NCBI GenBank assembly: GCA_020161845.1
Contig: JAIUNK010000019.1
Coordinates: 1 to 64,000 of the forward strand
DNA from: Actinomycetota bacterium
GTDB taxonomy: Bacteria; Actinomycetota; Actinomycetes; Actinomycetales; Dermatophilaceae
DNA length: 64,000 nt
Direction of reading: 5' to 3'
Part shown: one piece after another, positions 1-64,000 of the stretch
How the letters are laid out: each line of letters starts with the position of its first letter
Numbering within the stretch: the first letter of the stretch is position 1
Program-made: the position numbers and the translations under genes
The notes under the pieces: model-generated
Told to the model about the DNA's origin: nothing
Seen by the model: only the letters and a program-made list of their open reading frames with translations
Database searches by the model: none

Positions 1-2
1 AC

Positions 3-98
3 TACACCAACCGCGTCGGCACCCAACGCGCCGTCCGTAACCACATCCGCGGCCTGAACGCCCTGGGCTACAGCGTCACCCTCAGCCCGGCCGCCTGA
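3..98 (+). CDS. C-terminal fragment of a probable transposase
   Basis: An open frame enters from the left edge and stops with TGA at 96-98. The 31 visible residues are basic and end in LNALGYSVTLSPAA, a tail that resembles the last residues of some actinobacterial IS transposases. The rest of the gene lies outside the window, so the family cannot be assigned. Its position next to a gene-poor stretch and a few kb from a nested IS suggests a junction rich in mobile DNA. It could instead be another small basic protein. Confidence 0.35.
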   Translation, partial: YTNRVGTQRAVRNHIRGLNALGYSVTLSPAA

Positions 99-353
99 CC
101 ACGAACCCGCACCTCACGACGTGGCCACCCGTGTGGTCACCTTCCATTTTCGGATTAGTGGTGACGAGTCTTGCATCGGCAACCAACGCCCTGCCGGCAC
201 CTTGGCAGGCCCGGAAGTCCAGGTGCGCGTCGACGAGCGGGAGGGTGTCGCGCGACAGCCGAACGCGGCGATGCTCGCGAGCGTGGGAGTCACCGCGAGG
301 ATAGTGCAGGGCTGAATTGTCAAGACGCCCATAGCGATTGGCCAGCGAGAAGC

Positions 354-380
354 TCAGGGTCAACGCCTCCGTGTCGATAG
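354..380 (+). promoter_or_regulatory. Sigma-28 (FliA/WhiG)-like promoter
   Basis: TCAG at 354-357, a 15-base spacer, then GTCGATAG at 373-380. The same arrangement stands before fliC, flgK, cheA and flbD in this window. The next firm gene is at 1146, about 760 bases away, so this promoter either makes a long leader, serves the small frame at 449, or once served a gene now lost. Confidence 0.55.
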
Positions 381-448
381 GAAGGCGTCGGGCGCGAGCG
401 CACGACTGCATGGGGCGATGTGCACGCCCAACATGGGAAGGACGTCGT

Positions 449-673
449 ATGGCAGAAGCCGAGGGTGCTTCTCGTTGGCGCACCGGATTCCATCAGGTAT
501 ACCGCGTCAGTAGAACTATCCCGGGGGGTTTATCCCGACGACCACATTCTTTAGCATTCCGCGACAGACCTTTTAGCTGCGCAGCGCGGGTGTGGATATC
601 GGCTCCACTTTGGATTTCTGCAACCCGAGCGCGACAGCGACGAACCATGGGGTACCCAATGTCGATGCCGTGA
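449..673 (+). CDS. Possible small protein behind the 354-380 promoter
   Basis: A 74-residue frame starts at ATG 449, with GGGAAGGA ending 6 bases upstream, a good ribosome site. The start lies about 65 bases downstream of the predicted transcription start. The protein is rich in Arg and Trp and shows no motif I recognise. Third-position GC is near 50 percent, unlike core genes in the window, so it may be a chance frame or a decayed gene. It is reported because promoter, ribosome site and frame line up. Confidence 0.22.
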   Translation: MAEAEGASRWRTGFHQVYRVSRTIPGGLSRRPHSLAFRDRPFSCAARVWISAPLWISATRARQRRTMGYPMSMP

Positions 674-1145
674 TCCGAGCGCAAGGTTCCCCAACGCAGA
701 GGGGTTGTTGACACTCACGCATATCGAGCGATGCCCACGGGAAAAATGTACCGGGGGCGAGGTGCGTCGTTGCATGCATTGCGCACCCCTCAGCCTCTGC
801 GCAGAGGTCCCTGCTCCAAGCTGGGGTTGCCGAGACCGAACGGGCGTCGAAAGCGTCCGCACACGTGGCCGCTCGAACCGAGGCGGCTCACTGCTCAACT
901 AGCCTGACCCGGGTGAAGAAGTTCTCGGTTTTCCCTGAAGGCGAGTCAGGGCAGCGGCTGTCCTCACTGATTCGCTGCGGTGGCGGCCACATTTTCGCCC
1001 CAAGAGGCCGAGGGCAATTGGTGGGCCCCCGTCCCGCGCGCGGCCACCGGCTGCCATCAGGCAGAGCAAGGCCAGGGCGGAGCTCGTCTTAGCTTCGAGC
1101 ACTTCCCAGAGGATACGCAGTTAGAGCAAGTTGCGAGGAGTTCCG

Positions 1146-2441
1146 ATGAGGGCAGACACTGCACGTTTCGTCGTCGCGACGGATTGGTCGCAACCAAGGC
1201 ACATGGCCGCAGTCATGCATGCCTACTCGGAGATAGGGAACCGGGGCGCGGGCACTTCTCTGGTGATAGCAGTCCCTCACGAACCTGGCCCAGATGATGC
1301 TAGGCGCGTGAGAAAGATGTTGCAGCGCGCCCCGGGACAGGTTCAGGCCGAGGTATTCATCGAGGCCTTCGAGGAAGCGCGGGCAAAACCCTGCGCAGCG
1401 GCAATTGTCCCCACCGGGTCAGAGGACTTCCTTCTGTTGCAGGTCGCCTCTTGGGTGGCCAGACTGACTCGCTTGACACTGGTCGGTGAACATTCGGACG
1501 AATCGACCCTACTCGGCTCGTTGCTGGACTCATTTGAGGAGACATCGCGTAAGACGCTGCTGAGCGCTGAAAGTCCAAGTCACATTGAGCCCAGCTGGCA
1601 CGGAGTCTACGCAGGTCAAGGTCGGTTTATAGTCGCGCTGAAGACAGGTGGTAGGGCCTATCTTCCTGTCGGGGACCGCGCGACTGCGGTCAACATTCTG
1701 CAGACGGGTCTGTACGAGCCTGATCTGCAGGGGTATATACAACACAGCGTCCCGAGGGGAGGGCTCGTACTGGACGTCGGAGCAAATATCGGCCTCGTCA
1801 CGATCGCCCTAGCGCATGCCGTGGGCGCCGAGGGCCGGGTCATTGCGTTTGAACCCGTTCCTGCAAACATACAGTATTTACGGTGGAACGTTGAGACGAA
1901 TTGGCTCATGGACGTTGTAGACATCATCTCGAAGGCTGTTAGCGACGTCAACGGCCTCACAACCATGTCGATATCCGATGAGTGGAATGCGTTAGGATCC
2001 ATCACTAAGGGCGAAGTGGAGCTGGCGGGGAGACACGAAACTACTGGCCAGCGTCGGATTGACGTGGAGATGATTCGCTTGGACAGCTACTTTCCTCTAG
2101 ATGTTCACATTGATCTCGTCAAGATTGATGTTGAGGGGGCCGAGCACCTGGTCTTTAAGGGGATGGAGCGCCTCCTCGAAGGTGGCCGGATTGACAGGGT
2201 CGTCTTTGAGTGTGCGCGAGAGCATTTCGACCGTTCTCTCGTGGGACCAGAAAATGCTTGGGATGACTTCATGACTAAGTTACATCAGTATGAAGAGTCC
2301 GGCTGGACTTTCGGGGTGCCACATGAGGATGGAACGCTGTCCGAACTCACAGTGGCGGGCATAGCGGCTCGCGCAAACTTCTCGTCGATCGCCATGGAGA
2401 AACCTGGCCTGGGAACTCAGTGCAAAGAGTGGCCCGTGTGA
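1146..2441 (+). CDS. Two-domain protein: VVAT-type domain plus FkbM methyltransferase
   Basis: The protein has 431 residues; ATG 1146 follows GAGGAG by 5 bases. Residues about 7-115 form the domain shared with the genes at 8736, 19819 and 21745: FVVATDWSQ at the start, LVIAVPHEPGPDD as second strand, then an EAFEEA motif and a PTGSED turn. The C-terminal half is an FkbM-family SAM-dependent methyltransferase with VLDVGANIG near residue 208 and KIDVEGAE near 325. FkbM enzymes O-methylate sugars and other hydroxyls, so methylation of a filament glycan is a reasonable inference. It heads a lower-GC operon with the next three genes and lies downstream of the flagellar-type promoter at 354. Confidence 0.8.
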   Translation: MRADTARFVVATDWSQPRHMAAVMHAYSEIGNRGAGTSLVIAVPHEPGPDDARRVRKMLQRAPGQVQAEVFIEAFEEARAKPCAAAIVPTGSEDFLLLQVASWVARLTRLTLVGEHSDESTLLGSLLDSFEETSRKTLLSAESPSHIEPSWHGVYAGQGRFIVALKTGGRAYLPVGDRATAVNILQTGLYEPDLQGYIQHSVPRGGLVLDVGANIGLVTIALAHAVGAEGRVIAFEPVPANIQYLRWNVETNWLMDVVDIISKAVSDVNGLTTMSISDEWNALGSITKGEVELAGRHETTGQRRIDVEMIRLDSYFPLDVHIDLVKIDVEGAEHLVFKGMERLLEGGRIDRVVFECAREHFDRSLVGPENAWDDFMTKLHQYEESGWTFGVPHEDGTLSELTVAGIAARANFSSIAMEKPGLGTQCKEWPV

Positions 2442-2489
2442 GTAGCCATAGTGGCGCCTGAGAATGTTGACGTTTTTAAGGAGGACGGG

Positions 2490-3119
2490 GTGTCTGACGG
2501 CGTAGAGGCTCACGTGGCACACGTCTGGACAAGTGGCGAAGAAGTGGTCTGCGAGTTCCCTTCTGAGCTTGAGCTGGATGTAAGCATGCATCTTGCTGAG
2601 CCGCATCCTCGTGGACTGCTTGGCCTTCCCTACTGCCAAAACGTCCCAACTGAGGTGCAGACAGTTCGCTTGATTCGTAACGGCTTGTGCCTGCCCATCA
2701 ATTCGTTCGCCGGCGATGAAGTACTTTTGGCCGCGCCCGAATCAAAGCATGTTCAGCTTCTGGAGCGCATGGTTGCACCCGGGCTTGTCAGGGTCCTTCT
2801 GTCGGTCACGTCCGCGCTTATTGGATCGCGGGTGCTGGCGCGTAGCGATGTCGCAGAGTTGTTGATGCAGACTGTCGAGGTGCCACACGCCCTCCTGCTT
2901 GGTGACTATCCGAGAGAGTGGTGGGAGGACACTTTGTGTCGCCTTGACATGATCTGGCCATCGGCCACGGGAGCGCCAATGTCGCCTGAGAGCCCGGTTT
3001 TCCAGGGCGTGGCTACGTACCTCGCGCTTCGCGAGGTTGCTCGTCGCCGAATTGCCGAGCCGTTTCGAGTCCCACGTGAGCTGTCGCAAGCACCCGCAAC
3101 TCCGGGAGCCTACTCATGA
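2490..3119 (+). CDS. Unknown protein in the FkbM operon
   Basis: The frame is open from GTG 2451, but AAGGAGGA at 2478-2485 sits 4 bases before GTG 2490 and decides the start there, giving 209 residues. I recognise no family. The protein is acidic at the N-terminus, has a hydrophobic middle (LVRVLLSVTSALIG) that could be one buried helix, and has a Trp-containing segment (YPREWWEDTL) near residue 150. It overlaps the next gene by ATGA, which implies translational coupling. Operon context suggests a role in making or adding a filament modification, but no function can be assigned from sequence. Confidence 0.6.
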   Translation: MSDGVEAHVAHVWTSGEEVVCEFPSELELDVSMHLAEPHPRGLLGLPYCQNVPTEVQTVRLIRNGLCLPINSFAGDEVLLAAPESKHVQLLERMVAPGLVRVLLSVTSALIGSRVLARSDVAELLMQTVEVPHALLLGDYPREWWEDTLCRLDMIWPSATGAPMSPESPVFQGVATYLALREVARRRIAEPFRVPRELSQAPATPGAYS

Positions 3120-3946
3120 GCACGGCTACACCTGCAAAGCTGGAGACTCTGACGATTTGTCATCGCGCGGCTACTATTCCGCAGAAATGGGTTGGGAAGG
3201 AAATTGCGGTAGGAGGATATTCATCGGGCTCCTCGACGCATCTCTCTCGCTTAGCGCCTGGGTGGTACGCTCGTTACGATCATTCGCACAGCGCCGCGGC
3301 CCTTTTTGCGGCGCCCAGACTACTTCAAGGGATAGGGGAGGGTATCACTCATGTGCGGATGCAGCAATATCGAAAAGTCCTGAGTCATGTTGCCGTGGGA
3401 AGGCAGCATCGTGAGCTGCCCACGCTACGAGAAGTCATGCCTTCGCAGGCGGCGAGCTTGTCTGACACGGATCGTGCGCTCGCGCCAGGATGCGATTTTA
3501 TGGTCCCCCCCGCGTTGAGTTTTCGGAGGACAGTCCTCGCGCATTATGCGAGTTGTCATCTTCCTGTCGACTTCCTTGAGTACGCGGTAGCGGCCATCGA
3601 TGCGGGCGTTCTTGCCGAGAATGAGGTCGTAGATATGCTCCATGAAGACAGGCTGATCGCAGGCGCGCTGGAGCTGGGCATCTACCCATTGGAGTTCTTC
3701 GTAAGCGCCGTGAAGAGTCTAGAAGCTATCTCGCGCAGATTCATCGAGAGGGCAGATTCGAGGCTTGCCTCTTATGGAGCTGATCAGGCGCGCGCACTCT
3801 CATCTTGTGTAGAACGCGCCGGTTCCTACCTCGTACTGGCTGAGCTCGAGCGCCGTTTTGGAACGAATGTCCCGATTGGGACCACGGCTTGGATCGTCTG
3901 CATCACGGATAACGGGGGTGGCTATGTGCCTGGCCGTGCCGAGTGA
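3116..3946 (+). CDS. DUF4422-like possible glycosyltransferase, copy 1
   Basis: The protein has 276 residues; its start overlaps the upstream stop (ATGA) with GGAG 6 bases before. It is clearly paralogous to the next gene along the whole length: TICHR near the start, a P-x-x-W-V followed by EIAVG, HSAAALF, VRMQQYRKVLSH, LELGIYP-EFF and a C-terminal WIVC segment. The order of an early TICHR, an IxVG strand and a QYRK block loosely recalls DUF4422 glycosyltransferases, which carry a similar histidine, VG and HYRR pattern. The resemblance is weak and made by eye. The tandem copy and the FkbM neighbour support a sugar-related role. Confidence 0.55.
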   Translation: MSTATPAKLETLTICHRAATIPQKWVGKEIAVGGYSSGSSTHLSRLAPGWYARYDHSHSAAALFAAPRLLQGIGEGITHVRMQQYRKVLSHVAVGRQHRELPTLREVMPSQAASLSDTDRALAPGCDFMVPPALSFRRTVLAHYASCHLPVDFLEYAVAAIDAGVLAENEVVDMLHEDRLIAGALELGIYPLEFFVSAVKSLEAISRRFIERADSRLASYGADQARALSSCVERAGSYLVLAELERRFGTNVPIGTTAWIVCITDNGGGYVPGRAE

Positions 3947-4772
3947 ACGCTTGCCACTTACACCTGTGGTTTCATACACAATATGTCACCGTTCACCGAT
4001 CCTCCCGGACCAGTGGGTAGACGAGGAGATAGCGGTTGGCCCCCACAATACCGGCAGTCCTTTGCATATTTCTCGGCTCGTTCCGTTGTGGCACGAGAGA
4101 TATACGTACGCGCACAGTGCGGCTGCCCTATTTGGTGTCAATCGAGCCCTTGGCAGCCAGGCGCCCAAGGGCGGGCACGTCCGCATGCAGCAGTATCGCA
4201 AGGTTCTGTCGCATGAGCGCCTCGGAAAACCAGACACCTATCTGCCGTCCATGGGTGTGATCTCTGCCAGTGAGTCGGCTCGCCATGCCCATGTGGGTCT
4301 GTCGCTTGCTACGGGATGCGACTTTCTCGTACCGCGCCCAGTGAGATTTCAGCATTCCGTGCTCGAGCACTACGCTCGCAACCATCGGGTGCTTGACTTC
4401 ATTGACTTCGCGCGAGTGGCCCTCGAGTGTGGTGTACTTTCCGGGCAACAGGTTTCCATGATGATGTTGGAGAGAGTGTACTTCGCTGGTGTTCTGGAGT
4501 TGGGGATCTACCCTGTTGAGTTCTTCCAGCGGGCTTTGACGCAGATTGAGACGGTAGCCGACGAGTTCGCGATGAAGCATGCCGCGCGATTGACGAGCTA
4601 CGATGCGGAGCAGAGTCGGGCGCTTGCGTGGTGCGTAGAGCGGATGGGTTCTTTTCTGGTTCTTGAAGAGTTAAGGGAACGGTACGGCCGAGACGTTCCA
4701 GAGGGGACCTTCGGGTGGATTGTCTGTGTTGCGCCAGAGGGAGACGCGTACGTCCCCGGTAGCGGCGATTAG
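3924..4772 (+). CDS. DUF4422-like possible glycosyltransferase, copy 2
   Basis: The protein has 282 residues from ATG 3924, which overlaps the end of copy 1; the open frame extends further upstream but would overlap that gene deeply. It shares TICHR, EIAVG, YAHSAAALF, VRMQQYRKVLSH, GVLELGIYPVEFF and a WIVC tail with copy 1, so the pair arose by tandem duplication. The stop codon TAG at 4770-4772 lies inside the 8-bp target duplication of the ISL3 element, so the element landed right at the end of this gene without changing the protein. Any operon continuation is cut off here. Confidence 0.55.
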   Translation: MCLAVPSERLPLTPVVSYTICHRSPILPDQWVDEEIAVGPHNTGSPLHISRLVPLWHERYTYAHSAAALFGVNRALGSQAPKGGHVRMQQYRKVLSHERLGKPDTYLPSMGVISASESARHAHVGLSLATGCDFLVPRPVRFQHSVLEHYARNHRVLDFIDFARVALECGVLSGQQVSMMMLERVYFAGVLELGIYPVEFFQRALTQIETVADEFAMKHAARLTSYDAEQSRALAWCVERMGSFLVLEELRERYGRDVPEGTFGWIVCVAPEGDAYVPGSGD

Positions 4773-4773
4773 G
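4766..4773. repeat. Left target-site duplication of the ISL3 element
   Basis: CGATTAGG lies directly before the left inverted repeat and recurs at 8077-8084 directly after the right one. Eight bases is the usual duplication for ISL3-family elements. Confidence 0.9.
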
Positions 4774-4798
4774 GGCTCTTCCTACTTGAGTGTGGGGT
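4774..4798. repeat. Left terminal inverted repeat of ISL3 element
   Basis: Starts GGCTCTTCC and is a perfect 25-base inverse of 8052-8076. The last base overlaps the stop codon (TCA at 4798-4800 on the plus strand) of the transposase. Confidence 0.9.
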
Positions 4799-5027
4799 CA
4801 TAGGTTGAGTCCGCCGGCGATGAGGAGCATGCGGAGGCGGTAGTTGTCGAAGTTCTTGAAGCCGCGGGCGACGCGGCGGTGGAGTTCGATGAGGCCGTTG
4901 ACGGCTTCGGTGCCGCCGTTGCTGGCGCCGTTGGTGGTGAAGTAGGACAGGAATGCCTCTCGCCACTGTTTCAGGGTGCGGCCGAGGCGGGCGATCTCGG
5001 GGATGGGGCAGGTGGGGAAAGAGTCGA

Positions 5028-5071
5028 TGATCTGTTCGGCGATCACCTTCCCGGCGGCGTGGTCCTTCTGG
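5028..5071. repeat. Left copy of 44-bp direct repeat flanking the nested IS
   Basis: Identical over 44 bases to 6835-6878, starting TGATCTGTTCGG and ending CTTCTGG. It lies within the ISL3 transposase and abuts the nested element on its left side. It reads as an unusually long target duplication. Confidence 0.92.
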
Positions 5072-6834
5072 CCCGAGTTGGCTCACGTAGCGACTGATTT
5101 TCGCCGCTCGGGTCCGTGAGCTGGGGCGTTCTGGTCGGCGGGGTTCGTTTCGGGTCACTAATCGTAGGGTGTGGTGGTGGCTTTCATCCGGACGGTCCGC
5201 ACGGCTTCGGGCGCGACGGCGGTGCAGATCGTGGCCAAGGTGAAGGGCCGCAACCGGGTGTTGGAGCATGTCGGGTCGGCGCACACCGAACTGGACCTTG
5301 CGCTGCTGCAGCAGGCGGCCCGGGAACGGCTCGACGAAGTGGCTCCGCCACTGGACCTGCCGGTCGAGGTGCCTGTCCGCCCGGCACGGCTCCTGCCTGG
5401 GCCGGCCGAGGGGGTCCTGGACTGGTCCTCCCCGGCCGCGCTGGGCGAGCGTGACGGGCTGGTCGCGCCGGCGCGGATCCTGGCGACTGGCAGTGAGGTC
5501 CTGTATCGCGCGATCGGGACCGTGTACGAGGAGCTGGGGTTCGCCGCGGCGCTTGAGGATCCGGTGTTCGCTGACCTGGTCATCGCCCGCGTGGTCGAGC
5601 CCACCTCGCTACTGGACGCCGGCAGGGTCCTGATCGAGCTGGGGGCGCGGCCGGCCAGCTACGCGACGATGAAGCGGACCCTGGCCAGGGTCACCGGGCG
5701 GGACTACCGCGCCACAGTCGCATCCGCGTGTTTCGCGCACGCCACCAGCCATGGGGACCTCACCCTCGTCTTGTTCGACGTGACGACGCTGTACTTCGAG
5801 GCAGAGCACGAAGACGAGCTGCGCAAGGTTGGCTACTCCAAGGAGCGGCGCGTCGACCCCCAAGTCGTGGTCGGGCTTCTGGTCGACCGGACGGGTTTCC
5901 CGCTGGAGCTCACCTGCTGGGCGGGCAACAAGGCCGAGACCGCCACGTTGCTGCCCACGATCAGGGCGTTCCAGGAACGGCACGGGCTGGCCGACTTCGT
6001 CGTCGTCGCCGACGCCGGGATGCTCTCATCGTCGAATCTGAAGGCGCTCGACGAAGCCGGGATGAGGTTCATCGTGGGATCCCGCCAGGCCAAGGCCCCC
6101 GCCGATCTTGCCTCACACTTCCGCTGGCACGGGGACGCCTTGGTTGATGGGCAGCTCATCGACACCATCACGCCCCGGCACGCGGGCACTACCAGCGAAA
6201 ATGACGTGGCGAAGAAGGTCGAGCCGGTGTGGGACCCGGCCATGCATCCGAAGTCGTGGCGCGCCGTTTGGGCGTACTCGGCGAAGCGGGCCGCCCGGGA
6301 CGGGCGGACCCTGACCCTGCAGGAGAACCGCGCGAAGGCCGTCGTGGCGGGGGAACGCGCCGCCAGGACCCCGCGGTTCGTGACGGTCCACAAGGGCGAC
6401 GCCGTCCTGGACGAGAACGCCCTCGCGCGAGCGCGGCGGCTGGTCGGGTTGAAAGGCTACGTCAGCAACATCCCCCACACACTGATGCCCGCCGCCGAGG
6501 TCATCGCCTCCTACCACGACCTGTGGCACGTCGAGGCGTCGTTTCGCATGTCCAAGACCGATCTGCGGGCCCGGCCCATGTTCCACCACAACCGTGACGC
6601 GATCGAAGCCCACCTCACCATCGTCATGACCGCCCTCGCCCCTCGCCCGTGAGATCCAAAGCCGCACCGGGATCACGATCCGGCAGGTCAACCGGCAACT
6701 ACGGCCCCTGCGAAGCGCGACCATCCGGATCAACGGCGCCACCCACCGCATCCCACCCGAAATCCCCGAACCCCAGCAAGCCATCCTCAACGCACTGCAG
6801 AAACCGGGTCACTAACGATTTGAGCCAACTCAGG
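5072..6834. mobile_element. IS1634/IS1549-like insertion nested in the ISL3 element
   Basis: The element is 1763 bp with imperfect ends: CCCGAGTTGGCTCA at 5072-5085 against the inverse of 6821-6834, 13 of 14 matching. It carries one long transposase frame of the IS1634 branch of IS4-type DDE transposases. It is bounded by a 44-bp direct repeat. IS1549 of Mycobacterium smegmatis, a member of this family, is known for long and variable target duplications, which explains the 44 bp. Confidence 0.88.
5171..6815 (+). pseudogene. IS1634-family transposase with one frameshift near its end
   Basis: The frame opens at GTG 5171 and is intact for 493 residues (DVTTLYFEAE, GLLVDRTGFPLE, ADAGMLSSSN, WHVEASFRMSKTDL, motifs of IS1634-type DDE transposases). 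It stops at 6650-6652 after MTALAPRP. Adding one base shift near 6645-6650 lets it continue as REIQSRTGITIRQV to PQQAILNALQKPGH and TAA at 6813-6815, the expected family C-terminus. The loss removes about 55 residues after the catalytic Glu region, so activity is doubtful. The site is C-rich, so a read error is possible. Confidence 0.85.
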
Positions 6835-6878
6835 TGATCTGTTCGGCGATCACCTTCCCGGCGGCGTGGTCCTTCTGG
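6835..6878. repeat. Right copy of 44-bp direct repeat flanking the nested IS
   Basis: Exact copy of 5028-5071, immediately to the right of the nested IS1634-like element. The ISL3 transposase frame reads smoothly into it from the right. Confidence 0.92.
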
Positions 6879-8051
6879 TGGTAGGCGGAGCGGAGCAGTT
6901 GGGCGCAGGACCAGGCGACTTCGACCTCGCGGTGTTCCTCGCGGGCGGTGAACACCGCGTTCAGGCGGGACTTCTGTTTGTCGGTGAGGTTCTCTCGTCC
7001 GGCACGCAGGTTGTTCCGGACCCGGTACAGCGGGTCGTTCTTACGGCCGCGGTGACCGAGGGTGTCCTGTTGGACGCGGCGGCGGACCTCGTCGACGGCT
7101 TGAGTGCCAAGCTTGACGACGTGGAAGGCGTCCAGGACGGCGGTGGCGTCGGCGAGCTGGTCGTCGATGGCGTTCTTGCACCCGTGGAAGGGGTCCAGGG
7201 TGGCGACCTCGACCCGCTTGCGGAAGCCTTCCCGCGGGCGTTGAGCCAGTCCTTGTAAGCGGACCCGGTACGGCCCGGGACCAGGTCCAGCAGCCTGGCG
7301 CGCACCACGACCTTGCCGTTCTTGCCTGGGTGGCGGGTGAGGTCGACCATCCCGGTCAGCTCCTTGAGGCCGCGCCCGCCGTCCTCGGCCGGTTTCGTGG
7401 ACACGTGGTGCCAGACGTGCTCGTCGACGCCGAGGGTGTCCACCCCCTCGAACCGGGTCGGGTCTTCCGCGGCCGCCTTGAGCAGGGGCTTGATGGAGGC
7501 CCAGACCGTGTTCCAGGTCGTGCCCAGCTGTCGGGCGATCCCGGCCACCGAAGCGTGTTCGCGGCGCAGTTGCCCGATCGCCCACCAGCACGCCCGCACC
7601 GTCAGCAACGCACGCGGCGCCGCGATCTTCTCGTCCTGCTCCACGAACGTGAGCCGCGCACAGCCGGGGTCCGGGCAGCGCCACCGCCGCTTGCGCCAGA
7701 TCACCCTCACCGGCCGCCCGAAACACGGGGCGTCCACCAGCCTGGCCTCGACCCGACCGTGCGCGTGCGCGAGGACCCCGCATGAGATGCATGCCCATCA
7801 CCGTCGGCGCCGACTCCACCCGCACCGTCAACACCGCCCCCGGCCCGTCGTCGCGGTCCACGCCAATCACGTGCAGCCCGTCCAGGCCGACCAGCAGGTC
7901 ACACCGCACGCAATAGCCGCCCTTCGGGCAGCACAAAGTAGGCTCGGGCATCGTCGAGGTCCTCGGGGTCAGGAGAGGTAGAAGTCCCCTGATCCTCGGG
8001 GGCCTCGACCCCCATCCACCGCACTCCAACACCCGTCAGCGCGTCGTGCTC

Positions 8052-8076
8052 ACCCCACACTCAAGTAGGAAGAGCC
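8052..8076. repeat. Right terminal inverted repeat of ISL3 element
   Basis: Perfect inverse of 4774-4798 over 25 bases, ending GGAAGAGCC. Confidence 0.9.
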
Positions 8077-8084
8077 CGATTAGG
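8077..8084. repeat. Right target-site duplication of the ISL3 element
   Basis: CGATTAGG, identical to 4766-4773. Confidence 0.9.
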
Positions 8085-8114
8085 GCAAGCTGGGCAGCGA
8101 TACAGCGGTCGTGG

Positions 8115-8729
8115 TCAACCAGCGCTTGGGCGGCCGGCTGCGATCCAGCGGCCCGTGTAGCTCGTCGGGCTGGGGAACACATATTGTAGAAGGACCTCGT
8201 CAAGGGTCTCGTGATGCAGGGGCTTGGCGAAGACGCGACGACAGAAGGCCAGATCCTCGGCCATCGCTTCCGCGGCGAACCGGATCCCCCCAATCGCATG
8301 GCGCGACCAGGCCCGGGCCCACACGCAGCCATACGCGTGGGCGCGCCATCCGAAGGCCGAGGCGGGCTCCGAGCCCCACATGAAGCCGAAATGCAGGATG
8401 TCGGGGGACCCGGTCTCCTCGATCCGGTGCTCTAGTCGGGCGAGCGCGTCGTCGCGGACGTACCAGTCGTCGGCGTCGAGGAAAAGAACATAGTCACCGG
8501 TTGCGGCATCGAGTCCAGCGTTCCGAGCTAGCCCGGGATGACCCTTGCGGCTGACGATGACCGTCGCTCCCGCGCCTCGCGCGATCTCCGCAGTGTCATC
8601 TCGGCAGCAATCCGCGACGACGATGACGTCGTCGAACTCGCGCACCTGGGACGCGACCGTGTCGAGGGCTACGCCCAGGGTCGCCGCGGCGTCGTGAGCG
8701 GGGATGATGAGGGAGAAGCGGGCCGGCAT
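8115..8729 (-). CDS. Family 2 glycosyltransferase, short
   Basis: The protein has 204 residues, little more than the catalytic GT-A fold. It starts FSLIIPAHDAAATL, has VIVVADCCRDDT, GLARNAGLDAATGDYV and the metal-binding FLDADDWY motif near residue 80, and ends after an acidic AEDLAFCRRV segment that often holds the base. It would transfer a sugar from a nucleotide donor in the cytoplasm. It begins 6 bases after the stop of the methyltransferase-like gene at 8736, so both form one operon. Its stop lies 38 bases from the ISL3 element; the short C-terminus could be natural or slightly clipped by older rearrangement. Confidence 0.85.
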   Translation of the reverse strand: MPARFSLIIPAHDAAATLGVALDTVASQVREFDDVIVVADCCRDDTAEIARGAGATVIVSRKGHPGLARNAGLDAATGDYVLFLDADDWYVRDDALARLEHRIEETGSPDILHFGFMWGSEPASAFGWRAHAYGCVWARAWSRHAIGGIRFAAEAMAEDLAFCRRVFAKPLHHETLDEVLLQYVFPSPTSYTGRWIAAGRPSAG

Positions 8730-8735
8730 GAGGGC

Positions 8736-9998
8736 TCAGCGCCGGGTTGGCGTCGTGAGGACGACGTTCAGGTGGCCCTCATGGTGAAGGAGTACCTCGA
8801 GGGGGGCGGGGAGGGCCTGCCCTTCCTCGCCGATGGCAGCGAGTGTCCACCCGGCTTCGACGAGGCGGGTGAACTCCCCGGCGGCACGTGTCCAGTCGTC
8901 TGGTCGCGCCAGCGGAGCGACGCTGCACAGCAGGCGGCTGATTCGGTCGGCATCCAGCAGCGGGCGCAGCCGTGTGAGAGCGAGTCCAAGGCGGTGGGGT
9001 TGGCAGAGCATCGCGAGCTCGAATGGGTCCGCTGATTCCATCAGCGGCGCTAGATCTGTCGTCGGCACCTCGGTGTGCTCGGCTGCGGCCATGAGTGTCG
9101 TGGGATGCTGTCGTGAACCGTGCCAGGGGTTGCCTAAGGCAGGCCCGTACCAGCCGGGCGGCTCGTCGAACGGAGTCGGGCCACGGTGATCATCGAGCTG
9201 GGCCTCCACCAGCTCTACCGTCTTGTCGGCCCGATTGAGGATGAGGTTTTCGCGGAGGAACTGGAGATCCGACGGAGACGCTTCCAGCGCCACCACGCGG
9301 CCGGTCGGTCCGACCAGCTGGGCGACGAGTACCGTTTCCTCTCCGAAGCCGGCACCTATCTGTAGAACGCGTTGTCCAGGGAGGACCTTGGATCGGAGGT
9401 AGGCGCTTCGCTCCTCGTCAACCTCCCCTTGGAGAAGGAGACGAGGGGTGCGCGCGAGATCGTGGCTCGGGCAGACGAGGCTACCGGAGAAACTCGTTCG
9501 GACGAGCAGTCGACCGCCTCCGATGTATGTTCCCTGATAGGGCGGGCGCGATGCATGAAATGCCATGGCCGTGGTGAGTGCGTCGGCTTCGGCGCCGATG
9601 TCGGCGTAGCCATGAAGGGCTTTCTCTAGGCGTTCGGGCACCCCAGAGTTACGCGGTCGCTCATCTGCGGACTGGACCAACCGGCTGATTTCAGCGAGTT
9701 GCATCAGGAGGGCGTCGATGTCTCCTTGAGGGACCACGAAGCCGTCGTGGGGTTGCGAAAGCACTTGGCGGAATGACTCTAACGAGACGTTTAGCCGATC
9801 GCCGCCCGGGATGCCACGTCGAAGGGCATCTACCTTTTTTTCGTCGTTGTTGGACGGCGTCGAGGGAGTGGTGATCACCAGCAGGCCATCGTCAGCAATG
9901 GGAGCAACGAGGGTGGCAGCGGCCAGGACGATCGTGGGTCGGCTCCAGTTCGTTGCGACCACGAAGCGCCGCTTCGTAGGCCGAGAAGATTGAGTCAT
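8736..9998 (-). CDS. Two-domain protein: VVAT-type domain plus degenerate FkbM-like methyltransferase
   Basis: The protein has 420 residues; ATG 9998 follows GGAGG by 6 bases. Residues about 10-115 carry the shared domain: RFVVATNWSRP, LLVITTPSTP, LESFRQV, VVPQGDIDALL. From about residue 205 a Rossmann SAM-binding domain follows (VLQIGAGFG, GRVVALEASPSDL, LRENLILN), but the KIDVEG strand typical of FkbM enzymes is not visible, so the enzyme may have altered substrate use or be inactive. It has the same architecture as the gene at 1146. It leads a two-gene operon with the glycosyltransferase at 8115 and has a flagellar-type promoter at 10159-10185. Confidence 0.75.
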   Translation of the reverse strand: MTQSSRPTKRRFVVATNWSRPTIVLAAATLVAPIADDGLLVITTPSTPSNNDEKKVDALRRGIPGGDRLNVSLESFRQVLSQPHDGFVVPQGDIDALLMQLAEISRLVQSADERPRNSGVPERLEKALHGYADIGAEADALTTAMAFHASRPPYQGTYIGGGRLLVRTSFSGSLVCPSHDLARTPRLLLQGEVDEERSAYLRSKVLPGQRVLQIGAGFGEETVLVAQLVGPTGRVVALEASPSDLQFLRENLILNRADKTVELVEAQLDDHRGPTPFDEPPGWYGPALGNPWHGSRQHPTTLMAAAEHTEVPTTDLAPLMESADPFELAMLCQPHRLGLALTRLRPLLDADRISRLLCSVAPLARPDDWTRAAGEFTRLVEAGWTLAAIGEEGQALPAPLEVLLHHEGHLNVVLTTPTRR

Positions 9999-10158
9999 TT
10001 TGCGCCTCCAATGGATTGGCGTCTGTCACCCCTTCGGCTACCAGAGCTTCGGGATTAGCGCTGCCTCTGAGCGGCATGAGAGTCGTTTGCGGGACGGTCC
10101 AGAGGTCGACAACTACTGTGCGGTCGCCGGAGCTGAGCCACGCCTACCACGAACGGCC

Positions 10159-10185
10159 CTATCGGCCGCTGGATCTCGGTTGTGA
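10159..10185 (-). promoter_or_regulatory. Sigma-28-like promoter for the 9998-8115 operon
   Basis: On the minus strand TCAC (10185-10182), 15 bases, then GCCGATAG (10166-10159). The -10 box is identical to that of flgK. The predicted transcript has a leader of about 150 bases before ATG 9998. Confidence 0.5.
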
Positions 10186-10474
10186 GCGCGATCCCGGACC
10201 GTGTCTGCTCCGGAAGGGGACGCGCTCCCGCGACTCTCCCGACGGCATCAGAACCCGTGGGCTCCTCGGATTGCGGCGCCCGTAGTGCCTGGACGCCTCG
10301 GCGAGAATCGACCTGCCGGCGTCGGAGCAATCTCCAGCATGCGAGGCGGTCACCGGTCGAGGCTGCCCTCGCCGAAGGGAGGCACGTGTCAAGCAGCCCG
10401 TTGCCCGCAGTGGGAGACTCCACGGTCGACCAGGATCCTCGCCTGGACGGATCGGCCTCTTCAGGAGGTTCGCG

Positions 10475-10501
10475 TCAGCAATGGGCATGACCGGTCGATG
10501 G
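10475..10501 (+). promoter_or_regulatory. Sigma-28-like promoter for the GT32/GT2 operon
   Basis: TCAG at 10475-10478, 15 bases, then GTCGATGG at 10494-10501. The same CGATGG variant of the -10 box is found before the genes at 19819 and 21588. The first gene starts 129 bases downstream. Confidence 0.5.
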
Positions 10502-10629
10502 ATGGAGGTGACGACTCGGCGTCCTGCGTGCGCATGTCTCCCTAGACAATCGCCGCTTCCCAGCGGCCCATCGTTAGCAGGCGGCCTGCCCTCCGCGGTC
10601 GGCTATCCGGAAAAGGGGTGATCCTGTCC

Positions 10630-11292
10630 ATGGCAATCAGTAGGCTGCTCCATATCGTCTGGATAGGTGACGAATCGAGGCGACCCGAGCAGTGCATCGG
10701 GAGTTGGCGCCGCCTCAACTCCGATTTCGAGGTCCGTGTGTGGGGGAACGCCGACCTCCTCAGCCGCACTTGGATTAACGGGCGCCACATCCGCGCGCTC
10801 GCGGCGGCAGGGCGCTTCGCCGGTGTCGCAGACCTGATGCGCTATGAGATCCTCTTCTCCGAAGGAGGCATGGCGGTCGATGCCGACGCCGAATGCGTGC
10901 GCCCGCTGCCGGACTGGCTACTCGATCCCTCGGAGTTCGCGAGCTGGGAGAACGAGCATTTGCGGCCCGGTCTAATCACGAATGCGTTCATGGGCGCCGT
11001 TCCGGACTCGCCGTACATCGGGCAGTTGATCGCAACCGTCCACGACAAGGTAACCGTCACCGATGCTCACCCCTGGAAGACGACCGGCCCCGCCGTTGTC
11101 ACCGACGTGTGGAAGCGCTACCAATATCCGCTCACGATCTACCCGTCCCACTACTTCACCCCCGTGCACTTCAGCGGTCAACCCTACGCGGGGACAGGGC
11201 AGGTTTTCGCGCGCCAGTTCTGGTCCAGCACGCGCGCGGATGTCGAGAGCCGAGGTCTCGCTGTCGCCGACGGAGTAGGGGTGGCCTCGTGA
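10630..11292 (+). CDS. GT32-type glycosyltransferase with DXD motif
   Basis: The protein has 220 residues from ATG 10630; a GTG 12 bases upstream is a less likely start because it has no spaced ribosome site. LLHIVWIGDESRRPE at the start, then SWRRLNSDFEVRVW, DLMRYEILFSEGG and the DADAE metal site near residue 83 are hallmarks of the Gly_transf_sug (GT32) family, which includes capsule and mannosyl transferases. The protein is short and soluble, so it acts in the cytoplasm. It overlaps the next gene through GTGA. Position beside fliC and a flagellar-type promoter suggests a filament glycan as product. Confidence 0.82.
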   Translation: MAISRLLHIVWIGDESRRPEQCIGSWRRLNSDFEVRVWGNADLLSRTWINGRHIRALAAAGRFAGVADLMRYEILFSEGGMAVDADAECVRPLPDWLLDPSEFASWENEHLRPGLITNAFMGAVPDSPYIGQLIATVHDKVTVTDAHPWKTTGPAVVTDVWKRYQYPLTIYPSHYFTPVHFSGQPYAGTGQVFARQFWSSTRADVESRGLAVADGVGVAS

Positions 11293-12623
11293 CCCAGGCG
11301 AGCGAAGCATTACTTGACGTTGCGATGATCGTGAAGGACGAGGAGGGCTACCTCCCCACGTGCTTGGAGTCGCTCGAACAGTTGCGGCCGATCCTAGGGG
11401 TTGTCCACATCTACGACACGGGTTCGTCCGACCGCACCGTGGAGATTGCGCGCGCTTGGGGGGCGGAGGTCACCGAGGGCTATTGGGACGATGATTTCGC
11501 TCGGGCTCGAAATGCAGCAATGGCCCTCAGCTCAGCCCCCTGGGTGCTGATTGTGGATGCCGATGAAAGGGTTTCGGTTGAAACGGATTCTTTGGAGTCC
11601 GAATTAGTCTCGGCTTCCACTGAGGTCGACGTGGATGCGTTTGAGTCATCAGTGCTGCTCCGTTCTGATGCGAGCTATTCTTCGGCGACCTCGATTCGCA
11701 TCTTCAGGCGCGCAAGGGTCTGCTACCGAAACCGGGTTCATGAACGGCCCGTCCGCATGGATGGTGGTGACCCATGTCTGAGACGATTGCCATCTTCAAC
11801 CGTTTCTATTGTGCATATTGGCTACACCAGCGCCGCCTTCTCGGGGAAACTCTCTCGCAATCTTAATATCCTAGAAGTCGAAGTGGAAGCTTGTCGGGCC
11901 AATGAAAGTCAGGCTCAGCTCGCCGAGGCGCTGCTGAATCGTGGGCGATCCCTCGCCGGAGTCGGCGACGTACGTGCGGCCGAACGGGACTTCGAAGAGA
12001 TGCGGAAGCTGGACTGTCACCCAAAATTTCGCCTGCTCGGGGGTGAACGCCTGGCTCAACTGTTGTTAGATCAGGGGCGCTGGGATGAGGTCGAACCCCT
12101 TCTCCAGGAGCTTCGCCAGGAGGGCCAAGACAGGGATATGACCGCCTGGCTCTGGGCTCGCCTGGCCATTGGCCGGGGGATGCACGATAGGGCACTTCCG
12201 CTGCTGCGGCTGGTAAATCGCCCCAAGTCCGCCGTGGGGATGGTGGATTCCTGGGCGCCCGTCCTCAGGGCGCGAGTGCAGGCGGCGACCATGGTAGGTG
12301 AGTACGAGGAAGCGCTCGCTGCGGCAATCCCGCTGCTAGCTAAGCACGGGGGAGGGGCTGGGCTCGGTCCGTTGGTGGTGGCCTTGTGGGCAGACCGGCC
12401 AACCGAGGCGCTCGCCCGCCTTTTCGCGGAGTTCGGGCCGGAGCACGCGGTGGGGGTCGCCGCCGAGATGGAGCTAGCTGGGGAGCCCGGACCGCAGGTC
12501 GCGTCCTCATTGAGGCAAATGATCGGTCTGGGCACCGACTGGCAGCACCAGCCCTCTGGTTCGGTGGCCGTCAGTCGCGCTCAGGGGTCGTCCGGTGGCG
12601 CCACCGAGGACGTGGAACCGTGA
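11289..12623 (+). CDS. GT2 glycosyltransferase with TPR-like C-terminus, copy 1
   Basis: The protein has 444 residues. GTG 11289 overlaps the upstream stop. The N-terminal 250 residues are a GT2 catalytic domain: VAMIVKDEE, VHIYDTGSSDRT near 42, WDDDFARARN and the metal site VDADE near 90. This set is like SunS-type and related transferases that act on proteins or build antenna glycans. The remaining 190 residues form pairs of Ala/Leu-rich helices resembling TPR repeats, suited to bind a protein partner. It is the close tandem paralogue of the next gene. Flagellin is the nearest plausible acceptor. Confidence 0.85.
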   Translation: MTQASEALLDVAMIVKDEEGYLPTCLESLEQLRPILGVVHIYDTGSSDRTVEIARAWGAEVTEGYWDDDFARARNAAMALSSAPWVLIVDADERVSVETDSLESELVSASTEVDVDAFESSVLLRSDASYSSATSIRIFRRARVCYRNRVHERPVRMDGGDPCLRRLPSSTVSIVHIGYTSAAFSGKLSRNLNILEVEVEACRANESQAQLAEALLNRGRSLAGVGDVRAAERDFEEMRKLDCHPKFRLLGGERLAQLLLDQGRWDEVEPLLQELRQEGQDRDMTAWLWARLAIGRGMHDRALPLLRLVNRPKSAVGMVDSWAPVLRARVQAATMVGEYEEALAAAIPLLAKHGGGAGLGPLVVALWADRPTEALARLFAEFGPEHAVGVAAEMELAGEPGPQVASSLRQMIGLGTDWQHQPSGSVAVSRAQGSSGGATEDVEP

Positions 12624-13882
12624 CGCCCCAAGCCCTGCTGGATGTGGCGATGATCGTGAAGAGCGAGGAAGCCTACCTGCCCGCATGCCTGGCGTCCCTC
12701 GAACAGTTGCGACCGATCCTGGGAGTTGTCCACATCTACGACACGGGGTCGTCCGATCGCACCGTGGAGATTGCGCGCACCTGGGGGGCGAAGGTCACAG
12801 AGGGCTACTGGGACGATGACTTCGCGCGCGCCCGCAATGCTTCGCTGACATTCGGGTCGGCGCCGTGGATCCTCTGGACTGATGCGGACGACGTAGTGCA
12901 GGCCAACGTCTGTGCCCTCGCGGCGCGTCTGCGTGACGAGCTCGGGGGGGCGGTTCAAGCATTCAGTTCCTTACTCGTGGTCGACGGGCACGGTGGAACG
13001 CTGACTGCCCATTCGATCCGGGTCATGCGGCGTGGGTCGACCTGCTTTGAGAATCGCGTCCACGAGCGCGTGGTGCTGAGCAGTGGGGGGCTGGCTTCCT
13101 GCGCCCAGCTATCTCCCGACGTACTGACCACGGTGCACACCGGCTACACGGCGGAGGCGCATGCGGGCAAGGTCGCCCGCAACCTTGCCCTGCTGGAAGG
13201 GGAGCTCCAAGAGGCGCGCCGCCACGGCGGACCTCACCTGACGGAAGTGCTCTGGAATAGGGCCCGCACCCTCATGGGCGCGAACCGCTTCGAGGAGGCG
13301 ATCGACGATCTCGTCGAGGCTCGGCGCCACGTCGGGGGGCTGCGAGTGTTCCGTCTCGAGGCTGGAGAGCTCCTCGCGATGCTGTATCTCGAGACGAGTC
13401 GCTACGACGACGCAGAGGTTGTCCTGCAAGAGCTTCGCCAGGAGGGGCAGGATCCGGAGATGACCGCTTGGCTGTGGGGGAAGTTAGCACTCGGCAAGGG
13501 CGAACCACGCGAGGCGCTGACCCTGCTGCGCCTCATCAATCGTCCGAAGTCGGGAGCAGGTCGCTTGGACAGCTGGGTGCCGGTGCTGGCGGCCCGTGCT
13601 CAGGCCGCAGCCCTCGCTGGAGAGTACGACGAGTCGCTCGCCGCCGCTCTTCCCCTGCTTGCCAAGCACGGCGCAGGCGGCGGGCTTGGGCAACTGATCC
13701 TCGCGATGTGGGGCAGTCGCCCCGATGAGTCGCTCGCGATGCTCCTCGCCGAGTTCGGGTCTGCTCATGCCGCCGCAGTAGGGGATGAGCTTTGTCAGGC
13801 GGGAGCGCGGGGGGAGCACGTGAATCTGCTCTACCGCGAACGGCTCAGTATGGCATCGGGCTGTGCCGTGGTGGCGAGCTGA
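12620..13882 (+). CDS. GT2 glycosyltransferase with TPR-like C-terminus, copy 2
   Basis: The protein has 420 residues; GTG 12620 overlaps the stop of copy 1. The first 90 residues nearly repeat copy 1 (EQLRPILGVVHIYDTGSSDRT, WDDDFARARN), with high identity even at the DNA level, so the duplication is fairly recent or kept alike by gene conversion. The metal site reads TDADD instead of VDADE. Helical repeats follow with the shared segments LLLRLINRPKS-like and ELRQEGQDP. It ends 81 bases before the fliC promoter, directly linking this operon to flagellin. Confidence 0.85.
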   Translation: MTPQALLDVAMIVKSEEAYLPACLASLEQLRPILGVVHIYDTGSSDRTVEIARTWGAKVTEGYWDDDFARARNASLTFGSAPWILWTDADDVVQANVCALAARLRDELGGAVQAFSSLLVVDGHGGTLTAHSIRVMRRGSTCFENRVHERVVLSSGGLASCAQLSPDVLTTVHTGYTAEAHAGKVARNLALLEGELQEARRHGGPHLTEVLWNRARTLMGANRFEEAIDDLVEARRHVGGLRVFRLEAGELLAMLYLETSRYDDAEVVLQELRQEGQDPEMTAWLWGKLALGKGEPREALTLLRLINRPKSGAGRLDSWVPVLAARAQAAALAGEYDESLAAALPLLAKHGAGGGLGQLILAMWGSRPDESLAMLLAEFGSAHAAAVGDELCQAGARGEHVNLLYRERLSMASGCAVVAS

Positions 13883-13962
13883 CCGGCCACCCGCTCGGCG
13901 GAGGAGCAACCCCCGCCTGGCCCGAATGCCGGCCCAGATCTGACGCCGTCGCATGTCGCATC

Positions 13963-13989
13963 TCAGTTTTGCGACGAGGGTACCGATAG
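13963..13989 (+). promoter_or_regulatory. Sigma-28-like fliC promoter
   Basis: TCAG at 13963-13966, 15 bases, ACCGATAG at 13982-13989. FliC is the classic late sigma-28 target, which anchors the motif found across the window. ATG lies about 105 bases downstream. Confidence 0.7.
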
Positions 13990-14094
13990 GAAATGTGCGG
14001 GGGTGACCCCGGTCGGGATGGTCGACCGACCGCCGACTATGACGGTTCCGCCAGGGAAGGCGGGGCTGGGCCCCATTCCACGAAGGAGAACATC

Positions 14095-14916
14095 ATGGGT
14101 CTGCAGATCAACACCAACATCGGCGCTCTGAACGCTTACCGGAACCTGTCCGGTACTCAGGGTGCGATGCAGTCCAGCCTGGAGAAGCTGTCCTCCGGTC
14201 TGCGTATCAACCGCGCTGCTGACGACGCTGCCGGCCTCGCGATCAGCGAGAAGCTGCGTGGACAGGTCAACGGTCTCAACCAGGCGTCCCGCAATGCGCA
14301 GGATGGCATCTCGATGGTTCAGACGGCTGAGGGTGCCCTCGATGAGGTCCACTCGATGCTGCAGCGCATGCGTACGCTCGCGGTTCAGGCCTCGAACGGC
14401 ACCAACTCCACCGCGAACCTGGGCCAGATTCAGTCTGAGATCACCCAGCTCACGACGGAGATCGGTGAGATCGCCAAGCGCACCAAGTTCAACGGTCTGG
14501 ACCTGTTCACCACGGCGACGACCACCCTGCAGGTGGGCGCGAACGCCAGCGACACGATGACCTTCGCGGGTCAGGCGCTGACCTCCGCCGCTGTCGGTGG
14601 CACCAGCATCAGCGCTGTGGACGTCACCACGGCGACGGGCGCGAACGGTGCGATCACCACGCTGGACAATGCGATCGATGGCATCGCCTCTCAGCGCGCG
14701 AGCCTCGGTGCGATCCAGAACCGCCTCGAGCACACCATCAAGAACCTCGGTGTGTCCGCGGAGAACCTGGCCGCGTCGGAGAGCCGCGTTCGCGACGCCG
14801 ACATGGCCAAGGAAATGACGCAGTTCAGCCGCAACCAGGTCCTGCAGCAGGCCGGCATCTCGATGCTGGCTCAGGCCAACCAGGCCCCGCAGTCGGTCCT
14901 CAAGCTCCTGGGCTGA
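14095..14916 (+). CDS. fliC: Flagellin
   Basis: The protein has 273 residues; ATG 14095 follows GAAGGAG. It has the conserved N-terminus MGLQINTNIGALNAYRNL with SLEKLSSGLRINRAADDAAG, and the C-terminus ASESRVRDADMAKEM to LAQANQAPQSVLKLLG, which form the D0/D1 coiled coils of the filament. Only a short Thr/Ala/Ser-rich middle of about 70 residues separates them, so the surface D2/D3 domains are nearly absent. Ser and Thr in that middle are possible sites of O-linked modification by the adjacent glycosyltransferases. Own promoter upstream and strong hairpin downstream indicate a single-gene, highly expressed unit. Confidence 0.97.
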   Translation: MGLQINTNIGALNAYRNLSGTQGAMQSSLEKLSSGLRINRAADDAAGLAISEKLRGQVNGLNQASRNAQDGISMVQTAEGALDEVHSMLQRMRTLAVQASNGTNSTANLGQIQSEITQLTTEIGEIAKRTKFNGLDLFTTATTTLQVGANASDTMTFAGQALTSAAVGGTSISAVDVTTATGANGAITTLDNAIDGIASQRASLGAIQNRLEHTIKNLGVSAENLAASESRVRDADMAKEMTQFSRNQVLQQAGISMLAQANQAPQSVLKLLG

Positions 14917-14924
14917 TTCAACTA

Positions 14925-14976
14925 GCACGACGGTGAGGGGGCGTGGGCATCATGCCCGCGTCCCCTTCCGCCGTGC
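14925..14976 (+). terminator. Hairpin after fliC
   Basis: A long, slightly imperfect stem: GCACGACGG pairs with CCGCCGTGC, and GGGGGCGTGGGCAT pairs with ATGCCCGCGTCCCC. It stands 8 bases after the fliC stop. No clear T-run follows, so it may be a terminator, a 3-prime stabiliser or both. Confidence 0.65.
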
Positions 14977-15009
14977 CACGCGATCACCCGTTTCGAGAAA
15001 GGGGAAGAC

Positions 15010-16356
15010 ATGTCTAGCATGCAGGTTAGTGGGTTAACCGGCTTCGACTCGGCCAACATGGTCCAGCAGCTGATGTCTGTGGAACGCCTCTCCGGAAAGC
15101 GCTACAGCGACGGGCAGAAGGCGAGCAATACGCTCATCTCCGCCCTGCAGGGCCTCAACACGCAATTCAAGTCGCTGGGTGAGGCCGCCAAGGCGTTCAT
15201 TCCTGACACCGTACTCGGCGGCACCTCGGCCTGGCAGACCACCACGGCCACAAGCAGCAATAAGGACGTTGCCACGGCGGTGACCGCTTCGACGGCGACG
15301 CCCACGAGTCTGTCGTTCACCGTGGATCAGATGGCAGCGGCTGGCTCGGTGAAGTCGGCAGCGACGTTTGCCTCGACGGCCACCTTCGCGAGCGCCTTCA
15401 CGTTCAATGTGACTGCCGCAGCCGGGAGCGCCAATGAGAAGACGCTGCCCATCTCGGTTGCCGCGGGTGCCGGGCTGGCCGATGTGGTCGACCAGATCAA
15501 CAAGTCTGGCCTGGGTCTGCAGGCCAACATGGTTCAAGTCGCTCCGGGGACGTACGGGCTTCAGGTCAGCTCGAGCGCCACGGGGGTCGGCACCGACGTC
15601 ACGATCGAATCGGGTACACCGCTCGGCGACTTCACCACCGTGACGACGGGTCAAGACGCGAAGATCCAGCTCGGCGGCGTGGGCGGGTTCGCCCTCTCCT
15701 CGCCGTCGAACACGTTCAAGGACGTCGTGCCGGGCGTGACGATCACGGCGCAGTCGGTCTCCGCGACGCCGGTAAGGCTCGACATCAAGGCAGATTCGTC
15801 GTCAATCGGTGACAAGGTCAAGGCCCTCATCGATGCCGCGAACACGGCGCTGAAGACGATGGCCGACGGAACGAAGTACAACCCAGACAAGAAGACGGCC
15901 GGAAGCCTCAACGGTGAATCGACTGTCCGCGACGTCCAGTACAGGCTGCAGTCGATCTTCTCAGGGTCGAGCGCCGGCCAACTGGCCAGCATGGGCGTGG
16001 AGTTCCAAAAGGACGGCACGGTCACGTTCGACAAGGCGAAGTTCGAAGCCGCGTACGTGAGGGACCCGAAGGCGGTGGAGGCGACATTCACAGACACCGC
16101 GACCAAGGTTTCCGACTTGAGTAAGCAGACGTCGAACTCGGCCGATGGTTACTTGACCGTTCGAATCCAGGGGGAGCAGTCGCAACTCAAGGATTACACG
16201 GACCGGCTCACCGACTTCAATGAGCGCATGAGCCTGCGGGAGTCCGCGCTGAGCAAGCAGTTCTCCACGCTGGAAGCGTTGCTGAGCAAAATGCAGTCGC
16301 AAGGGCAGTGGCTCAGCGGGCAGCTTGCCGCGTTGTCGGCCTCGAACTCTAAGTAA
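15010..16356 (+). CDS. fliD: Flagellar hook-associated protein 2 (filament cap)
   Basis: The protein has 448 residues, a normal length. It opens with the FliD N-terminal motif MQVSGLTGFDSANMVQQLM, has the FliD middle region with paired beta domains, and ends with a heptad-rich C-terminus (ERMSLRESALSKQFSTLE, LLSKMQSQGQWLSGQL) that forms the coiled coil. FliD caps the growing filament and folds flagellin after export. A purine-rich AAAGGGGAAG precedes ATG 15010. It is followed closely by fliS. Confidence 0.95.
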   Translation: MSSMQVSGLTGFDSANMVQQLMSVERLSGKRYSDGQKASNTLISALQGLNTQFKSLGEAAKAFIPDTVLGGTSAWQTTTATSSNKDVATAVTASTATPTSLSFTVDQMAAAGSVKSAATFASTATFASAFTFNVTAAAGSANEKTLPISVAAGAGLADVVDQINKSGLGLQANMVQVAPGTYGLQVSSSATGVGTDVTIESGTPLGDFTTVTTGQDAKIQLGGVGGFALSSPSNTFKDVVPGVTITAQSVSATPVRLDIKADSSSIGDKVKALIDAANTALKTMADGTKYNPDKKTAGSLNGESTVRDVQYRLQSIFSGSSAGQLASMGVEFQKDGTVTFDKAKFEAAYVRDPKAVEATFTDTATKVSDLSKQTSNSADGYLTVRIQGEQSQLKDYTDRLTDFNERMSLRESALSKQFSTLEALLSKMQSQGQWLSGQLAALSASNSK

Positions 16357-16373
16357 CCAGGCAAGGAGACGAT

Positions 16374-16757
16374 ATGACGACCGCGGCCCAACTCCGCAAC
16401 CGGTATGCCCAGGAATCGGTGAGCACCGCCACCCCCGGGCAGCTCCTCGTGATGCTGTATGACCGGCTGAGCAAGGACCTGATCACAGCGGAGCGGGCCG
16501 TGGTCGCGCATGACGTCCCCACGGCGCACACGAACCTCGTGCATGCGCAGGAGATCATCACCGAGCTTGCGGCGACCCTCCAGATCGATGCCTGGGAGGG
16601 CGGACCCAACCTGCTCGCCCTCTACGAATGGTGCCTGATTGAGCTTTTCCAGGCGAACATTTACAAGGACGCCGCGCGCATCCACACGGTGCGTGAGGTC
16701 ATCGAGCCTTTGCGGGATGCATGGACACAGGCTGCCAGGCAGGTCGAAGGCCGATGA
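16374..16757 (+). CDS. fliS: Flagellin export chaperone
   Basis: The protein has 127 residues and is helical. It carries the FliS signature NRYAQESVSTATPGQLLVMLYD near the start and LLALYEWCLIELFQANIYKD later. FliS binds the C-terminus of flagellin and delivers it to the export gate. Starts 17 bases after fliD and overlaps the next gene by ATGA, the usual fliD-fliS-fliT order. Confidence 0.94.
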   Translation: MTTAAQLRNRYAQESVSTATPGQLLVMLYDRLSKDLITAERAVVAHDVPTAHTNLVHAQEIITELAATLQIDAWEGGPNLLALYEWCLIELFQANIYKDAARIHTVREVIEPLRDAWTQAARQVEGR

Positions 16758-17044
16758 ACGCTTGGGAGCAGGCGCTGACGCGGATGGAAGACGACCTCGA
16801 CGCTCACGAGCTGACATTGCGCACCGGTGACGTCCGCGACGTCATGCCTTTCGTGGCCCCGGAGGGGCTGGGTCCGATGCCGACCCATCTTGCGGATCGA
16901 GTGCAGAGTCTGATCCATCGGACCAGACTCCTCGCCACATTCGTGCAGTACGAACTTGTCGCCACCGACGCGGATCTCCGCTTCGAGCGGCGCGAAGTGA
17001 AACACGCCGGCGCCCAGGCGCTCTATCTGGACCGCGCGGTCTGA
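16754..17044 (+). CDS. FliT-like small flagellar chaperone
   Basis: The protein has 96 residues and overlaps fliS by ATGA. It is small, acidic and mostly helical (WEQALTRMEDDLDAHELTL, LIHRTRLLATFVQYEL), with no clear homology that I can name. Its place directly after fliS is where fliT, the FliD chaperone, normally sits, so a chaperone role is inferred from position and size only. A strong hairpin follows 22 bases later. Confidence 0.6.
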   Translation: MNAWEQALTRMEDDLDAHELTLRTGDVRDVMPFVAPEGLGPMPTHLADRVQSLIHRTRLLATFVQYELVATDADLRFERREVKHAGAQALYLDRAV

Positions 17045-17066
17045 TCGGAGAGCGCAGAACAGTGTT

Positions 17067-17101
17067 CATCAGGGACGACGGTGACCCCGTCGTCCCTGAT
17101 G
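17067..17101 (+). terminator. Rho-independent terminator after fliD-fliS
   Basis: A perfect 15-bp stem (CATCAGGGACGACGG with CCGTCGTCCCTGATG) around a 5-base loop, followed by GTTTA. The TTTA also serves as the -35 box of the flgK promoter, so terminator and promoter are fused. Confidence 0.85.
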
Positions 17102-17102
17102 G

Positions 17103-17129
17103 TTTAGATTCGCAGTGGGCCGCCGATAG
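17103..17129 (+). promoter_or_regulatory. Sigma-28-like flgK promoter
   Basis: TTTA at 17103-17106, 15 bases, GCCGATAG at 17122-17129. The -35 box overlaps the tail of the upstream terminator. flgK starts 86 bases downstream. Confidence 0.65.
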
Positions 17130-17215
17130 GGAATACGGCTGCCCAGTCGGCATCGGGCAGCCCAGGACAGCACGATGCGGCCCTGACCGCTCACGGATGA
17201 GTTGGAGTAGCCCAG

Positions 17216-18712
17216 ATGTCTTCTTTCGGCAGCCTGAATCTCGGCGCGCGCGCGATTTTCGCAGCACAGCGCGGCCTGGACGTCACCGGCCAAAACATCG
17301 CGAACTCCGCCACTCCCGGATACTCCCGGCAGCGGGTCGACCAGGTCGCAGTCGGTGGTCCCACTGTCCCCGCGATCTGGGCCAAGTACGACCAGGCCGG
17401 CGGTGGCGTAAAAGTCACCGGAATCTCCCGGATGCGCGACGAGTTCCTGGAGGCGCGGGCGAGGACAGCGCACCAGACACAGGGCGATTACGCCGAGAAG
17501 CAGAAGGTCTACGAGGCTCTCGAGCGCACCTTCGGTGAGCCGTCGACCAAGCAGCTCCAGGCCCAGCTCGGGGAGTACTGGACGGCGTGGAGCGGGATCG
17601 CCAACGATGTCACGGCTGCTGCGCCCCGCGGCGTGGTGCTTCAGAAGGCACAGGCAGTTATTAATCAGTTCAACTCCATGGGCAAACAGATCGCCACGCA
17701 ATGGGATGATGCGCGCACCGAGTTCAACGCGAACGTCGACGATGTCAATGCCATGGCGAAGGACATCGCACGGCTGAATCGAGCGATTAAGAACAACGTC
17801 ATCAACGGCCTGCCTGCCAATGAACTCGCGGACCAGCGTGACCAGCTCGTCGAGAAGGTAACCACCCTCACCGGCGCCAAGGCAGAGCCCGCCGCCGATG
17901 GCGTCGTCAACGTGCGCCTAGGGGGCGGCACGGGCGACTACCTCGTGAACGACCGGTTCTACGCGCAGGTGGGCGCTACCGGTCCGGCGGGGTATGACGC
18001 CTCCCTGCCCGCCAGGCCAGCCGCCGTCGGTGTCACCTGGACCGCCGGGCTACGGGACATCTCTGACCCGCTCGCGGCGGCCGCCCCGACGCCCGCGAGC
18101 GTGGTCCTCACGTCCGCGACGACGGGCACGATGGCCGGTCAGCTCACCAACATGAACACCACGCTGCCGGACTATATGGACGACCTCAACAAGGTGGCGC
18201 AGAGCTTCGCCGACAAGGTCAACAGCCAGCAGCAGCAGGGCTACACCCCACCGCTCGACGCCGCCAACCCAGGCCAGGCCGGCTCGGACATGTTCACGTC
18301 GGATGGCGCCGCCAATACCGGCATCACCGCGAAGAACCTTCAGCTTGCGTCGGGCTTCACGGCCAACCAGCTGGCTGTGTCGGACACCCAGTGGGACGCG
18401 ACCGGCAAGGTCCTCAACGCAAACAACGCACTAAAGATGGCGGGTCACCTCAGCGACAAGGACGGTCCCGATGCGGCGTATCGAAGCTTGATCGCCAAGC
18501 TCGGTACGGAGGCGCAGAGCATTAGCCGCAACAAGACAGCCGCAGACAACGTCGTCAAGAATGCTGACGACGCGCGCGATAGCGTGAGCGGTGTCTCACT
18601 CAACGAGGAGATGACTCACCTCGTGCAGTACCAGCACAGCTTCCAGGCTGCCGCGAAGTTCATTACCGCAGTCGACGCGACGATCGAGTCGCTCCTGAAC
18701 ATGACTCACTGA
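17216..18712 (+). CDS. flgK: Flagellar hook-associated protein 1
   Basis: The protein has 498 residues. The N-terminus GSLNLGARAIFAAQRGLDV with NIANSATPGYSRQRV is the rod/hook/HAP signature, and the C-terminus GVSLNEEMTHLVQYQHSFQ with AAAKFITAVDATIESLL completes the D0 coiled coil. FlgK joins the hook to the filament together with FlgL. Middle domain is shorter than in enterobacteria. It is followed by flgL after 18 bases. No flgN chaperone gene precedes it here. Confidence 0.95.
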   Translation: MSSFGSLNLGARAIFAAQRGLDVTGQNIANSATPGYSRQRVDQVAVGGPTVPAIWAKYDQAGGGVKVTGISRMRDEFLEARARTAHQTQGDYAEKQKVYEALERTFGEPSTKQLQAQLGEYWTAWSGIANDVTAAAPRGVVLQKAQAVINQFNSMGKQIATQWDDARTEFNANVDDVNAMAKDIARLNRAIKNNVINGLPANELADQRDQLVEKVTTLTGAKAEPAADGVVNVRLGGGTGDYLVNDRFYAQVGATGPAGYDASLPARPAAVGVTWTAGLRDISDPLAAAAPTPASVVLTSATTGTMAGQLTNMNTTLPDYMDDLNKVAQSFADKVNSQQQQGYTPPLDAANPGQAGSDMFTSDGAANTGITAKNLQLASGFTANQLAVSDTQWDATGKVLNANNALKMAGHLSDKDGPDAAYRSLIAKLGTEAQSISRNKTAADNVVKNADDARDSVSGVSLNEEMTHLVQYQHSFQAAAKFITAVDATIESLLNMTH

Positions 18713-18730
18713 GCTAGCTGAGGACCCGAC

Positions 18731-19663
18731 ATGCGAATCACCCAGAACTCGATGAACCGGACCCAGCTCATGGGCCTGGACGACAGCCTCGGGCGCCTGC
18801 AGAAGACGCAGGAGCAGCTCACGTCCGGCAAGCGGCTTAACCGCCCGTCCGACAGCCCGGTCGACACCGTCGAGGCCATGCGGCACCGGGCGGACCAGCG
18901 TGCGCTAGAGCAGTTCGGCATCAACATCTCCGACGGGCTCTCCCGGCTACAGGCAACCGACGACGCTCTTGCACGTATCAACCCGATGCTCCAGCGGGTT
19001 CGCCAGCAGACGGTTGCCGCCCTGAACGGCACCAACAGCGAGATCCAGCGGAAGGCCTATGCCGAGGAGCTAAAGCAGCTCAAGTCTGCGGTGATTCAGG
19101 TAGCCAACACCCAGTACGGCGGCAGGCCGATCTTTGCTGGCACGGCATACGACCCCGCGAATAACAACGCGTTCGAGCCCACAACCGGGGCCTTTCTCGG
19201 CAACTCCGAAAAGGTGCTCCGCACGATCAGCGACTCGCCGGGCGAGGCGGGGCAAATGGACATCGGCGCCTCCGGCAAGGACGCACTGTCCAACCTGCTT
19301 GCGGACGACACCACGAACCCCCCGGGCAAGGGCCTCCTTGAACGGCTCGCCGACGAGCTCGGCCAGCCGGATGGCTCATACAGTCAATCGAATGCCTCGG
19401 CGCTCCTTACGGACCTGGACCAAGCGATGGACCAGCTCCAGTCGGTGCAGAGCGTCGTCGGCGCCAAGGTGAACCGTTTGGAGAAACTTCAGGAGCTCAA
19501 CGGCCTGCAGGACGATGCGTCACGGATCGCGCTGTCGAAGGTCGAGGACGTCGACTTCATCAAGGCGGCCATGGACCTCAACATTCAGTCGAATGCCTAC
19601 AACGCCGCGCTGCAGGCGTCGGCCAAGATCATCCAGCCGTCGCTGATGGAGTTCCTCCGCTGA
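18731..19663 (+). CDS. flgL: Flagellar hook-associated protein 3
   Basis: The protein has 310 residues, a typical FlgL length. It starts MRITQNSMNRTQLMGLDDS with LGRLQKTQEQLTSGKRLNRPSD, and its C-terminus (DDASRIALSKVEDVDFIKA, AALQASAKIIQPSLMEFL) has the flagellin-like coiled-coil end. It forms the second junction ring below the filament. It lies in one unit with flgK. FliW and CsrA genes, which often follow flgL, are absent; a VVAT-domain gene follows instead. Confidence 0.95.
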   Translation: MRITQNSMNRTQLMGLDDSLGRLQKTQEQLTSGKRLNRPSDSPVDTVEAMRHRADQRALEQFGINISDGLSRLQATDDALARINPMLQRVRQQTVAALNGTNSEIQRKAYAEELKQLKSAVIQVANTQYGGRPIFAGTAYDPANNNAFEPTTGAFLGNSEKVLRTISDSPGEAGQMDIGASGKDALSNLLADDTTNPPGKGLLERLADELGQPDGSYSQSNASALLTDLDQAMDQLQSVQSVVGAKVNRLEKLQELNGLQDDASRIALSKVEDVDFIKAAMDLNIQSNAYNAALQASAKIIQPSLMEFLR

Positions 19664-19734
19664 CGCCTCTGGTCCTACTGCTCAGCGGCCCGCTGGTTGA
19701 TGGGTACCGGTCTCTGAAAGCCTTAGAGCGGCAG

Positions 19735-19761
19735 TCAGGATCGGCGTACGGCGGTCGATGG
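19735..19761 (+). promoter_or_regulatory. Sigma-28-like promoter for the stand-alone VVAT-domain gene
   Basis: TCAG at 19735-19738, 15 bases, GTCGATGG at 19754-19761. It uses the CGATGG -10 variant. The gene starts 57 bases downstream. Confidence 0.5.
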
Positions 19762-19818
19762 GTGAATGACACCACGACGCCAGTGCCGCTTTCGGCACCG
19801 TTCCAGTGAGGACACCGC

Positions 19819-20388
19819 ATGCCCGACAACGAGCCGATGAGCTGGGCCGACATCGCCGCGCAGATCCGCGGAATCGGGGAGCCGGGTCAGTCCGATGTGC
19901 AGACTACGACCCGCACTCCCTTCCGGATCGTCGTTGCCACCGACTTTTCTCAAGCTGCGACGACCCTGAGCGTCCTCAAGGCATACGCCGCTATGTTCCC
20001 CGCCGACGCCCCGGTCGAGCTCGTCCTCGCCGTTCCGCATGAGCCCACCGACGAGGACGTGTCCTGCGCTCAAGTTCTGCTCGAGGGGCTCGATGTGGAC
20101 ACCGCCATCGCTCCGGTGCGCGTGGAGTCGTTCGCCGAGGCTGCAGGCAAGAGCGCCCACGCCGCCGTCGTGAGCAATGGTGACCTGCAGGTGCTCGTCA
20201 TGGAGCTCGGCGCGGCTTTCACCGCCATGCACCGACTGGCAACCGTTGTGGCCGACGCGGATTTGCTCGCTCGGGAGCCCGAGCCCGTAGATGTCCCTAA
20301 CGCCGCGTTACAGCGCCGATTCGTCTCGTTCTGCGAGGTCACATCTGCCGCCGATCCTGCTGCGGGGGTATTCGCCGAATCACTCTGA
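19819..20388 (+). CDS. Stand-alone VVAT-type domain protein, copy 1
   Basis: The protein has 189 residues from ATG 19819. After a 40-residue leader it shows the shared domain: FRIVVATDFSQAATTLSVLK, VELVLAVPHEPTDED, VRVESFAEA, VVSNGDLQVLVMELG. No signal peptide, membrane span or second domain is seen. The alternation of strand and helix suggests a Rossmann-like half, similar in outline to one lobe of GT-B glycosyltransferases, but no nucleotide-sugar motif is visible. It has its own flagellar-type promoter, sits just after flgL and ends at a bidirectional terminator. Function is unknown; a role in filament modification is inferred from company. Confidence 0.7.
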   Translation: MPDNEPMSWADIAAQIRGIGEPGQSDVQTTTRTPFRIVVATDFSQAATTLSVLKAYAAMFPADAPVELVLAVPHEPTDEDVSCAQVLLEGLDVDTAIAPVRVESFAEAAGKSAHAAVVSNGDLQVLVMELGAAFTAMHRLATVVADADLLAREPEPVDVPNAALQRRFVSFCEVTSAADPAAGVFAESL

Positions 20389-20402
20389 TCCCCGTCCTAC
20401 CT

Positions 20403-20430
20403 GAGCCCGCCACGACATCGTGGCGGGCTC
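20403..20430. terminator. Bidirectional terminator between convergent genes
   Basis: A perfect 12-bp stem (GAGCCCGCCACG with its inverse) around a 4-base loop, placed between the plus-strand gene ending at 20388 and the minus-strand gene ending at 20488. Confidence 0.8.
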
Positions 20431-20487
20431 GGGCCCTTTGGGACAAGGGGTTCAGGCGGTCGGTGTCTCTCCCTGTGTGGTGGGGGT

Positions 20488-21588
20488 TCAGGCGGTGAGC
20501 GCGGCGAGGTCGTCTGCGTACCGGGATTCGCCGTAGAGGTCGACCAGCGTACGAAGTGTGGCGACGACCTCGCCCGCATCCATTGCCTGCAGCGCGGCCA
20601 AGCGGCGAAGATCGAGAACCTCAAGGTCTGCGGCACGCTCGCGGATATCGGGGCTAGGTGAGCCGAGCCAGGGCGCGGTGAGTCTCAGGACGTCAGTCCA
20701 GCCGCCCCCGCGATGGCACAGGCGCGCTGCAACGTCCCGCAATGTGCGCTCGTCGCCACCGGCTGATCGAAGACCTTCCAGGTGTCGGGCAGCCTCGCTC
20801 ACCCGGTCGGACGCGATGAGCGTCGTCGTGATGTCGACGGCGGTGAGGCGCCACGAAAGGGTGCCGACGGCGAAGCCCGCCAAGGCCTCCGCGTAGAGGA
20901 CGAGTGCGTCGTCGGTACGCCCGAGGGCCGCCAAGGATCGCGCAGCGTGGCGTGCCGATCGGATGACGTCGGTTGGGTCGCGGCGCGCCCGGGCGGCCGA
21001 GAGGGCGCCCAGAGCCGTGCCGGCATTGCGTTCAGCCTTGGCGGCCCGGAGCCGCTCGGTGGCGTAGCCATAGTGCCGCAGTGAAGCAACGCTCTCGCCG
21101 ATCGTGCCGATCCGACAGGTTCTGCCATCCAGTCGCGTGGGGATCTCGTGGATCGCACGGGCGAAACGCACCTCGTCGCGCCATACGAGTTTTGCATATG
21201 GCGTTCGGCCTGCGATCCGTCCTTCCTCGTCGAGATGTTGTTGGACCAGGCTGAAGACGTCGCAACCGGTGCCCACGAGGTGTCCGGCGAGAGCGGCGGG
21301 ATCACCAACGTACTCCTCGTCCGCGTCGATCGTCAGCGCCCACGCGGCGCTGGACATGGCGAGGCTGGCGTTGCGCGCACGTGCGAAGTCGTCATCCCAA
21401 TAGCCTTCAGCGACATGGCAACCCGCCGCCCTGGCGATGGCGATGGTGTCGTCGGTGGACCCCGTGTCGTAGACGTGGACTTCTCCGAGCAGAGGTCGAA
21501 GCGCCTCCAGAGAGGCGAGGCAACGCGGCAGGTTGAGCGCTTCGTCCTTGACGATGAGACACGCATCGAGGATTGGCGGGGAGTCCAT
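20488..21588 (-). CDS. GT2 glycosyltransferase with helical C-terminus, copy 3
   Basis: The protein has 366 residues from ATG 21588 (MDSPPILDACLIVKDE). An upstream ATG at 21654 keeps the frame open but lies inside the predicted -10 box, so the shorter start is preferred. The GT2 core has VHVYDTGSTDDT, GYWDDDFARARNASLAM and IDADEEY, clearly paralogous to the genes at 11289 and 12620 but more divergent. The C-terminal 160 residues are Ala/Leu-rich helices like TPR repeats. It stands on the other side of the filament genes and has its own flagellar-type promoter, so all three paralogues look co-regulated. Confidence 0.85.
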   Translation of the reverse strand: MDSPPILDACLIVKDEALNLPRCLASLEALRPLLGEVHVYDTGSTDDTIAIARAAGCHVAEGYWDDDFARARNASLAMSSAAWALTIDADEEYVGDPAALAGHLVGTGCDVFSLVQQHLDEEGRIAGRTPYAKLVWRDEVRFARAIHEIPTRLDGRTCRIGTIGESVASLRHYGYATERLRAAKAERNAGTALGALSAARARRDPTDVIRSARHAARSLAALGRTDDALVLYAEALAGFAVGTLSWRLTAVDITTTLIASDRVSEAARHLEGLRSAGGDERTLRDVAARLCHRGGGWTDVLRLTAPWLGSPSPDIRERAADLEVLDLRRLAALQAMDAGEVVATLRTLVDLYGESRYADDLAALTA

Positions 21589-21650
21589 GGAGTGCACCTG
21601 TCTGCTGCTGATCGCCCCGGCGTCGACGTGCCGGCTTGCCGTCGCCTTCT

Positions 21651-21677
21651 CCATCGGCCGAGGCTGTCGCGCGATGA
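21651..21677 (-). promoter_or_regulatory. Sigma-28-like promoter for GT2 copy 3
   Basis: On the minus strand TCAT (21677-21674), 15 bases, GCCGATGG (21658-21651). It stands back to back with the plus-strand promoter at 21700. The -35 box departs from TCAG in its last base. Confidence 0.4.
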
Positions 21678-21699
21678 GGTCCCTCCTTCGCCAGCCTGC

Positions 21700-21727
21700 T
21701 CAGAAGCGTTACCCCGTAAGCCGATAG
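21700..21727 (+). promoter_or_regulatory. Sigma-28-like promoter for stand-alone VVAT gene 2
   Basis: TCAG at 21700-21703, 16 bases, GCCGATAG at 21720-21727. The spacer is one base longer than in the other sites. Confidence 0.5.
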
Positions 21728-21744
21728 GGCAACGTGAGGACAAT

Positions 21745-22446
21745 GTGTGGAGCACGACCTGCTGCTCGGCCCTGGCAGGTGGGCGTGTGAGTCCATCGCC
21801 GTCGAGCGATGAGGTCAACTTCGTCGCAGGGCAGGACCAGGCGGTGCGGCGGATCGTCGGTACGTCGGGTGCCCGCCCACTAGGGTCGCCGGACGCCGAC
21901 CGGCACTCGGCGTACGGGCAGGCTCCGGCGTACGGCCTGGACAGCGCTGACCCCCGCCCGGGCGCCGTCGAGGTGCCGGCCTTCCGCGTGGTGGTGGCCA
22001 CCGACTTCGCCGCCGAATCGCTGTCCGCCCGAACCGCGCCGCTGTCTGTGCTCAAGGCTTTTGCGCTCATGTTCTCGGCCGGGCAACCCGTGAACCTGAT
22101 CTTCGCCGTCGACCACGAGGCCGCAGAGGCGGATGCTCTGGCCGCGCAGCAGCTCCTGGCGCAACTCCCGGGGGACCGACCGCTGGCGGGCATCGCGATC
22201 GAGTCGTTCGACGAGGCGCCGGCTCAGCCGACGTACGTCTCGCTCATCCCGCAAGGCGATCCCGCCGCGCTGATCACCGACCTGGCGAAGACCCTGACGG
22301 CGATGCACCTGCTCGCCGAGACTCTGGCTCATCCAGGCCGGCTGCGGATCGCTCTCGTCCATCAGCACCTCATCGCGCGCGTCCGCGACCGCCGCCTGGC
22401 CGACCGCCTGACCAGCTATCGCGAGGTCGACCTTCCCGGGTTGTAG
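21745..22446 (+). CDS. Stand-alone VVAT-type domain protein, copy 2
   Basis: The protein has 233 residues if started at GTG 21745 (GAGGA 4 bases upstream), or 219 from GTG 21787. A Ser/Pro/Gly-rich leader of 60-80 residues precedes the shared domain: FRVVVATDFAAE, APLSVLKAFALMF, VNLIFAVDHEAAE, IAIESFDEAP, LIPQGDPAALITDLAKTL. It is most like the protein at 19819 (SVLKA-A-MF, TAMH-LA). No transmembrane or catalytic motif is visible. It is divergent from the third GT2 gene and behind its own flagellar-type promoter. Role unknown, inferred to act with the glycosyltransferases. Confidence 0.68.
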   Translation: MWSTTCCSALAGGRVSPSPSSDEVNFVAGQDQAVRRIVGTSGARPLGSPDADRHSAYGQAPAYGLDSADPRPGAVEVPAFRVVVATDFAAESLSARTAPLSVLKAFALMFSAGQPVNLIFAVDHEAAEADALAAQQLLAQLPGDRPLAGIAIESFDEAPAQPTYVSLIPQGDPAALITDLAKTLTAMHLLAETLAHPGRLRIALVHQHLIARVRDRRLADRLTSYREVDLPGL

Positions 22447-22505
22447 TGGGGCGCGGTCGGACCGGGCGTCGACACCTGTCGGCCTGATCTCACGTGTCAG
22501 AACAT

Positions 22506-22535
22506 TGCCAGATGACGCATGCGGCGAATCTGGCA
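22506..22535. promoter_or_regulatory. Operator-like inverted repeat before the toxin-antitoxin pair
   Basis: TGCCAGA at 22506-22512 and TCTGGCA at 22529-22535 form an inverted repeat just upstream of the antitoxin start, with a TAGGAT -10-like box right after it. Antitoxins of this type usually bind such sites to repress their own operon. Confidence 0.5.
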
Positions 22536-22547
22536 TAGGATCGTCAT

Positions 22548-22889
22548 ATGGCAGAACGCGCTTCGGTGAAGGTCGGTCCCTCGAATCGTGTCGTCATGCC
22601 CGCCCAGGTCAGGGCCGCGTTGGGGGTCCAAGAAGGTGACCGTGTCGAGTTCGTCATTGACGGAGTTGACGTCCACCTAGTGTCGCCCCACATCCGGCTC
22701 GCCGCCGTGTGGGCCAAAAATCACGGTGGCGACGGCGGGGACTCGACGAGCGACGTCCGAGAGGCGCGCCTGAACGACCTCGCCCAGCAGGATGCCAAGT
22801 GGGACCGCATCGAGGCCGCCGTGAGCGGCGACGACCGCAGCGAAGACGAGATCGCCGCCGATCTGCTCGCCCGTATCGGTCTCGACTGA
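22548..22889 (+). CDS. AbrB/VapB-type antitoxin
   Basis: The protein has 113 residues. The N-terminal half is an AbrB/SpoVT-like swapped-hairpin DNA-binding domain: KVGPSNRVVMPAQVRAALGV followed by GDRVEFVIDG. The acidic C-terminal half (DDRSEDEIAADLLARIG) likely wraps the toxin. It overlaps the toxin gene by one base (TGATG) and is preceded by an inverted repeat, consistent with autoregulation. Confidence 0.85.
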   Translation: MAERASVKVGPSNRVVMPAQVRAALGVQEGDRVEFVIDGVDVHLVSPHIRLAAVWAKNHGGDGGDSTSDVREARLNDLAQQDAKWDRIEAAVSGDDRSEDEIAADLLARIGLD

Positions 22890-23329
22890 TGGTGGCCGTG
22901 TGCCTTGACTCCTCCGCCGTCGTCTCCTTGCTGATCCAGGAACGCGGGTGGCAGGCCGTCCACGCGGTTTTGCAGCGTGTCGACAGCGCGTTCCTCCCGT
23001 GCCCAGGTCTCGCCGAGGTGATCACAACGACTCGGGAGAAGGGCAACGTCTCGACCGGCCCAGAGATCGCCGAGGCGTTGCGCGGTCAAGGGGTCGAGTT
23101 CGCCCAGAGCACTGAGGCCGATCTGATCGAGGCCGCCGACCTTCTGGAAATGTCGGCGACCCATCCCGGCCCACCCGGACGAAACGGCAGGCCTGCCACA
23201 TTGTCGATGGCCGACGCCCTGATTATCGCCGCCGCGCAGCGCCTCGGTGCACCCGTCCTCACCCGTGACCGGTACTGGTCGGACCTCGCCCACGCCGGCC
23301 TGATCCGAGTCACGATCCACACGTTCTGA
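22889..23329 (+). CDS. vapC: PIN-domain toxin (VapC family)
   Basis: The protein has 146 residues from ATG 22889, which overlaps the antitoxin stop. PIN-domain acidic residues are in place: CLDSSAVVSL at the start, Glu in CPGLAEVIT, Asp in SMADALIIAAA, and LTRDRYW near the end. VapC toxins are Mg-dependent RNases that cut tRNA or rRNA when the antitoxin is degraded. Its place between the filament and chemotaxis genes looks like an independent insertion; a hairpin terminator closes the pair. Confidence 0.88.
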   Translation: MVAVCLDSSAVVSLLIQERGWQAVHAVLQRVDSAFLPCPGLAEVITTTREKGNVSTGPEIAEALRGQGVEFAQSTEADLIEAADLLEMSATHPGPPGRNGRPATLSMADALIIAAAQRLGAPVLTRDRYWSDLAHAGLIRVTIHTF

Positions 23330-23373
23330 CGCCGCTGAAACCGGACACGCCGTTCGTAGCACCCAGACGCGAC

Positions 23374-23436
23374 GACGCGGCCCGGCGTGCCGGTCCGCCT
23401 CCCGGGGGAGGCAGCAACGGTACGCCGGGCCGCGTC
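23374..23436. terminator. Bidirectional hairpin between vapC and the chemotaxis unit
   Basis: GACGCGGCCCGGCGT pairs with ACGCCGGGCCGCGTC across a loop that contains a second small hairpin (GCCTCCCGGGGGAGGC). It lies between convergent genes. Confidence 0.75.
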
Positions 23437-23461
23437 AAGGGACCGAGCAGCGGGCCGAGCA

Positions 23462-23947
23462 CTACATGGGGACGACGATGCCGATCGCGCCGAGCCCGTA
23501 GCCCTCGATGTCCAGCTGGTAGTCGGCACGTTTGCCGAGACCACGCAGCAGCATGGCGGCATTCGTGGGAATCACCGAACCAGGCTGGAACACCGCATTG
23601 AGCTTGAGGTGCGTCTCGTTCTCGCCCACGTTGAACAGGGACGCGAAGATGTTGAGCACCTCATAAAAGTTGTCGTAGAGCGCCGGTGGCAGCTCCACGT
23701 TCTCGATGGCCGAATTCGCCCCGGTCGGGGGCACCAGGCCGAGCGCCGCGCCGGAGCGCGCCGCCAAATCGAGGTCCGCGCAGACGAGCGCCTTGGTGTC
23801 GAGGTTGCCGTCGACGTACAGGCCGGTGCAGCAGGCGCGTCGCGCGCTGGGCACCACCGGCTTGTCGTGCGGCGAGATCGTCACCGTGCGGCCCAGAAGG
23901 TCCTGGAAGAGGTCCTTCACGGGCTTTGGCTCGGGGATGGGAGTCAT
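23462..23947 (-). CDS. Conserved-looking protein of the cheX-cheY unit
   Basis: The protein has 161 residues from ATG 23947 with AGGA upstream. I do not recognise a named family with certainty. It contains an alternating strand/helix pattern (DLFQDLLGRTVTI, LVCADLDLAARSGAALGL, ALYDNFYEVLNIFASLF), and the layout of an N-terminal strand, a central helix and a two-strand end recalls CheC/CheX-like folds, but the E-x-x-N phosphatase motif is not seen. It is last in a three-gene unit after cheX and cheY, so a role in chemotaxis or motor switching is inferred. Confidence 0.6.
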   Translation of the reverse strand: MTPIPEPKPVKDLFQDLLGRTVTISPHDKPVVPSARRACCTGLYVDGNLDTKALVCADLDLAARSGAALGLVPPTGANSAIENVELPPALYDNFYEVLNIFASLFNVGENETHLKLNAVFQPGSVIPTNAAMLLRGLGKRADYQLDIEGYGLGAIGIVVPM

Positions 23948-24032
23948 GGTCCTAGAGCGTTTCTCGCGATACTGCGCGGATGGGGGAGAGGCGTACGCCG
24001 TGGCTGCGGCGCGCGCCAAGTAAGCAGGGGCG

Positions 24033-24395
24033 TCAGCCCAGGACCGGCTTCAGGGCCTCGGAGAACATGTCCGCCGTGAACGGCTTGGCGATGAGGAACA
24101 GCGCGCCGTGCTCGGAGGCCTGCGAACGCATCGCGTCCGAACCCTCGGAGGTCACGAAGCCGAACGGGACCTGGTTGCCGTCCGCGCGCAGCGCCTGCAG
24201 GAACTCGATCCCACTCATGTTGGGCATGTTCCAGTCGGACAGCACCATGTCGGGGCTGTTGGCCTTGACGGCCGCCAGACCTTCGGCGCCGTCCTCACAT
24301 TCGATGATGTCCGCGCCGTCGTACCCGGCCTGGCGCAGGGTACGGACCACGATCATCCGCATCGCGCGGCTGTCATCGGCAACTACGACCTTCAC
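24033..24395 (-). CDS. cheY: CheY-type response regulator
   Basis: The protein has 120 residues, a single receiver domain. Acidic pocket DDS near residue 7, phospho-acceptor Asp in VLSDWNMP, conserved Thr in VTSE and Lys in IAKPF are all present. It would carry the phosphoryl signal from CheA to the motor switch. It lies between cheX, a likely CheY phosphatase, and the unknown gene at 23462. A second cheY lies at 29163. Confidence 0.93.
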   Translation of the reverse strand: MKVVVADDSRAMRMIVVRTLRQAGYDGADIIECEDGAEGLAAVKANSPDMVLSDWNMPNMSGIEFLQALRADGNQVPFGFVTSEGSDAMRSQASEHGALFLIAKPFTADMFSEALKPVLG

Positions 24396-24493
24396 GGTTG
24401 TCTCACTCTCTGGGTCAATCTGTCAGTCACAAGGGAAACACAGGGGAAAAGGACTCTTGGCCCGGCTGGCGCTCGCGCGCCCGGAGCAGAATG

Positions 24494-24946
24494 TCAGGAC
24501 TTCTGGGGCCGGTTCCACACGGTGAGGAACATGGGGAATCCCCCGGCGATATAGCCGGCCTCGAGGAGCGGCTTCCCGCCGGGCACCCGCAGCGTCGGGC
24601 TCTTGCCCTGGGCGACGACCGGAAGCGAGAGCGTGCTCGGTTCGGGCAGCAGGGATTTGATGTTCCCGCCGACCATATTCGTCAGCTCGCCGATGCCGTC
24701 GGCGATGTCGTCGTCGGAGGCTTCGTCGTCGGCCATGCCGAACATCGTGGCCGCGAACCGGCGCGCGCCGTCGCCGCCCATCTCCATGGAGATGAGGCAG
24801 TCGGTGGCCCCGGTGACCCCCACGGACCCCGCGACGGCGTCGTTGGTCTCCGGGCGAGGCATGTCGACGGCTTCGGCGTCAATGCCGAGCATCGAGCTCC
24901 ACACCTCTTGGATGATCTGTGCGACATCGTCGCTGGACAAGTGCAT
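24494..24946 (-). CDS. cheX: CheX-like CheY phosphatase
   Basis: The protein has 150 residues. The segment ADGIGELTNMVGGNIKSLLP matches the CheX/CheC/FliY active-site helix with Glu and Asn at the expected spacing. CheX speeds dephosphorylation of CheY-P. It is the first gene of the minus-strand chemotaxis unit, with a near-perfect sigma-28-like promoter 125 bases upstream. Confidence 0.85.
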   Translation of the reverse strand: MHLSSDDVAQIIQEVWSSMLGIDAEAVDMPRPETNDAVAGSVGVTGATDCLISMEMGGDGARRFAATMFGMADDEASDDDIADGIGELTNMVGGNIKSLLPEPSTLSLPVVAQGKSPTLRVPGGKPLLEAGYIAGGFPMFLTVWNRPQKS

Positions 24947-25070
24947 ACTCGGTCCTTTGTGAAGTCCTTCAGGCAGGCCCTTCGGAATGGACGGCGGTCG
25001 GCCGAATCTAACGGCGCGGCCGGGTCTGCTGCCCCGGGCCGCACGGCCTTACCACACGTGGACGACGGCC

Positions 25071-25097
25071 TTATCGGCTCTGCCACAAGGGACTTGA
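25071..25097 (-). promoter_or_regulatory. Sigma-28-like promoter for cheX-cheY
   Basis: On the minus strand TCAA (25097-25094), 15 bases, GCCGATAA (25078-25071). This is the closest match in the window to the enterobacterial/Streptomyces consensus TAAA-N15-GCCGATAA. Confidence 0.7.
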
Positions 25098-25327
25098 GCG
25101 TTCGTCGCTGGTCATGACGCCGGGATCACCGCCGTGTCGACCGGGCCCGTGGACCCGAAGAGTCCATCGTCCGCTGCGCCGGACGGTGAAGGCCACCCGG
25201 GCGCCGTCTCGCCCCTCGGTCGCCGGCCCCCCTGCTGCGCCGCAGCACTCCCGCCGCGGCGGGGCCGCGATCCCCACGGGGGCGCAGCTTTCCGGATCCC
25301 GGCGGTTCTGCGATCCGGCGCGGCGGC

Positions 25328-25354
25328 TCAGCTCCCCCCATTCTCAGGCGATAG
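25328..25354 (+). promoter_or_regulatory. Sigma-28-like promoter for cheA operon
   Basis: TCAG at 25328-25331, 15 bases, GGCGATAG at 25347-25354. It is divergent from the cheX promoter; about 230 bases of G/C-rich DNA lie between the two. cheA starts about 105 bases downstream. Confidence 0.6.
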
Positions 25355-25459
25355 GTTCCCGGCGCGAAACGCTCTGCGAACAGCCGTAACTCTGCCTCAG
25401 ATCGCGGAGTCAGGAGCCGATTGAAGCCTCGATTCCCCTATCTCACGAGGAGTATGCCG

Positions 25460-27916
25460 ATGGAAGGCATGGAGGAGATCGTTCAGGAGTTCCTGATCGA
25501 ATCCCACGAGAACCTTGACCAGCTGGACCAGGACCTGCTCGCCCTCGAGCGGGACCCCAACTCCCGTGAGCTGCTGTCGAGCATCTTCCGCACCCTCCAC
25601 ACGATCAAGGGCACCAGTGGCTTCCTGGCCCTGCACACGCTCGAACGAGTGGCGCACGCCGGCGAAAGCCTGCTGAGCAAGCTGCGTGACGGCGAGATGG
25701 CGCTCAACAACGAGATCGCAACCACGCTGCTGGAGATGGTCGACGCCGTCCGCGCGCTGCTCGGGCACATCGAGAACGACGGCAACGAGGGCACCGAGAC
25801 CTACGAAGAACTGGTCGCGCACCTGCAGGACCTGCTCGAGGGCCGGTTCCGGGACGGCGCGGCCGCCGAGGCTCAGGAGTCCCCGCAGGCGATCGACAGC
25901 GCCGATGAGTCGGCGCAGGCGGCCGCTGTCGTCGCCACCGCCGCCGTCGAGGCGGCCGTGGCCGTGGCGGCCGGCGGATCGTCGGCCGGCACGCCCGCCC
26001 CGGCACCGGTCGCGCTCGCGGAGGGACCTGGCGAGCCACCCGCTGAGGCACCCGCGGCAGCCGAGACGCCCGCGGCAGCCGAGGCGCCAGCGGCTCCCGC
26101 TCCCGCCGTACCGTCTGCGCCCAAGGAAGCGGCGACCGCCGCCGCCAAGGCGCAGACAACGGCCGCCAAGGCCGCCTCTGAGAGCGCCCCCGTCCAGGCC
26201 AAGGGCGACGAGCACCGTCGCAGCGTCGCCGACTCCAGCATCCGCGTCGACGTCGACCTGCTCGACACGCTGATGAACCTGGTCGGTGAGCTGGTCCTGA
26301 CCCGCAACCAGCTGATCCAGCGGGCCGCGGCCCGCCAGGACCAGGAGCTGATGCGCTCGATGCATCGCCTCAACCTCGTCGCCGGCGAGCTGCAGGAGGG
26401 CGTCATGAAGACGCGCATGCAGCCCATCGACAACGTCTGGTCGAAGATCCCCCGCGTGGTGCGCGACCTGGCCAACCAGATGGGCCGCCAGATCCGCGTC
26501 GACATGGAGGGCAAAGACACCGAGCTCGACAAGACGATCCTTGAGGCCATCAAGGACCCGCTGACGCACCTGGTCCGCAACTCCTGCGACCACGGCATCG
26601 AGACGCCGGAGACCCGCATCGCCAAGGGCAAGCCGGCCGAGGGTCGCCTGCTCATGCGGGCGTTCCACGAGGGCGGCCAGGTCAACATCGAGATCATCGA
26701 CGACGGCGCCGGCATCGACCCCGACAAGCTGCGCGACAAGGCCGTCGAAAAGCAGTTGCTGTCCCGCGAGGAAGCCGACCGGCTCAGCGACCGGGACGCG
26801 TTCCACCTCATCTTCAAGGCGGGCTTCTCCACCGCCGCCCAGGTCACCAATGTCTCCGGCCGTGGCGTCGGGATGGACGTCGTCAAGACGAACATCGAGA
26901 AGATCGGCGGCGTCATCGACGTCAGCAGCGTCACCGGTGAGGGCACCACGGTCCGCATCAAGATCCCGCTGACCCTGGCGATCATCCCCGCGCTGCTGGT
27001 TCGCGGCGACGAGAACATGTTCGCGATCCCGCAGGTCAACCTCCTGGAACTGGTCCGTCTGGACAAGGAGCAGGCGGCCGAGCGCCTGGAGAACATCCAG
27101 GGCACCCCGGTCTACCGGCTGCGCGGGGCGTTGCTCCCGCTGGTCGACCTGCGCAAGCAGATCGCCGCCGAGGAGATCGAGCACGAAACCACGTTCATCG
27201 CGGTCCTCAAGGCCGACGAGAAGCAGTTCGGTCTCGTCGTCGACGACATCGAGGACACCGAGGAGATCGTCGTCAAGCCGCTGGGCAAGCAGCTGCGGGG
27301 CATCAACCTCTACGCCGGCGCCACCCTGATGGGTGACGGCCGCGTCGCGCTGATCCTCGACGCGAACAGCCTGGCCGGCCGCGCGGGCATGATCAACGAC
27401 TCGGGCGAGGCCGCCAAGCGGGCCGCCGAGGAGGCCGCGCGCCGCTCCAACAGCGACGCCACCTCGCTGCTGGTCGTCAAGCTGGGCAACGGCCGCCGCG
27501 CGGCGCTGCCGCTGAAGGTCGTGGAGCGGCTGGAGGAGTTCCCGATGGCGCGCGTGGAGACCGTCGGTGCGAACCAGGTCGTCCAATACCGCGGGGTCAT
27601 CCTCCCGCTGCTGCGCCTCGCCGACGACTACGGCAGCTACGAGGCCATGGAGGAGAACGCGCCGCTGCAGGTCGTCGTCTGCCAGCACCGCGGGCAGCTG
27701 TTCGGCTTCGTGGTCAGCCAGGTGCTCGACATCGTCGAGGACGAGCTGGCCATCCGCACCCACCTCGACACCGGGGGCAACCTCGGCTCCGACGTCGTCA
27801 ACGAGCACGTCACCGAGCTGCTCAACATCGACCACGCGCTGCTGGGGATGCTCCCGCCGGAGTTGGAGAACTACGGCCAGCAGTTCACCGACGACGAGTA
27901 CGCCGGGCTGCGGTGA
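25460..27916 (+). CDS. cheA: Chemotaxis histidine kinase CheA with two CheW-like domains
   Basis: The protein has 818 residues from ATG 25460, chosen because GAGGAG ends 7 bases upstream; ATG 25454 is too close to it. Order: HPT domain with phospho-His 47 in LHTIKGTSGF, an Ala/Pro-rich linker of about 130 residues with no clear P2 CheY-binding domain, dimerisation helices, the HATPase (LVRNSCDHGIE, IDDGAGIDPD, GRGVGMDVVKTNIEKIGG), then a CheW-like domain. After an Ala/Arg linker a second CheW-like region follows (LLVVKLGNGRRAALPLKVVE). It autophosphorylates and passes phosphate to CheY and CheB. It heads the operon cheA-cheW-cheW-cheY-cheB-cheR. Confidence 0.95.
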   Translation: MEGMEEIVQEFLIESHENLDQLDQDLLALERDPNSRELLSSIFRTLHTIKGTSGFLALHTLERVAHAGESLLSKLRDGEMALNNEIATTLLEMVDAVRALLGHIENDGNEGTETYEELVAHLQDLLEGRFRDGAAAEAQESPQAIDSADESAQAAAVVATAAVEAAVAVAAGGSSAGTPAPAPVALAEGPGEPPAEAPAAAETPAAAEAPAAPAPAVPSAPKEAATAAAKAQTTAAKAASESAPVQAKGDEHRRSVADSSIRVDVDLLDTLMNLVGELVLTRNQLIQRAAARQDQELMRSMHRLNLVAGELQEGVMKTRMQPIDNVWSKIPRVVRDLANQMGRQIRVDMEGKDTELDKTILEAIKDPLTHLVRNSCDHGIETPETRIAKGKPAEGRLLMRAFHEGGQVNIEIIDDGAGIDPDKLRDKAVEKQLLSREEADRLSDRDAFHLIFKAGFSTAAQVTNVSGRGVGMDVVKTNIEKIGGVIDVSSVTGEGTTVRIKIPLTLAIIPALLVRGDENMFAIPQVNLLELVRLDKEQAAERLENIQGTPVYRLRGALLPLVDLRKQIAAEEIEHETTFIAVLKADEKQFGLVVDDIEDTEEIVVKPLGKQLRGINLYAGATLMGDGRVALILDANSLAGRAGMINDSGEAAKRAAEEAARRSNSDATSLLVVKLGNGRRAALPLKVVERLEEFPMARVETVGANQVVQYRGVILPLLRLADDYGSYEAMEENAPLQVVVCQHRGQLFGFVVSQVLDIVEDELAIRTHLDTGGNLGSDVVNEHVTELLNIDHALLGMLPPELENYGQQFTDDEYAGLR

Positions 27917-27921
27917 TCGTC

Positions 27922-28356
27922 ATGGCTCACCAGTACTGCACGTTCCGCCTCGGCGGCCACCTGTTCGGGGTGCCGGTCGAGACCGTCCAGGAGGTGCTGC
28001 GCCAGCAGGACCTCACCAAGGTCCCGCTGGCCCCGCCGGCGGTCTCCGGGCTGATCAACCTGCGCGGCCAGATCGTCATCACCGTCGACCTGCGCCATCA
28101 GATGGGGCTGCCGCCGCGGGATCGGGACAAGCCGGCGACGAATGTCGTCGTCCGCACCAGCGAGGGCGCGACCAGCCTGCAGGTCGACGAAATCGGCGAC
28201 GTCCTCGAGCCCGACCTGGACCGGTTCGAGGCACCGCCCGAGACGGTGCCCGCGCAGGTCCGGGACATGGTGGTCAAGGTCTGCAAGCTGGACCACGACC
28301 TGATGCTCGTTCTGGACACCGAGAAGGCCGCCTCGGTCAACGGCAAGGCCGCCTGA
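27922..28356 (+). CDS. cheW: CheW coupling protein, copy 1
   Basis: The protein has 144 residues. ATG 27922 is chosen because copy 2 starts at the matching MANQYC position; GTG 27913, which overlaps the cheA stop, is also possible. A single CheW domain (LFGVPVETVQEVLRQQ, GLINLRGQIVITVDLR) couples receptors to CheA. It is very similar to copy 2 at 28620 over the entire length. Confidence 0.94.
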   Translation: MAHQYCTFRLGGHLFGVPVETVQEVLRQQDLTKVPLAPPAVSGLINLRGQIVITVDLRHQMGLPPRDRDKPATNVVVRTSEGATSLQVDEIGDVLEPDLDRFEAPPETVPAQVRDMVVKVCKLDHDLMLVLDTEKAASVNGKAA

Positions 28357-28357
28357 G

Positions 28358-28393
28358 CGAGCAGTAGCGCTGCCGTGAGCAGTTGCGCTGCCG
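28358..28393. repeat. Two 18-bp direct repeats after cheW
   Basis: GAGCAGTAGCGCTGCCGT is followed at once by GAGCAGTTGCGCTGCCGC, two mismatches. They lie just after the cheW stop and before the hairpin. Confidence 0.6.
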
Positions 28394-28410
28394 CGCACGA
28401 CGTACGGCAT

Positions 28411-28440
28411 GGGCCGGCCCCTTTCGCGGGGGCCGGCCCG
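28411..28440 (+). terminator. Hairpin between the two cheW genes
   Basis: GGGCCGGCCCC pairs with GGGGCCGGCCC; outer GCACGACG and CGTCGTGC extend the base. No T-run follows, so it may lower, not stop, transcription into the downstream che genes. Confidence 0.6.
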
Positions 28441-28447
28441 TCGTCGT

Positions 28448-28499
28448 GCCCGCGACCCGACGCCCGCGCCTCGACGCCCGCGACCCGACGCCCGCGACC
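28448..28499. repeat. 14-bp tandem repeat, 3.7 copies
   Basis: Unit GCCCGCGACCCGAC, at 28448, 28462 (two mismatches), 28476 and a partial at 28490. It lies in the 260-base gap between the cheW copies, which holds no gene. Confidence 0.85.
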
Positions 28500-28619
28500 T
28501 TGGGCGCAGCACGTTCACCACCGGGGAGAGTGCTTGAGAACGTAGCCGCTTCGCCGATGTGAAGAATGACCCGCCGGGCTGCGGCCCGGCCAGCAGTCCC
28601 TCCGAGAGAAGAGCGCTCC

Positions 28620-29060
28620 ATGGCGAACCAGTACTGCACGTTCCGCCTCGGCGGTCACCTCTTCGGGGTGCCCGTGGAGACGGTCCAGGAAGTCCTGCGA
28701 CAGCAGGAGCTGACCAAGGTGCCGTTGTCCTCGCCGGAGGTGCGCGGCCTGATCAACCTGCGCGGCCAGATCGTCGTGACGGTCGACCTGCGCTGCCGGA
28801 TCGGCTTGCCGGAGCGCGCGGCCGACACCCCGGTCACCAATGTCGTCGTCCGGACCAGCGAGGGCGCCACCAGTCTGCTCGTGGACGAGATCGGCGATGT
28901 GCTGGAGCCGGATCTGGACCGATTCGAGGCACCGCCGGAGACGGTCCCGGCGCGGGTCCGCGACCTGGTGGTCCGGGTCTGCAAGCTCGACCACGACCTC
29001 ATGCTCGTCCTCGACACGGACAAGGCCGTCGCTGTCGACGGCGCCGCCTCCGCTGCCTAA
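28620..29060 (+). CDS. cheW: CheW coupling protein, copy 2
   Basis: The protein has 146 residues from ATG 28620. CheW domain with the same QYCTFRLGGHLFGVPVETVQ start and SEGATSL-VDEIGDVLEPDL core as copy 1. The pair differ mostly at the C-terminus and in the RHQMGLPPRDRD/RCRIGLPERAAD stretch. Two coupling proteins could serve different receptor sets, though no receptor gene lies in the window. Confidence 0.94.
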   Translation: MANQYCTFRLGGHLFGVPVETVQEVLRQQELTKVPLSSPEVRGLINLRGQIVVTVDLRCRIGLPERAADTPVTNVVVRTSEGATSLLVDEIGDVLEPDLDRFEAPPETVPARVRDLVVRVCKLDHDLMLVLDTDKAVAVDGAASAA

Positions 29061-29162
29061 CGCGAGCCCGGCCAAGCGGCGCAGTTCGGTCGCCGTGCCC
29101 CTCCGCCCTCGCCAGGCGGACCCGCCCAGGCCCGACCGGGCCAAGGAACCTAGAGGACGACA

Positions 29163-29528
29163 ATGCGTGCACTGGTGATCGACGACTCGCGTGCGATGCG
29201 CACCATCCTGACGCGGACGATGGACAGCCTGGGCTTCGAGGTCGAGGCCGTCGGCGACGGGGCACAAGCGCTGGAGGCGGTGCAGCGCGGCCCGCTGCCC
29301 GACGTCTGCCTCATTGACTGGAACATGCCCGTGATGAACGGGTTGGAGTTCATCGTCGAGGTGCGCAAGAACCGCGACTGGCGCGACATCACGCTGATGA
29401 TGGTCACGACGGAGGCCGAGCAGGCCAACATCGTGCGAGCGCTGGCTGCCGGCGCGCACGAATACGTGATCAAGCCGTTCACCACCGAGATCATCGAGGA
29501 CAAGCTCGCGATGCTGGGGCTGCTCTGA
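29163..29528 (+). CDS. cheY: CheY-type response regulator, second copy
   Basis: The protein has 121 residues, one receiver domain: DDSRAMR near residue 7, phospho-acceptor Asp in CLIDWNMP, VTTEA and the Lys in VIKPF. It stops with TGATG overlap into cheB. It is only moderately similar to the copy at 24033, so the two may have different roles, such as motor regulator and phosphate sink. Confidence 0.93.
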   Translation: MRALVIDDSRAMRTILTRTMDSLGFEVEAVGDGAQALEAVQRGPLPDVCLIDWNMPVMNGLEFIVEVRKNRDWRDITLMMVTTEAEQANIVRALAAGAHEYVIKPFTTEIIEDKLAMLGLL

Positions 29529-30682
29529 TGCCCGAGAAAATTCGCGCCATGGTGTGCGACGACTCGGTGGTGATCCGCCGGCTCGTCGCCGACGTGTTGG
29601 CCGCCGATCCCGAGATCGAGGTCGTCGGCACCGCCGTCAACGGCAAGAACGCCCTCGACAAGATCCCGCTGCTCAAGCCCGACATCCTCACCCTCGATGT
29701 CGAGATGCCGATCATGGACGGCCTGCAGACGCTGATCGAGGTCCGCAAGACCTACAAAAAGCTGCCCATCATCATGTTCTCGACGCTGACCGCGCGCGGC
29801 GCAGGCGCCACGCTGGACGCCCTCGAGCGCGGCGCGTCGGACTACGTCTGCAAGCCGGCCAACGTGGGCTCCCTCTCGGAGTCGATGGAGGCCGTCCGCA
29901 GCCAGCTGATCCCCAAGATCAAGTCGCTCACCGGCCGCGCCCCCATCGCCCCCGTGGCGCGGGCCGCCCGGCCGGCGTTCGGCGCGCCACCGCCCGGAGC
30001 ACCCGGTGCCCCGGGTCGGCCCGGCGCCGCCGCGGCGGGGGCCGCAGGCCCGCTCAAGGCCGCCACCCTCGGAAACCGCGTCGATGTCGTCGCCATCGGG
30101 GTGTCGACCGGTGGCCCGGACGCGCTGACCACGGTCATCACGGCGCTACCCGCGAACTTCCCGGTGCCCATCGTGGTGACTCAGCACATGCCGCCGGTGT
30201 TCACCCAGCTGTTCGCCCAGCGTCTGAACGCCAAGGCGAAGGTCGAGGTGCGCGAGGCCGCCGCGGGCGACCCGCTCAAGCCCGGCGTGGTCCTCATCGC
30301 CCCCGGCGACTGGCACATGCGGTTCAAGCAGGCCGCCAACGGTCCCGTCGTGGTGCTGGACCAGGGGCCCCAGGAGAACTACTGCCGCCCCGCCGTGGAC
30401 CCGATGTTCCGCTCGATCACCGAGATGTTCAGCTCGCACGTGCTCTCGGTCATCATGACCGGGATGGGCAGCGACGGGCATCGCGGCGCCGAGCAGATCA
30501 TCCGCGCCGGCGGCAGCCTGATCGTTCAGGACGAGGCCACCTCCGTGGTCTGGGGCATGCCGGGCGCCGCCGTCCAGGCCGGCCTCCCGTGCGATGTCCT
30601 GCCCCTCGGCAAGCTCGCCGAGGTCATCACCTCCCGCGCGAGCGCGGCCCGTTCCGGCTCGGCCCCGAGGAGGACGCCATGA
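29528..30682 (+). CDS. cheB: Chemotaxis methylesterase/deamidase
   Basis: The protein has 384 residues. An N-terminal receiver domain (CDDSVVIRR, TLDVEMPIMDG) is linked by a Pro/Ala/Gly-rich stretch to the CheB esterase domain, where the catalytic triad is visible: Ser in IGVSTGGPDA, His in TQHMPP, Asp in MTGMGSDGHRGAE. CheB removes methyl groups from receptors to adapt the signal. It overlaps cheR by ATGA. Confidence 0.95.
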   Translation: MPEKIRAMVCDDSVVIRRLVADVLAADPEIEVVGTAVNGKNALDKIPLLKPDILTLDVEMPIMDGLQTLIEVRKTYKKLPIIMFSTLTARGAGATLDALERGASDYVCKPANVGSLSESMEAVRSQLIPKIKSLTGRAPIAPVARAARPAFGAPPPGAPGAPGRPGAAAAGAAGPLKAATLGNRVDVVAIGVSTGGPDALTTVITALPANFPVPIVVTQHMPPVFTQLFAQRLNAKAKVEVREAAAGDPLKPGVVLIAPGDWHMRFKQAANGPVVVLDQGPQENYCRPAVDPMFRSITEMFSSHVLSVIMTGMGSDGHRGAEQIIRAGGSLIVQDEATSVVWGMPGAAVQAGLPCDVLPLGKLAEVITSRASAARSGSAPRRTP

Positions 30683-31497
30683 CCATCTCCGGACCCGATA
30701 TCGACTTCGTCAGCCAGATCGTCCGGCAACGGGCGGCCATCGTGTTGGACCGCAGCAAGGAATACCTGATCGAGTCGCGGCTGCAGACCCTGGCTCGGGA
30801 GCGCGGTGACGCCTCCATCACGGAACTGGTCAGCAAGCTGCGCCAGGCCCCGCATGGTCCGCTGCGAGACCAGGTCGTCGAGGCGATGACGACCAACGAG
30901 ACCTCCTTTTTCCGGGACATCCATCCGTTCCGGGCCCTGTCCGATCAGATCCTTCCCGAGTTGCTCGTCCAGCGCGGCCGGGAACGCTCGCTCAACATCT
31001 GGTGTGCCGCCTGCAGCTCCGGTCAGGAGCCCTACACGATCGCCATGTCGATCCAGGAGCTGATCGGCGCCGAACCGAGCTGGCGGGTGCGACTGCTGGC
31101 CACCGACATCGACACGCAGATGCTCACCCGCACCAAGGAGGGCATCTATAACCAGTTCGAGGTCAACCGTGGCCTGCCGGCACAGCTGCTGGTGCGCTAC
31201 TTCGCGCGGCACGGCATGAACTACCAGATCGATGCGCGGCTGCGGAACATGGTCGAGACGAAGTTCATGAACCTCGCGGAGCCCTTCCCGCCCATGCCGC
31301 AGATGGACGTGGTCTTCCTGCGCAATGTGCTGATCTACTTCGACGTCGAGACCAAGAAGCAGATCCTCGCGCAGGTCAAGAAGATCATCCGGCCCGACGG
31401 CTATCTGTTCCTCGGCGGCGCCGAGACCACGATGAACGTCGACGACCAGTGGATCCGGCACACCGTCGGCCGCGCGACCGTCTACAAACTGCAGTAA
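30679..31497 (+). CDS. cheR: Chemotaxis receptor methyltransferase
   Basis: The protein has 272 residues; ATG 30679 overlaps the cheB stop. It shows TTNETSFFRD, WCAACSSGQEPYTIAM (SAM site), LATDID, and VVFLRNVLIYFD, all CheR hallmarks. It methylates receptor glutamates with SAM, opposing CheB. It is the last chemotaxis gene; a hairpin follows. Confidence 0.95.
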   Translation: MTISGPDIDFVSQIVRQRAAIVLDRSKEYLIESRLQTLARERGDASITELVSKLRQAPHGPLRDQVVEAMTTNETSFFRDIHPFRALSDQILPELLVQRGRERSLNIWCAACSSGQEPYTIAMSIQELIGAEPSWRVRLLATDIDTQMLTRTKEGIYNQFEVNRGLPAQLLVRYFARHGMNYQIDARLRNMVETKFMNLAEPFPPMPQMDVVFLRNVLIYFDVETKKQILAQVKKIIRPDGYLFLGGAETTMNVDDQWIRHTVGRATVYKLQ

Positions 31498-31510
31498 GCG
31501 CCCGCCACAA

Positions 31511-31548
31511 CGGCGCCGTACGTCGGGGGAGCCCGGCGTCCGGCGCCG
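31511..31548 (+). terminator. Hairpin after cheR
   Basis: CGGCGCCGTACG pairs with CGTCCGGCGCCG, one mismatch, followed by TT only. It separates chemotaxis from basal-body genes. The remaining 220 bases to flgB show no gene or sigma-28-like site. Confidence 0.6.
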
Positions 31549-31770
31549 TTGGCATTCGCGCTGTTCAGCCCCGGTTTCTTTGGCGGACAACGGGGTTCGG
31601 GTGTCCAGCCGGATCGGCTCAGAGCGGACGTCGCCGCGCCGAAGAGAAGGGTGGCCATGGATGGCGCAACCCGCACCACTCGGCACGGATTGCCACGCAC
31701 GACCTCCTCGCAGAGGGACCGTCCCCACCCGGACCCCGCGACCAGCATCGTCACGTCCGGGGGACCCCAG

Positions 31771-32127
31771 ATGACCAGCCTCATCGGCGACACCACCATG
31801 TCGGCCCTGCACCAGGCCCTGTCCGGCCTGTCGCTGCGGCAGCGCACGATCGCGGACAACATCGCCAACATCGAGACGCCCGGCTTCATGGCCGGCAAGG
31901 TCGACTTCGAGACGAGCCTGAAGCGGGCGTTCGCCAACGGCGACCCCGGGGCCGCCGCGGTCGGGCGGGCCCGCTCGCTCGAGCCCACCCGGACCAACGG
32001 CAGCAACGTCAACCTCGATGAGGAGACCCTCGCCAGCGCACAGACGCTGCTGACCACCCAGCTCGCCACCGCCGCCATGACCAGCAAGTTCCAGCGGTTG
32101 CGGATCGCCATTACCGGACAGGCCTGA
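31771..32127 (+). CDS. flgB: Flagellar basal-body rod protein
   Basis: The protein has 118 residues from ATG 31771 (MTSLIGDTTMSALHQAL); the open frame runs further upstream but the added residues look non-coding. RQRTIADNIANIETPGF is the rod-protein signature. FlgB forms the proximal rod. It begins the large basal-body/export run that continues without a clear break to the gene ending at 54182. Confidence 0.92.
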   Translation: MTSLIGDTTMSALHQALSGLSLRQRTIADNIANIETPGFMAGKVDFETSLKRAFANGDPGAAAVGRARSLEPTRTNGSNVNLDEETLASAQTLLTTQLATAAMTSKFQRLRIAITGQA

Positions 32128-32132
32128 GCAGC

Positions 32133-32531
32133 ATGAGCATCTTCGGTGCGATGAACGTCGCGTATTCCGGCCTGGTCGTAGACCGCAAGTGGTTGGACGC
32201 CGTCTCGGACAACATCGCGAACATGAACAACGTCAGCCGGACGGACGAGAAGGCCTTTCAGGCGCGCTACATCGTCGCGCGGGCCAACCAGTACGGCAGC
32301 AACGGCGGCGCCTATGTCGCCGGGAACCTGTGGGGCGATCCCGCCGGGCGCGTCGTGTCCGACCCGACGAACCCGCTGGCGGACGCCGACGGCAACGTGC
32401 GGATCCCCGACATCAACCTGTCCGACCAGATGGCGCACCTGATGATCGCGCAGCGGGCCTATCAGGCCAATCTCGCGGTCGTCGACCGGAGCAAGTCCAT
32501 GTATGAAGCGGCGATCGGAATCGGCAAGTGA
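32133..32531 (+). CDS. flgC: Flagellar basal-body rod protein
   Basis: The protein has 132 residues. It starts MSIFGAMNVAYSGLVVDRKW with VSDNIANMNNVSRTD, and ends LSDQMAHLMIAQRAYQANLA, the standard FlgC pattern. It forms the proximal rod with FlgB and overlaps fliE by GTGA. Confidence 0.93.
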   Translation: MSIFGAMNVAYSGLVVDRKWLDAVSDNIANMNNVSRTDEKAFQARYIVARANQYGSNGGAYVAGNLWGDPAGRVVSDPTNPLADADGNVRIPDINLSDQMAHLMIAQRAYQANLAVVDRSKSMYEAAIGIGK

Positions 32532-32863
32532 CCTTCCTCATCCCGGGCATCAGCACGATCCCCGCCTTCGGCATCCAGCCCGTCCGCGATCTCACTGGGG
32601 TGGACAAGCTCACCACGCCCAGCTCGGTGTCCTCGCCGAGCGGTGGAGAGTTCGGCTCCATCCTGGCCACGAAGATCGGTGAGCTGGACGCCCTCCACAA
32701 GACCAGCGACACGCTCGCGGTGAAGGCCGTCACCGGCGACCTCACCGACATCCACGACTACACCGTCGCCGCCAACGAGGCCACCGCCGCGACCCAGCTC
32801 GTGGTGCAGGTCCGTAACAAGGCGGTCGAGGCCTTCAACGAGATCATGCGGATGCCCCTGTGA
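32528..32863 (+). CDS. fliE: Hook-basal body complex protein
   Basis: The protein has 111 residues from GTG 32528. The C-terminal half (DLTDIHDYTVAANEATAATQ, VVQVRNKAVEAFNEIMRM) is the FliE signature. It links the MS ring to the rod. It overlaps fliF by GTGA. Confidence 0.92.
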   Translation: MTFLIPGISTIPAFGIQPVRDLTGVDKLTTPSSVSSPSGGEFGSILATKIGELDALHKTSDTLAVKAVTGDLTDIHDYTVAANEATAATQLVVQVRNKAVEAFNEIMRMPL

Positions 32864-34467
32864 GAAACGTCAAGATCCAGGCCGTCCTGGGGCGCGCGCG
32901 TGGCGCCTTCACCGGCTTCACCGCCGGCCAGCGCGCCGTCACGATCATTGCGGTCGTGGTGGCGGTGGTCGGCCTGGTCGTCTTCGCCCAGTGGGCGGGG
33001 CGTCCGACGATGACGCCGCTCTACACCAACCTCAGCGCCTCGGACGCGGCGGCGGTGACCTCGAAGCTGAGCGAGCGCGGCGTCGCCTACGAGTTGCAGG
33101 ACGGCAGCAAGACGGTCCTGGTGCCCGCCGACAAGCTCGATCAGGCCCGCCTCGACATCGCCGCCGCGAACGTCGTCCAGAACAGCCCGGAGGCCGGTGG
33201 CTACGCGCTGCTCGACAAGAGCAGCCTGACGAGCAGCGACTACCAGCAGAAGCTCACGGCCAAGCGCGCCTTCGAGGGCGAGCTCGCCAAGACGATCCGC
33301 AAGATCGACCGGGTCCGGGACGCCAACGTGATCCTGGCGCTCGGCGAGGACTCGCCGTACCTCGACGAACAGACCAAGCCGACCGCGTCGGTCCAGGTGA
33401 GCATGCAGGACGGGGCGAAGTTGGCCAGCGGCCAGGTGGACGCGATCACCCACCTGGTCGCCTCCGCGATCCCGAAGCTGGACGCCAGCGCCGTCACGGT
33501 GACCGACGCCAAGGGCGTGCGCTACACCGACGAGGGCGGCGGCTCGGGCGGCACCGCGGACGCCAAGGCCGAACAGATCCGGGCCATCTCCGCGCAGAAG
33601 ACCACCCAGATCCAGCGCTTCCTGGACACCATCGTGGGCCCGGGCAACTCGACCGTCGCGGTGCAGGCCGACCTCGACTTCGACAACACCAAGGTGGTCC
33701 GCCAGGAGTACATCCCGGTGCCCGCGGGTGCCATTCCGCTGGTCGAGCAGCACAGCACGGAGAAGATGACCGGCGCCACCGGCCAGGTCGTCGGCGGCGT
33801 GCTCGGACCGGACAACATCACCGTTCCCGGGCTGGACCAGGGCACGTCCAAGAACGACTACTCCAAGGACGACTTCACCAAGCAGAACCCCTACGGCACG
33901 CAGACCACCAGCAAGGACCTGTCCAAGGGCGCCGTGAAGAAGCTGAGCGTGGCCGTCGCGGTCGACGCCACGAAGGCCGGCACCTACAGCACGGCAGAAC
34001 TGCAGAAGCTGATCGCGGTCGCCGCGGGCATCGAGACGCCTCGCGACCAGATCCAGGTCAGCAAGCTGGCCTTCGACACCAAGGCCGCCGAGGCCGCCAA
34101 GGCCAAGTCCGACGCCGACGCCGCCGCCGCGCGGCAGGCCGAGCTGATCGACCTCGGCAAGAATGCCGGCCTGGTGATCCTGCTGCTGCTGGCCCTGGTC
34201 ATCGGGTTCCGCCGCAGCCGCAAGCAGACCGAGGTCGTCGACCTCGGCGAGCTGCCCTCGGCGGAGCAGATGGGCGAGCTGACCGCCATCGAGCCACCGC
34301 TGGAATACCAGCTCGATAACGAACCCCTCCCGGTCATCGAGGCCACCCCCGTCGACCCGCAGAGCCAGGCCCGCGTGCTGGCCCGCGAGGAGATCGGAAG
34401 TCTCGTGGAGGAGGACCCGGACGAGGTCGCGCGCCTGCTGCGCGGCTGGATCTCAGAACGGAGCTGA
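32860..34467 (+). CDS. fliF: Flagellar MS-ring protein
   Basis: The protein has 535 residues, near the usual 550. An N-terminal membrane span (AVTIIAVVVAVVGLVVFAQW), the YscJ/FliF ring-building motifs (MTPLYTNLSASDAAAVTSKL, SSLTSSDYQQKLTAKRAFEG), a FliF C domain and a second membrane span (LVILLLLALVIGF) precede a cytoplasmic tail that binds FliG. It is the base of the rotor and export housing. Confidence 0.95.
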   Translation: MRNVKIQAVLGRARGAFTGFTAGQRAVTIIAVVVAVVGLVVFAQWAGRPTMTPLYTNLSASDAAAVTSKLSERGVAYELQDGSKTVLVPADKLDQARLDIAAANVVQNSPEAGGYALLDKSSLTSSDYQQKLTAKRAFEGELAKTIRKIDRVRDANVILALGEDSPYLDEQTKPTASVQVSMQDGAKLASGQVDAITHLVASAIPKLDASAVTVTDAKGVRYTDEGGGSGGTADAKAEQIRAISAQKTTQIQRFLDTIVGPGNSTVAVQADLDFDNTKVVRQEYIPVPAGAIPLVEQHSTEKMTGATGQVVGGVLGPDNITVPGLDQGTSKNDYSKDDFTKQNPYGTQTTSKDLSKGAVKKLSVAVAVDATKAGTYSTAELQKLIAVAAGIETPRDQIQVSKLAFDTKAAEAAKAKSDADAAAARQAELIDLGKNAGLVILLLLALVIGFRRSRKQTEVVDLGELPSAEQMGELTAIEPPLEYQLDNEPLPVIEATPVDPQSQARVLAREEIGSLVEEDPDEVARLLRGWISERS

Positions 34468-34470
34468 CCC

Positions 34471-35484
34471 ATGACCGCCCTCGCCCAGATGACCGGCCTG
34501 CGCAAGGCCGCCATCCTGCTCGTGCAGCTCGGCACCGAGCACTCCGCATCGATCATGAAGACGCTGCGACCCGCGGAGGTCGAGGCGATCTCCGCCGAGA
34601 TCGCCCGGCTCGACTCCGTCGACGTCGAGACGCTCGATGAGGTGTTGGAGGAGTTCCGGCAGCTCGCCCAGGCCCGGCAGTACTACGTGCAGGGTGGCGT
34701 GAACTTCGCCGAAGAGGTCCTGATCGCCACCATGGGTCAGGAGCGGGCCCACGAGGTGATGCAGCGGCTCACCGCCAGCCTCGTGGAGATGCCGTTCGAG
34801 TTCCTGCGCCGGGTCGACGCGAAGCTGATCCTGAGCTACCTGCAGGACGAGCACCCGCAGACCATCACGTTGGTGCTGGCCCACATGCAACCCGACGCCG
34901 CCGCGATCATCCTGTCCGGGCTCGCGCCCGAGACTCAGGCCGAGGTGGCGCACCGGCTGGCCATCATGGACCGCACCAGCCCCGAGATCGTCAAGCAGGT
35001 CGAGGCGCACCTGGAGCGCCGCCTGTCCACGCTCGTGCAGGCCAGCGACTACAGCAACGTCGGCGGCCTGACGGCGTTGGTCGACGTCATCAACCAGAGC
35101 GACCGGACGACGGAGCGGTTGATCCTCGAAGGCCTGGAGAAGCGGGACCTGGAGCTGGCCGAAGAGGTCCGCGCGCACATGTTCATGTTCGAGGACATCG
35201 TGGGCCTGGACGACCGCGCCGTTCAGGTCGTGCTGCGCAAAGTCGACTCCAAGGACCTCGCGGTGGCGCTCAAGGGCGTCCGCGAGGACGTCCGGGAGAA
35301 GATCACCCGCAACATGTCCGAGCGGGCCGCCCTCGCCCTCGCCGACGAGATCTCGATCCTCGGGCCGGTCCGGCTCAAGCAGGTCGAAGAGTCGCAGGCC
35401 GTCGTCATCCGGCATATCCGGATGCTCGAGGAGGCCGGCGAGATCGTGGTGAGCCGCGGTGGAACGGACGAGTTCGTTGCCTAA
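34471..35484 (+). CDS. fliG: Flagellar motor switch protein
   Basis: The protein has 337 residues, the standard length. KAAILLVQLGTEHSASIMK at the start, the EHPQTITLVLAHM segment, and the C-terminal motor domain with charged residues facing MotA (LEKRDLELAEEVRAHMFMFE). FliG generates torque and sets rotation direction. It overlaps fliH by 26 bases. Confidence 0.95.
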   Translation: MTALAQMTGLRKAAILLVQLGTEHSASIMKTLRPAEVEAISAEIARLDSVDVETLDEVLEEFRQLAQARQYYVQGGVNFAEEVLIATMGQERAHEVMQRLTASLVEMPFEFLRRVDAKLILSYLQDEHPQTITLVLAHMQPDAAAIILSGLAPETQAEVAHRLAIMDRTSPEIVKQVEAHLERRLSTLVQASDYSNVGGLTALVDVINQSDRTTERLILEGLEKRDLELAEEVRAHMFMFEDIVGLDDRAVQVVLRKVDSKDLAVALKGVREDVREKITRNMSERAALALADEISILGPVRLKQVEESQAVVIRHIRMLEEAGEIVVSRGGTDEFVA

Positions 35485-36199
35485 CGGCCGGTCCAGCCGC
35501 GGGTACGTGCTGCGCGGCGGCGAGCACAACTCGCCGGTCCGCCCGGCGCGCATGTCGTCGGACCTGCTCAACAGCGAGTACGTCGCCCCCGGGGTGGCCG
35601 ATCCGCGCCTCGTCGACCCGCACCTGGAGGCGGTCGTCGAGCAGGCCGCCATGGAGGCCCGCGCACGTGGTTTCCGTGCGGGGCATTCGGCGGGCTACGC
35701 CGCCGGCCGGCAGGAGGGCCTGGCGCTGGTGGACGAACAGCGCCGGCTGATGGCCGAGCGCGACGAGATCGACCGCGCCCGGCGCGCCGACTACCTCCAG
35801 GACCTCAGTCAGGCCGTGTCCGAAGCCGCCGCGTCGGCCTTGGCGGTGCACACCCCGACGCTGACCGAGCTCTACGACACCATCGCCACGATGGCCGTCG
35901 AACTCGCCGAGGAACTGGTGGGCCATCACCTGGAGCTGGGCGGCCATGCCGCCAAGGACGCGCTGATCCGCGCCATGGCGCAGGCGCCTCGGGGCGTCGA
36001 GGTCACGGTCCGCCTTCACCCCGCAGACTTCGCCGAGGTCAGCGCGTATGCCGCGGGGGTGCCCGAGTGGGGCGATGTCAGCTGGGTCGCCGATCCTCGG
36101 GTGGAACGGTTCGGCGCGCTCGTCCAGGCCGAGAACCTGGAGATCGACGCCCAATACGGCCCTGCCTTCGAGCGGGTTCGTAAGGTGGTCCGCCCGTGA
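35459..36199 (+). CDS. fliH: Flagellar export regulator
   Basis: The protein has 246 residues from GTG 35459; a TTG at 35477 is an alternative. Gly-rich GHSAGYAAGRQEG, an Ala/Arg/Glu helix and a C-terminal domain with VRLHPADFAEVSAYA fit FliH, which holds the FliI ATPase and brings it to the export gate. It lies between fliG and fliI with overlaps on both sides. Confidence 0.88.
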   Translation: MERTSSLPNGRSSRGYVLRGGEHNSPVRPARMSSDLLNSEYVAPGVADPRLVDPHLEAVVEQAAMEARARGFRAGHSAGYAAGRQEGLALVDEQRRLMAERDEIDRARRADYLQDLSQAVSEAAASALAVHTPTLTELYDTIATMAVELAEELVGHHLELGGHAAKDALIRAMAQAPRGVEVTVRLHPADFAEVSAYAAGVPEWGDVSWVADPRVERFGALVQAENLEIDAQYGPAFERVRKVVRP

Positions 36200-37494
36200 G
36201 GGCCCTCATGGAGCAGCTGCGCGAGGCCGCCAAGCCCACGATCAGCGGCCGCGTGGTCAGCGCGGTGGGCCTGTCCATCGAGATCGCCGGGCTGGAGCTC
36301 GGCGTGGGCGAGGCGGTGCGGATCATCGGCGACGAGGGGCCGATCATGGCGGAGGTGGTCGCCCTGGGCGACGGCCGCGCCACCTGCATGCCGATCTCCG
36401 ACCTGCGCGGCGTACGGGCGGGCTGCCCCGTGCAGTCGACCGGCGGCCCGCTGCGCGTGCCGGTGGGTCGCGGACTGCTCGGCCGGGTCGTCAACGCGCT
36501 CGGCGAGCCGTTGGACGGCCGTGGTGGACTCGGGAACGTTCAGCTGGTCGGCTCCGGGGGTACCCCGCCGCCGGCGATGCAGCGGGATCGGATCGACACC
36601 CCGATGCCGCTGGGCGTCCGCGCGATCGACGCGATGATCCCCTGCGGACGCGGCCAGCGCCTCGGCATCTTCGCCGGATCCGGCGTCGGCAAGTCGAGCC
36701 TGTTGTCGATGATCGTCAAGGGCACTACGGCGCCGGTGTGCGTGCTGGCGCTGGTGGGGGAGCGGGGCCGCGAGGTCCGCGAGTTCGTCGAGGGCGACCT
36801 GGGCGAGGAGGGGCTGCGTCGCGCCGTCGTCGTGGTGGCCACCTCGGACGAACCGGCGCTGGTCCGGCTGCGCGCCGCCTTCACGGCGACGCGGATCGCC
36901 GAGTGGTTCCGCGACCAGGGCGAGGACGTGGTGCTGTGCATGGACTCCGTGACCCGCGTCGCGATGGCCCAACGCGAGGTGGGTCTCGCCTCGGGGGAGC
37001 CGCCCGCGACCCGCGGATATCCGCCGAGCGTCTTCGGGTTGATGCCGCGCTTGCTGGAGCGAGCGGGTACGGCGCCGCGGGGCAGCATCACCGGCCTCTA
37101 CACCGTGCTCGTCGACGGTGACGACCTCAACGACCCGATCGCGGACAACGTGCGCTCGATCCTCGACGGCCACATCGTGTTGTCCCGGCGGCTCGCCACG
37201 TCCGGGCACTACCCGGCGATCGACGTGCTGGAATCCATCTCCCGAGCGGAGAAGGCCATCACCACCCGGGAGCAGCGCACCGACTCGGTGACGATCCGTC
37301 AACTGCTCGCCGCCAAACGGGACGCCAAGGACCTCATCGAGATCGGCGCCTATGTCGCCGGCAGCAACCCCCAGGTCGACCGCGCGCTGCAGCAGTCGGG
37401 CGACATCGACGCCTTCCTGCGCCAGGACCTGGAGGATCTCACCCCGGCCGAGCAGACCTGGACCTGGCTGCACGAGCTGGCCGCGGCGGGCTGA
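36196..37494 (+). CDS. fliI: Flagellar export ATPase
   Basis: The protein has 432 residues. F1-beta-like ATPase: Walker A GSGVGKSSLLSM near 165, Walker B VVLCMDSVTR, then ATRGYPPSVFGLMPRL. FliI, helped by FliH and FliJ, prepares cargo for export. GTG 36196 overlaps the fliH stop. Confidence 0.96.
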   Translation: MRALMEQLREAAKPTISGRVVSAVGLSIEIAGLELGVGEAVRIIGDEGPIMAEVVALGDGRATCMPISDLRGVRAGCPVQSTGGPLRVPVGRGLLGRVVNALGEPLDGRGGLGNVQLVGSGGTPPPAMQRDRIDTPMPLGVRAIDAMIPCGRGQRLGIFAGSGVGKSSLLSMIVKGTTAPVCVLALVGERGREVREFVEGDLGEEGLRRAVVVVATSDEPALVRLRAAFTATRIAEWFRDQGEDVVLCMDSVTRVAMAQREVGLASGEPPATRGYPPSVFGLMPRLLERAGTAPRGSITGLYTVLVDGDDLNDPIADNVRSILDGHIVLSRRLATSGHYPAIDVLESISRAEKAITTREQRTDSVTIRQLLAAKRDAKDLIEIGAYVAGSNPQVDRALQQSGDIDAFLRQDLEDLTPAEQTWTWLHELAAAG

Positions 37495-37538
37495 GATGAG
37501 CGTCCCCTCGGTGTCGCGCGACGAGATCTGAGCCACCC

Positions 37539-37979
37539 ATGGCGAAGAAGACCGCGCGGGAGAAGCAACTGGACACGCTGCTGAGGATCCGCCGACTGCA
37601 AGAGGACCTGGCCAAGGGTGAGCTCGCCAAGGCCAATGCGGCCACTCGCGCGGCGTACGGTCGGCTCGAGGCGAGCCGCGCCACCTACGCGACCGAGGTC
37701 GTGCCACCCCAGACCTGCGATGTCGCCGGCTTCCGGGCCCATCTGGCGCGGATGAACTCCGTCGCCGGCATGGTGCGCGGGGCCGAGCGCGGCGTCGAGA
37801 CGGCCGAGGAGGACGCCGCCGCGGCGCGCGTCGAGGTCGCGCAGCGGCGCGTCAAGAGCCAGGGCCTGGAGCGACTGGTGGACAACGTGCGGGCCGCGGC
37901 TTTCGCGGAAATGCTCGCGGCCGACCAGCGCACTGCCGAAGAGAGTAGGGCAGGCGTCCGTCCGAAGGGAGCTCGATGA
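37539..37979 (+). CDS. fliJ: FliJ-like flagellar export protein
   Basis: The protein has 146 residues, largely charged helix (QLDTLLRIRRLQEDLAKGEL, AARVEVAQRRVKSQGLERL), matching the coiled-coil FliJ stalk. FliJ connects the FliI ring to FlhA and recycles chaperones. Sequence similarity in this family is low, so the call rests on position between fliI and the peptidoglycan hydrolase and on the coiled coil. Confidence 0.8.
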   Translation: MAKKTAREKQLDTLLRIRRLQEDLAKGELAKANAATRAAYGRLEASRATYATEVVPPQTCDVAGFRAHLARMNSVAGMVRGAERGVETAEEDAAAARVEVAQRRVKSQGLERLVDNVRAAAFAEMLAADQRTAEESRAGVRPKGAR

Positions 37980-39121
37980 GCGTCGACTTGTCCGGCATCG
38001 CCGCATGCCAGGCCCGGATCACCGAACTGCAGGCGCGGTTCGGCGGGGGGGCCGGACCGGTGCAGCCCGGCACGTATACCGCCGACGGCGCCCTCAACGG
38101 CAAGACCGCCTGGAACTACAAGCTCCAGGACCTGGTCAACGTTCGCAGCTACGACAACACGACCAAGCCGTGGTCCGGGGTCGATCCGATGATGTCCTAC
38201 GGCAACATCTCCACCCCCAACGGCATGGGCGGCACGTTCACCTCCGGCACCAACCGCGTCACCAACCCCAAGCCCGCGGCCGCGGTCGCCGGCGCCCTCG
38301 CCACGGCACCCGGCGCCACCGGGCAGGCCGTCGTGCAGGCGGCGTCGAAGTACCTCGGGGTCCCTTACGTCTGGGGCGGCACGACCGCCGCGGGACTCGA
38401 CTGCTCCGGGCTGGTGCAGAAGGCGTACGGCGACCTCGGCGTGACGATGCCGCGGGTGGCCGCCGACCAGGCCCGGATGGGCACCCCGGTCGCCTCGCTG
38501 GCCCAGGCCAAGCCGGGGGACCTGCTCGCCTTCGGCAGCCCCGTCGATCACATCGCGATCTACGTCGGTGACGGCAAGATGATCGCGGCGCCACAGCCGG
38601 GGGAGAACGTCAAGATTCAAAGCGTCTACACCACGCCGGTCGCGATCCGCCGAGTCGTCTCCGACAGCGCCGCCGGGGTGCGGCTGACCAGCGCGGCCGT
38701 GGCCGGTGCGGGTGCCCCCGCCGGTTCCGCGCTGGCCCAGGCGCCCGCGCAGTACGCCGCGCTGTTCCGCGCGGCCGAGGCGAAGTACGGCGTGCCCGCC
38801 ACCCTGCTGGCCGCTGTCGCCAAGCAGGAGAGCGCGTTCAACCCCAGCGCGATCAGCTCGGCCGGGGCGATCGGGCTCATGCAGATCATGCCGGCCACGG
38901 CCGCCGGACTCGGCGTCAACCCCCGCGATCCCGCCCAGGCGGTCGACGGCGCGGCGCGCCTGTTGCGCGACGGCCTCAAGCAGTTCGGCTCGACATCGCT
39001 GGCGCTCGCGGCGTACAACGCCGGACCGGGTGCGGTCCAGCGCTACGGCGGGATCCCGCCCTACGCGGAGACCCGCGACTACGTGCGCCGCATCACCGCC
39101 GACCCAGGAGTCACCGCATGA
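37976..39121 (+). CDS. Flagellar peptidoglycan hydrolase: NlpC/P60 plus lytic transglycosylase
   Basis: The protein has 381 residues and overlaps both neighbours by ATGA. It holds an NlpC/P60 cysteine peptidase (Cys in GLDCSGLVQKAYGDLG, His in DHIAIYVGDGKMIAA) at about 115-215 and a C-terminal lytic transglycosylase domain (catalytic Glu in AKQESAFNPSAISSAGAIGL, LALAAYNAGPGAVQRYGG). It has no signal peptide, so it is likely exported through the flagellar apparatus and opens the cell wall for the rod, replacing FlgJ. Cutting both peptide and glycan strands in one protein suits a thick wall. Confidence 0.88.
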   Translation: MSVDLSGIAACQARITELQARFGGGAGPVQPGTYTADGALNGKTAWNYKLQDLVNVRSYDNTTKPWSGVDPMMSYGNISTPNGMGGTFTSGTNRVTNPKPAAAVAGALATAPGATGQAVVQAASKYLGVPYVWGGTTAAGLDCSGLVQKAYGDLGVTMPRVAADQARMGTPVASLAQAKPGDLLAFGSPVDHIAIYVGDGKMIAAPQPGENVKIQSVYTTPVAIRRVVSDSAAGVRLTSAAVAGAGAPAGSALAQAPAQYAALFRAAEAKYGVPATLLAAVAKQESAFNPSAISSAGAIGLMQIMPATAAGLGVNPRDPAQAVDGAARLLRDGLKQFGSTSLALAAYNAGPGAVQRYGGIPPYAETRDYVRRITADPGVTA

Positions 39122-41127
39122 CGATTCGCATCGCGCCGGACCTGGGCCGAATGGCCGCGACGGCCGCGACGGGCGCGACGGCCGGGACGGCCGGGACGGC
39201 CGCGGAGGCCGCCGAACAGCCGGCGGACGGCGCGTTCTCCCAGGCGCTGCAGGCCAAGTTGCGCAGCGCCGAGACGGCCGAGGCGGCGCGCGCGACCGCG
39301 GCGCGCTCGCGGCAGGCGGAGCACCGGTCCCCGGCGCACGCGGGGCGGACGAACGGTGCGCGCCCCGAGTCATCGGCGGGTGGCGCACACCGCAGCGCCG
39401 AGGCTGCGGAGCGAAGCCGTGCGGCGGCCGAGCCGGCGTCCTCGCCACGACCGCAGGATGCGGCGACTCATCAGGCGCAGGCTGCCGCGGTCGTGGCCCA
39501 GGTGGCGTCGACACCCGCCGCTGGGAGCGACGTCGCGGGGGCTGGGCAGACCACCATCAGCGGCGTCGCGGCCGTGGGCACGTCGGTGGCCACGCAGGCC
39601 CTGGCCGACGCCGCGACGGCGGACCTGACGATGGCCGCAACGTCTGTCGCCGCGGCCCAGCTGAGCATCGGCACCACCGCGCAGCAGGTCGCCGTCGGCC
39701 AGGGCAGCCTCGCCCCCGAGATCGGGGCTGCCCAGGCGCCGGTCGCGACAGCGGCCCTCGTCCCGTCCGTTGTCCCCGCCGGTCAGACTGCGGTGGTTCC
39801 GTCGATGTCGACTCCGACCGCGACGCCCACCGTGCCAGCTCTCGCCGTGCCTCTCGCGGAGTCCGTTGCGGCGGCCGAGCCGGGAGCGCTCTCGCGACAG
39901 ACCCTGGTCGACGCCGCGGACGCCCTCGCCGCCAAGACCGCGCCGGTCGCGCCGGCCCTGCCCGACGCAGACCCGGTCAGCGCCGAGATGCGTGCGTCCG
40001 CTTTCGGTGGCGTGGCCACGGGGGGCGCCCGGCCGTACGCCGACGCGGGTGACGTCACGGCGGGGTTCGGCGCAGCGGACGCCGCAGCCACGACGCGTTT
40101 CGCGACGACGACCGGTGCCGCGCCCGCGGCTCCGGTCACGGTGCAGCCCGTCGCTACGGGTTCCGGCGAGTCCGGTTCGGGTTCGGTCGTGGCCCTGACG
40201 AGCCTGGGTCAGGCCGCCACGGCGGCCCCAAGGCTGGCCGGGCAAGCCGACGGTGCCTCCGGTGCGAGCGACCCGGCCCTGCCGACCACCCCGGCATCCC
40301 CGACCAGCCCGGCATCCTCGGCGGCCCCGGCGTCCGCGACCGCGGCGCCGGACAGCACCGGTACTCCGGTCTCCGGACAGGGTGCCACCCCGGCGTCGTC
40401 GGCCGTCGCACCCGTGATCGCCCAGCATGTCGCAACCCGAGCCGTGGTCGCCAGCGTGTTGGGCGAGGCGTCCTCGGCCGCGCTCAGCGGTGCGGAGCCG
40501 GTGCGCAGCGACACCATCGCCGGTTCGGCCGAGCGCGCGACGGCCCCGGTCCTCGCGCCTCCCGTCGAGAGCCAGCCGCCGGCGGCCCCGCCCGCCCAGG
40601 TCGTCGCGGCCCCGGCCCACGCGCCCGCGGTGACGTCCGCGCACCCGACAGTGCCGGCCCAGGCCGCCGCACCGCCGCCGGCCGTGCACAGCCAGATCCT
40701 GACGGCCGTCACGCCGGTGTTGAACCGCCGAGACGGGTCCTACAGCGTGGAGCTTCAGCTCGACCCCGCCAGCCTCGGCCGGGTCCGGGTCCACCTCGCC
40801 ATCGCCAGCGGCGAGGTCTCGCTGCACCTCGCCTCTGGCGATGCAGGCACCCGCGACATGCTGCGGCAGAACCTGGACCAGTTGCGCCAGCAACTCGCCG
40901 ATTCCGGCTTCGGTCGGTCGTCGCTTGACGTCGGGGACGGGTCGTCCAACGCCTGGCAGCAGGCCGCCGACCGTCAGGCCGCCCGGCACGGCGATGCCCA
41001 GCGGGCCACCCACGGTGGCCTCGCCGGCGAGACCACCCTGATCACCGAGCCGTCCCTCCGCGGCGATGCCTCCGAGTCATCGACTCGTTCCCGGACCGGG
41101 GACGGACCGCTCGACGTGCGTATCTAA
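39118..41127 (+). CDS. fliK: FliK-like hook-length control protein
   Basis: The protein has 669 residues. A long low-complexity Ala/Thr/Pro/Val region (about 530 residues) precedes a Flg_hook domain (VELQLDPASLGRVRVHLAI, VSLHLASGDAGTRDMLRQN). FliK measures hook length and switches FlhB to filament export. The N-terminus holds a short tandem of Thr-Ala-Gly-Thr units. Longer than enterobacterial FliK (405), so the hook could be longer, which is an inference. Confidence 0.85.
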   Translation: MTIRIAPDLGRMAATAATGATAGTAGTAAEAAEQPADGAFSQALQAKLRSAETAEAARATAARSRQAEHRSPAHAGRTNGARPESSAGGAHRSAEAAERSRAAAEPASSPRPQDAATHQAQAAAVVAQVASTPAAGSDVAGAGQTTISGVAAVGTSVATQALADAATADLTMAATSVAAAQLSIGTTAQQVAVGQGSLAPEIGAAQAPVATAALVPSVVPAGQTAVVPSMSTPTATPTVPALAVPLAESVAAAEPGALSRQTLVDAADALAAKTAPVAPALPDADPVSAEMRASAFGGVATGGARPYADAGDVTAGFGAADAAATTRFATTTGAAPAAPVTVQPVATGSGESGSGSVVALTSLGQAATAAPRLAGQADGASGASDPALPTTPASPTSPASSAAPASATAAPDSTGTPVSGQGATPASSAVAPVIAQHVATRAVVASVLGEASSAALSGAEPVRSDTIAGSAERATAPVLAPPVESQPPAAPPAQVVAAPAHAPAVTSAHPTVPAQAAAPPPAVHSQILTAVTPVLNRRDGSYSVELQLDPASLGRVRVHLAIASGEVSLHLASGDAGTRDMLRQNLDQLRQQLADSGFGRSSLDVGDGSSNAWQQAADRQAARHGDAQRATHGGLAGETTLITEPSLRGDASESSTRSRTGDGPLDVRI

Positions 41128-41143
41128 TGCGAAGGGAAGCTTC

Positions 41144-41752
41144 ATGACTGTCGATGCCAGCGGGAGTACGTCGCCAAGCGCGTCATACACGCTCTCGCCC
41201 AACTACTCCCCGGTCAAGATCGACGGCAAGACCTACAGCCCGCCCACGACGACGTACACCACGGACGCCAAGGGCAACCTCGTCGCCACGACGACTCCAG
41301 GCACTGGCATGCAGGGCCTGACCGGGCAGAACACGACGGGGAAGTCCCAGACGGAGTTCGACGGGGAGACCTTTCTCAAGTTGCTGGTCACGCAGCTGAA
41401 ATATCAGGACCCCAGCAAGCCGATGGATTCCAGCCAGATCATGCAGCAGTCGGCGACATTGTCGATGGTCGAGCAGATCAACAACATGGTGAAGTCCAAC
41501 GCCACCATTCAGTCGACCTACACGTCCATGCTTGCGGAGCAACGGATCTCCTCCGCGGTGGCGATCGTCGGCCGTACCGTGGAATACCTCAGCGACCCCA
41601 CCGATCCCACCAAGACCGCGGAGGGGGTCGTCGATTCCGTCAAGTTCGACGGGACCGGGCCGATCTTGTCCGTAGGTGGAAAGAGCGTCCCCTACCAGGA
41701 CGTCACGCAGGTCAAAGCTCCTACAGCGACGACGCCACAGTCGTCGGCCTAG
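41144..41752 (+). CDS. flgD: Flagellar hook cap/assembly protein
   Basis: The protein has 202 residues from ATG 41144. FETFLKLLVTQLKYQDPSKP-like signature (ETFLKLLVTQLKYQDPSKPM) and a following QSATLSMVEQINNM helix define FlgD; an N-terminal Thr/Tyr-rich stretch of 60 residues precedes it. The C-terminal tudor/Fn3 part is short. FlgD caps the growing hook. Confidence 0.92.
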   Translation: MTVDASGSTSPSASYTLSPNYSPVKIDGKTYSPPTTTYTTDAKGNLVATTTPGTGMQGLTGQNTTGKSQTEFDGETFLKLLVTQLKYQDPSKPMDSSQIMQQSATLSMVEQINNMVKSNATIQSTYTSMLAEQRISSAVAIVGRTVEYLSDPTDPTKTAEGVVDSVKFDGTGPILSVGGKSVPYQDVTQVKAPTATTPQSSA

Positions 41753-41866
41753 GACTCGACCCCGCCTGAGCGGCCCCCCACGCCCGGCACCACGCACGAA
41801 TCACCGCATCACCCGCTGGCAGCAGGGCCTGTTCGGGCTCGCCTGACGACGAAGGAAACGCACTCC

Positions 41867-42976
41867 ATGCTTCGTTCGATGTATTCGGCCGTCTCCGGCC
41901 TCCGCGTCCACCAGACCATGCTGGACGTCACGGGCAACAACATCTCGAACGTCAACACGTTCGGCTTCAAGACCGGCCGCGCCGTCTTCGAGGACAACCT
42001 GTCCCAGATCATCCGCGGTTCGTCGGCGCCCGTGCCGGCCACCGGCGGCGGCCCCGGCATCGGCGGTATCAACCCCGCCCAGGTCGGCCTCGGCGCCCGC
42101 CTCGGCGCGATCACCAATATCTTCAGCCAGGGCGGTCTGCAGGTCACCAACCAGACCACCGACGTGGCCATCCAGGGCGACGGCTTCTTTACCGTCGAGA
42201 AGGCCGGCGCCAACTTCTTCACCCGCAACGGCGCCTTCAACTTCGACACTGACGGCAACCTGGTGACGAGCAACGGCTCCTACGTGCTCGGCTACATGTA
42301 CGCCCCTGGCGCGCGCGTTGCGGCAACCAACACCAAGGACGATGTCACCGCCGCGCTCGCGGGGAACGTCATGCTCGACAAGACCGGAGCGCCGGTCACC
42401 CCGACTACAACGCCGAATGACCTCCAGGCAGTTCCGCTGAAGCTGCCGACGGCGCTCATCGCCGGCTTCCGAGTCGGCGCGAACCAGTCGTTCCAGCTCA
42501 CTAACAACGCGGTCAATGCCAACGGTGAAGCCACGCTGGGCACGCCTGGGTTCGTCGGTTGGGATGACTACATGCTGGGCATGGATGTCGCTGCGGGCGG
42601 CACCGCAGTGAACAAGGACCTCGCGCTGGAGTCCTTCCAGATCAACCCGGACGGCAAGATGGTCGGCTCGTTCTCGGACGGCACCAAGCGTGTCTTCGGT
42701 CAGATCGCCCTGACGACCTTCAACAACCCTCCGGGCTTGGAGAAGGTCGGCGGGTCGATGTACCGCCAGACAAATAACTCCGGCATCGCCGACACGGGCA
42801 TCCCCGCCAACGGCGGGCGTGGCACGGTCGAGTCCGGCACCTTGGAGATGTCGAACGTCGACCTGGCGCAGGAGTTCACCAACCTGATCGTCGCCCAGCG
42901 CGGTTTCCAGGCGAACTCCAAGGTCGTCTCCACCTCCGACGAGGTTCTCTCGGACCTCATCCAGATGAAGCGCTGA
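41867..42976 (+). CDS. flgE: Flagellar hook protein
   Basis: The protein has 369 residues. MLRSMYSAVSGLRVHQTMLD with NISNVNTFGFKTGRAVFED at the start and MSNVDLAQEFTNLIVAQRGF plus DEVLSDLIQMKR at the end are FlgE/FlgG-family ends. It forms the universal joint. It is the only long rod/hook protein of this family in the window besides flgB and flgC; separate flgF and flgG genes are not seen. A strong terminator follows. Confidence 0.94.
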   Translation: MLRSMYSAVSGLRVHQTMLDVTGNNISNVNTFGFKTGRAVFEDNLSQIIRGSSAPVPATGGGPGIGGINPAQVGLGARLGAITNIFSQGGLQVTNQTTDVAIQGDGFFTVEKAGANFFTRNGAFNFDTDGNLVTSNGSYVLGYMYAPGARVAATNTKDDVTAALAGNVMLDKTGAPVTPTTTPNDLQAVPLKLPTALIAGFRVGANQSFQLTNNAVNANGEATLGTPGFVGWDDYMLGMDVAAGGTAVNKDLALESFQINPDGKMVGSFSDGTKRVFGQIALTTFNNPPGLEKVGGSMYRQTNNSGIADTGIPANGGRGTVESGTLEMSNVDLAQEFTNLIVAQRGFQANSKVVSTSDEVLSDLIQMKR

Positions 42977-43020
42977 TAGCCGATAACACGCCCTTCGGCA
43001 CGGCAACATCGCAGCTCAGA

Positions 43021-43055
43021 GCGACGCGCCCACCTCGTGGAGGTGGGCGCGTCGC
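43021..43055 (+). terminator. Rho-independent terminator after flgE
   Basis: A perfect 16-bp stem (GCGACGCGCCCACCTC and its inverse) with a 3-base loop, followed by CTTGCTTT. As after fliS, a sigma-28-like promoter follows within 15 bases. Confidence 0.88.
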
Positions 43056-43069
43056 CTTGCTTTGCCAAC

Positions 43070-43096
43070 TCAGTTCACCAGATCGGCTGTCGATAG
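43070..43096 (+). promoter_or_regulatory. Sigma-28-like promoter for flbD-motA-motB
   Basis: TCAG at 43070-43073, 15 bases, GTCGATAG at 43089-43096. It would place the motor genes among late flagellar genes. Confidence 0.65.
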
Positions 43097-43174
43097 GACT
43101 GTGCAGGCCGCCCCGGCGGCCGTGCCAGAGCACGACCTCGTACGACCTGGCTAAGACTCCACGGATGGATACCC

Positions 43175-43426
43175 ATGATCACTGTCACGCGGCGGAACGG
43201 TACGACGTTCGCCCTCAACCCCGATCTGATCGAGCGGGTTGAGGCGACGCCGGACACTGTCGTGACCCTGGTGAGTGGGACGAAGTACGTCGTGGCCGAA
43301 ACCGTCGACCAGATCGTGGCCGAGGTCTGCAATTTCCGGGCTGCCGTCCTGACGGCGTCGGCCTCGCCGCAGGTGGATCCGGTTCCTCCGGTCCGGCTGC
43401 ACTCGGTCTCGACGACGGAGCGCTGA
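43175..43426 (+). CDS. flbD: FlbD/SwrD family protein
   Basis: The protein has 83 residues. ITVTRRNGTTFALNPDLIER and TVVTLVSGTKYVVAET are the FlbD (SwrD) pattern. The Bacillus SwrD homologue increases motor power. It stands directly before motA, as in other Gram-positive flagellar loci. Confidence 0.9.
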   Translation: MITVTRRNGTTFALNPDLIERVEATPDTVVTLVSGTKYVVAETVDQIVAEVCNFRAAVLTASASPQVDPVPPVRLHSVSTTER

Positions 43427-43427
43427 C

Positions 43428-44204
43428 GTGGATCTCGGAACGATTGTCGGAATCGGCCTGGTCACCGCGGCGGTCTTCGCCTCGGCCATCCTGGACGGCG
43501 TCGCCATCAGTCACCTGTTGCTGCCGGCCCCGTTGGTGCTCATCTTCATCGGTGGCTTCGGCGCCGCCGCGGGTGGCCTGCTCTTCTCGGAGTACGGCAT
43601 CGCATTGAAAAGCCTGCCGCGCGCGTTCACCGCGAAGGCCCCCGACGGCAGCGAATTGGTCGAGGTCATCGTGAAGATGGCAGACCGGGCCCGTCGCGAG
43701 GGCCTGCTGGCGCTGGAGGACATGGCCAAGGAGATTCAGGATCCCCTGCTCAAAGAGGGCATCCAGATGACCGTCGACGGCACGGATGCCGCCGAGATCG
43801 AAGAGCTCCTGCAGATGCGGATCGACGCCAAGAAGGACCTGGACAAGGTGGCCGTCGCCTTCTGGGAGGCCATGGGCGGTTACGCCCCGACCATCGGCGT
43901 CGTCGGCGCCGTCCTCGGCCTGATCCACGCCCTCGGCAACCTCGACGACGTCGGTGCCCTGGGCGAGATGATCGCCTCCGCGTTCGTCGCCACCATGTGG
44001 GGCGTCTTCATCGCCAACGGCTGGTGGTTGCCGTTGTCGGCCAAGCTGAAGCGCCTGTCCCAGCTCGAGGTCAAGAACATGGAGATGATCGTGGAAGGCG
44101 TGCTCGCGGTGGCCGCCGGCACCTCGCCGCGCGTCGTCGAGCAGAAGCTCCGCTCGTCCCTGCCCGCCGGTGCGGGCAAGGGCAAGGATGCCAAGGCGGC
44201 CTGA
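43428..44204 (+). CDS. motA: Motor stator protein A
   Basis: The protein has 258 residues from GTG 43428. Four membrane spans, with the first near the start (TIVGIGLVTAAVFASAILDG) and the last two at YAPTIGVVGAVLGLIHALGN and MIASAFVATMWGVFIANGWW. The cytoplasmic loop has the charged residues that meet FliG. It forms the proton channel with MotB. Confidence 0.94.
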   Translation: MDLGTIVGIGLVTAAVFASAILDGVAISHLLLPAPLVLIFIGGFGAAAGGLLFSEYGIALKSLPRAFTAKAPDGSELVEVIVKMADRARREGLLALEDMAKEIQDPLLKEGIQMTVDGTDAAEIEELLQMRIDAKKDLDKVAVAFWEAMGGYAPTIGVVGAVLGLIHALGNLDDVGALGEMIASAFVATMWGVFIANGWWLPLSAKLKRLSQLEVKNMEMIVEGVLAVAAGTSPRVVEQKLRSSLPAGAGKGKDAKAA

Positions 44205-44205
44205 C

Positions 44206-45072
44206 ATGGCGAAGAAGAAGAAGGCGGCCGAGCCGGAGCCGCACGCGAATCACGAGCGCTGGATGATCTCCTACGCCGACATGCTCACGCTGCTGCTCGC
44301 CCTGTTCATCGTCATGTTCGCGATCAGCAAGGTGGACCAGGCCAAGTTCATCCAGTTCGCCCAGGGTGCCAGTCAGGCGTTCGGCGGTTCGGGCCAGGTG
44401 GTGCTCAACGGCCAGGGCGGCTCCGAGATGGGTTCGGACGGCATCATGCAGAACAACAGGCCGCCGGCCACCGATGGCTTGACCGTCGATGCCGCCACGG
44501 CCGCCCAGATGATCGCCGCGGCGCAGGCCCGCCAGCAAGCGCAGGCCGCCGAGAAGCAGCGCCTGGAGCAGCTCAAGGCCCAACTCGCCAGCGAGATGGC
44601 GGCCAAGGGTCTGCAGGACGCCGTCAGCCTCAGGATCGACGAGCGCGGGCTGGTCGTGAACATCCTCACCGACCAGGTGCTCTTCGACACCGGGCAGGCC
44701 ACGCTGCGCCCGGACGGGGTCCAGGTCCTCGACCTCATCGCGCCCTCCATCGTCAAGTTGCCGAACAAACTCACCGTCGAGGGGCATACGGACAACGTCC
44801 CGATCAGGACCGCGCAGTTCCCGTCGAACTGGGAGCTGTCCCAAGCCCGCGCGGCCAGTGTGCTGCAACGGCTCATTGCCGATGGCGTCGATCAGGCGCG
44901 GTTGTCGCTCGCGGCGTACGGCGAGCAGCGGCCCATCGACACCAACGACACCAAAGCCGGGCGCGGTCACAACCGGCGCGTCGCCCTCGTGGTACTCGCC
45001 AATCTCCCGCAGCCGCTGGCTGCCTCGACCCCGATCGCTTCGCCGTCACCGGTCGAGGCGCCCTCTCATTAG
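44206..45072 (+). CDS. motB: Motor stator protein B
   Basis: The protein has 288 residues from ATG 44206. One membrane span (MLTLLLALFIVMFAI) preceded by WMISYAD, whose Asp is the proton-carrying residue, and a C-terminal OmpA-like peptidoglycan-binding domain (VEGHTDNVPIRTAQFPSNWE). It anchors the stator to the cell wall. The Gln/Ala-rich linker is of normal length. Confidence 0.95.
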   Translation: MAKKKKAAEPEPHANHERWMISYADMLTLLLALFIVMFAISKVDQAKFIQFAQGASQAFGGSGQVVLNGQGGSEMGSDGIMQNNRPPATDGLTVDAATAAQMIAAAQARQQAQAAEKQRLEQLKAQLASEMAAKGLQDAVSLRIDERGLVVNILTDQVLFDTGQATLRPDGVQVLDLIAPSIVKLPNKLTVEGHTDNVPIRTAQFPSNWELSQARAASVLQRLIADGVDQARLSLAAYGEQRPIDTNDTKAGRGHNRRVALVVLANLPQPLAASTPIASPSPVEAPSH

Positions 45073-45085
45073 GAGCATGTTCCAG

Positions 45086-45571
45086 ATGGCCAAGGACAAG
45101 GACGAGAAGCCCGCGGAGGGCGACGGCGCCGCCAAGGGCGGTGGCAAGAAGATGCTCATCATCATCGCCGCCACGGCCGTCGTCGTGCTGCTGGCCGCCG
45201 GGCTGGTGTTCAAGATGGTGCTCGGGCCCAAGGAACCGCCGGTGGACCTCACCAAGGAGCCCGGCGCGGTGGTGAGCCTTAAAGAGGCCATGACGCTCAA
45301 CCTGGCGGACGGCAAGTACCTGAAGATGGGCCTCGCGCTGCAACTCTCCGAGGACGCCACGCTCAAGGCCGGCGGGGAGAAGGCCCTGGCCTCGTTCGAC
45401 GGCTCCAAGGCCCGCGATGCCGCGATCGGCGTGCTCGGCCACTACACGATGGAACAGCTGCTCAAGCCCGAGACCAAGGAGAAGGCCCAAGACACGCTCA
45501 CCAAGGAAGTGAACGAGCGTTACGAGGGCAAGGTCATCAGGGTCTACTTCACCGACTTCGTGATGCAGTGA
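45086..45571 (+). CDS. fliL: Flagellar basal body-associated protein FliL
   Basis: The protein has 161 residues from ATG 45086; ATG 45077 is only one base from AGGAG and is less likely. A Lys-rich start, one membrane span (MLIIIAATAVVVLLAAGLVF) and an outer FliL domain ending GKVIRVYFTDFVMQ. It supports stator function at high load. Confidence 0.92.
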   Translation: MAKDKDEKPAEGDGAAKGGGKKMLIIIAATAVVVLLAAGLVFKMVLGPKEPPVDLTKEPGAVVSLKEAMTLNLADGKYLKMGLALQLSEDATLKAGGEKALASFDGSKARDAAIGVLGHYTMEQLLKPETKEKAQDTLTKEVNERYEGKVIRVYFTDFVMQ

Positions 45572-45608
45572 GGCCCCCGTGGGCACCCCTTCCACCCCGG
45601 TAATCGCC

Positions 45609-45635
45609 TCAGAAGCAGGCGATTCGAGCCGATCT
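45609..45635 (+). promoter_or_regulatory. Possible sigma-28-like promoter for fliM
   Basis: TCAG at 45609-45612, 15 bases, GCCGATCT at 45628-45635. The site lies within an 8-bp inverted repeat (GCCTCAGA at 45606-45613, TCTGAGGC at 45633-45640), so it could instead be a hairpin or operator. The -10 departs from the others in the last two bases and is only 8 bases before the start codon, which would leave almost no leader. Confidence 0.3.
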
Positions 45636-45643
45636 GAGGCAAC

Positions 45644-46510
45644 GTGAACGGCACCCCTGCGCTCTACGACTTCCGGAGTCCCAGCCGGTTCAGTCGCGAG
45701 CAGGTGCGTGCCCTGCAGATGGTGAACGAGACGTTCGCCCGGCAGATGGCGACGGTCCTGTCGACGACGCTGCGGATCGTCGGTCACGCCGGCCTGACCA
45801 GCGTCGAACAGGTCACCTACGACGACTACGCCCGGGCACTGCCGAACCCCTCGCTGTTGGCGGTCTGCGAGTTCGCGCCGATGGGCGGCGACGGCGTCTT
45901 CCAGATGCCGATGGAAGTCGTGATGAGCGTCATCGACCGGCTGCTCGGCGGACCGGGCACCGACGAACAACCCAGCCGGGCCCTCTCAGACATCGAGGCC
46001 GGCCTGATCCGCAGCGTGGTCCAGCGGATCGTGCGCGAGCTGACCTACGCCTTCGATGCGCTGGCTCCGGTCAAGGCCACCGTGCAGTCGCTGGAGTCGG
46101 ACGTGCAGCTGTTGCAGCTGGCCCCCCCGCAGGACCCGATGGTCATCTCCAACTTCGAGCTGCGCATCGGCGATCTCGTCTCGACCGCCACGTTGTGTAT
46201 CCCGGTCTCGACGGTCGCCCCGGTCCTCGACGTGCTCAAGGCGAAGCCGCAAGAGTTGACCGGGCCGCAAGCCGCCGCCGCGCGCGCGCTCAAGGACCGC
46301 ATGCAAGAGGTGCCGGTCACGGTGACGGTGGCCTTCGAACCGATCCAGTTGACCAGTCACGAGGTGCTCGACCTTCAGGTCGGCGACGTGCTACCGCTGC
46401 GGCACCCCACCAACCAGCCGTTGACGCTGTCGGCCGACGGGGTGGCCGTCGGTGCCGCCGTGCCCGGCAGTCACGGTAGCCGGCTCGCCTGCCAAATCGT
46501 GACCCTCTAG
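45644..46510 (+). CDS. fliM: Flagellar motor switch protein
   Basis: The protein has 288 residues from GTG 45644. The middle domain opens with LYDFRSPSRFSREQVRALQM, and the C-terminal SpoA domain holds VPVTVTVAFEPIQLTSHEVL. FliM binds CheY-P and, with FliN, forms the C ring. The N-terminal CheY-binding helix is shorter than the enterobacterial one (LSQxEIDALL), so the contact may differ. Confidence 0.93.
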   Translation: MNGTPALYDFRSPSRFSREQVRALQMVNETFARQMATVLSTTLRIVGHAGLTSVEQVTYDDYARALPNPSLLAVCEFAPMGGDGVFQMPMEVVMSVIDRLLGGPGTDEQPSRALSDIEAGLIRSVVQRIVRELTYAFDALAPVKATVQSLESDVQLLQLAPPQDPMVISNFELRIGDLVSTATLCIPVSTVAPVLDVLKAKPQELTGPQAAAARALKDRMQEVPVTVTVAFEPIQLTSHEVLDLQVGDVLPLRHPTNQPLTLSADGVAVGAAVPGSHGSRLACQIVTL

Positions 46511-46547
46511 ACCTCCGTCCCCACACCCTGCCGCGAAGGAACCGCCG

Positions 46548-47663
46548 ATGTCCTCCCTCAACGAAGAACTCGACGCCGCACTGGTAGCGGCCGCCGAGGC
46601 GTTGCCGAGCCACTTCGCGGAATCCGCCGAGCTGACGATCGAGGTGCTCTCGGCCATCCAGGCGACCACGCTGTCGCTGCCGGGCGGCGCGTACGGGATC
46701 GAGAGCGTCATCAAGGACGCGGGCAACGTCGGCTCCGCCGTCTTGATCGTGACCGGTCTGATCGACCACGCGACCGGGGAGATCCTGGACCGCACCGAGG
46801 CGCGGGACAAGTGGACGGCCGCGCTCACCGAGGCGCTGACCGCGCTGAAGGGTTCGCTCGGCGAGTTCAAGTCGGGCCAGATCCACATGACCGATGCCTT
46901 CGACGTGCTGGACAAGGCCGACGAGTGCAACGTGGTGGGTCTGTTCAGCGGCCAAACGCTGGCGGCTCTGCTGTTGACCCTCCCCGCCAAGGCCACCGGC
47001 CAGGGCGCCTCCGCCCAGCTCGCGGCGGCCATCGAGGCGGCCGAGTCCGACGAGGCCGACGACGGGGCCGACGACGGTGACGCCGCCGACGCTACGGCGG
47101 CCGACGATGAGGGTGGCGAGGGTGCCGCTGCCGCTGGCGCCGGTCCTGTCGCCGCAGCGACCGAGGAGGGCGGCGTGCAGGTGGCCCCCGGTCTCGGGGC
47201 TCCCGGCGCCGCTGCTGCCGCACCCGGCGCCCAGGCCGCCCCCGGCGCCCAGGCCGCCTCCGGTGCCCCCGGCGAACCGGTCGGCGATCCGACGATGCAC
47301 GGCGTCTATGTCCCCCCGCCGCCGCGCGACCCCCATGGGCCGACCGGCGCCCCCGCCATGACGCTGGCGCCCCTGACGGGCCAGTTCAGCTACTCCATCG
47401 ACCCGCGCCGGATCGACCTGCTGCGCGACGTGATGATGGGTGTCAGTGTCGAACTGGGCCGCACCCGAATGCCGGTGCAGCAGATCCTCGGCCTCATCCC
47501 GGGCTCCATCATCGAACTCGACCGCGCCGCGGGGGCACCCGTCGACGTGATGGTGAACGGCAAGCTCATCGCCCACGGCGAGGTCGTCGTCGTCGACGAG
47601 GAGTTCGCCGTGCGCATCTCCGAGGTCTGCACGCCCGACAGCGACGGGCGGGTCAGCGCGTGA
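46548..47663 (+). CDS. fliN: Extended flagellar switch protein FliN
   Basis: The protein has 371 residues, nearly three times a typical FliN. The C-terminal 75 residues are the SpoA/FliN domain (LLRDVMMGVSVELGRTRMPV, PVDVMVNGKLIAHGEVVVVD). The N-terminal 165 residues (LEQ-free; ALPSHFAESAELTIEVL, SVIKDAGNVGSAVLIVTG) form an unassigned globular domain that could be a divergent CheC/FliM-like module as in FliY, but no phosphatase motif is seen. An acidic then Ala/Pro/Gly-rich linker of about 110 residues separates them. Confidence 0.9.
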   Translation: MSSLNEELDAALVAAAEALPSHFAESAELTIEVLSAIQATTLSLPGGAYGIESVIKDAGNVGSAVLIVTGLIDHATGEILDRTEARDKWTAALTEALTALKGSLGEFKSGQIHMTDAFDVLDKADECNVVGLFSGQTLAALLLTLPAKATGQGASAQLAAAIEAAESDEADDGADDGDAADATAADDEGGEGAAAAGAGPVAAATEEGGVQVAPGLGAPGAAAAAPGAQAAPGAQAASGAPGEPVGDPTMHGVYVPPPPRDPHGPTGAPAMTLAPLTGQFSYSIDPRRIDLLRDVMMGVSVELGRTRMPVQQILGLIPGSIIELDRAAGAPVDVMVNGKLIAHGEVVVVDEEFAVRISEVCTPDSDGRVSA

Positions 47664-48106
47664 CGGACGGCTCGACCGTCGCCCTCCTGCTGCGCATGGC
47701 GGTCTCGTTGGCGGTCGTCCTGGCCGTCATCGTCTGGGCGGCCAGGGTGCTGCACCGGCGCCAGGGCGGCCTGCTGGGTCGAGTGCAGCGAGAGGTCCCG
47801 GTCACGGTGCTCGCGCGCCAATCCCTGTCCCGACACGCCGGGCTCTCGGTGGTCGAGGTCGGCCCCCGGATTCTCGTCCTCGGCGTGACGGACGCCGAGG
47901 TCAGCCTGCTGACGACGCTGGACTCATCGGAGCTGACCGAGGACATCGCCGCGCCGGCCGCCCCCGCGGCCTCGTTCGCCGAGGCGCTGCGGCACGCCGG
48001 GGGGCTCGGTGCCCGGCGCGAGGTCAAGCGCCAGGCGGAGCAGGCCCGCGAGATCGCCGATCGTCTTGACGGCGTCGATCGCTCCGGGGGACGGCACCGT
48101 GGCTGA
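47660..48106 (+). CDS. fliO: Flagellar biosynthesis protein FliO
   Basis: The protein has 148 residues from GTG 47660. One membrane span (LLRMAVSLAVVLAVIVWAARVL) followed by a small domain with VTVLARQSLSRHAGLSVVEV and ILVLGVTDAEVSLL, the FliO pattern. It helps assemble FliP into the export gate. Confidence 0.85.
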   Translation: MTDGSTVALLLRMAVSLAVVLAVIVWAARVLHRRQGGLLGRVQREVPVTVLARQSLSRHAGLSVVEVGPRILVLGVTDAEVSLLTTLDSSELTEDIAAPAAPAASFAEALRHAGGLGARREVKRQAEQAREIADRLDGVDRSGGRHRG

Positions 48107-49220
48107 GCCCGACCGCACGAACCTGCGCCGCGCCCACCGGCCACCGCGGCCCGTGGCGGCCGTGGTGGCCCGGCTGCCGAAGGGGGCCGATGGTCGACCG
48201 CTGCGGGCGCGCCAGCGCCTCGTCGTGGCGGCCCTGCTCCTGCTCGTCGGCGGCGCATTGCTCAGCCCCGCGCTCGAGGCGGCACGCACCTCGTTCGCGG
48301 GCTCGGGCAGCACGGCCCAGGCCGCCTGGTCGGGCGCCGCGCCGGCCGTCTCAGCGCCTGCTGCGCCGTCGGCCATCTACGGGATCCCGCCTGCCGCGCC
48401 GCCCTCGGCGTACGCTCGCACGACGCACGGGCAGCCCGGGACCGCCCCGACCTCACCCGCCGAGCCGGCGGCAGCCGCAATCGCCGTACCCGCGGCCCCC
48501 GCCGCGCCCGGGGCACCCGCGGCGCCCACCGTCCCCGCCGTGCCCACCGTCGGGCCGGGCGGCGTCAGCGTCTCGGTCGACACCGGCACGGCCGGGCGCA
48601 ATCAGGTCATCCAGATCATCATCTTGATGACGGTGCTCTCGATCGCGCCGTCGCTGCTGCTGCTCTGTACGTCGTTCACCAAGATCGCGGTCGTGTTGTC
48701 GCTGACGCGCAATGCCCTCGGCACCCCGACCATCCCGCCCAACCAGGTCCTCGCCGGCCTGGCGCTGTTCCTGAGCCTGTTTGTGATGTCGCCGGTCATC
48801 TCGCAGATGAACGACGTCGGCGTGCAGCCCTATCTCAACAACCAGCTGAACGAGCAGCAGGCGCTGGCGAAGGGTGGCGAACCGCTGCGGCTCTTCATGG
48901 CCGCCCACACCGGTGACATGGAACTGCAGACCATGATCAAGATGAGCAAATCGGAGCAGCCGAGGAACAAGGCGGACACCTCGTTCACGACGCTCATTCC
49001 GGCGTTCATCCTCTCCGAGCTCAAGAGTGCTTTCATCATCGGTTTCGTCATCTTCATCCCCTTCCTCGTCATCGACCTGGTCGTGAGTTCGGTGCTGATG
49101 TCGATGGGCATGATGATGCTGCCGCCGGTGATGATCTCGCTGCCGTTCAAGTTGCTGCTGTTCGTCATGGTCGACGGCTGGTCGCTCATCACGACGGCGC
49201 TCATCACGAGTTATCGCTAG
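48099..49220 (+). CDS. fliP: Flagellar export gate protein FliP with long N-terminal extension
   Basis: The protein has 373 residues from GTG 48099, against about 245 in most bacteria. Residues 160-373 are typical FliP (LMTVLSIAPSLLLLCTSFTK, RNALGTPTIPPNQVLAGLAL, TLIPAFILSELKSAF). Before this lie a Pro/Arg-rich cytoplasmic head, a membrane span (LVVAALLLLVGGALL) and about 110 residues of Ala/Pro-rich sequence, which may replace the usual cleaved signal peptide. GTG overlaps the fliO stop by 8 bases. Confidence 0.92.
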   Translation: MAEPDRTNLRRAHRPPRPVAAVVARLPKGADGRPLRARQRLVVAALLLLVGGALLSPALEAARTSFAGSGSTAQAAWSGAAPAVSAPAAPSAIYGIPPAAPPSAYARTTHGQPGTAPTSPAEPAAAAIAVPAAPAAPGAPAAPTVPAVPTVGPGGVSVSVDTGTAGRNQVIQIIILMTVLSIAPSLLLLCTSFTKIAVVLSLTRNALGTPTIPPNQVLAGLALFLSLFVMSPVISQMNDVGVQPYLNNQLNEQQALAKGGEPLRLFMAAHTGDMELQTMIKMSKSEQPRNKADTSFTTLIPAFILSELKSAFIIGFVIFIPFLVIDLVVSSVLMSMGMMMLPPVMISLPFKLLLFVMVDGWSLITTALITSYR

Positions 49221-49237
49221 CGGCGCGGGGGAGAACT

Positions 49238-49510
49238 ATGACCGACAACCAGGTGATGCATATCGCCGTGCAAGCGATGATCCTCGGGGTGAAGGTGGCC
49301 GGCCCGGTTCTGCTGGTCAGCCTCGTGATCGGCTTCGCGATCTCCCTGCTGCAGGCGGTCACCCAGGTCCAGGAGATGACCCTCACCTTCGTGCCCAAGA
49401 TCATCGTCGCCGCCCTGATCCTGCTGCTGCTGGGGAACTGGATGATGGGCGAGATGGTCGGCTTCACCCGGCAGCTGTTCCACGATCTGCCGGCGTTGCT
49501 GCAGAAATGA
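49238..49510 (+). CDS. fliQ: Flagellar export gate protein FliQ
   Basis: The protein has 90 residues, two membrane spans (LLVSLVIGFAISLLQAVTQV, IIVAALILLLLGNWM) and the family's QVQEMTLTFVPKI loop. It forms the export gate with FliP and FliR. It overlaps fliR by ATGA. Confidence 0.95.
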   Translation: MTDNQVMHIAVQAMILGVKVAGPVLLVSLVIGFAISLLQAVTQVQEMTLTFVPKIIVAALILLLLGNWMMGEMVGFTRQLFHDLPALLQK

Positions 49511-50310
49511 CCGCGGCGACGCTGGCCCCGGCGGCCGGGGTCACCCTCAGCGGCTCCTACGAGCTGCTGCTCACCTATCTGCTCGTCATGGCCCGGCTGA
49601 TGGCGTTCCTGGTCATCGCCCCCCCGTTCAGCGGTCGCATGCTCAGCATGAAGGTCAAAGGTGCCTTGGCGGCCGCCTTGGCCCTGCCGATCGCCCCCGC
49701 GCTGGCCAGCGAGGCTCGGTTCGCCGACATGTACGCCCTGGCCTGGGCGGTGGTTTATCACATCGGCACCGGAGCGGTGCTGGGCTTCCTCGCCATGATG
49801 CTGTTCGCCGCCGTCCAGACGGCCGGGGACCTGATCGACCTGTTCAGCATGTTCACGATGAGCCAACTGCTCGACCCCTTCTCCAATACCCAGAGCGGCG
49901 TCTTCGGCCGCATCCAACGGCTGATTGGCACCACGTTGCTGTTCGCCTCCGGCGGGCACCTCGTGATGCTGCAGGGGGTCCTGCGCAGCTTCCAGGTCGC
50001 GCCCCTGCATGCGCCGGCGCTGGGCGAAACGGCCCAGCTGCTGGTGCGGGACCTCGGCGTGTACGTCGTGGCCGCGCTGGAGATTTGCGGACCCATCGTC
50101 GCGGTCCTGGTGCTGGCCGACATCTCGTTGGGCCTGGTCAGCCGCGCCGTGCCCAGCCTGAACATCTTCCAGCTGGCGTTTCCGGTCAAGACCGTGCTCA
50201 CGGTCGCGCTCGCGAGCATCTCCGTGTCGCTGCTGCCGGCCGCCGTCAGCCTCCTCGTGGACCGGATTCAGACCGACATGGGCGTGGTCAACCGGTTGCT
50301 GGGGGGGTGA
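49507..50310 (+). CDS. fliR: Flagellar export gate protein FliR
   Basis: The protein has 267 residues, about six membrane spans. MARLMAFLVIAPPFSGRMLS and AVQTAGDLIDLFSMFTMSQL are FliR features. It is the single-copy member of the export gate. It is followed by flhB after 6 bases. Confidence 0.94.
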   Translation: MTAATLAPAAGVTLSGSYELLLTYLLVMARLMAFLVIAPPFSGRMLSMKVKGALAAALALPIAPALASEARFADMYALAWAVVYHIGTGAVLGFLAMMLFAAVQTAGDLIDLFSMFTMSQLLDPFSNTQSGVFGRIQRLIGTTLLFASGGHLVMLQGVLRSFQVAPLHAPALGETAQLLVRDLGVYVVAALEICGPIVAVLVLADISLGLVSRAVPSLNIFQLAFPVKTVLTVALASISVSLLPAAVSLLVDRIQTDMGVVNRLLGG

Positions 50311-50316
50311 GCGGCC

Positions 50317-51549
50317 GTGGCCGAGGACAAGCACAGCAAGACCGAGAAGCCCACCGGCAAGCGCCGCAAGGAGGCCAAGGACGAGGGCAATGTCGCCAAG
50401 ACGCCGGACCTGTCGGCCTGGTTGACGGTGTTGGCGTTCGTGGCGCTGGGGCCTTACACGGTGGGCGCCCTGCGCGGCGCGTTCACCGAGCTCCTCAACG
50501 AGGTCCCCCGCATGGCGAGCCGGCCGGACGTCCTGGAGATCCGCCCCATCATGCTGTCGGTGCTGGCCGACTTCGCCAAGATCGTCGGTCCGATCGTGTT
50601 CGCCTGCATGGTGCTCGGTGTCATGGGGCACGTCGTCCAGGGCGGCGTGCACGTCTCGTCCAAGCGCTTCAAGCCGAAGTGGAAGAAGCTCAACCCGGGA
50701 CCGGGCATCAAGAACATGTTCGGCGCGCAGAGCCTGTGGACCCTGACCAAGACGCTGATCAAGTTCGTCGTCTTCGGCACGGTGGCCTTCATGGTGAGCC
50801 GCGACGTCATCAGCCGGCTCGCCACCAGCGGGCGGTGGAGCCTGTCGGCCGTGGTCTCGGTGGGCGCCGCCTCAGCCATGGACATCCTCCGGCTCATCGC
50901 GATCACCGGTCTGGTGATCGCGGCGGCTGACTGGGTGATGGAGAAGCGCCGCGTCGAGAAGTCGCTGAAGATGACCAAAGACGAGGTCAAGCGCGAGGCC
51001 AAGATGCAGGAAGGGGACCCGCTGGCCAAGGGGCAGCGCAAGGCCCGCGCCCGCGAAATGGCTCGGCAGCGCATGATGGCCAACGTCGCCGACGCCACGG
51101 TCGTCATGGTCAATCCGACCCACGTGGCGGTCGCGCTGAAATACGAACCCGGCGGCGGCGCCCCCCAGGTGGTCGCCAAGGGCGCCGGCCATCTGGCGCT
51201 GCGGATCCGCGCAGAAGCCGAGGAGCACGGCGTACCGATGGTCCGGGACCCCCTCGTCACCCGCATGCTCTACAAGCTGTGCGAGGTCGATCACTACATC
51301 CCCCCGGACCTGTACGACGCCATCGCCCAGGTCCTCGCGTTCGTCTTCTACCTGGATCAGATGGGCAAGGCCGACGGCACCCATGAGACCCCGGTCGCCC
51401 ACGATCCGGACGACGTGCCGGAGGAGTACTCCGACGACGCGCTGGGCCTGCGGGCGCACCCGGACGCTGCCGACGTGGTCGAGGGGGAGGTGGCGGCACC
51501 GGACGGCGAGCCGGGCCGCCATCGAGACGATTCGCACCGCGTCGCCTAG
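50317..51549 (+). CDS. flhB: Flagellar export switch protein FlhB
   Basis: The protein has 410 residues from GTG 50317. The N-terminus (DKHSKTEKPTGKRRKEAKDE), four membrane spans and the self-cleavage site NPTH in ATVVMVNPTHVAVALKYE are visible. Cleavage between N and P switches export from rod/hook to filament. The tail after residue 350 is an acidic extension of about 55 residues. Confidence 0.95.
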   Translation: MAEDKHSKTEKPTGKRRKEAKDEGNVAKTPDLSAWLTVLAFVALGPYTVGALRGAFTELLNEVPRMASRPDVLEIRPIMLSVLADFAKIVGPIVFACMVLGVMGHVVQGGVHVSSKRFKPKWKKLNPGPGIKNMFGAQSLWTLTKTLIKFVVFGTVAFMVSRDVISRLATSGRWSLSAVVSVGAASAMDILRLIAITGLVIAAADWVMEKRRVEKSLKMTKDEVKREAKMQEGDPLAKGQRKARAREMARQRMMANVADATVVMVNPTHVAVALKYEPGGGAPQVVAKGAGHLALRIRAEAEEHGVPMVRDPLVTRMLYKLCEVDHYIPPDLYDAIAQVLAFVFYLDQMGKADGTHETPVAHDPDDVPEEYSDDALGLRAHPDAADVVEGEVAAPDGEPGRHRDDSHRVA

Positions 51550-51646
51550 CCGTGGCCGACCCTCAGGTCGACCACTCCGGTGCCGAATAGCTACAGGTCA
51601 GGACGCCGACGGCGGACGTCGACTTGTCTCCCCTTCGTGAGGTCAC

Positions 51647-53695
51647 GTGAAGTCGAATCGGGTAGCGCAGATCGGCGTGCCGGCCGCCATCATCGGCATC
51701 GTCGTGATGATGGTCGTGCCGATGCCGGCACCGCTGCTCGACATCCTGCTGGCGTTCAACATGACGCTGTCGATCCTCATCATGCTGGTGAGCCTCGCCG
51801 TCACCCGGCCGTTGGACTTCTCGATCTTCCCCGCCCTGCTGCTCATCGCCACGCTGTTCCGGTTGGCCATGAACCTGGCGGCGACCCGCCTGGTGCTGCT
51901 GGACGGCTATGCCGGTGAGGTCATCAACGCCTTCGGCCACTTCGTCGTCGGCGGCTCGCTGGTCGTCGGGCTGGTGGTCTTCATCATCCTGATGGTCATC
52001 CAGTTCGTCGTCATCACCAATGGCGCGGGGCGCGTCGCCGAGGTGGCCGCACGGTTCACCCTCGACGCGATGCCCGGCAAGCAGATGGCCGTCGACGCCG
52101 ACCTCAACTCCGGCCTGATCGACGAGAACGAGGCGCGCCAGCGGCGCAAGGATGTCGCCGCAGAGGCGGACTTCTACGGCGCGATGGACGGTGCCAGCAA
52201 GTTCGTCAAGGGCGACGCGATCGCCGCGATCGTGATCACGCTGGTGAACCTCATCGGCGGACTCATCGTGGGCATCCTGCAGCGGGGCATGCCCATCGGC
52301 GACGCCGTCGCGACGTACTCCCTGCTCTCCATCGGTGACGGTCTGGTCTCCCAGATCCCCGCCCTGCTGCTGTCGATCTCCACCGGTCTCATCGTGACCC
52401 GGGCGACCACCGAGAGCGACATGGGCACCGACCTGCTCGCTCAGTTCGGGCGGCAGCGCCAGGCGATCATGCTGGCCGGCGCGGCGATCATCGGGGTCGG
52501 CCTGGTGCCCGGCCTGCCCAAGCTCCCGTTCTTCCTGCTCGGCGGCGCGACGCTGCTGGTCGGGTTCCGGATCCCGGACCCGAGCAAGCAGCCCGCCGTG
52601 GTCGCCGAGGCCGAGGAGCTGCCCCGCGAGCCGCAGAAGGACAGCCCGATGGCGATCGCGCAGGACATGCGCGTCGAGCCGCTCGAGCTGGAGCTGGCCT
52701 ACGACCTCATCGACCTGGTCGACGCCTCCGCGGGTGGTGACCTTCTCGATCGGGTGCGGGCGCTGCGCCGCAAGCTCGCGCAGGAGATCGGCATCGTGGT
52801 GCCCCTGGTGCGCACCCGCGACAACCTCGACCTCCCCCCGCGGCATTACGCGATCCGGGTGCACGGTGTCGAGGTGGCCCGCGGCCAGGCGCCGGCGGGC
52901 ATGGTCCTGGCCATCGGCGAGGAGTTGGACAGCCTGCCGGGGATGGTGACCAAGGAACCGGTCTTCGGTCTGGACGCCAAGTGGGTGCCGGCGGAGCTGC
53001 GCGAGCACGTCGCCCTGGCCAACGCCACCGTCGTGGACCGGTCGTCGGTCGTGACCACCCACATGGCGGAGGTGGTCCGGACCTACGCCGCCCAGCTGCT
53101 CGGCCGCGAGGACGTCAAGATGCTGGTCGACATGGTCAAACAGAACCACCCGGTCGTCATCGAGGAACTCACCCCGCAGCCGCTGTCCCTGGGCGAGGTG
53201 CAGCGCACCCTGCAGGCCCTGCTCGACGAGCGGGTCTGCATTCGAGACCTGGTCCGGATCTTCGAGGCCGTCTCGATGCGCGCCAAGATCAGCACGGACG
53301 CCGACGGGCTCGTCGAAGCCGCGCGCGGTGCCCTGGGGGCCGCGATCGCCACCGCGCACGCCGTCGAGGGGCGGCTGCCGGTCATCACCTTCGACCCGAT
53401 GCTGGAGCAGCGGCTCTTGGAGTGCCTGCGGGCCGGCGACTCGGGCACGTTCCTGATGCTGGATCCGGTGCTGTCCGAGCACCTCGCGATGGAGGCGGGT
53501 CGATTGGCCGCCGAGAGTGAGGCTGCGGGGGAGCCGGCGGTGCTGGTCTGCGCCCAACCGCTCCGCCTGCCGGTACGGCGGCTCGTGGAGGCGACCTCGC
53601 CTCGGTTGCCGGTGTTGTCGTACGCCGAACTGGGGGGCCAACTCACCCTCGTGACCGCGGGGGTGGTGAATGTCCAAGAAGTCACGGCAGCCTGA
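51647..53695 (+). CDS. flhA: Flagellar export gate protein FlhA
   Basis: The protein has 682 residues from GTG 51647. About eight membrane spans at the N-terminus, the conserved FHIPEP-family region (PALLLIATLFRLAMNLAATR, DAMPGKQMAVDADLNSGLI) and the cytoplasmic ring domain at the C-terminus. It converts proton force to export and receives chaperone-cargo complexes. The last 26 bases overlap the next gene. Confidence 0.96.
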   Translation: MKSNRVAQIGVPAAIIGIVVMMVVPMPAPLLDILLAFNMTLSILIMLVSLAVTRPLDFSIFPALLLIATLFRLAMNLAATRLVLLDGYAGEVINAFGHFVVGGSLVVGLVVFIILMVIQFVVITNGAGRVAEVAARFTLDAMPGKQMAVDADLNSGLIDENEARQRRKDVAAEADFYGAMDGASKFVKGDAIAAIVITLVNLIGGLIVGILQRGMPIGDAVATYSLLSIGDGLVSQIPALLLSISTGLIVTRATTESDMGTDLLAQFGRQRQAIMLAGAAIIGVGLVPGLPKLPFFLLGGATLLVGFRIPDPSKQPAVVAEAEELPREPQKDSPMAIAQDMRVEPLELELAYDLIDLVDASAGGDLLDRVRALRRKLAQEIGIVVPLVRTRDNLDLPPRHYAIRVHGVEVARGQAPAGMVLAIGEELDSLPGMVTKEPVFGLDAKWVPAELREHVALANATVVDRSSVVTTHMAEVVRTYAAQLLGREDVKMLVDMVKQNHPVVIEELTPQPLSLGEVQRTLQALLDERVCIRDLVRIFEAVSMRAKISTDADGLVEAARGALGAAIATAHAVEGRLPVITFDPMLEQRLLECLRAGDSGTFLMLDPVLSEHLAMEAGRLAAESEAAGEPAVLVCAQPLRLPVRRLVEATSPRLPVLSYAELGGQLTLVTAGVVNVQEVTAA

Positions 53696-54182
53696 CGCGG
53701 CCAAGGCCGGCAAGAAGGGCAAGGGCAAGAAGGGCAAGGGCGCGAAAGGCTCGCCCACCGCGGGTCAACGCAGCCTGGTCGTCGAGTCCCGGCCGCCTGG
53801 CGTCCCGTTCCCCGTGGTGGTCCTGCTGACCGCGGTGATCTCGCTGCCCACTGTCGCCAACTACCTCGCCGGCGGTCTGCGCTTCGACGCGATGATCATC
53901 CGGGTGATGGCGGCCCTGGCCGTGTCCTGGCTCCTGTCGAGCCTGGTCTTCGCGGTGGTCGAGTCGATGCGGCCGACGCAGGTCACGGCGATCGTCGATC
54001 TGCCGCCTGCCGAGGCCTATGAGGCGCTCGCGGCGCAGGGCCCGCTGTCCGGAACGATCATGGACCCCGTCGGCGACCCCGACCCCGACCCCGACCCCTT
54101 CGCGGTGGATCCGCTGGCGCCGCTGCCGCCGGTGCCGCCCGTCGATGTCGAGCCCGGCGCGAGCGAGGAACCGGCGGCCTGA
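53670..54182 (+). CDS. Small membrane protein at the end of the flagellar run
   Basis: The protein has 170 residues from GTG 53670, inside flhA. A Lys/Gly-rich start (KAGKKGKGKKGKGAKG), two membrane spans (VVVLLTAVISLPTVANYLAG, MAALAVSWLLSSLVFAVVE) and an acidic Asp-Pro repeat tail (GDPDPDPDPFAV). No known family. Charge asymmetry suggests cytoplasmic ends that could bind nucleic acid, an acidic phospholipid or the export gate; this is a guess. Genes of unknown function at this position are common in actinobacterial flagellar loci. Confidence 0.7.
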   Translation: MSKKSRQPDAAKAGKKGKGKKGKGAKGSPTAGQRSLVVESRPPGVPFPVVVLLTAVISLPTVANYLAGGLRFDAMIIRVMAALAVSWLLSSLVFAVVESMRPTQVTAIVDLPPAEAYEALAAQGPLSGTIMDPVGDPDPDPDPFAVDPLAPLPPVPPVDVEPGASEEPAA

Positions 54183-54236
54183 CTCCTTCGCACCAACGCC
54201 GGCAGCGCATCTCATGACCACCGCCGGCAGCACCGC

Positions 54237-54887
54237 TCAGCGGGGCCGCTCGCGCGTCCGCCGGGAGGCTCGCGCGTGCGAGCGCACCGCGCTCAGGGCC
54301 GGGTCGAGCTCGCCCTCCTCGAGGAGGCGGACCAGCTTCTCGTGTTCGGCGATGATGTCGTCGAGGTCGACGACGAGCCGCGCCGAGGCGGTCATGGTGA
54401 GCCGCTGCTGACGGTCCCGTAGCGCTTCGAAGAGCCCCGTCAGAAAGCTGTTCTGGGCGGCGGCGACGATGGCGAGGTGGAAGCTGGTCTCGGCCACCGT
54501 GAACGCGGCCACGTCTCGGGCGCGGGCGTGCTTGCCCTGCTCCGTGACCAGGTTCCACAGCTCATCGACCAGGGTGCCGGGCGCCCGGTCGTTCTCGGTG
54601 AGCAGCTTGGTGATCGCGAAGGTCTCGATGAGTTCGCGCGCCTCGGACAGTGACGTGGCCTCGTCGGGGGAGATGGGCACGACGACGGCGCCGCGCTTGG
54701 GATAGAGCTCGAGAAAGCCCTCGGCCTGCAGCCGCAGGAAGGCCTCGCGCACCGGCGTACGGCTGACTCCCAGCGCCGCCGACACCGCTCCCTCGGTGAT
54801 GACATCGCCGCCCGCGAGGCGCCCGTCGATGATGCGGGCGCGGGTGTCCTGATAGGCACGATCGGTCGCCGACAACTGTCGGTTCAT
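54237..54887 (-). CDS. GntR-family regulator, FadR subfamily
   Basis: The protein has 216 residues; ATG 54887 follows AAAGGGG. The N-terminal winged helix (ITEGAVSAALGVSRTPVREA, LQAEGFLELYPKRGAVVVPI) and the helical FCD domain (ARELIETFAI, FHLAIVAAAQNSF, IIAEHEKLVRLLEEG) with His residues for a metal or acid ligand are seen. Effector unknown. It lies 180 bases downstream of the hydrogenase operon on the same strand; a link to it is possible but not shown. Confidence 0.88.
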   Translation of the reverse strand: MNRQLSATDRAYQDTRARIIDGRLAGGDVITEGAVSAALGVSRTPVREAFLRLQAEGFLELYPKRGAVVVPISPDEATSLSEARELIETFAITKLLTENDRAPGTLVDELWNLVTEQGKHARARDVAAFTVAETSFHLAIVAAAQNSFLTGLFEALRDRQQRLTMTASARLVVDLDDIIAEHEKLVRLLEEGELDPALSAVRSHARASRRTRERPR

Positions 54888-55068
54888 AGTGCCCCTTTCG
54901 TGCGTGCGGCCGACCGTGCTACCCCGTGGACAAGGAATGCCCGGCCGGGCAAGGCAGCTTGTCCAGTTATGACGGTAACCTCTCGCAGGCGCCTAAGCAA
55001 CGAACAAGCCGCAGGTGGGACGGCATGTGTCGGATGCGGACGTGCGACCGGATCGGGGCCAACCGTTG

Positions 55069-55626
55069 TCATAATGTTGGTTCGGGCGTCCGTCTTGTCG
55101 GGTTGGACAGGACGCGCGCGACCAGATCGGCGACGGCGGGCAGCGCGGCCGCCACCGGCGCCGTCAGGCTCGCGACGCCCTCGCCGAAGTGCCGGGTCGC
55201 CACCTCGACGAGGACGGTCGGCGGCGCTGCGCCGTACAGCTGCAGGGTCAGCGCCAGCAGCGCCTCCGGCGTGACGTGGTGCGAGGAGAAGCCGGTGCCG
55301 CGCGGCTCGGGTGCGACGGTGCGCCAGCTCAGGGTGCCCGGCGGTACGTCGTACGCCGCGCGCGCGTCGATCAGCACGACCCGCCCCGCCATGGCCACGT
55401 CGGCGGCGAGCTCGGGCAGCAGCTGGAACTCCTGGCGCACCGTGCACCGGGCGAAGCGGGGATCGACGGCCAGCGCGGCCGCGGCATGCCAGCCCACCCC
55501 GTCGTCCTCGCGCAGCGAATTGCCGTAGCCGACGAGGAGCGGGCCGGGCGCGTCGTCCACCAGGTCGGGACTCACCCGGGACCGGCCGGGCCGCTCAGCG
55601 GGCGATCTCGTCGACGACCGTTCCAT
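55069..55626 (-). CDS. hoxW: Hydrogenase maturation protease
   Basis: The protein has up to 185 residues; ATG 55626 overlaps hoxH by 32 bases, GTG 55575 would avoid the overlap. Motifs of the HyaD/HoxW peptidase family: LLVGYGNSLREDDGVGWHA with Asp/Glu ligands, LIDARAAYDVPPG, and SSHHVTPEALL with His. It cleaves the C-terminal tail of HoxH after nickel insertion. No hyp metallocentre genes are in the window, so those must lie elsewhere. Confidence 0.85.
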   Translation of the reverse strand: MERSSTRSPAERPGRSRVSPDLVDDAPGPLLVGYGNSLREDDGVGWHAAAALAVDPRFARCTVRQEFQLLPELAADVAMAGRVVLIDARAAYDVPPGTLSWRTVAPEPRGTGFSSHHVTPEALLALTLQLYGAAPPTVLVEVATRHFGEGVASLTAPVAAALPAVADLVARVLSNPTRRTPEPTL

Positions 55627-57019
55627 CCGGGGCGATCGCCTGGATCCGCAGCGCCATCTGACCGACCGCGTGGGTCGAGCAGGACAGGCACGGGTCGTAG
55701 CAGCGGATCAGCCCTTCCACCCGGTTGAGCAGCGACTCCTCCAGGGGTCGGCCCGGCTTGATGTAGTGCTTGGCGACATCGGTGACGCCCCGGTTCATGG
55801 CCAGGTTGTTGTGCCCGGTCGCGATGATCAGGTTGGCCCACCGCATGATGCCGTTGTCGTCGACCTCGTAGTGGTGCAGCAGCGTCCCGCGCGGTGCCTC
55901 GGAGACGCCGATCCCGGTGTTGGCGTTGATCCCGGCCGTCGAGCGGACCCGGTCGGAGAGGATCTCCGGGTCGGTCAGCAGCGACTCGATCTTCTCCAGG
56001 CAGAACAGCGTGTCGATGAGCCGGGCGTAGTGGAAGTGGAAGCTGGACCGGGGAAACCGCCCGAATCGGAACCGATAGTGGTCGAGTTCGACCTGCGAGC
56101 GGGGCAACCCCGTCTGGTCGCAGGTGGCGATGCGGGCCAGCGTGCCCACCCGATAGATCCCGTCCGGATAGCCCTTGTCGCGGAAGTAGGTCGACTTCAG
56201 GAACGAGAACGGCTCGACGTGCTCACCCAGATAGGACCGGTAGTCGGTGGGATCGCAGCGGTCCCGCAGCAGCGTGCCGTCGTGGTCGACGATGCGCAGG
56301 TCGCCGTCGTAGTGCTCCATCCCGCCGGTCTCGGAGACCAGGCTCATGAACGCCGAGGGGAACTGGCCCATCGCGGAGGCCTCGTCCTCGAACCGGATGA
56401 GTTCCTTCTTGAACCAGGCCAGGGTCCGATCCATGATCGCGTAGGCCTCGGGCATCCCGGCCAGCATCTGATCGCGCAGGCCGGCGTCCAGCGGGGCGGA
56501 CACCCCGCCCGGGACCAGCCAGGCCGGATGGATGCGCTTCTTGCCCAGCCATTCGATGATCTGCTGCCCGTACCGGCGCAGCGCGATGCCGTCCTTGGCC
56601 AGCTGGGGGTTGGCCCCGAGCATCCCGTAGATGTTGCGCTGGGCGGGATCGCCGTCATAGCCGAACAGCAGGTCGGGCGAGGACAGGTGGAAGAAGGACA
56701 GCGCGTTCGACTGCACGATCTGGGCCAGGTTCATGATCCGGCGCAGGTTGGCCCCGGTCGGCGGTGGCGTCACCGCCATGATGGCGTCGACGGTCTTCGC
56801 GGACGCGGTCAGGTGGGACACCGGGCAGATCCCACAGATCCGCGCCATGAGCGAGGGCATCTCGTGCACGGGGCGGCCTTCGCAGAGCTTCTCGAACCCC
56901 CGGAACTGGGTGACGTGAAACTGGGCGTGGTCGACGCTGCCGTCGTCGTGCAGGAAGATCGTGATCTTGCTGTGGCCCTCAATGCGGGTCACCGGGTCGA
57001 TGACGATGGTGCTGGTCAT
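55595..57019 (-). CDS. hoxH: NAD-linked [NiFe] hydrogenase large subunit
   Basis: The protein has 474 residues from ATG 57019 ([19 protein letters not shown]). Nickel ligands: N-terminal [15 protein letters not shown] and C-terminal [16 protein letters not shown], followed by a 23-residue tail that HoxW is expected to remove after the His. This is the group 3d pattern (bidirectional hydrogenase). It catalyses H2 oxidation or H+ reduction coupled to NAD through HoxEFU. Confidence 0.95.
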
Positions 57020-57056
57020 CACTGACTCACCGCTCTCTTCGTGGTGGCGAACACGG

Positions 57057-57593
57057 TCATCGCCCGAATCGGGCGGCCCCGGACGCGTCGTCGACGCGGC
57101 CGTCCAGCAGGGCGGTGACGCAATGCCAGATCTCATCCGCTGAGGGCGGGCAGCCGGGCAGGAAGGCGTCGATGGGCACGTAGTACTGCACGGGCCGGAT
57201 CGGGTCGAGCAGGTCGGGCACTACCTCGTTGGGGTGCATGGGGTTTTCGTCGACATTCTCGATGTAGGCCCGGTCGAGCACCGCCTTCTTGCCGAATGGG
57301 TTGCGCATTCCGGGGACGTTCGCGGTGATGGCGCAGTCGCCGAAGGCCACGACGATCCGGGAGTGGGCGCGCACCTTGCGCAGCTTGGCCAGGTCGTCCG
57401 CCGACGCGACGCCCCCCTCGACCAGGGTCACGTCGACCAGCTCTGGGAACTCCTTGTGGTCCACCAGCGGAGAAAAGACCAGGTCGGCTCGCGTCCCTAG
57501 CTCGATGAGCCGTTCGTCGAGGTCAAGGAAGGACATGTGGCAGCCGGAGCAGCCGTCCAGCCACACCGTGGCCAGTGAGATCTTGTCCGCCAT
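57057..57593 (-). CDS. hoxY: NAD-linked hydrogenase small subunit
   Basis: The protein has 178 residues from ATG 57593. Cys ligands of the proximal 4Fe-4S cluster appear in LDGCSGCHMSFLDLDE, in VVAFGDCAITANVPGMRN and in FLPGCPPSADEIW. It passes electrons between HoxH and HoxU. It overlaps hoxU by ATGA and lies 37 bases before hoxH. Confidence 0.94.
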   Translation of the reverse strand: MADKISLATVWLDGCSGCHMSFLDLDERLIELGTRADLVFSPLVDHKEFPELVDVTLVEGGVASADDLAKLRKVRAHSRIVVAFGDCAITANVPGMRNPFGKKAVLDRAYIENVDENPMHPNEVVPDLLDPIRPVQYYVPIDAFLPGCPPSADEIWHCVTALLDGRVDDASGAARFGR

Positions 57594-58309
57594 CAGTCGG
57601 TCTCCCGTCGGGACTGCTGCGCGCGCAGATAGGGCATGAACGGCCGGCGGTGCCGGTCCTCTGAGGAGGCGCGGCCCTTTTCGAAGAGCGCACCGGTGGG
57701 GCAGACCTGCACGCACTTGCCGCAGCTGGTGCACGTGGTCGCCTCACCCCACGGGGTGCCCAGTTCGGTGACCAGGCGGGCTTCGATACCGCGTCCTTCG
57801 ATGTCCCAGACGTGGGCGCCTTCGATCTCCCCACAGACTCGGGCGCACCGGCCGCACAGGATGCAGCGGTTGTGGTCGATCGCGAAGCGTTCGTGGGTAG
57901 CGTCGACCTCGAACTTGGGGCTGATATAGGGCAGCTCGAAGTGGCTCACGCCGTGCCGTTCGGCTTGATCCTGCAGCTCGCAGTGGTTGTTCGCGACGCA
58001 CACCGAGCACACGTGGTTGCGCTCGGTGAACATCAACTCCAACACCTGTCGGCGGTATTCGTGCAGCCGCTCAGAGTTGGCCAGAATGTCCTGGCCCTCT
58101 TCGATCAGGGTGGTGCAGGCGGGCAGCAGCCTGCCGGTCTGGCGGACCTCCACCAGACAGATGCGGCAGGCACCGATCGGCTTCAGGCCTTGCAGGTGAC
58201 ACAGGGTGGGGACGTTGATGCCGTTCTCCCGTGCTACTTCCAGGATCGTCTCGCCGGCGGCGCCCGCCACGTCCTGGTCGTCGATCTTCAGCGTGTAGAC
58301 GTTGCTCAT
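57593..58309 (-). CDS. hoxU: NAD-linked hydrogenase diaphorase iron-sulfur subunit
   Basis: The protein has 238 residues from ATG 58309, similar to the N-terminus of complex I NuoG. It has a 2Fe-2S site ([20 protein letters not shown]), a His/Cys site ([13 protein letters not shown]) and two 4Fe-4S sites ([25 protein letters not shown]). Electron wire between HoxY and HoxF. Its ends overlap hoxF and hoxY by four bases each. Confidence 0.94.
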
Positions 58310-60006
58310 GCGCGCGACACCTCCTCGTGCGACCCGTCCTTGACCGGCATGGGGCAGACGCCGGCTGGGCAGTGCTGGTCCTCGATGTGGGCCAGGTATT
58401 CGTCGCGGAAGTAGCGCAGCGTCGAGAACACCGGGTTGGGGGCGGTCTGGCCCAGACCGCACAGGGAGGTCGCCTTGACCATGCCGGCCAGCTTCTCCAG
58501 CGCAGCGAGGTCATCGGGAGTGGCAAGGCCCTCGGTCATCTTGCTGAGCAGGGCGTGCATGTGGGTCGTGCCGACCCGACAGGGCACGCACTTGCCGCAG
58601 CTCTCCTCGACGCAGAACTCCATGAAGAACTTGGCGACGTCCACCATGCACGCCGTGTCGTCCATGACGATCATCCCGCCGGAGCCCATGATCGAGCCCT
58701 TCTCGGCAAGCGACTCATAGTCCAGCGGCATGTCGAGGTAGTCGGCTGGAATGCACCCACCGGACGGACCCCCGGTCTGCACGGCCTTGAACGGACGCCC
58801 TCCCGGGATGCCACCGCCGATGTCGTAGACCACCTCACGCAGGGTGGTGCCCATCGGCACTTCGATGATTCCGGTGTGCACGACCCGCCCGGCGAGGGCG
58901 AAAACCTTGGTGCCCTTAGACTTCGCGGCACCGATCGAGGCGTACCAGGCGCCGCCGCGATTGATGATCGGTGCGATCGCGGCGAACGTCTCGACGTTGT
59001 TGATCAGGGTGGGCTTGCCGTGCAGGCCGCGAACCGCGGGGTACGGCGGCCGTGGCCGGGGCATGCCGCGCCCGCCCTGGATGGAATACAGCAGCGCCGT
59101 CTCTTCGCCGCAGACGAACGCTCCAGCCCCCAAGCGCACGTCCACTTCGAAGGTGAAGCGGGTGTCGAAAATGTTCTTGCCGAGGATGCCGTGGCGTTCG
59201 GCTTGCCGGATCGCCTGCCGGAGTCGCTTGACCGCGAGCGGGTATTCGGCGCGGCAGTAGATGTAGCCCTCGGTCGCACCGACCGCGTAGGCGGCCAGGG
59301 CCATGCCCTCCAGGATCCGGTGCGGATCGGACTCCAGCAACGTCCGGTCCATGAAGGCGCCGGGGTCCCCCTCATCGGCATTGCAGATGACGTATTTGCC
59401 CTCGGGGCCTGACGACTTGGCCACCGTCGTCCACTTCAGCCCGGTGGGGAAACCACCGCCGCCGCGCCCACGCAATCCCGAGGCGACGATCTCAGCGATG
59501 ACCGCCGACGGCGTCAGCTCGTGCACGGCCTTACGCAGCGCCTGGTAGCCGCCGAGGCGCAAGTAGTCGTCGATGTTCTCCGGGTCGACCAGTCCGGAAT
59601 GCTCCATGGCGACCTTCATCTGCAGCACCGCGGTGGGCGCCGTGATATCGGTGTGCGGGGTGCCCGGGGGGATCTGGGCGACCGCGTCCACGACGTGGTT
59701 CAGCGCGTCGGGTTTCAGGCCTTCGAAGTAGGCCCCGGTTTGTGGGACCTGGGCCAGCGGTCCACGGGCGCACATCCCCAACCCGAGGCAGCCGACCCGC
59801 TTCACCTCGACGTCGGTGACGCCGTCCGCCGTGAACCGGTCGGCCAGGGCGTCGACGATCTGCTCGGAGTTCAGCGAGCGACACCCGGAGGCTTCACAGA
59901 CCAACACGCTGGCGCGAACGCCAGCAAGCGGGGACAGGCCGTGGGTACGGCGCCGGGTGGCGCCCCGGGCGGGTCGCGCGCCAGTTGCGGGTGCGTCGGA
60001 GGTCAT
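58306..60006 (-). CDS. hoxF: NAD-linked hydrogenase diaphorase flavoprotein subunit
   Basis: The protein has 566 residues from ATG 60006. An N-terminal thioredoxin-like 2Fe-2S domain with four Cys ([20 protein letters not shown]), then the NuoF-like core: [16 protein letters not shown] (FMN/NAD), [16 protein letters not shown], and the 4Fe-4S ligands in [12 protein letters not shown]. The extra C-terminal [10 protein letters not shown] Cys pair resembles a further cluster site. It exchanges electrons with NAD. Confidence 0.95.
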
Positions 60007-60506
60007 GAGGTGGTCTCCTGCGGAATGGCGGCCAGGCGCGCGACGACGCCCTCGGGGGAGAGCTGACCGGCCAGTTCGCCGTCGATGACGACGACCGGCG
60101 CGATGGAGCACGCGCCGACGCATCGCGCGGTCAGCGCGGACAGGCGGCCGTCCTGGGTGGTGCCGCCGGACTTGATGCCGAATTCAGCCTCGATGCCCTT
60201 GAGGATCGCCCCCGCGCCGTTGATGTAGCAGGCTGTGCCGGTGCAGACCACGCAGGTGTGCGCGCCCTGCGGCTTCAAGGTGAAGTAGGAGTAGAAGGTC
60301 GCGACACCGTAGACCTTGGACGGCGGCACACCGAGGTAGCTGCCGATATAGAGCATGGCGGCGTCATCGATATAGCCGAACGCCTCCTGAGCGGCGTGCA
60401 AGGCCTCGATGAGGGCGTCGGCGCCACCGCCCAACCGGCGCATCCGCGTGTCGACGATCTTCCAGCGCTTGTCGTCGCTGGGCGCCTGGGGAAGGGTCTT
60501 GACCAC
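60003..60506 (-). CDS. hoxE: NAD-linked hydrogenase diaphorase subunit, NuoE-like
   Basis: The protein has 167 residues. GTG 60506 is chosen because AGGAG lies 7 bases upstream and the next residues match the family start ([16 protein letters not shown]); the frame is open far upstream but without sense. The 2Fe-2S Cys lie in [14 protein letters not shown] and [15 protein letters not shown]. HoxE extends the diaphorase as in cyanobacterial HoxEFUYH. It is first in the operon. Confidence 0.93.
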
Positions 60507-60559
60507 CGCGTCGCTCCTGTTCGAATCCGGGCCGCGAGGCCTTCGGTGGGCGGTCGTCG

Positions 60560-60584
60560 GCCGAGACGGGACCTCAATCTCGGC
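60560..60584. promoter_or_regulatory. Inverted repeat in the hoxE-cobF divergent region
   Basis: GCCGAGA at 60560-60566 and TCTCGGC at 60578-60584, spaced by 11 bases, lie between the two divergent genes. It could be an operator. No matching second site is seen. Confidence 0.3.
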
Positions 60585-60675
60585 GGCTATGCGCGTCATG
60601 CTATGGGGTGACCGGTCGGTAGGTTCGGGGAACGCGGCAGGATCCTTCCGGCTCGGATCGGGCATCCTGGGGGGC

Positions 60676-61584
60676 GTGGATGGCGCGGGCGGGACGACGT
60701 ACGACGACAGGATCGGTGACGAGCCGCGCGGGGCCGCGGCAGCCGCGCCGCCGGTACGTCGGGAGCTGCTGCTGATCGGGATGGGTGCCGGCGACCCGGA
60801 CTGGCTCACCCTGGAGGCGGTCCGAGCCATCCGGTCCATCGACGTGTTGTTCGTCGTGCTGAAAGAGGCCGAGTACGACGAGCCGGTGCTGGCCCGCCGG
60901 GAGGTGGTGCGGCGGCACCGCGACACCCCGCTGCGCGTCGTCGAGTTGCGGGACCCGCCGCGGCCGTGGCGGTCCGCGCCGGATTACGACGCCGCGGTCG
61001 CTCGGTGGCGCGCGCAGCGCCGGGAGCAGTGGGGCGCGGCGGTCGGCGCGGAGCTGGCCGGCGGGGGCAGCGGGGGATTCTTGGTCTGGGGAGATCCCGG
61101 GCTCTACGAGAGCACGCTGGCGATCGTCGAGGAGCTCGCCGCCGCCGCACCGGCCGATCGGGCTCTGACGGTCCGGGTGCTGCCGGGAATTAGCAGTGTG
61201 CTGGCGCTGGCCGCGCGGCACCGGATCCCGCTGAACCGGCAGGGCCGGGCCGTGCAGATCAGCCCCGCACGGCTGGTGGTCGACGGCATGCCCGCGGGCG
61301 TCGACGACGTGGTGGTCATGCTTGACGGCCGGGCGACCTTCGCCACGATCGACCCCGAGGGGCTGGACATCTATTGGGGCGCCTACCTGGGCAGCGCGGA
61401 CGAGATCCTGATCGCGGGCCCCCTGGTGCAGGTCCGCGACGAGATCGCGGCGGTGCGCGCGGCCGCGACGGAGCGCAAGGGCTGGATGTTCGACATCTAC
61501 CTGTTGCGGCGGCGCCAGGTGACGCCGCGGCGCACCGGATCGGTCGAGGCTGGCGCTATTTCGCGGCGCCGGCGACCAGGTTGA
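60676..61584 (+). CDS. cobF: Precorrin-6A synthase (deacetylating)
   Basis: The protein has 302 residues from GTG 60676; ATGs at 60589 and 60598 are alternative starts and no site has a clear ribosome signal. It is a tetrapyrrole methylase fold: LLIGMGAGDPDWLTLEAVRA, LVWGDPGLYESTL, VRVLPGISSVLALAARH, DVVVMLDGRATFATIDPE. CobF methylates C-1 and removes acetyl in aerobic cobalamin synthesis. It stands alone, without other cob genes. Its end overlaps the convergent gene by 29 bases. Confidence 0.87.
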   Translation: MDGAGGTTYDDRIGDEPRGAAAAAPPVRRELLLIGMGAGDPDWLTLEAVRAIRSIDVLFVVLKEAEYDEPVLARREVVRRHRDTPLRVVELRDPPRPWRSAPDYDAAVARWRAQRREQWGAAVGAELAGGGSGGFLVWGDPGLYESTLAIVEELAAAAPADRALTVRVLPGISSVLALAARHRIPLNRQGRAVQISPARLVVDGMPAGVDDVVVMLDGRATFATIDPEGLDIYWGAYLGSADEILIAGPLVQVRDEIAAVRAAATERKGWMFDIYLLRRRQVTPRRTGSVEAGAISRRRRPG

Positions 61585-62200
61585 TCGTGGCCGCGATGAT
61601 GCCGGTGCCGAACAGATAGGACAGCAGCGTGTGGAACAGCACGACCTTGCGCAGCGTCGGGGTCGTGATGTCGGTGTCGGAGACCTGATAGGTCATGCCG
61701 AGGGTGAACGCGAGATAGGCGAAGTCCGAGAAGGGCGGGTCGGCCTTTGAGGTGAAGTCCACGCTGCCGGGTTCGGCGTTGTAATAGTGCCGCGCGTATC
61801 GCACGACGTACGTCGTGTGCACCAGCAACCACGCCATGGCGACCGTGCCCAGCGCGAGCGCCGCCTGCGCGCCGGTGGTGTCGGCAGGCCCGGTGAACAG
61901 CATGAGGCCGATCCCGCCGAGGGCGGCCATGGAGGCGGAGACCGCCACGGCGTCGGTGGGGCCACGTTCGGAGGAATAGTCCGCCACCAGGCTCCGCGTC
62001 GCTGCGGCGTCGGCCCGCAGGATCGTCCAGAGCAGCGGGACCGCGAAGACAATGGCGATGATGACGAAGCCGACCAGGAGATGGCCCACCAGGCCGGCGT
62101 CGGAGGGCGCGGGGATCACGGCGGCGGCGACCGTTCCGGTCAGGAAGCCGATCGCGAGCCGGCGACGGAGCAGCAGACGGGGGGTGGTCTTCAAGGACAT
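61556..62200 (-). CDS. DUF1345 membrane protein
   Basis: The protein has 214 residues, about five membrane spans. VRYARHYYNAEPGSVDFTSK, FSDFAYLAFTLGMTYQVSDT and LSYLFGTGIIAATINL are the DUF1345 signature. Function unknown; related to inner-membrane proteins of possible channel type. Confidence 0.88.
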   Translation of the reverse strand: MSLKTTPRLLLRRRLAIGFLTGTVAAAVIPAPSDAGLVGHLLVGFVIIAIVFAVPLLWTILRADAAATRSLVADYSSERGPTDAVAVSASMAALGGIGLMLFTGPADTTGAQAALALGTVAMAWLLVHTTYVVRYARHYYNAEPGSVDFTSKADPPFSDFAYLAFTLGMTYQVSDTDITTPTLRKVVLFHTLLSYLFGTGIIAATINLVAGAAK

Positions 62201-62352
62201 GCGGCAGCCTTTCGGGCGCGGCTTGGTGTGCAGCACAGTGTGCCGCCGTTGGCTGGCACGCTACTGACTGAGCGCCTCGATGAGTTGCGGGCCGAGGGCC
62301 TCGGCGCGTGATCGCCGCCGGCGAGTCCACCGGGCTGCTGCCGACGAGTGCG

Positions 62353-62387
62353 AAAAACCCCAGTGTCAACCGGGGTTGACCTGGGGT
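62353..62387 (-). terminator. Rho-independent terminator of the tRNA unit
   Basis: On the minus strand ACCCCAGGTCAACC pairs with GGTTGACACTGGGGT, followed by TTTTT. It closes the Glu-Asp-Phe tRNA cluster 8 bases after the Phe gene. Confidence 0.9.
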
Positions 62388-62394
62388 CTCGTGG

Positions 62395-62468
62395 TGGCCA
62401 GGGGCGGGGTCGAACCGCCGACCTTCCGATTTTCAGTCGGACGCTCGTACCAACTGAGCTACCTGGCC
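62395..62468 (-). tRNA. tRNA-Phe (GAA)
   Basis: Cloverleaf on the minus strand: acceptor GGCCAGG with CCTGGCC plus discriminator A, D-loop AGCTCAGTTGGT, anticodon loop CTGAAAATC with GAA, T-loop GTTCGACCC. CCA is not encoded. Confidence 0.95.
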
Positions 62469-62481
62469 TGGACAAACTGAG

Positions 62482-62555
62482 CGACCCCGACCGGGCTCGA
62501 ACCGGCGACCTCCGCCGTGACAGGGCGGCGCGCTAACCAACTGCGCTACGGGGCC
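62482..62555 (-). tRNA. tRNA-Asp (GTC)
   Basis: Acceptor GGCCCCG with CGGGGTC (one G-U) and discriminator G, anticodon loop CTGTCAC with GTC, T-loop GTTCGAGCC. It lies 13 bases upstream of tRNA-Phe. Confidence 0.95.
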
Positions 62556-62588
62556 TCGTGTTGAGGATTGACCTCAGGAGGTACTGCG

Positions 62589-62661
62589 TATCCCCAACGG
62601 GATTCGAACCCGTGCTACCGCCGTGAAAGGGCGGGGTCCTAGGCCGCTAGACGATGGGGAC
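62589..62661 (-). tRNA. tRNA-Glu (TTC)
   Basis: Acceptor GTCCCCA with TGGGGAT, D-arm CGTCTAGCGGCCTAGGAC, anticodon loop CTTTCAC with TTC, T-loop GTTCGAATC. It is first of the three tRNA genes. Confidence 0.94.
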
Positions 62662-62819
62662 CTGCGGTGTCATCCGGTCAGGTCCGTCGCCGCCAGCGAG
62701 CCGCGCTCGGATCCGTCGAGGACTTCCGAAAGCATAGGGGACGAGGTCGCCAATCGCCAAAGCGGGGGGCGGGCCCGTCCCGACCTGCGCTGGAGGCTTC
62801 GGCGTGGCGTTGGAGGGCT

Positions 62820-62950
62820 CGGCGTGACAGCCGTCGCGACAGGGCTGCTGTCGTGGACACCGCAGTAATCCTGTCCCGACGGCTGTCACCGGCCGGGTCC
62901 TGTCCCGACGGCTGTCACCGGCCGGGTCCTGTCCCGACGGCTGTCACCGA
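62820..62950. repeat. 29-bp direct repeats with an inverted relative
   Basis: Unit CCTGTCCCGACGGCTGTCAC plus 9 more bases, starting at 62870, 62899 and 62928 (last copy partial). An imperfect inverse (GTGACAGCCGTCGCGACAGG) lies at 62824-62843, so RNA from either strand could fold. The array ends at the 3-prime end of the PHP-domain gene and overlaps its stop region. Confidence 0.8.
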
Positions 62951-63984
62951 CCCTTGGCCGCCCAGGACTGCACCCGCTCCAGCGGCCAGGTCGTCACGAT
63001 CCGCTCCGGTTCGATGCCCAGTCGCTGGGCCCGCTCGCAGCCGTAGTCGACAAAATCCAGCTGACCGGGCGCGTGCGCATCGCTGTCGATCGCGAACAGG
63101 CAGCCGGCCGCCAGCGCCTGGTCGATCAGGTCATCCGGCGGGTCGACCCGCTCGGGTCGGCTGTTGATCTCCACCGCAACCCCCTCCTCGGCACACGCCG
63201 CGAAGACGGCCGAGGCGTCGAATCGGCTCTGCGCGCGCGGCTGCTGGCCTGCGCGGCGCACGACGTACCGGCCCGTGCAGTGCCCCAACACCGCGACCCG
63301 CGGGTGGCGCACCGCCGCGAGCATCCGTCGCGTCATCGCGGCCGGCTCCATCGCGAGCTTGCTGTGCACCGAGGCGACGACGACGTCGACCTGCCCGAGC
63401 ATCTCCTCGGTTTGATCCAGCGCGCCGTCGTCCAGGATGTCCACCTCGATCCCGGACAGCAGCCGGAAGTCGTCCCCGACCGCCCCGTTGACCGCGTCCA
63501 CCACGCTCAGCTGCTGCGCCAGGCGCTGCGCGGACAGGCCGTTCGCCACCCGCAGCCGCGGCGAATGATCGGTGAGCGCCTGGTAGGCGTGCCCCACCTG
63601 CATCGCCGTCGCTACCATCTCTTCGATCGGGGAGCCGCCGTCCGACCAGTCCGAATGGGAGTGCAGGTCACCCTGCGTCGCGGCGCGCAGCGCTTCGCCG
63701 CCCGTCGCGAGTGGGCCGGCGTCGGCCTCCAGGTCGGCCAGGTACGCCGGCACCGTCCCGGCCAGGGCCTCGGCGATGACCGCAGCGGTCTTCGGACCGA
63801 CACCCGGAAGGTCCGTCAGCGTACCGGCGGCGTGCCGCCGGGCCAGCTCCTCCGGTCCCACCCGCAGCGCCGTGGCCGCAGCACCCCGGAACGCCTTGAC
63901 TCGATGGGTGTCGGCAAGGCGGCGTTCGAGCAGGAAGGCGATCCGGCGCAGGGCGTCGATGGGCTCGACGGTGGGCTCAGTCAT
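62944..63984 (-). CDS. PHP-domain protein with helix-hairpin-helix N-terminus
   Basis: The protein has 346 residues. The N-terminal 90 residues resemble DNA polymerase X (ADTHRVKAFRGAAATALRVG, LTDLPGVGPKTAAVIAEALA). The rest is a PHP metal-dependent phosphoesterase: GDLHSHSDWSDGGSP, ALTDHSPRLRVANGL, LSGIEVDIL, VASVHSKL, LGHCTGR and IDSDAHAPGQLDFV. It looks like PolX without the polymerase palm. It may process DNA ends or phosphates; substrate unknown. It reads toward the tRNA cluster. Confidence 0.88.
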   Translation of the reverse strand: MTEPTVEPIDALRRIAFLLERRLADTHRVKAFRGAAATALRVGPEELARRHAAGTLTDLPGVGPKTAAVIAEALAGTVPAYLADLEADAGPLATGGEALRAATQGDLHSHSDWSDGGSPIEEMVATAMQVGHAYQALTDHSPRLRVANGLSAQRLAQQLSVVDAVNGAVGDDFRLLSGIEVDILDDGALDQTEEMLGQVDVVVASVHSKLAMEPAAMTRRMLAAVRHPRVAVLGHCTGRYVVRRAGQQPRAQSRFDASAVFAACAEEGVAVEINSRPERVDPPDDLIDQALAAGCLFAIDSDAHAPGQLDFVDYGCERAQRLGIEPERIVTTWPLERVQSWAAKGR

Positions 63985-64000
63985 GCCGCAAACGCTAGGC

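What the first reader, a model, noticed from the sequence alone, without database searches (positions are those of the whole stretch)
1146..22446. Undescribed domain shared by four proteins in the filament island
Proteins at 1146, 8736, 19819 and 21745 share a 110-130 residue block: VVAT followed by D/N, W/F, S/A; a long helix; a strand reading AVPHEP or similar; ESF/EAF; and P-x-GD/ED before a final helix. Two copies sit in front of SAM methyltransferase domains; two stand alone. The strand-helix order resembles one Rossmann lobe of a GT-B glycosyltransferase, but I see no sugar-nucleotide motif. Finding four copies within 21 kb, all near fliC and all behind flagellar-type promoters, suggests a new module of filament modification, perhaps a recognition or scaffold unit or a reduced transferase.
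Basis: partly seen in the sequence, partly recalled or inferred. Interest (0 to 1): 0.87.

Follow-up and report, generated by a model that had tools for sequence, protein, structure and literature searches.

The report
Accessory domain for bacterial flagellin sugars
Four neighbouring genes share a small protein domain that none of the family libraries searched names; near and distant relatives of it in two groups of actinobacteria mostly lie beside flagellar filament genes, paired with or built into enzymes that attach sugars or methyl groups, so it probably helps those enzymes find the flagellum protein or each other.

Summary
The shared block is real: its four copies are the only ones found in the genome at E up to 1, with no Pfam, NCBIfam or PDB-sequence hit beyond sub-threshold noise. 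In its family (Dermatophilaceae) 10 of 186 genomes carry it (18 copies); all 10 are among the 29 with FlgL and the 16 with a GT2-TPR glycosyltransferase. A stand-alone copy lies directly upstream of GT2-TPR in 7 of 10 genomes, overlapping by 4 nt in three, or after flgL in five. It is also fused to FkbM methyltransferase and GT32-like domains. A distant form (profile E 1.7e-6) sits in multi-domain glycosyltransferases and methyltransferases of Solirubrobacterales; of 11 genomes hit in 232, query included, six have fliC within 10.4 kb. The model is Rossmann-like; GT-B or Usp kinship is not shown. Best reading: a non-catalytic module docking flagellin-modifying enzymes to a common acceptor or partner; docking is inferred. 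"Filament modification module" is supported; "all behind flagellar promoters" holds for two of four.

The parts
1146..2441 (+). Copy 1: shared domain (about 1161-1505) fused to an FkbM-type methyltransferase
   Evidence: (TIGR01444 96.7 bits)
8736..9998 (-). Copy 2: shared domain (about 9657-9971) fused to a diverged FkbM-like methyltransferase
   Evidence: (TIGR01444 39 bits)
19819..20388 (+). Copy 3: stand-alone domain (about 19921-20256), directly after flgL
   Evidence: structure model
21745..22446 (+). Copy 4: stand-alone domain (about 21982-22347); start codon uncertain (21745 or 21787)
10159..10185 (-). Sigma-28-like promoter match in front of copy 2
   Evidence: loose pattern chosen after looking; no evidence of function
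21700..21727 (+). Sigma-28-like promoter match in front of copy 4
   Evidence: loose pattern chosen after looking; no evidence of function
13963..13989 (+). Sigma-28-like promoter match in front of fliC
   Evidence: loose pattern chosen after looking; no evidence of function
14107..14916 (+). Flagellin FliC, 269 aa
   Evidence: Flagellin_N 159.3 bits, Flagellin_C 102.9 bits
15010..16356 (+). FliD filament cap
   Evidence: best FliD model 116.9 bits, below its curated cut-off of 387
16374..16757 (+). FliS
   Evidence: PF02561, 114.5 bits
17216..18712 (+). FlgK
   Evidence: TIGR02492, 304.5 bits
18731..19663 (+). FlgL
   Evidence: TIGR02550, 211 bits
10618..11292 (+). Glycosyltransferase with Gly_transf_sug (GT32-like) domain
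   Evidence: PF04488, 28.9 bits
11301..12623 (+). GT2-TPR glycosyltransferase A (start approximate)
12620..13882 (+). GT2-TPR glycosyltransferase B
   Evidence: PF00535, TPR
20488..21654 (-). GT2-TPR glycosyltransferase C, between copies 3 and 4 (its TPR hits are below cut-off)
8115..8729 (-). GT2 glycosyltransferase, next to copy 2
   Evidence: PF00535, 75.9 bits

Best explanation
The block is an accessory, non-catalytic Rossmann-like domain of about 110 residues that serves the enzymes which glycosylate and methylate flagellin (or its glycan) in the cytoplasm before export. It works either in cis, fused to an FkbM methyltransferase or a glycosyltransferase, or in trans, as a separate small subunit made together with the GT2-TPR glycosyltransferase. 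Because the same module goes with enzymes of unlike chemistry (GT2, GT4, GT32-like, GT92-like, FkbM), the most likely shared function is docking: binding the common acceptor (flagellin or the growing glycan) or holding the enzymes together. Shown by tool results: a shared domain absent from the libraries searched; linkage to flagellar filament genes in two actinobacterial classes; fusion to or pairing with glycosyltransferases and methyltransferases; a confident model with alternating strands and helices and conserved residues at strand ends. Inferred: that it is non-catalytic, that it binds flagellin, glycan or partner enzymes, and that flagellin is the modified substrate.
For: Co-occurrence: domain in 10 of 186 family genomes, all 10 within the 29 that have FlgL and within the 16 that have a GT2-TPR relative; hypergeometric 1.9e-9 and 7.5e-13, not corrected for relatedness. 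Position: 16 of 18 copies lie on the same stretch as fliC or flgL; the other two are on an 8.2-kb contig with GT2-TPR, GT2 and FkbM genes. Gene order domain - GT2-TPR in 7 of 10 genomes, spacing -4 nt (three genomes), 11 nt (two), 17 nt and 86 nt; in an eighth a transposase lies between them. After flgL in five genomes. Fusions: FkbM in the window and in a Dermatophilus assembly (L038/L035), GT32-like in L040. Distant form: (11 of 232 genomes, query included); hhalign 89.9%, E 1.7e-6, score 40.1 against a maximum of 17.1 in 50 column shuffles. A profile of the distant form alone hits 7 ORFs in 20 stretches (window included), all 7 being copies of the domain; it misses 12 of the 19 ORFs that the combined profile finds there, three of the window's four among them. 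ORFs with the distant form: 18 of 21 scanned, out of 23, carry a glycosyltransferase or methyltransferase domain. fliC 4.9-10.4 kb from six of the 11 hits. Model mean pLDDT 92.4, strands 3-8, 34-40, 73-77, 88-90; several strongly conserved residues (T9 D10 W11; P41 H42 P44; S77 F78; P92 G94 D95) follow strand ends, while others (R4 V7 A8 L36) lie in strands. dN/dS: 0.149/1.74 and 0.016/0.094 for two ortholog pairs; a third pair had dN 0.42 and no computable dS.
Against: No binding or activity was measured, and no flagellin of these organisms is shown to be glycosylated here. Nineteen of the 29 flagellated family genomes lack the domain; four of these (G001, G002, G116, G117) have a GT2-TPR relative, and no copy was seen in the three whose loci were read (G001, G002, G116), so it is not obligatory. 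Conserved loops could equally be a catalytic or nucleotide site. Five of the 11 distant hits had no fliC seen: contigs of 5.3, 7.1, 30 and 50 kb, and one doubtful hit with an internal stop on a contig that has flgK and flgL. The loop residues conserved in Dermatophilaceae are mostly not conserved in the distant form.
Confidence: 0.55

Rival explanations
1. It is a reduced GT-B lobe that still takes part in catalysis or donor binding, completing the glycosyltransferase next to it.
For: Strand-helix order fits. Profile comparison with 15 GT4 C-lobes of the same genome (15 of 17 hits) gives score 22.6 against a maximum of 15.7 in 30 shuffles and aligns the P-x-GD stretch with the last strand-helix of the GT4 lobe. 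VldE, a pseudo-glycosyltransferase, is among the Foldseek hits, and a Gap1-3 complex chain.
Against: HH probability only 7.9%, and lower in three of the five other settings tried (scores 6.7, 14.0, 17.6); a reversed profile already scores 17.8. The distant form gives 0.25% against GT4. No Pfam GT hit in the block, and PF13692 with 17 hits in the genome finds none in this contig. In the distant form the GT4 domain sits elsewhere in the same ORF, not over the module. No Foldseek hit below E 0.001.
Confidence: 0.2
2. It is a divergent universal stress protein-like nucleotide-binding domain that controls the modification enzymes.
For: The first strand and loop (VVATDFS) look like Usp (recalled); the best Foldseek hit of the domain-only model is a Usp (5ahw_A, E 0.0057, rank 1); one of 8 members reaches Pfam Usp at E 0.097.
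Against: TM only 0.37; the whole-protein model ranks malate dehydrogenase first (E 0.0025). Profile comparison 0.8% probability, score 15.9 against a shuffle maximum of 14.7, and 0.06% for the distant form. PF00582 with 11 hits in the genome finds none in this contig. Only four strands, and by reading no phosphate-binding glycine motif (motif recalled).
Confidence: 0.1
3. It is a flagellar export or assembly factor (chaperone-like) that acts on FlgL or flagellin, and its closeness to modification enzymes is secondary.
For: Directly after flgL in five genomes, a place where other bacteria have small regulators (recalled).
Against: Overlap or tight spacing with GT2-TPR in other genomes, fusions to FkbM and GT32-like domains, and the distant form inside glycosyltransferase proteins; the flagellin chaperone FliS is present as well.
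Confidence: 0.1

Closest known systems
Flagellin glycosylation islands (for example Geobacillus, PMC5109656)
   Same: Glycosyltransferases of families GT2 and GT4 and FkbM methyltransferases encoded in the island (passages of PMC5109656 seen).
   Different: The passages seen do not mention such a domain, and the terms tetratricopeptide and TPR do not occur in that paper's main text. Here a shared unnamed domain links the enzymes.
GtfA/GtfB and DUF1975 of the serine-rich repeat glycoprotein system
   Different: No sequence match of the block to such a Pfam family; different substrate and export route. Analogy only.
Gap1/Asp1 of the accessory Sec system
   Same: A chain of the Gap1-3 complex (6oyc_A) has the highest query TM-score among the 50 rows shown for the domain-only model (0.52, E 0.082, rank 28).
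   Different: Not significant by Foldseek E-value; the profile search of PDB sequences found nothing.
GT4 (GT-B) C-terminal lobe, PF13692
   Same: Strand-helix order; weak profile similarity.
   Different: No Pfam match in the block, shorter, no donor motif that I can see, and the distant form lies beside GT4 domains, not over them.
Universal stress protein, PF00582
   Same: Similar first strand and loop (recalled); first Foldseek rank of the domain-only model.
   Different: Profile similarity not significant; four strands only.

Membership tests
GT-B glycosyltransferase C-lobe (PF13692/PF00534) | Match to the family profile | tested here: not met
   No such hit in the block for four window proteins (E up to 1) or 8 aligned members (E up to 10); PF13692 finds 17 places in the genome, none in this contig
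GT-B glycosyltransferase C-lobe (PF13692/PF00534) | Profile-profile similarity | tested here: inconclusive
   7.9% probability, score 22.6 against shuffle maximum 15.7 (30 shuffles) and 17.8 for the reversed profile
GT-B glycosyltransferase C-lobe (PF13692/PF00534) | GT-B fold | tested here: inconclusive
   Alternating strands and helices, four strands; no PDB hit below E 0.001
GT-B glycosyltransferase C-lobe (PF13692/PF00534) | Sugar-nucleotide transfer | not testable with these tools
   Needs an enzyme assay
Universal stress protein (PF00582) | Match to the family profile | tested here: not met
   One of 8 members, at E 0.097 only; PF00582 finds 11 places in the genome, none in this contig
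Universal stress protein (PF00582) | Usp fold | tested here: inconclusive
   5ahw_A rank 1, E 0.0057, TMq 0.37
DUF1975 / GtfB | Match to the family profile | tested here: not met
   No Pfam hit of the block to such a family; that Pfam holds DUF1975 is recalled
DUF1975 / GtfB | Binds acceptor and partner glycosyltransferase | not testable with these tools
   Needs binding experiments
Flagellin modification island | Glycosyltransferase and methyltransferase genes beside fliC | tested here: met
   GT2, GT2-TPR, GT32-like and FkbM genes within 13 kb of fliC
Flagellin modification island | Flagellin is glycosylated | not testable with these tools
   Needs mass spectrometry

The most novel reading that the evidence does not exclude
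Actinobacteria in two classes use one family of small Rossmann-like modules as an address label for flagellin modification: the enzymes of the pathway carry the module or are partnered with it in trans, so that sugar and methyl transfer are carried out by an assembly gathered on flagellin before export, a counterpart of GtfA/GtfB that arose independently.
Probability: 0.3. Interest if true: 0.8.

Novelty: new variant of a known kind. Interest (0 to 1): 0.68.

Why it matters
How flagellin-modifying enzymes pick flagellin out of the cytoplasm is largely open in Gram-positive bacteria (recalled, not searched for). A shared module that goes with enzymes of different chemistry, and that in some species is a separate subunit encoded directly before the glycosyltransferase, gives a direct handle: delete one small gene, or move one module, and ask whether the enzyme still finds flagellin. 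It also gives a marker for finding flagellin-modification loci in actinobacteria, and a domain family that could be added to the libraries.

Tried and rejected
GT-B lobe kinship: tested by Pfam, profile comparison with shuffles, and two Foldseek searches; not established. Usp kinship: same tests, weaker in the profile comparison. For these comparisons I used 15 of 17 GT4 hits and 10 of 11 Usp hits of the genome. PDB sequence search with the profile: 0 hits up to E 10. PHROGs: only hits of single members, best E 0.018. Plasmid search with copy 1: in the 20 rows shown of 186 records the match begins at residue 109 or later, that is in the linker and methyltransferase part; the distant form gave no match. 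Weak hits dropped: G013, G029 and G036 (E 0.001-0.006); the G013 locus had no gene like those of the window, the other two were not read. From the distant-form set I left out of the profile L095 (reads by eye like a GT-B lobe of its own), L096 (internal stop) and L091 (the L040 place), and kept 8 of 11. Wider samples: order 2 of 396 genomes (the window's own and G038), phylum 1 of 396 (its own), class of the Solirubrobacterales assembly 2 of 299; only 11 to 15 candidates per genome were scored there, and the genome-contig scan used two short patterns and confirmed 5 of 41 stretches, so absence elsewhere is weakly tested. Promoters: a stricter scan with a recalled consensus gave nothing in front of the four genes. 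Paper searches: flagellin glycosylation with actinobacteria and TPR, with Solirubrobacter, and with accessory domain returned 0 papers each; the other listings gave no paper whose title or abstract start points to such a domain; the library holds open-access papers only. A lead from memory, not tested: some cyanobacterial FkbM and TPR proteins seem to carry a similar stretch.
Full report
What was checked. The four proteins named in the finding were translated from the window and aligned. They share about 110 residues. A search of the whole genome (4.39 Mb, 82 contigs; the window is the first 64 kb of the 84-kb contig C78) with the 189-residue stand-alone protein returned four places and no others at E up to 1: itself and the three other copies named in the finding. 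The block has only sub-threshold hits in Pfam and NCBIfam (for example SpdB, E 0.014), no match to any PDB sequence by profile up to E 10, and only weak single-member PHROGs hits. The flanks are as described: FkbM-type methyltransferase behind copy 1, a diverged one behind copy 2 (39 bits, without the DVEG motif seen in copy 1), and copies 3 and 4 alone.

Surroundings. The window holds a flagellar and chemotaxis cluster. Between 8 and 22.5 kb lie GT2, GT32-like and two GT2-TPR glycosyltransferase genes, fliC (14107-14916), fliD, fliS, a small gene without a Pfam hit above cut-off (16754-17044), flgK, flgL, copy 3, a third GT2-TPR gene on the other strand, and copy 4. Transposase genes (5171-6652, 6830-8032) separate copy 1 from the rest.

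Distribution in the same family. A profile of 8 copies, taken from four of these genomes, found the domain in 10 of 186 genomes, 18 copies in all. FlgL was found in 29 of 186 (27 above the curated cut-off), and all 10 domain genomes are among them; one, G053, is known only by a FlgL fragment below the cut-off. A GT2-TPR relative (E up to 1e-10) was found in 16 of 186, again including all 10. Treating genomes as independent, which they are not, the probabilities are 1.9e-9 and 7.5e-13. Nineteen of the 29 flagellated genomes lack the domain. Sixteen of 18 copies share a stretch with fliC or flgL; two are on an 8.2-kb contig with GT2-TPR, GT2 and FkbM genes only.

Gene order. In 7 of 10 genomes a stand-alone copy is directly upstream of a GT2-TPR gene on the same strand, with a 4-nt overlap in G066, G016 and G052, 11 nt in G015 and G094, 17 nt in G038 and 86 nt in G053 (start codons are my choice among the candidates listed). 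In G115 a transposase lies between the two. In five genomes, the window's included, a copy follows flgL, in G053 two in tandem. A tree of 19 copies groups the flgL-linked copies with copies 3 and 4 of the window and one GT2-TPR-linked copy (97/96), and the two FkbM-fused copies together (91/79, not starred); 7 of 16 inner branches are open and copy 2 sits on a long branch. A second FkbM fusion is in the Dermatophilus assembly (L038/L035). In a Solirubrobacterales assembly the domain follows a GT32-like domain in one ORF (L040; PF04488 43.6 bits; domain 114.1 bits with a profile that did not contain it).

A distant form in another class. Searching 299 genomes of the class of that assembly with 19 copies gave, besides it, one weak hit (22.8 bits, E 3.4e-4) between a GT4 and a GT2 domain. 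Used as a query in 232 genomes of its order, that segment found 11 genomes including its own and, at 45% identity over query residues 4-71, the L040 domain. Eight of these segments form a profile that matches the 19-copy profile with 89.9% probability, E 1.7e-6, score 40.1; 50 column shuffles reach at most 17.1. In the other direction, a profile of those eight alone hits 7 ORFs at E up to 0.05 in 20 stretches (the window and 19 loci), all 7 being copies of the domain; the combined profile finds 19 ORFs there (two of them the same Agilicoccus gene), so 12 are missed, three of the window's four among them. The surroundings of the 11 hits were read: fliC lies 6.9 kb (G1161, the query's own genome), 8.9 kb (G1258), 10.4 kb (G1205), 6.0 kb (G1093), 9.0 kb (G1087) and 4.9 kb (G1338) away. 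It was not seen for G933 (5.3-kb contig), G1323 (7.1-kb contig), G1271 (30-kb contig) and G1337 (50-kb contig); G1324 has flgK and flgL on the contig but the hit has an internal stop and is doubtful. The loci hold further matches of the distant form, 23 ORFs in all in the stretches searched, the eight of the profile included. Of these I scanned 21 with Pfam: 18 have a glycosyltransferase (GT2, GT4, GT32-like, GT92-like) or methyltransferase (FkbM or other) domain outside the module; the three without are two ORFs cut at a contig or stretch end and one 450-residue ORF. Two weak ones (L099 at 363, L114 at 4445) were not scanned.

Structure. Two AlphaFold2 models (copy 3 whole, pLDDT 86.7; the Mobilicoccus domain, pLDDT 92.4) agree on alternating strands and helices with four strands and a long helix after the last strand. 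Foldseek gives no PDB hit below E 0.001; the lists mix malate and lactate dehydrogenases (best E 0.0025), Usp (best E 0.0057), mannosyltransferases, VldE and a Gap1-3 complex chain. I therefore call the fold Rossmann-like and leave its kinship open; I had no coordinates, so the order of strands in the sheet was not checked. Several strongly conserved residues (T9 D10 W11, P41 H42 P44, S77 F78, P92 G94 D95 in the Mobilicoccus numbering) follow the ends of the strands, where such folds usually bind something (general knowledge); others (R4, V7, A8, L36) lie in strands and D48 near a helix start. Three ortholog pairs: dN 0.149 and dS 1.74; dN 0.016 and dS 0.094; dN 0.42 with dS not computable.

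Promoters. A recalled sigma-28 consensus gave no site in front of the four genes. A looser pattern, chosen after reading the upstream sequences, has 6 sites in the window against 1.45 expected: in front of copy 2, fliC, copy 4, the cheX gene and the cheA gene, and one inside the end of flgK. Copies 1 and 3 have none. Among the 16 other loci scanned, a site directly in front of a domain gene was seen only in Agilicoccus.

Interpretation. A module found with GT2, GT4, GT32-like, GT92-like and FkbM enzymes is unlikely to owe its presence to one chemistry; what these enzymes share is place, the flagellin locus. The simplest reading is a docking module for a common acceptor or partner. The nearest precedent is GtfA/GtfB, where a shared domain (DUF1975) contacts the acceptor and the partner (passages of PMC6973325). 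FkbM and GT2/GT4 genes in flagellin islands are known from Geobacillus (passages of PMC5109656). Docking, the identity of the substrate and lack of catalysis are inferred, not shown.

Limits. The wider searches scored 11 to 24 candidates per genome, so the real range of the family is probably larger. A resemblance to stretches of cyanobacterial FkbM and TPR proteins is recalled and was not tested. If it holds, the module would be a general partner of such enzymes, of which the flagellar use in actinobacteria is one branch.

Noticed in passing
22548-23329: MazE-like antitoxin gene followed by a PIN-domain gene (toxin-antitoxin-like pair) between copy 4 and the chemotaxis genes.
   Followed up: partly
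5171-8032: DDE transposase gene (5171-6652) and, on the minus strand, an ORF (6830-8032) whose last third matches an ISL3 transposase and whose rest looks out of frame; they split the glycan island.
   Followed up: partly
3116-4772: Two tandem genes that look like paralogs, without a Pfam match, near the FkbM fusion of copy 1.
   Followed up: no
8736-9998: The methyltransferase half of copy 2 keeps a SAM-loop-like stretch but lacks the DVEG motif of copy 1, so it may be inactive.
   Followed up: partly
55595-59907: Genes for a nickel-dependent hydrogenase with an NADH-dehydrogenase-like subunit, on the minus strand.
   Followed up: partly
L013, L053, L046: ORFs of 1143-1190 residues that hold at least two GT2-TPR-like modules in a row, overlapping the domain gene by 4 nt.
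   Followed up: partly
L097-L109: Solirubrobacterales flagellar loci hold long ORFs with several glycosyltransferase domains near fliC.
   Followed up: partly
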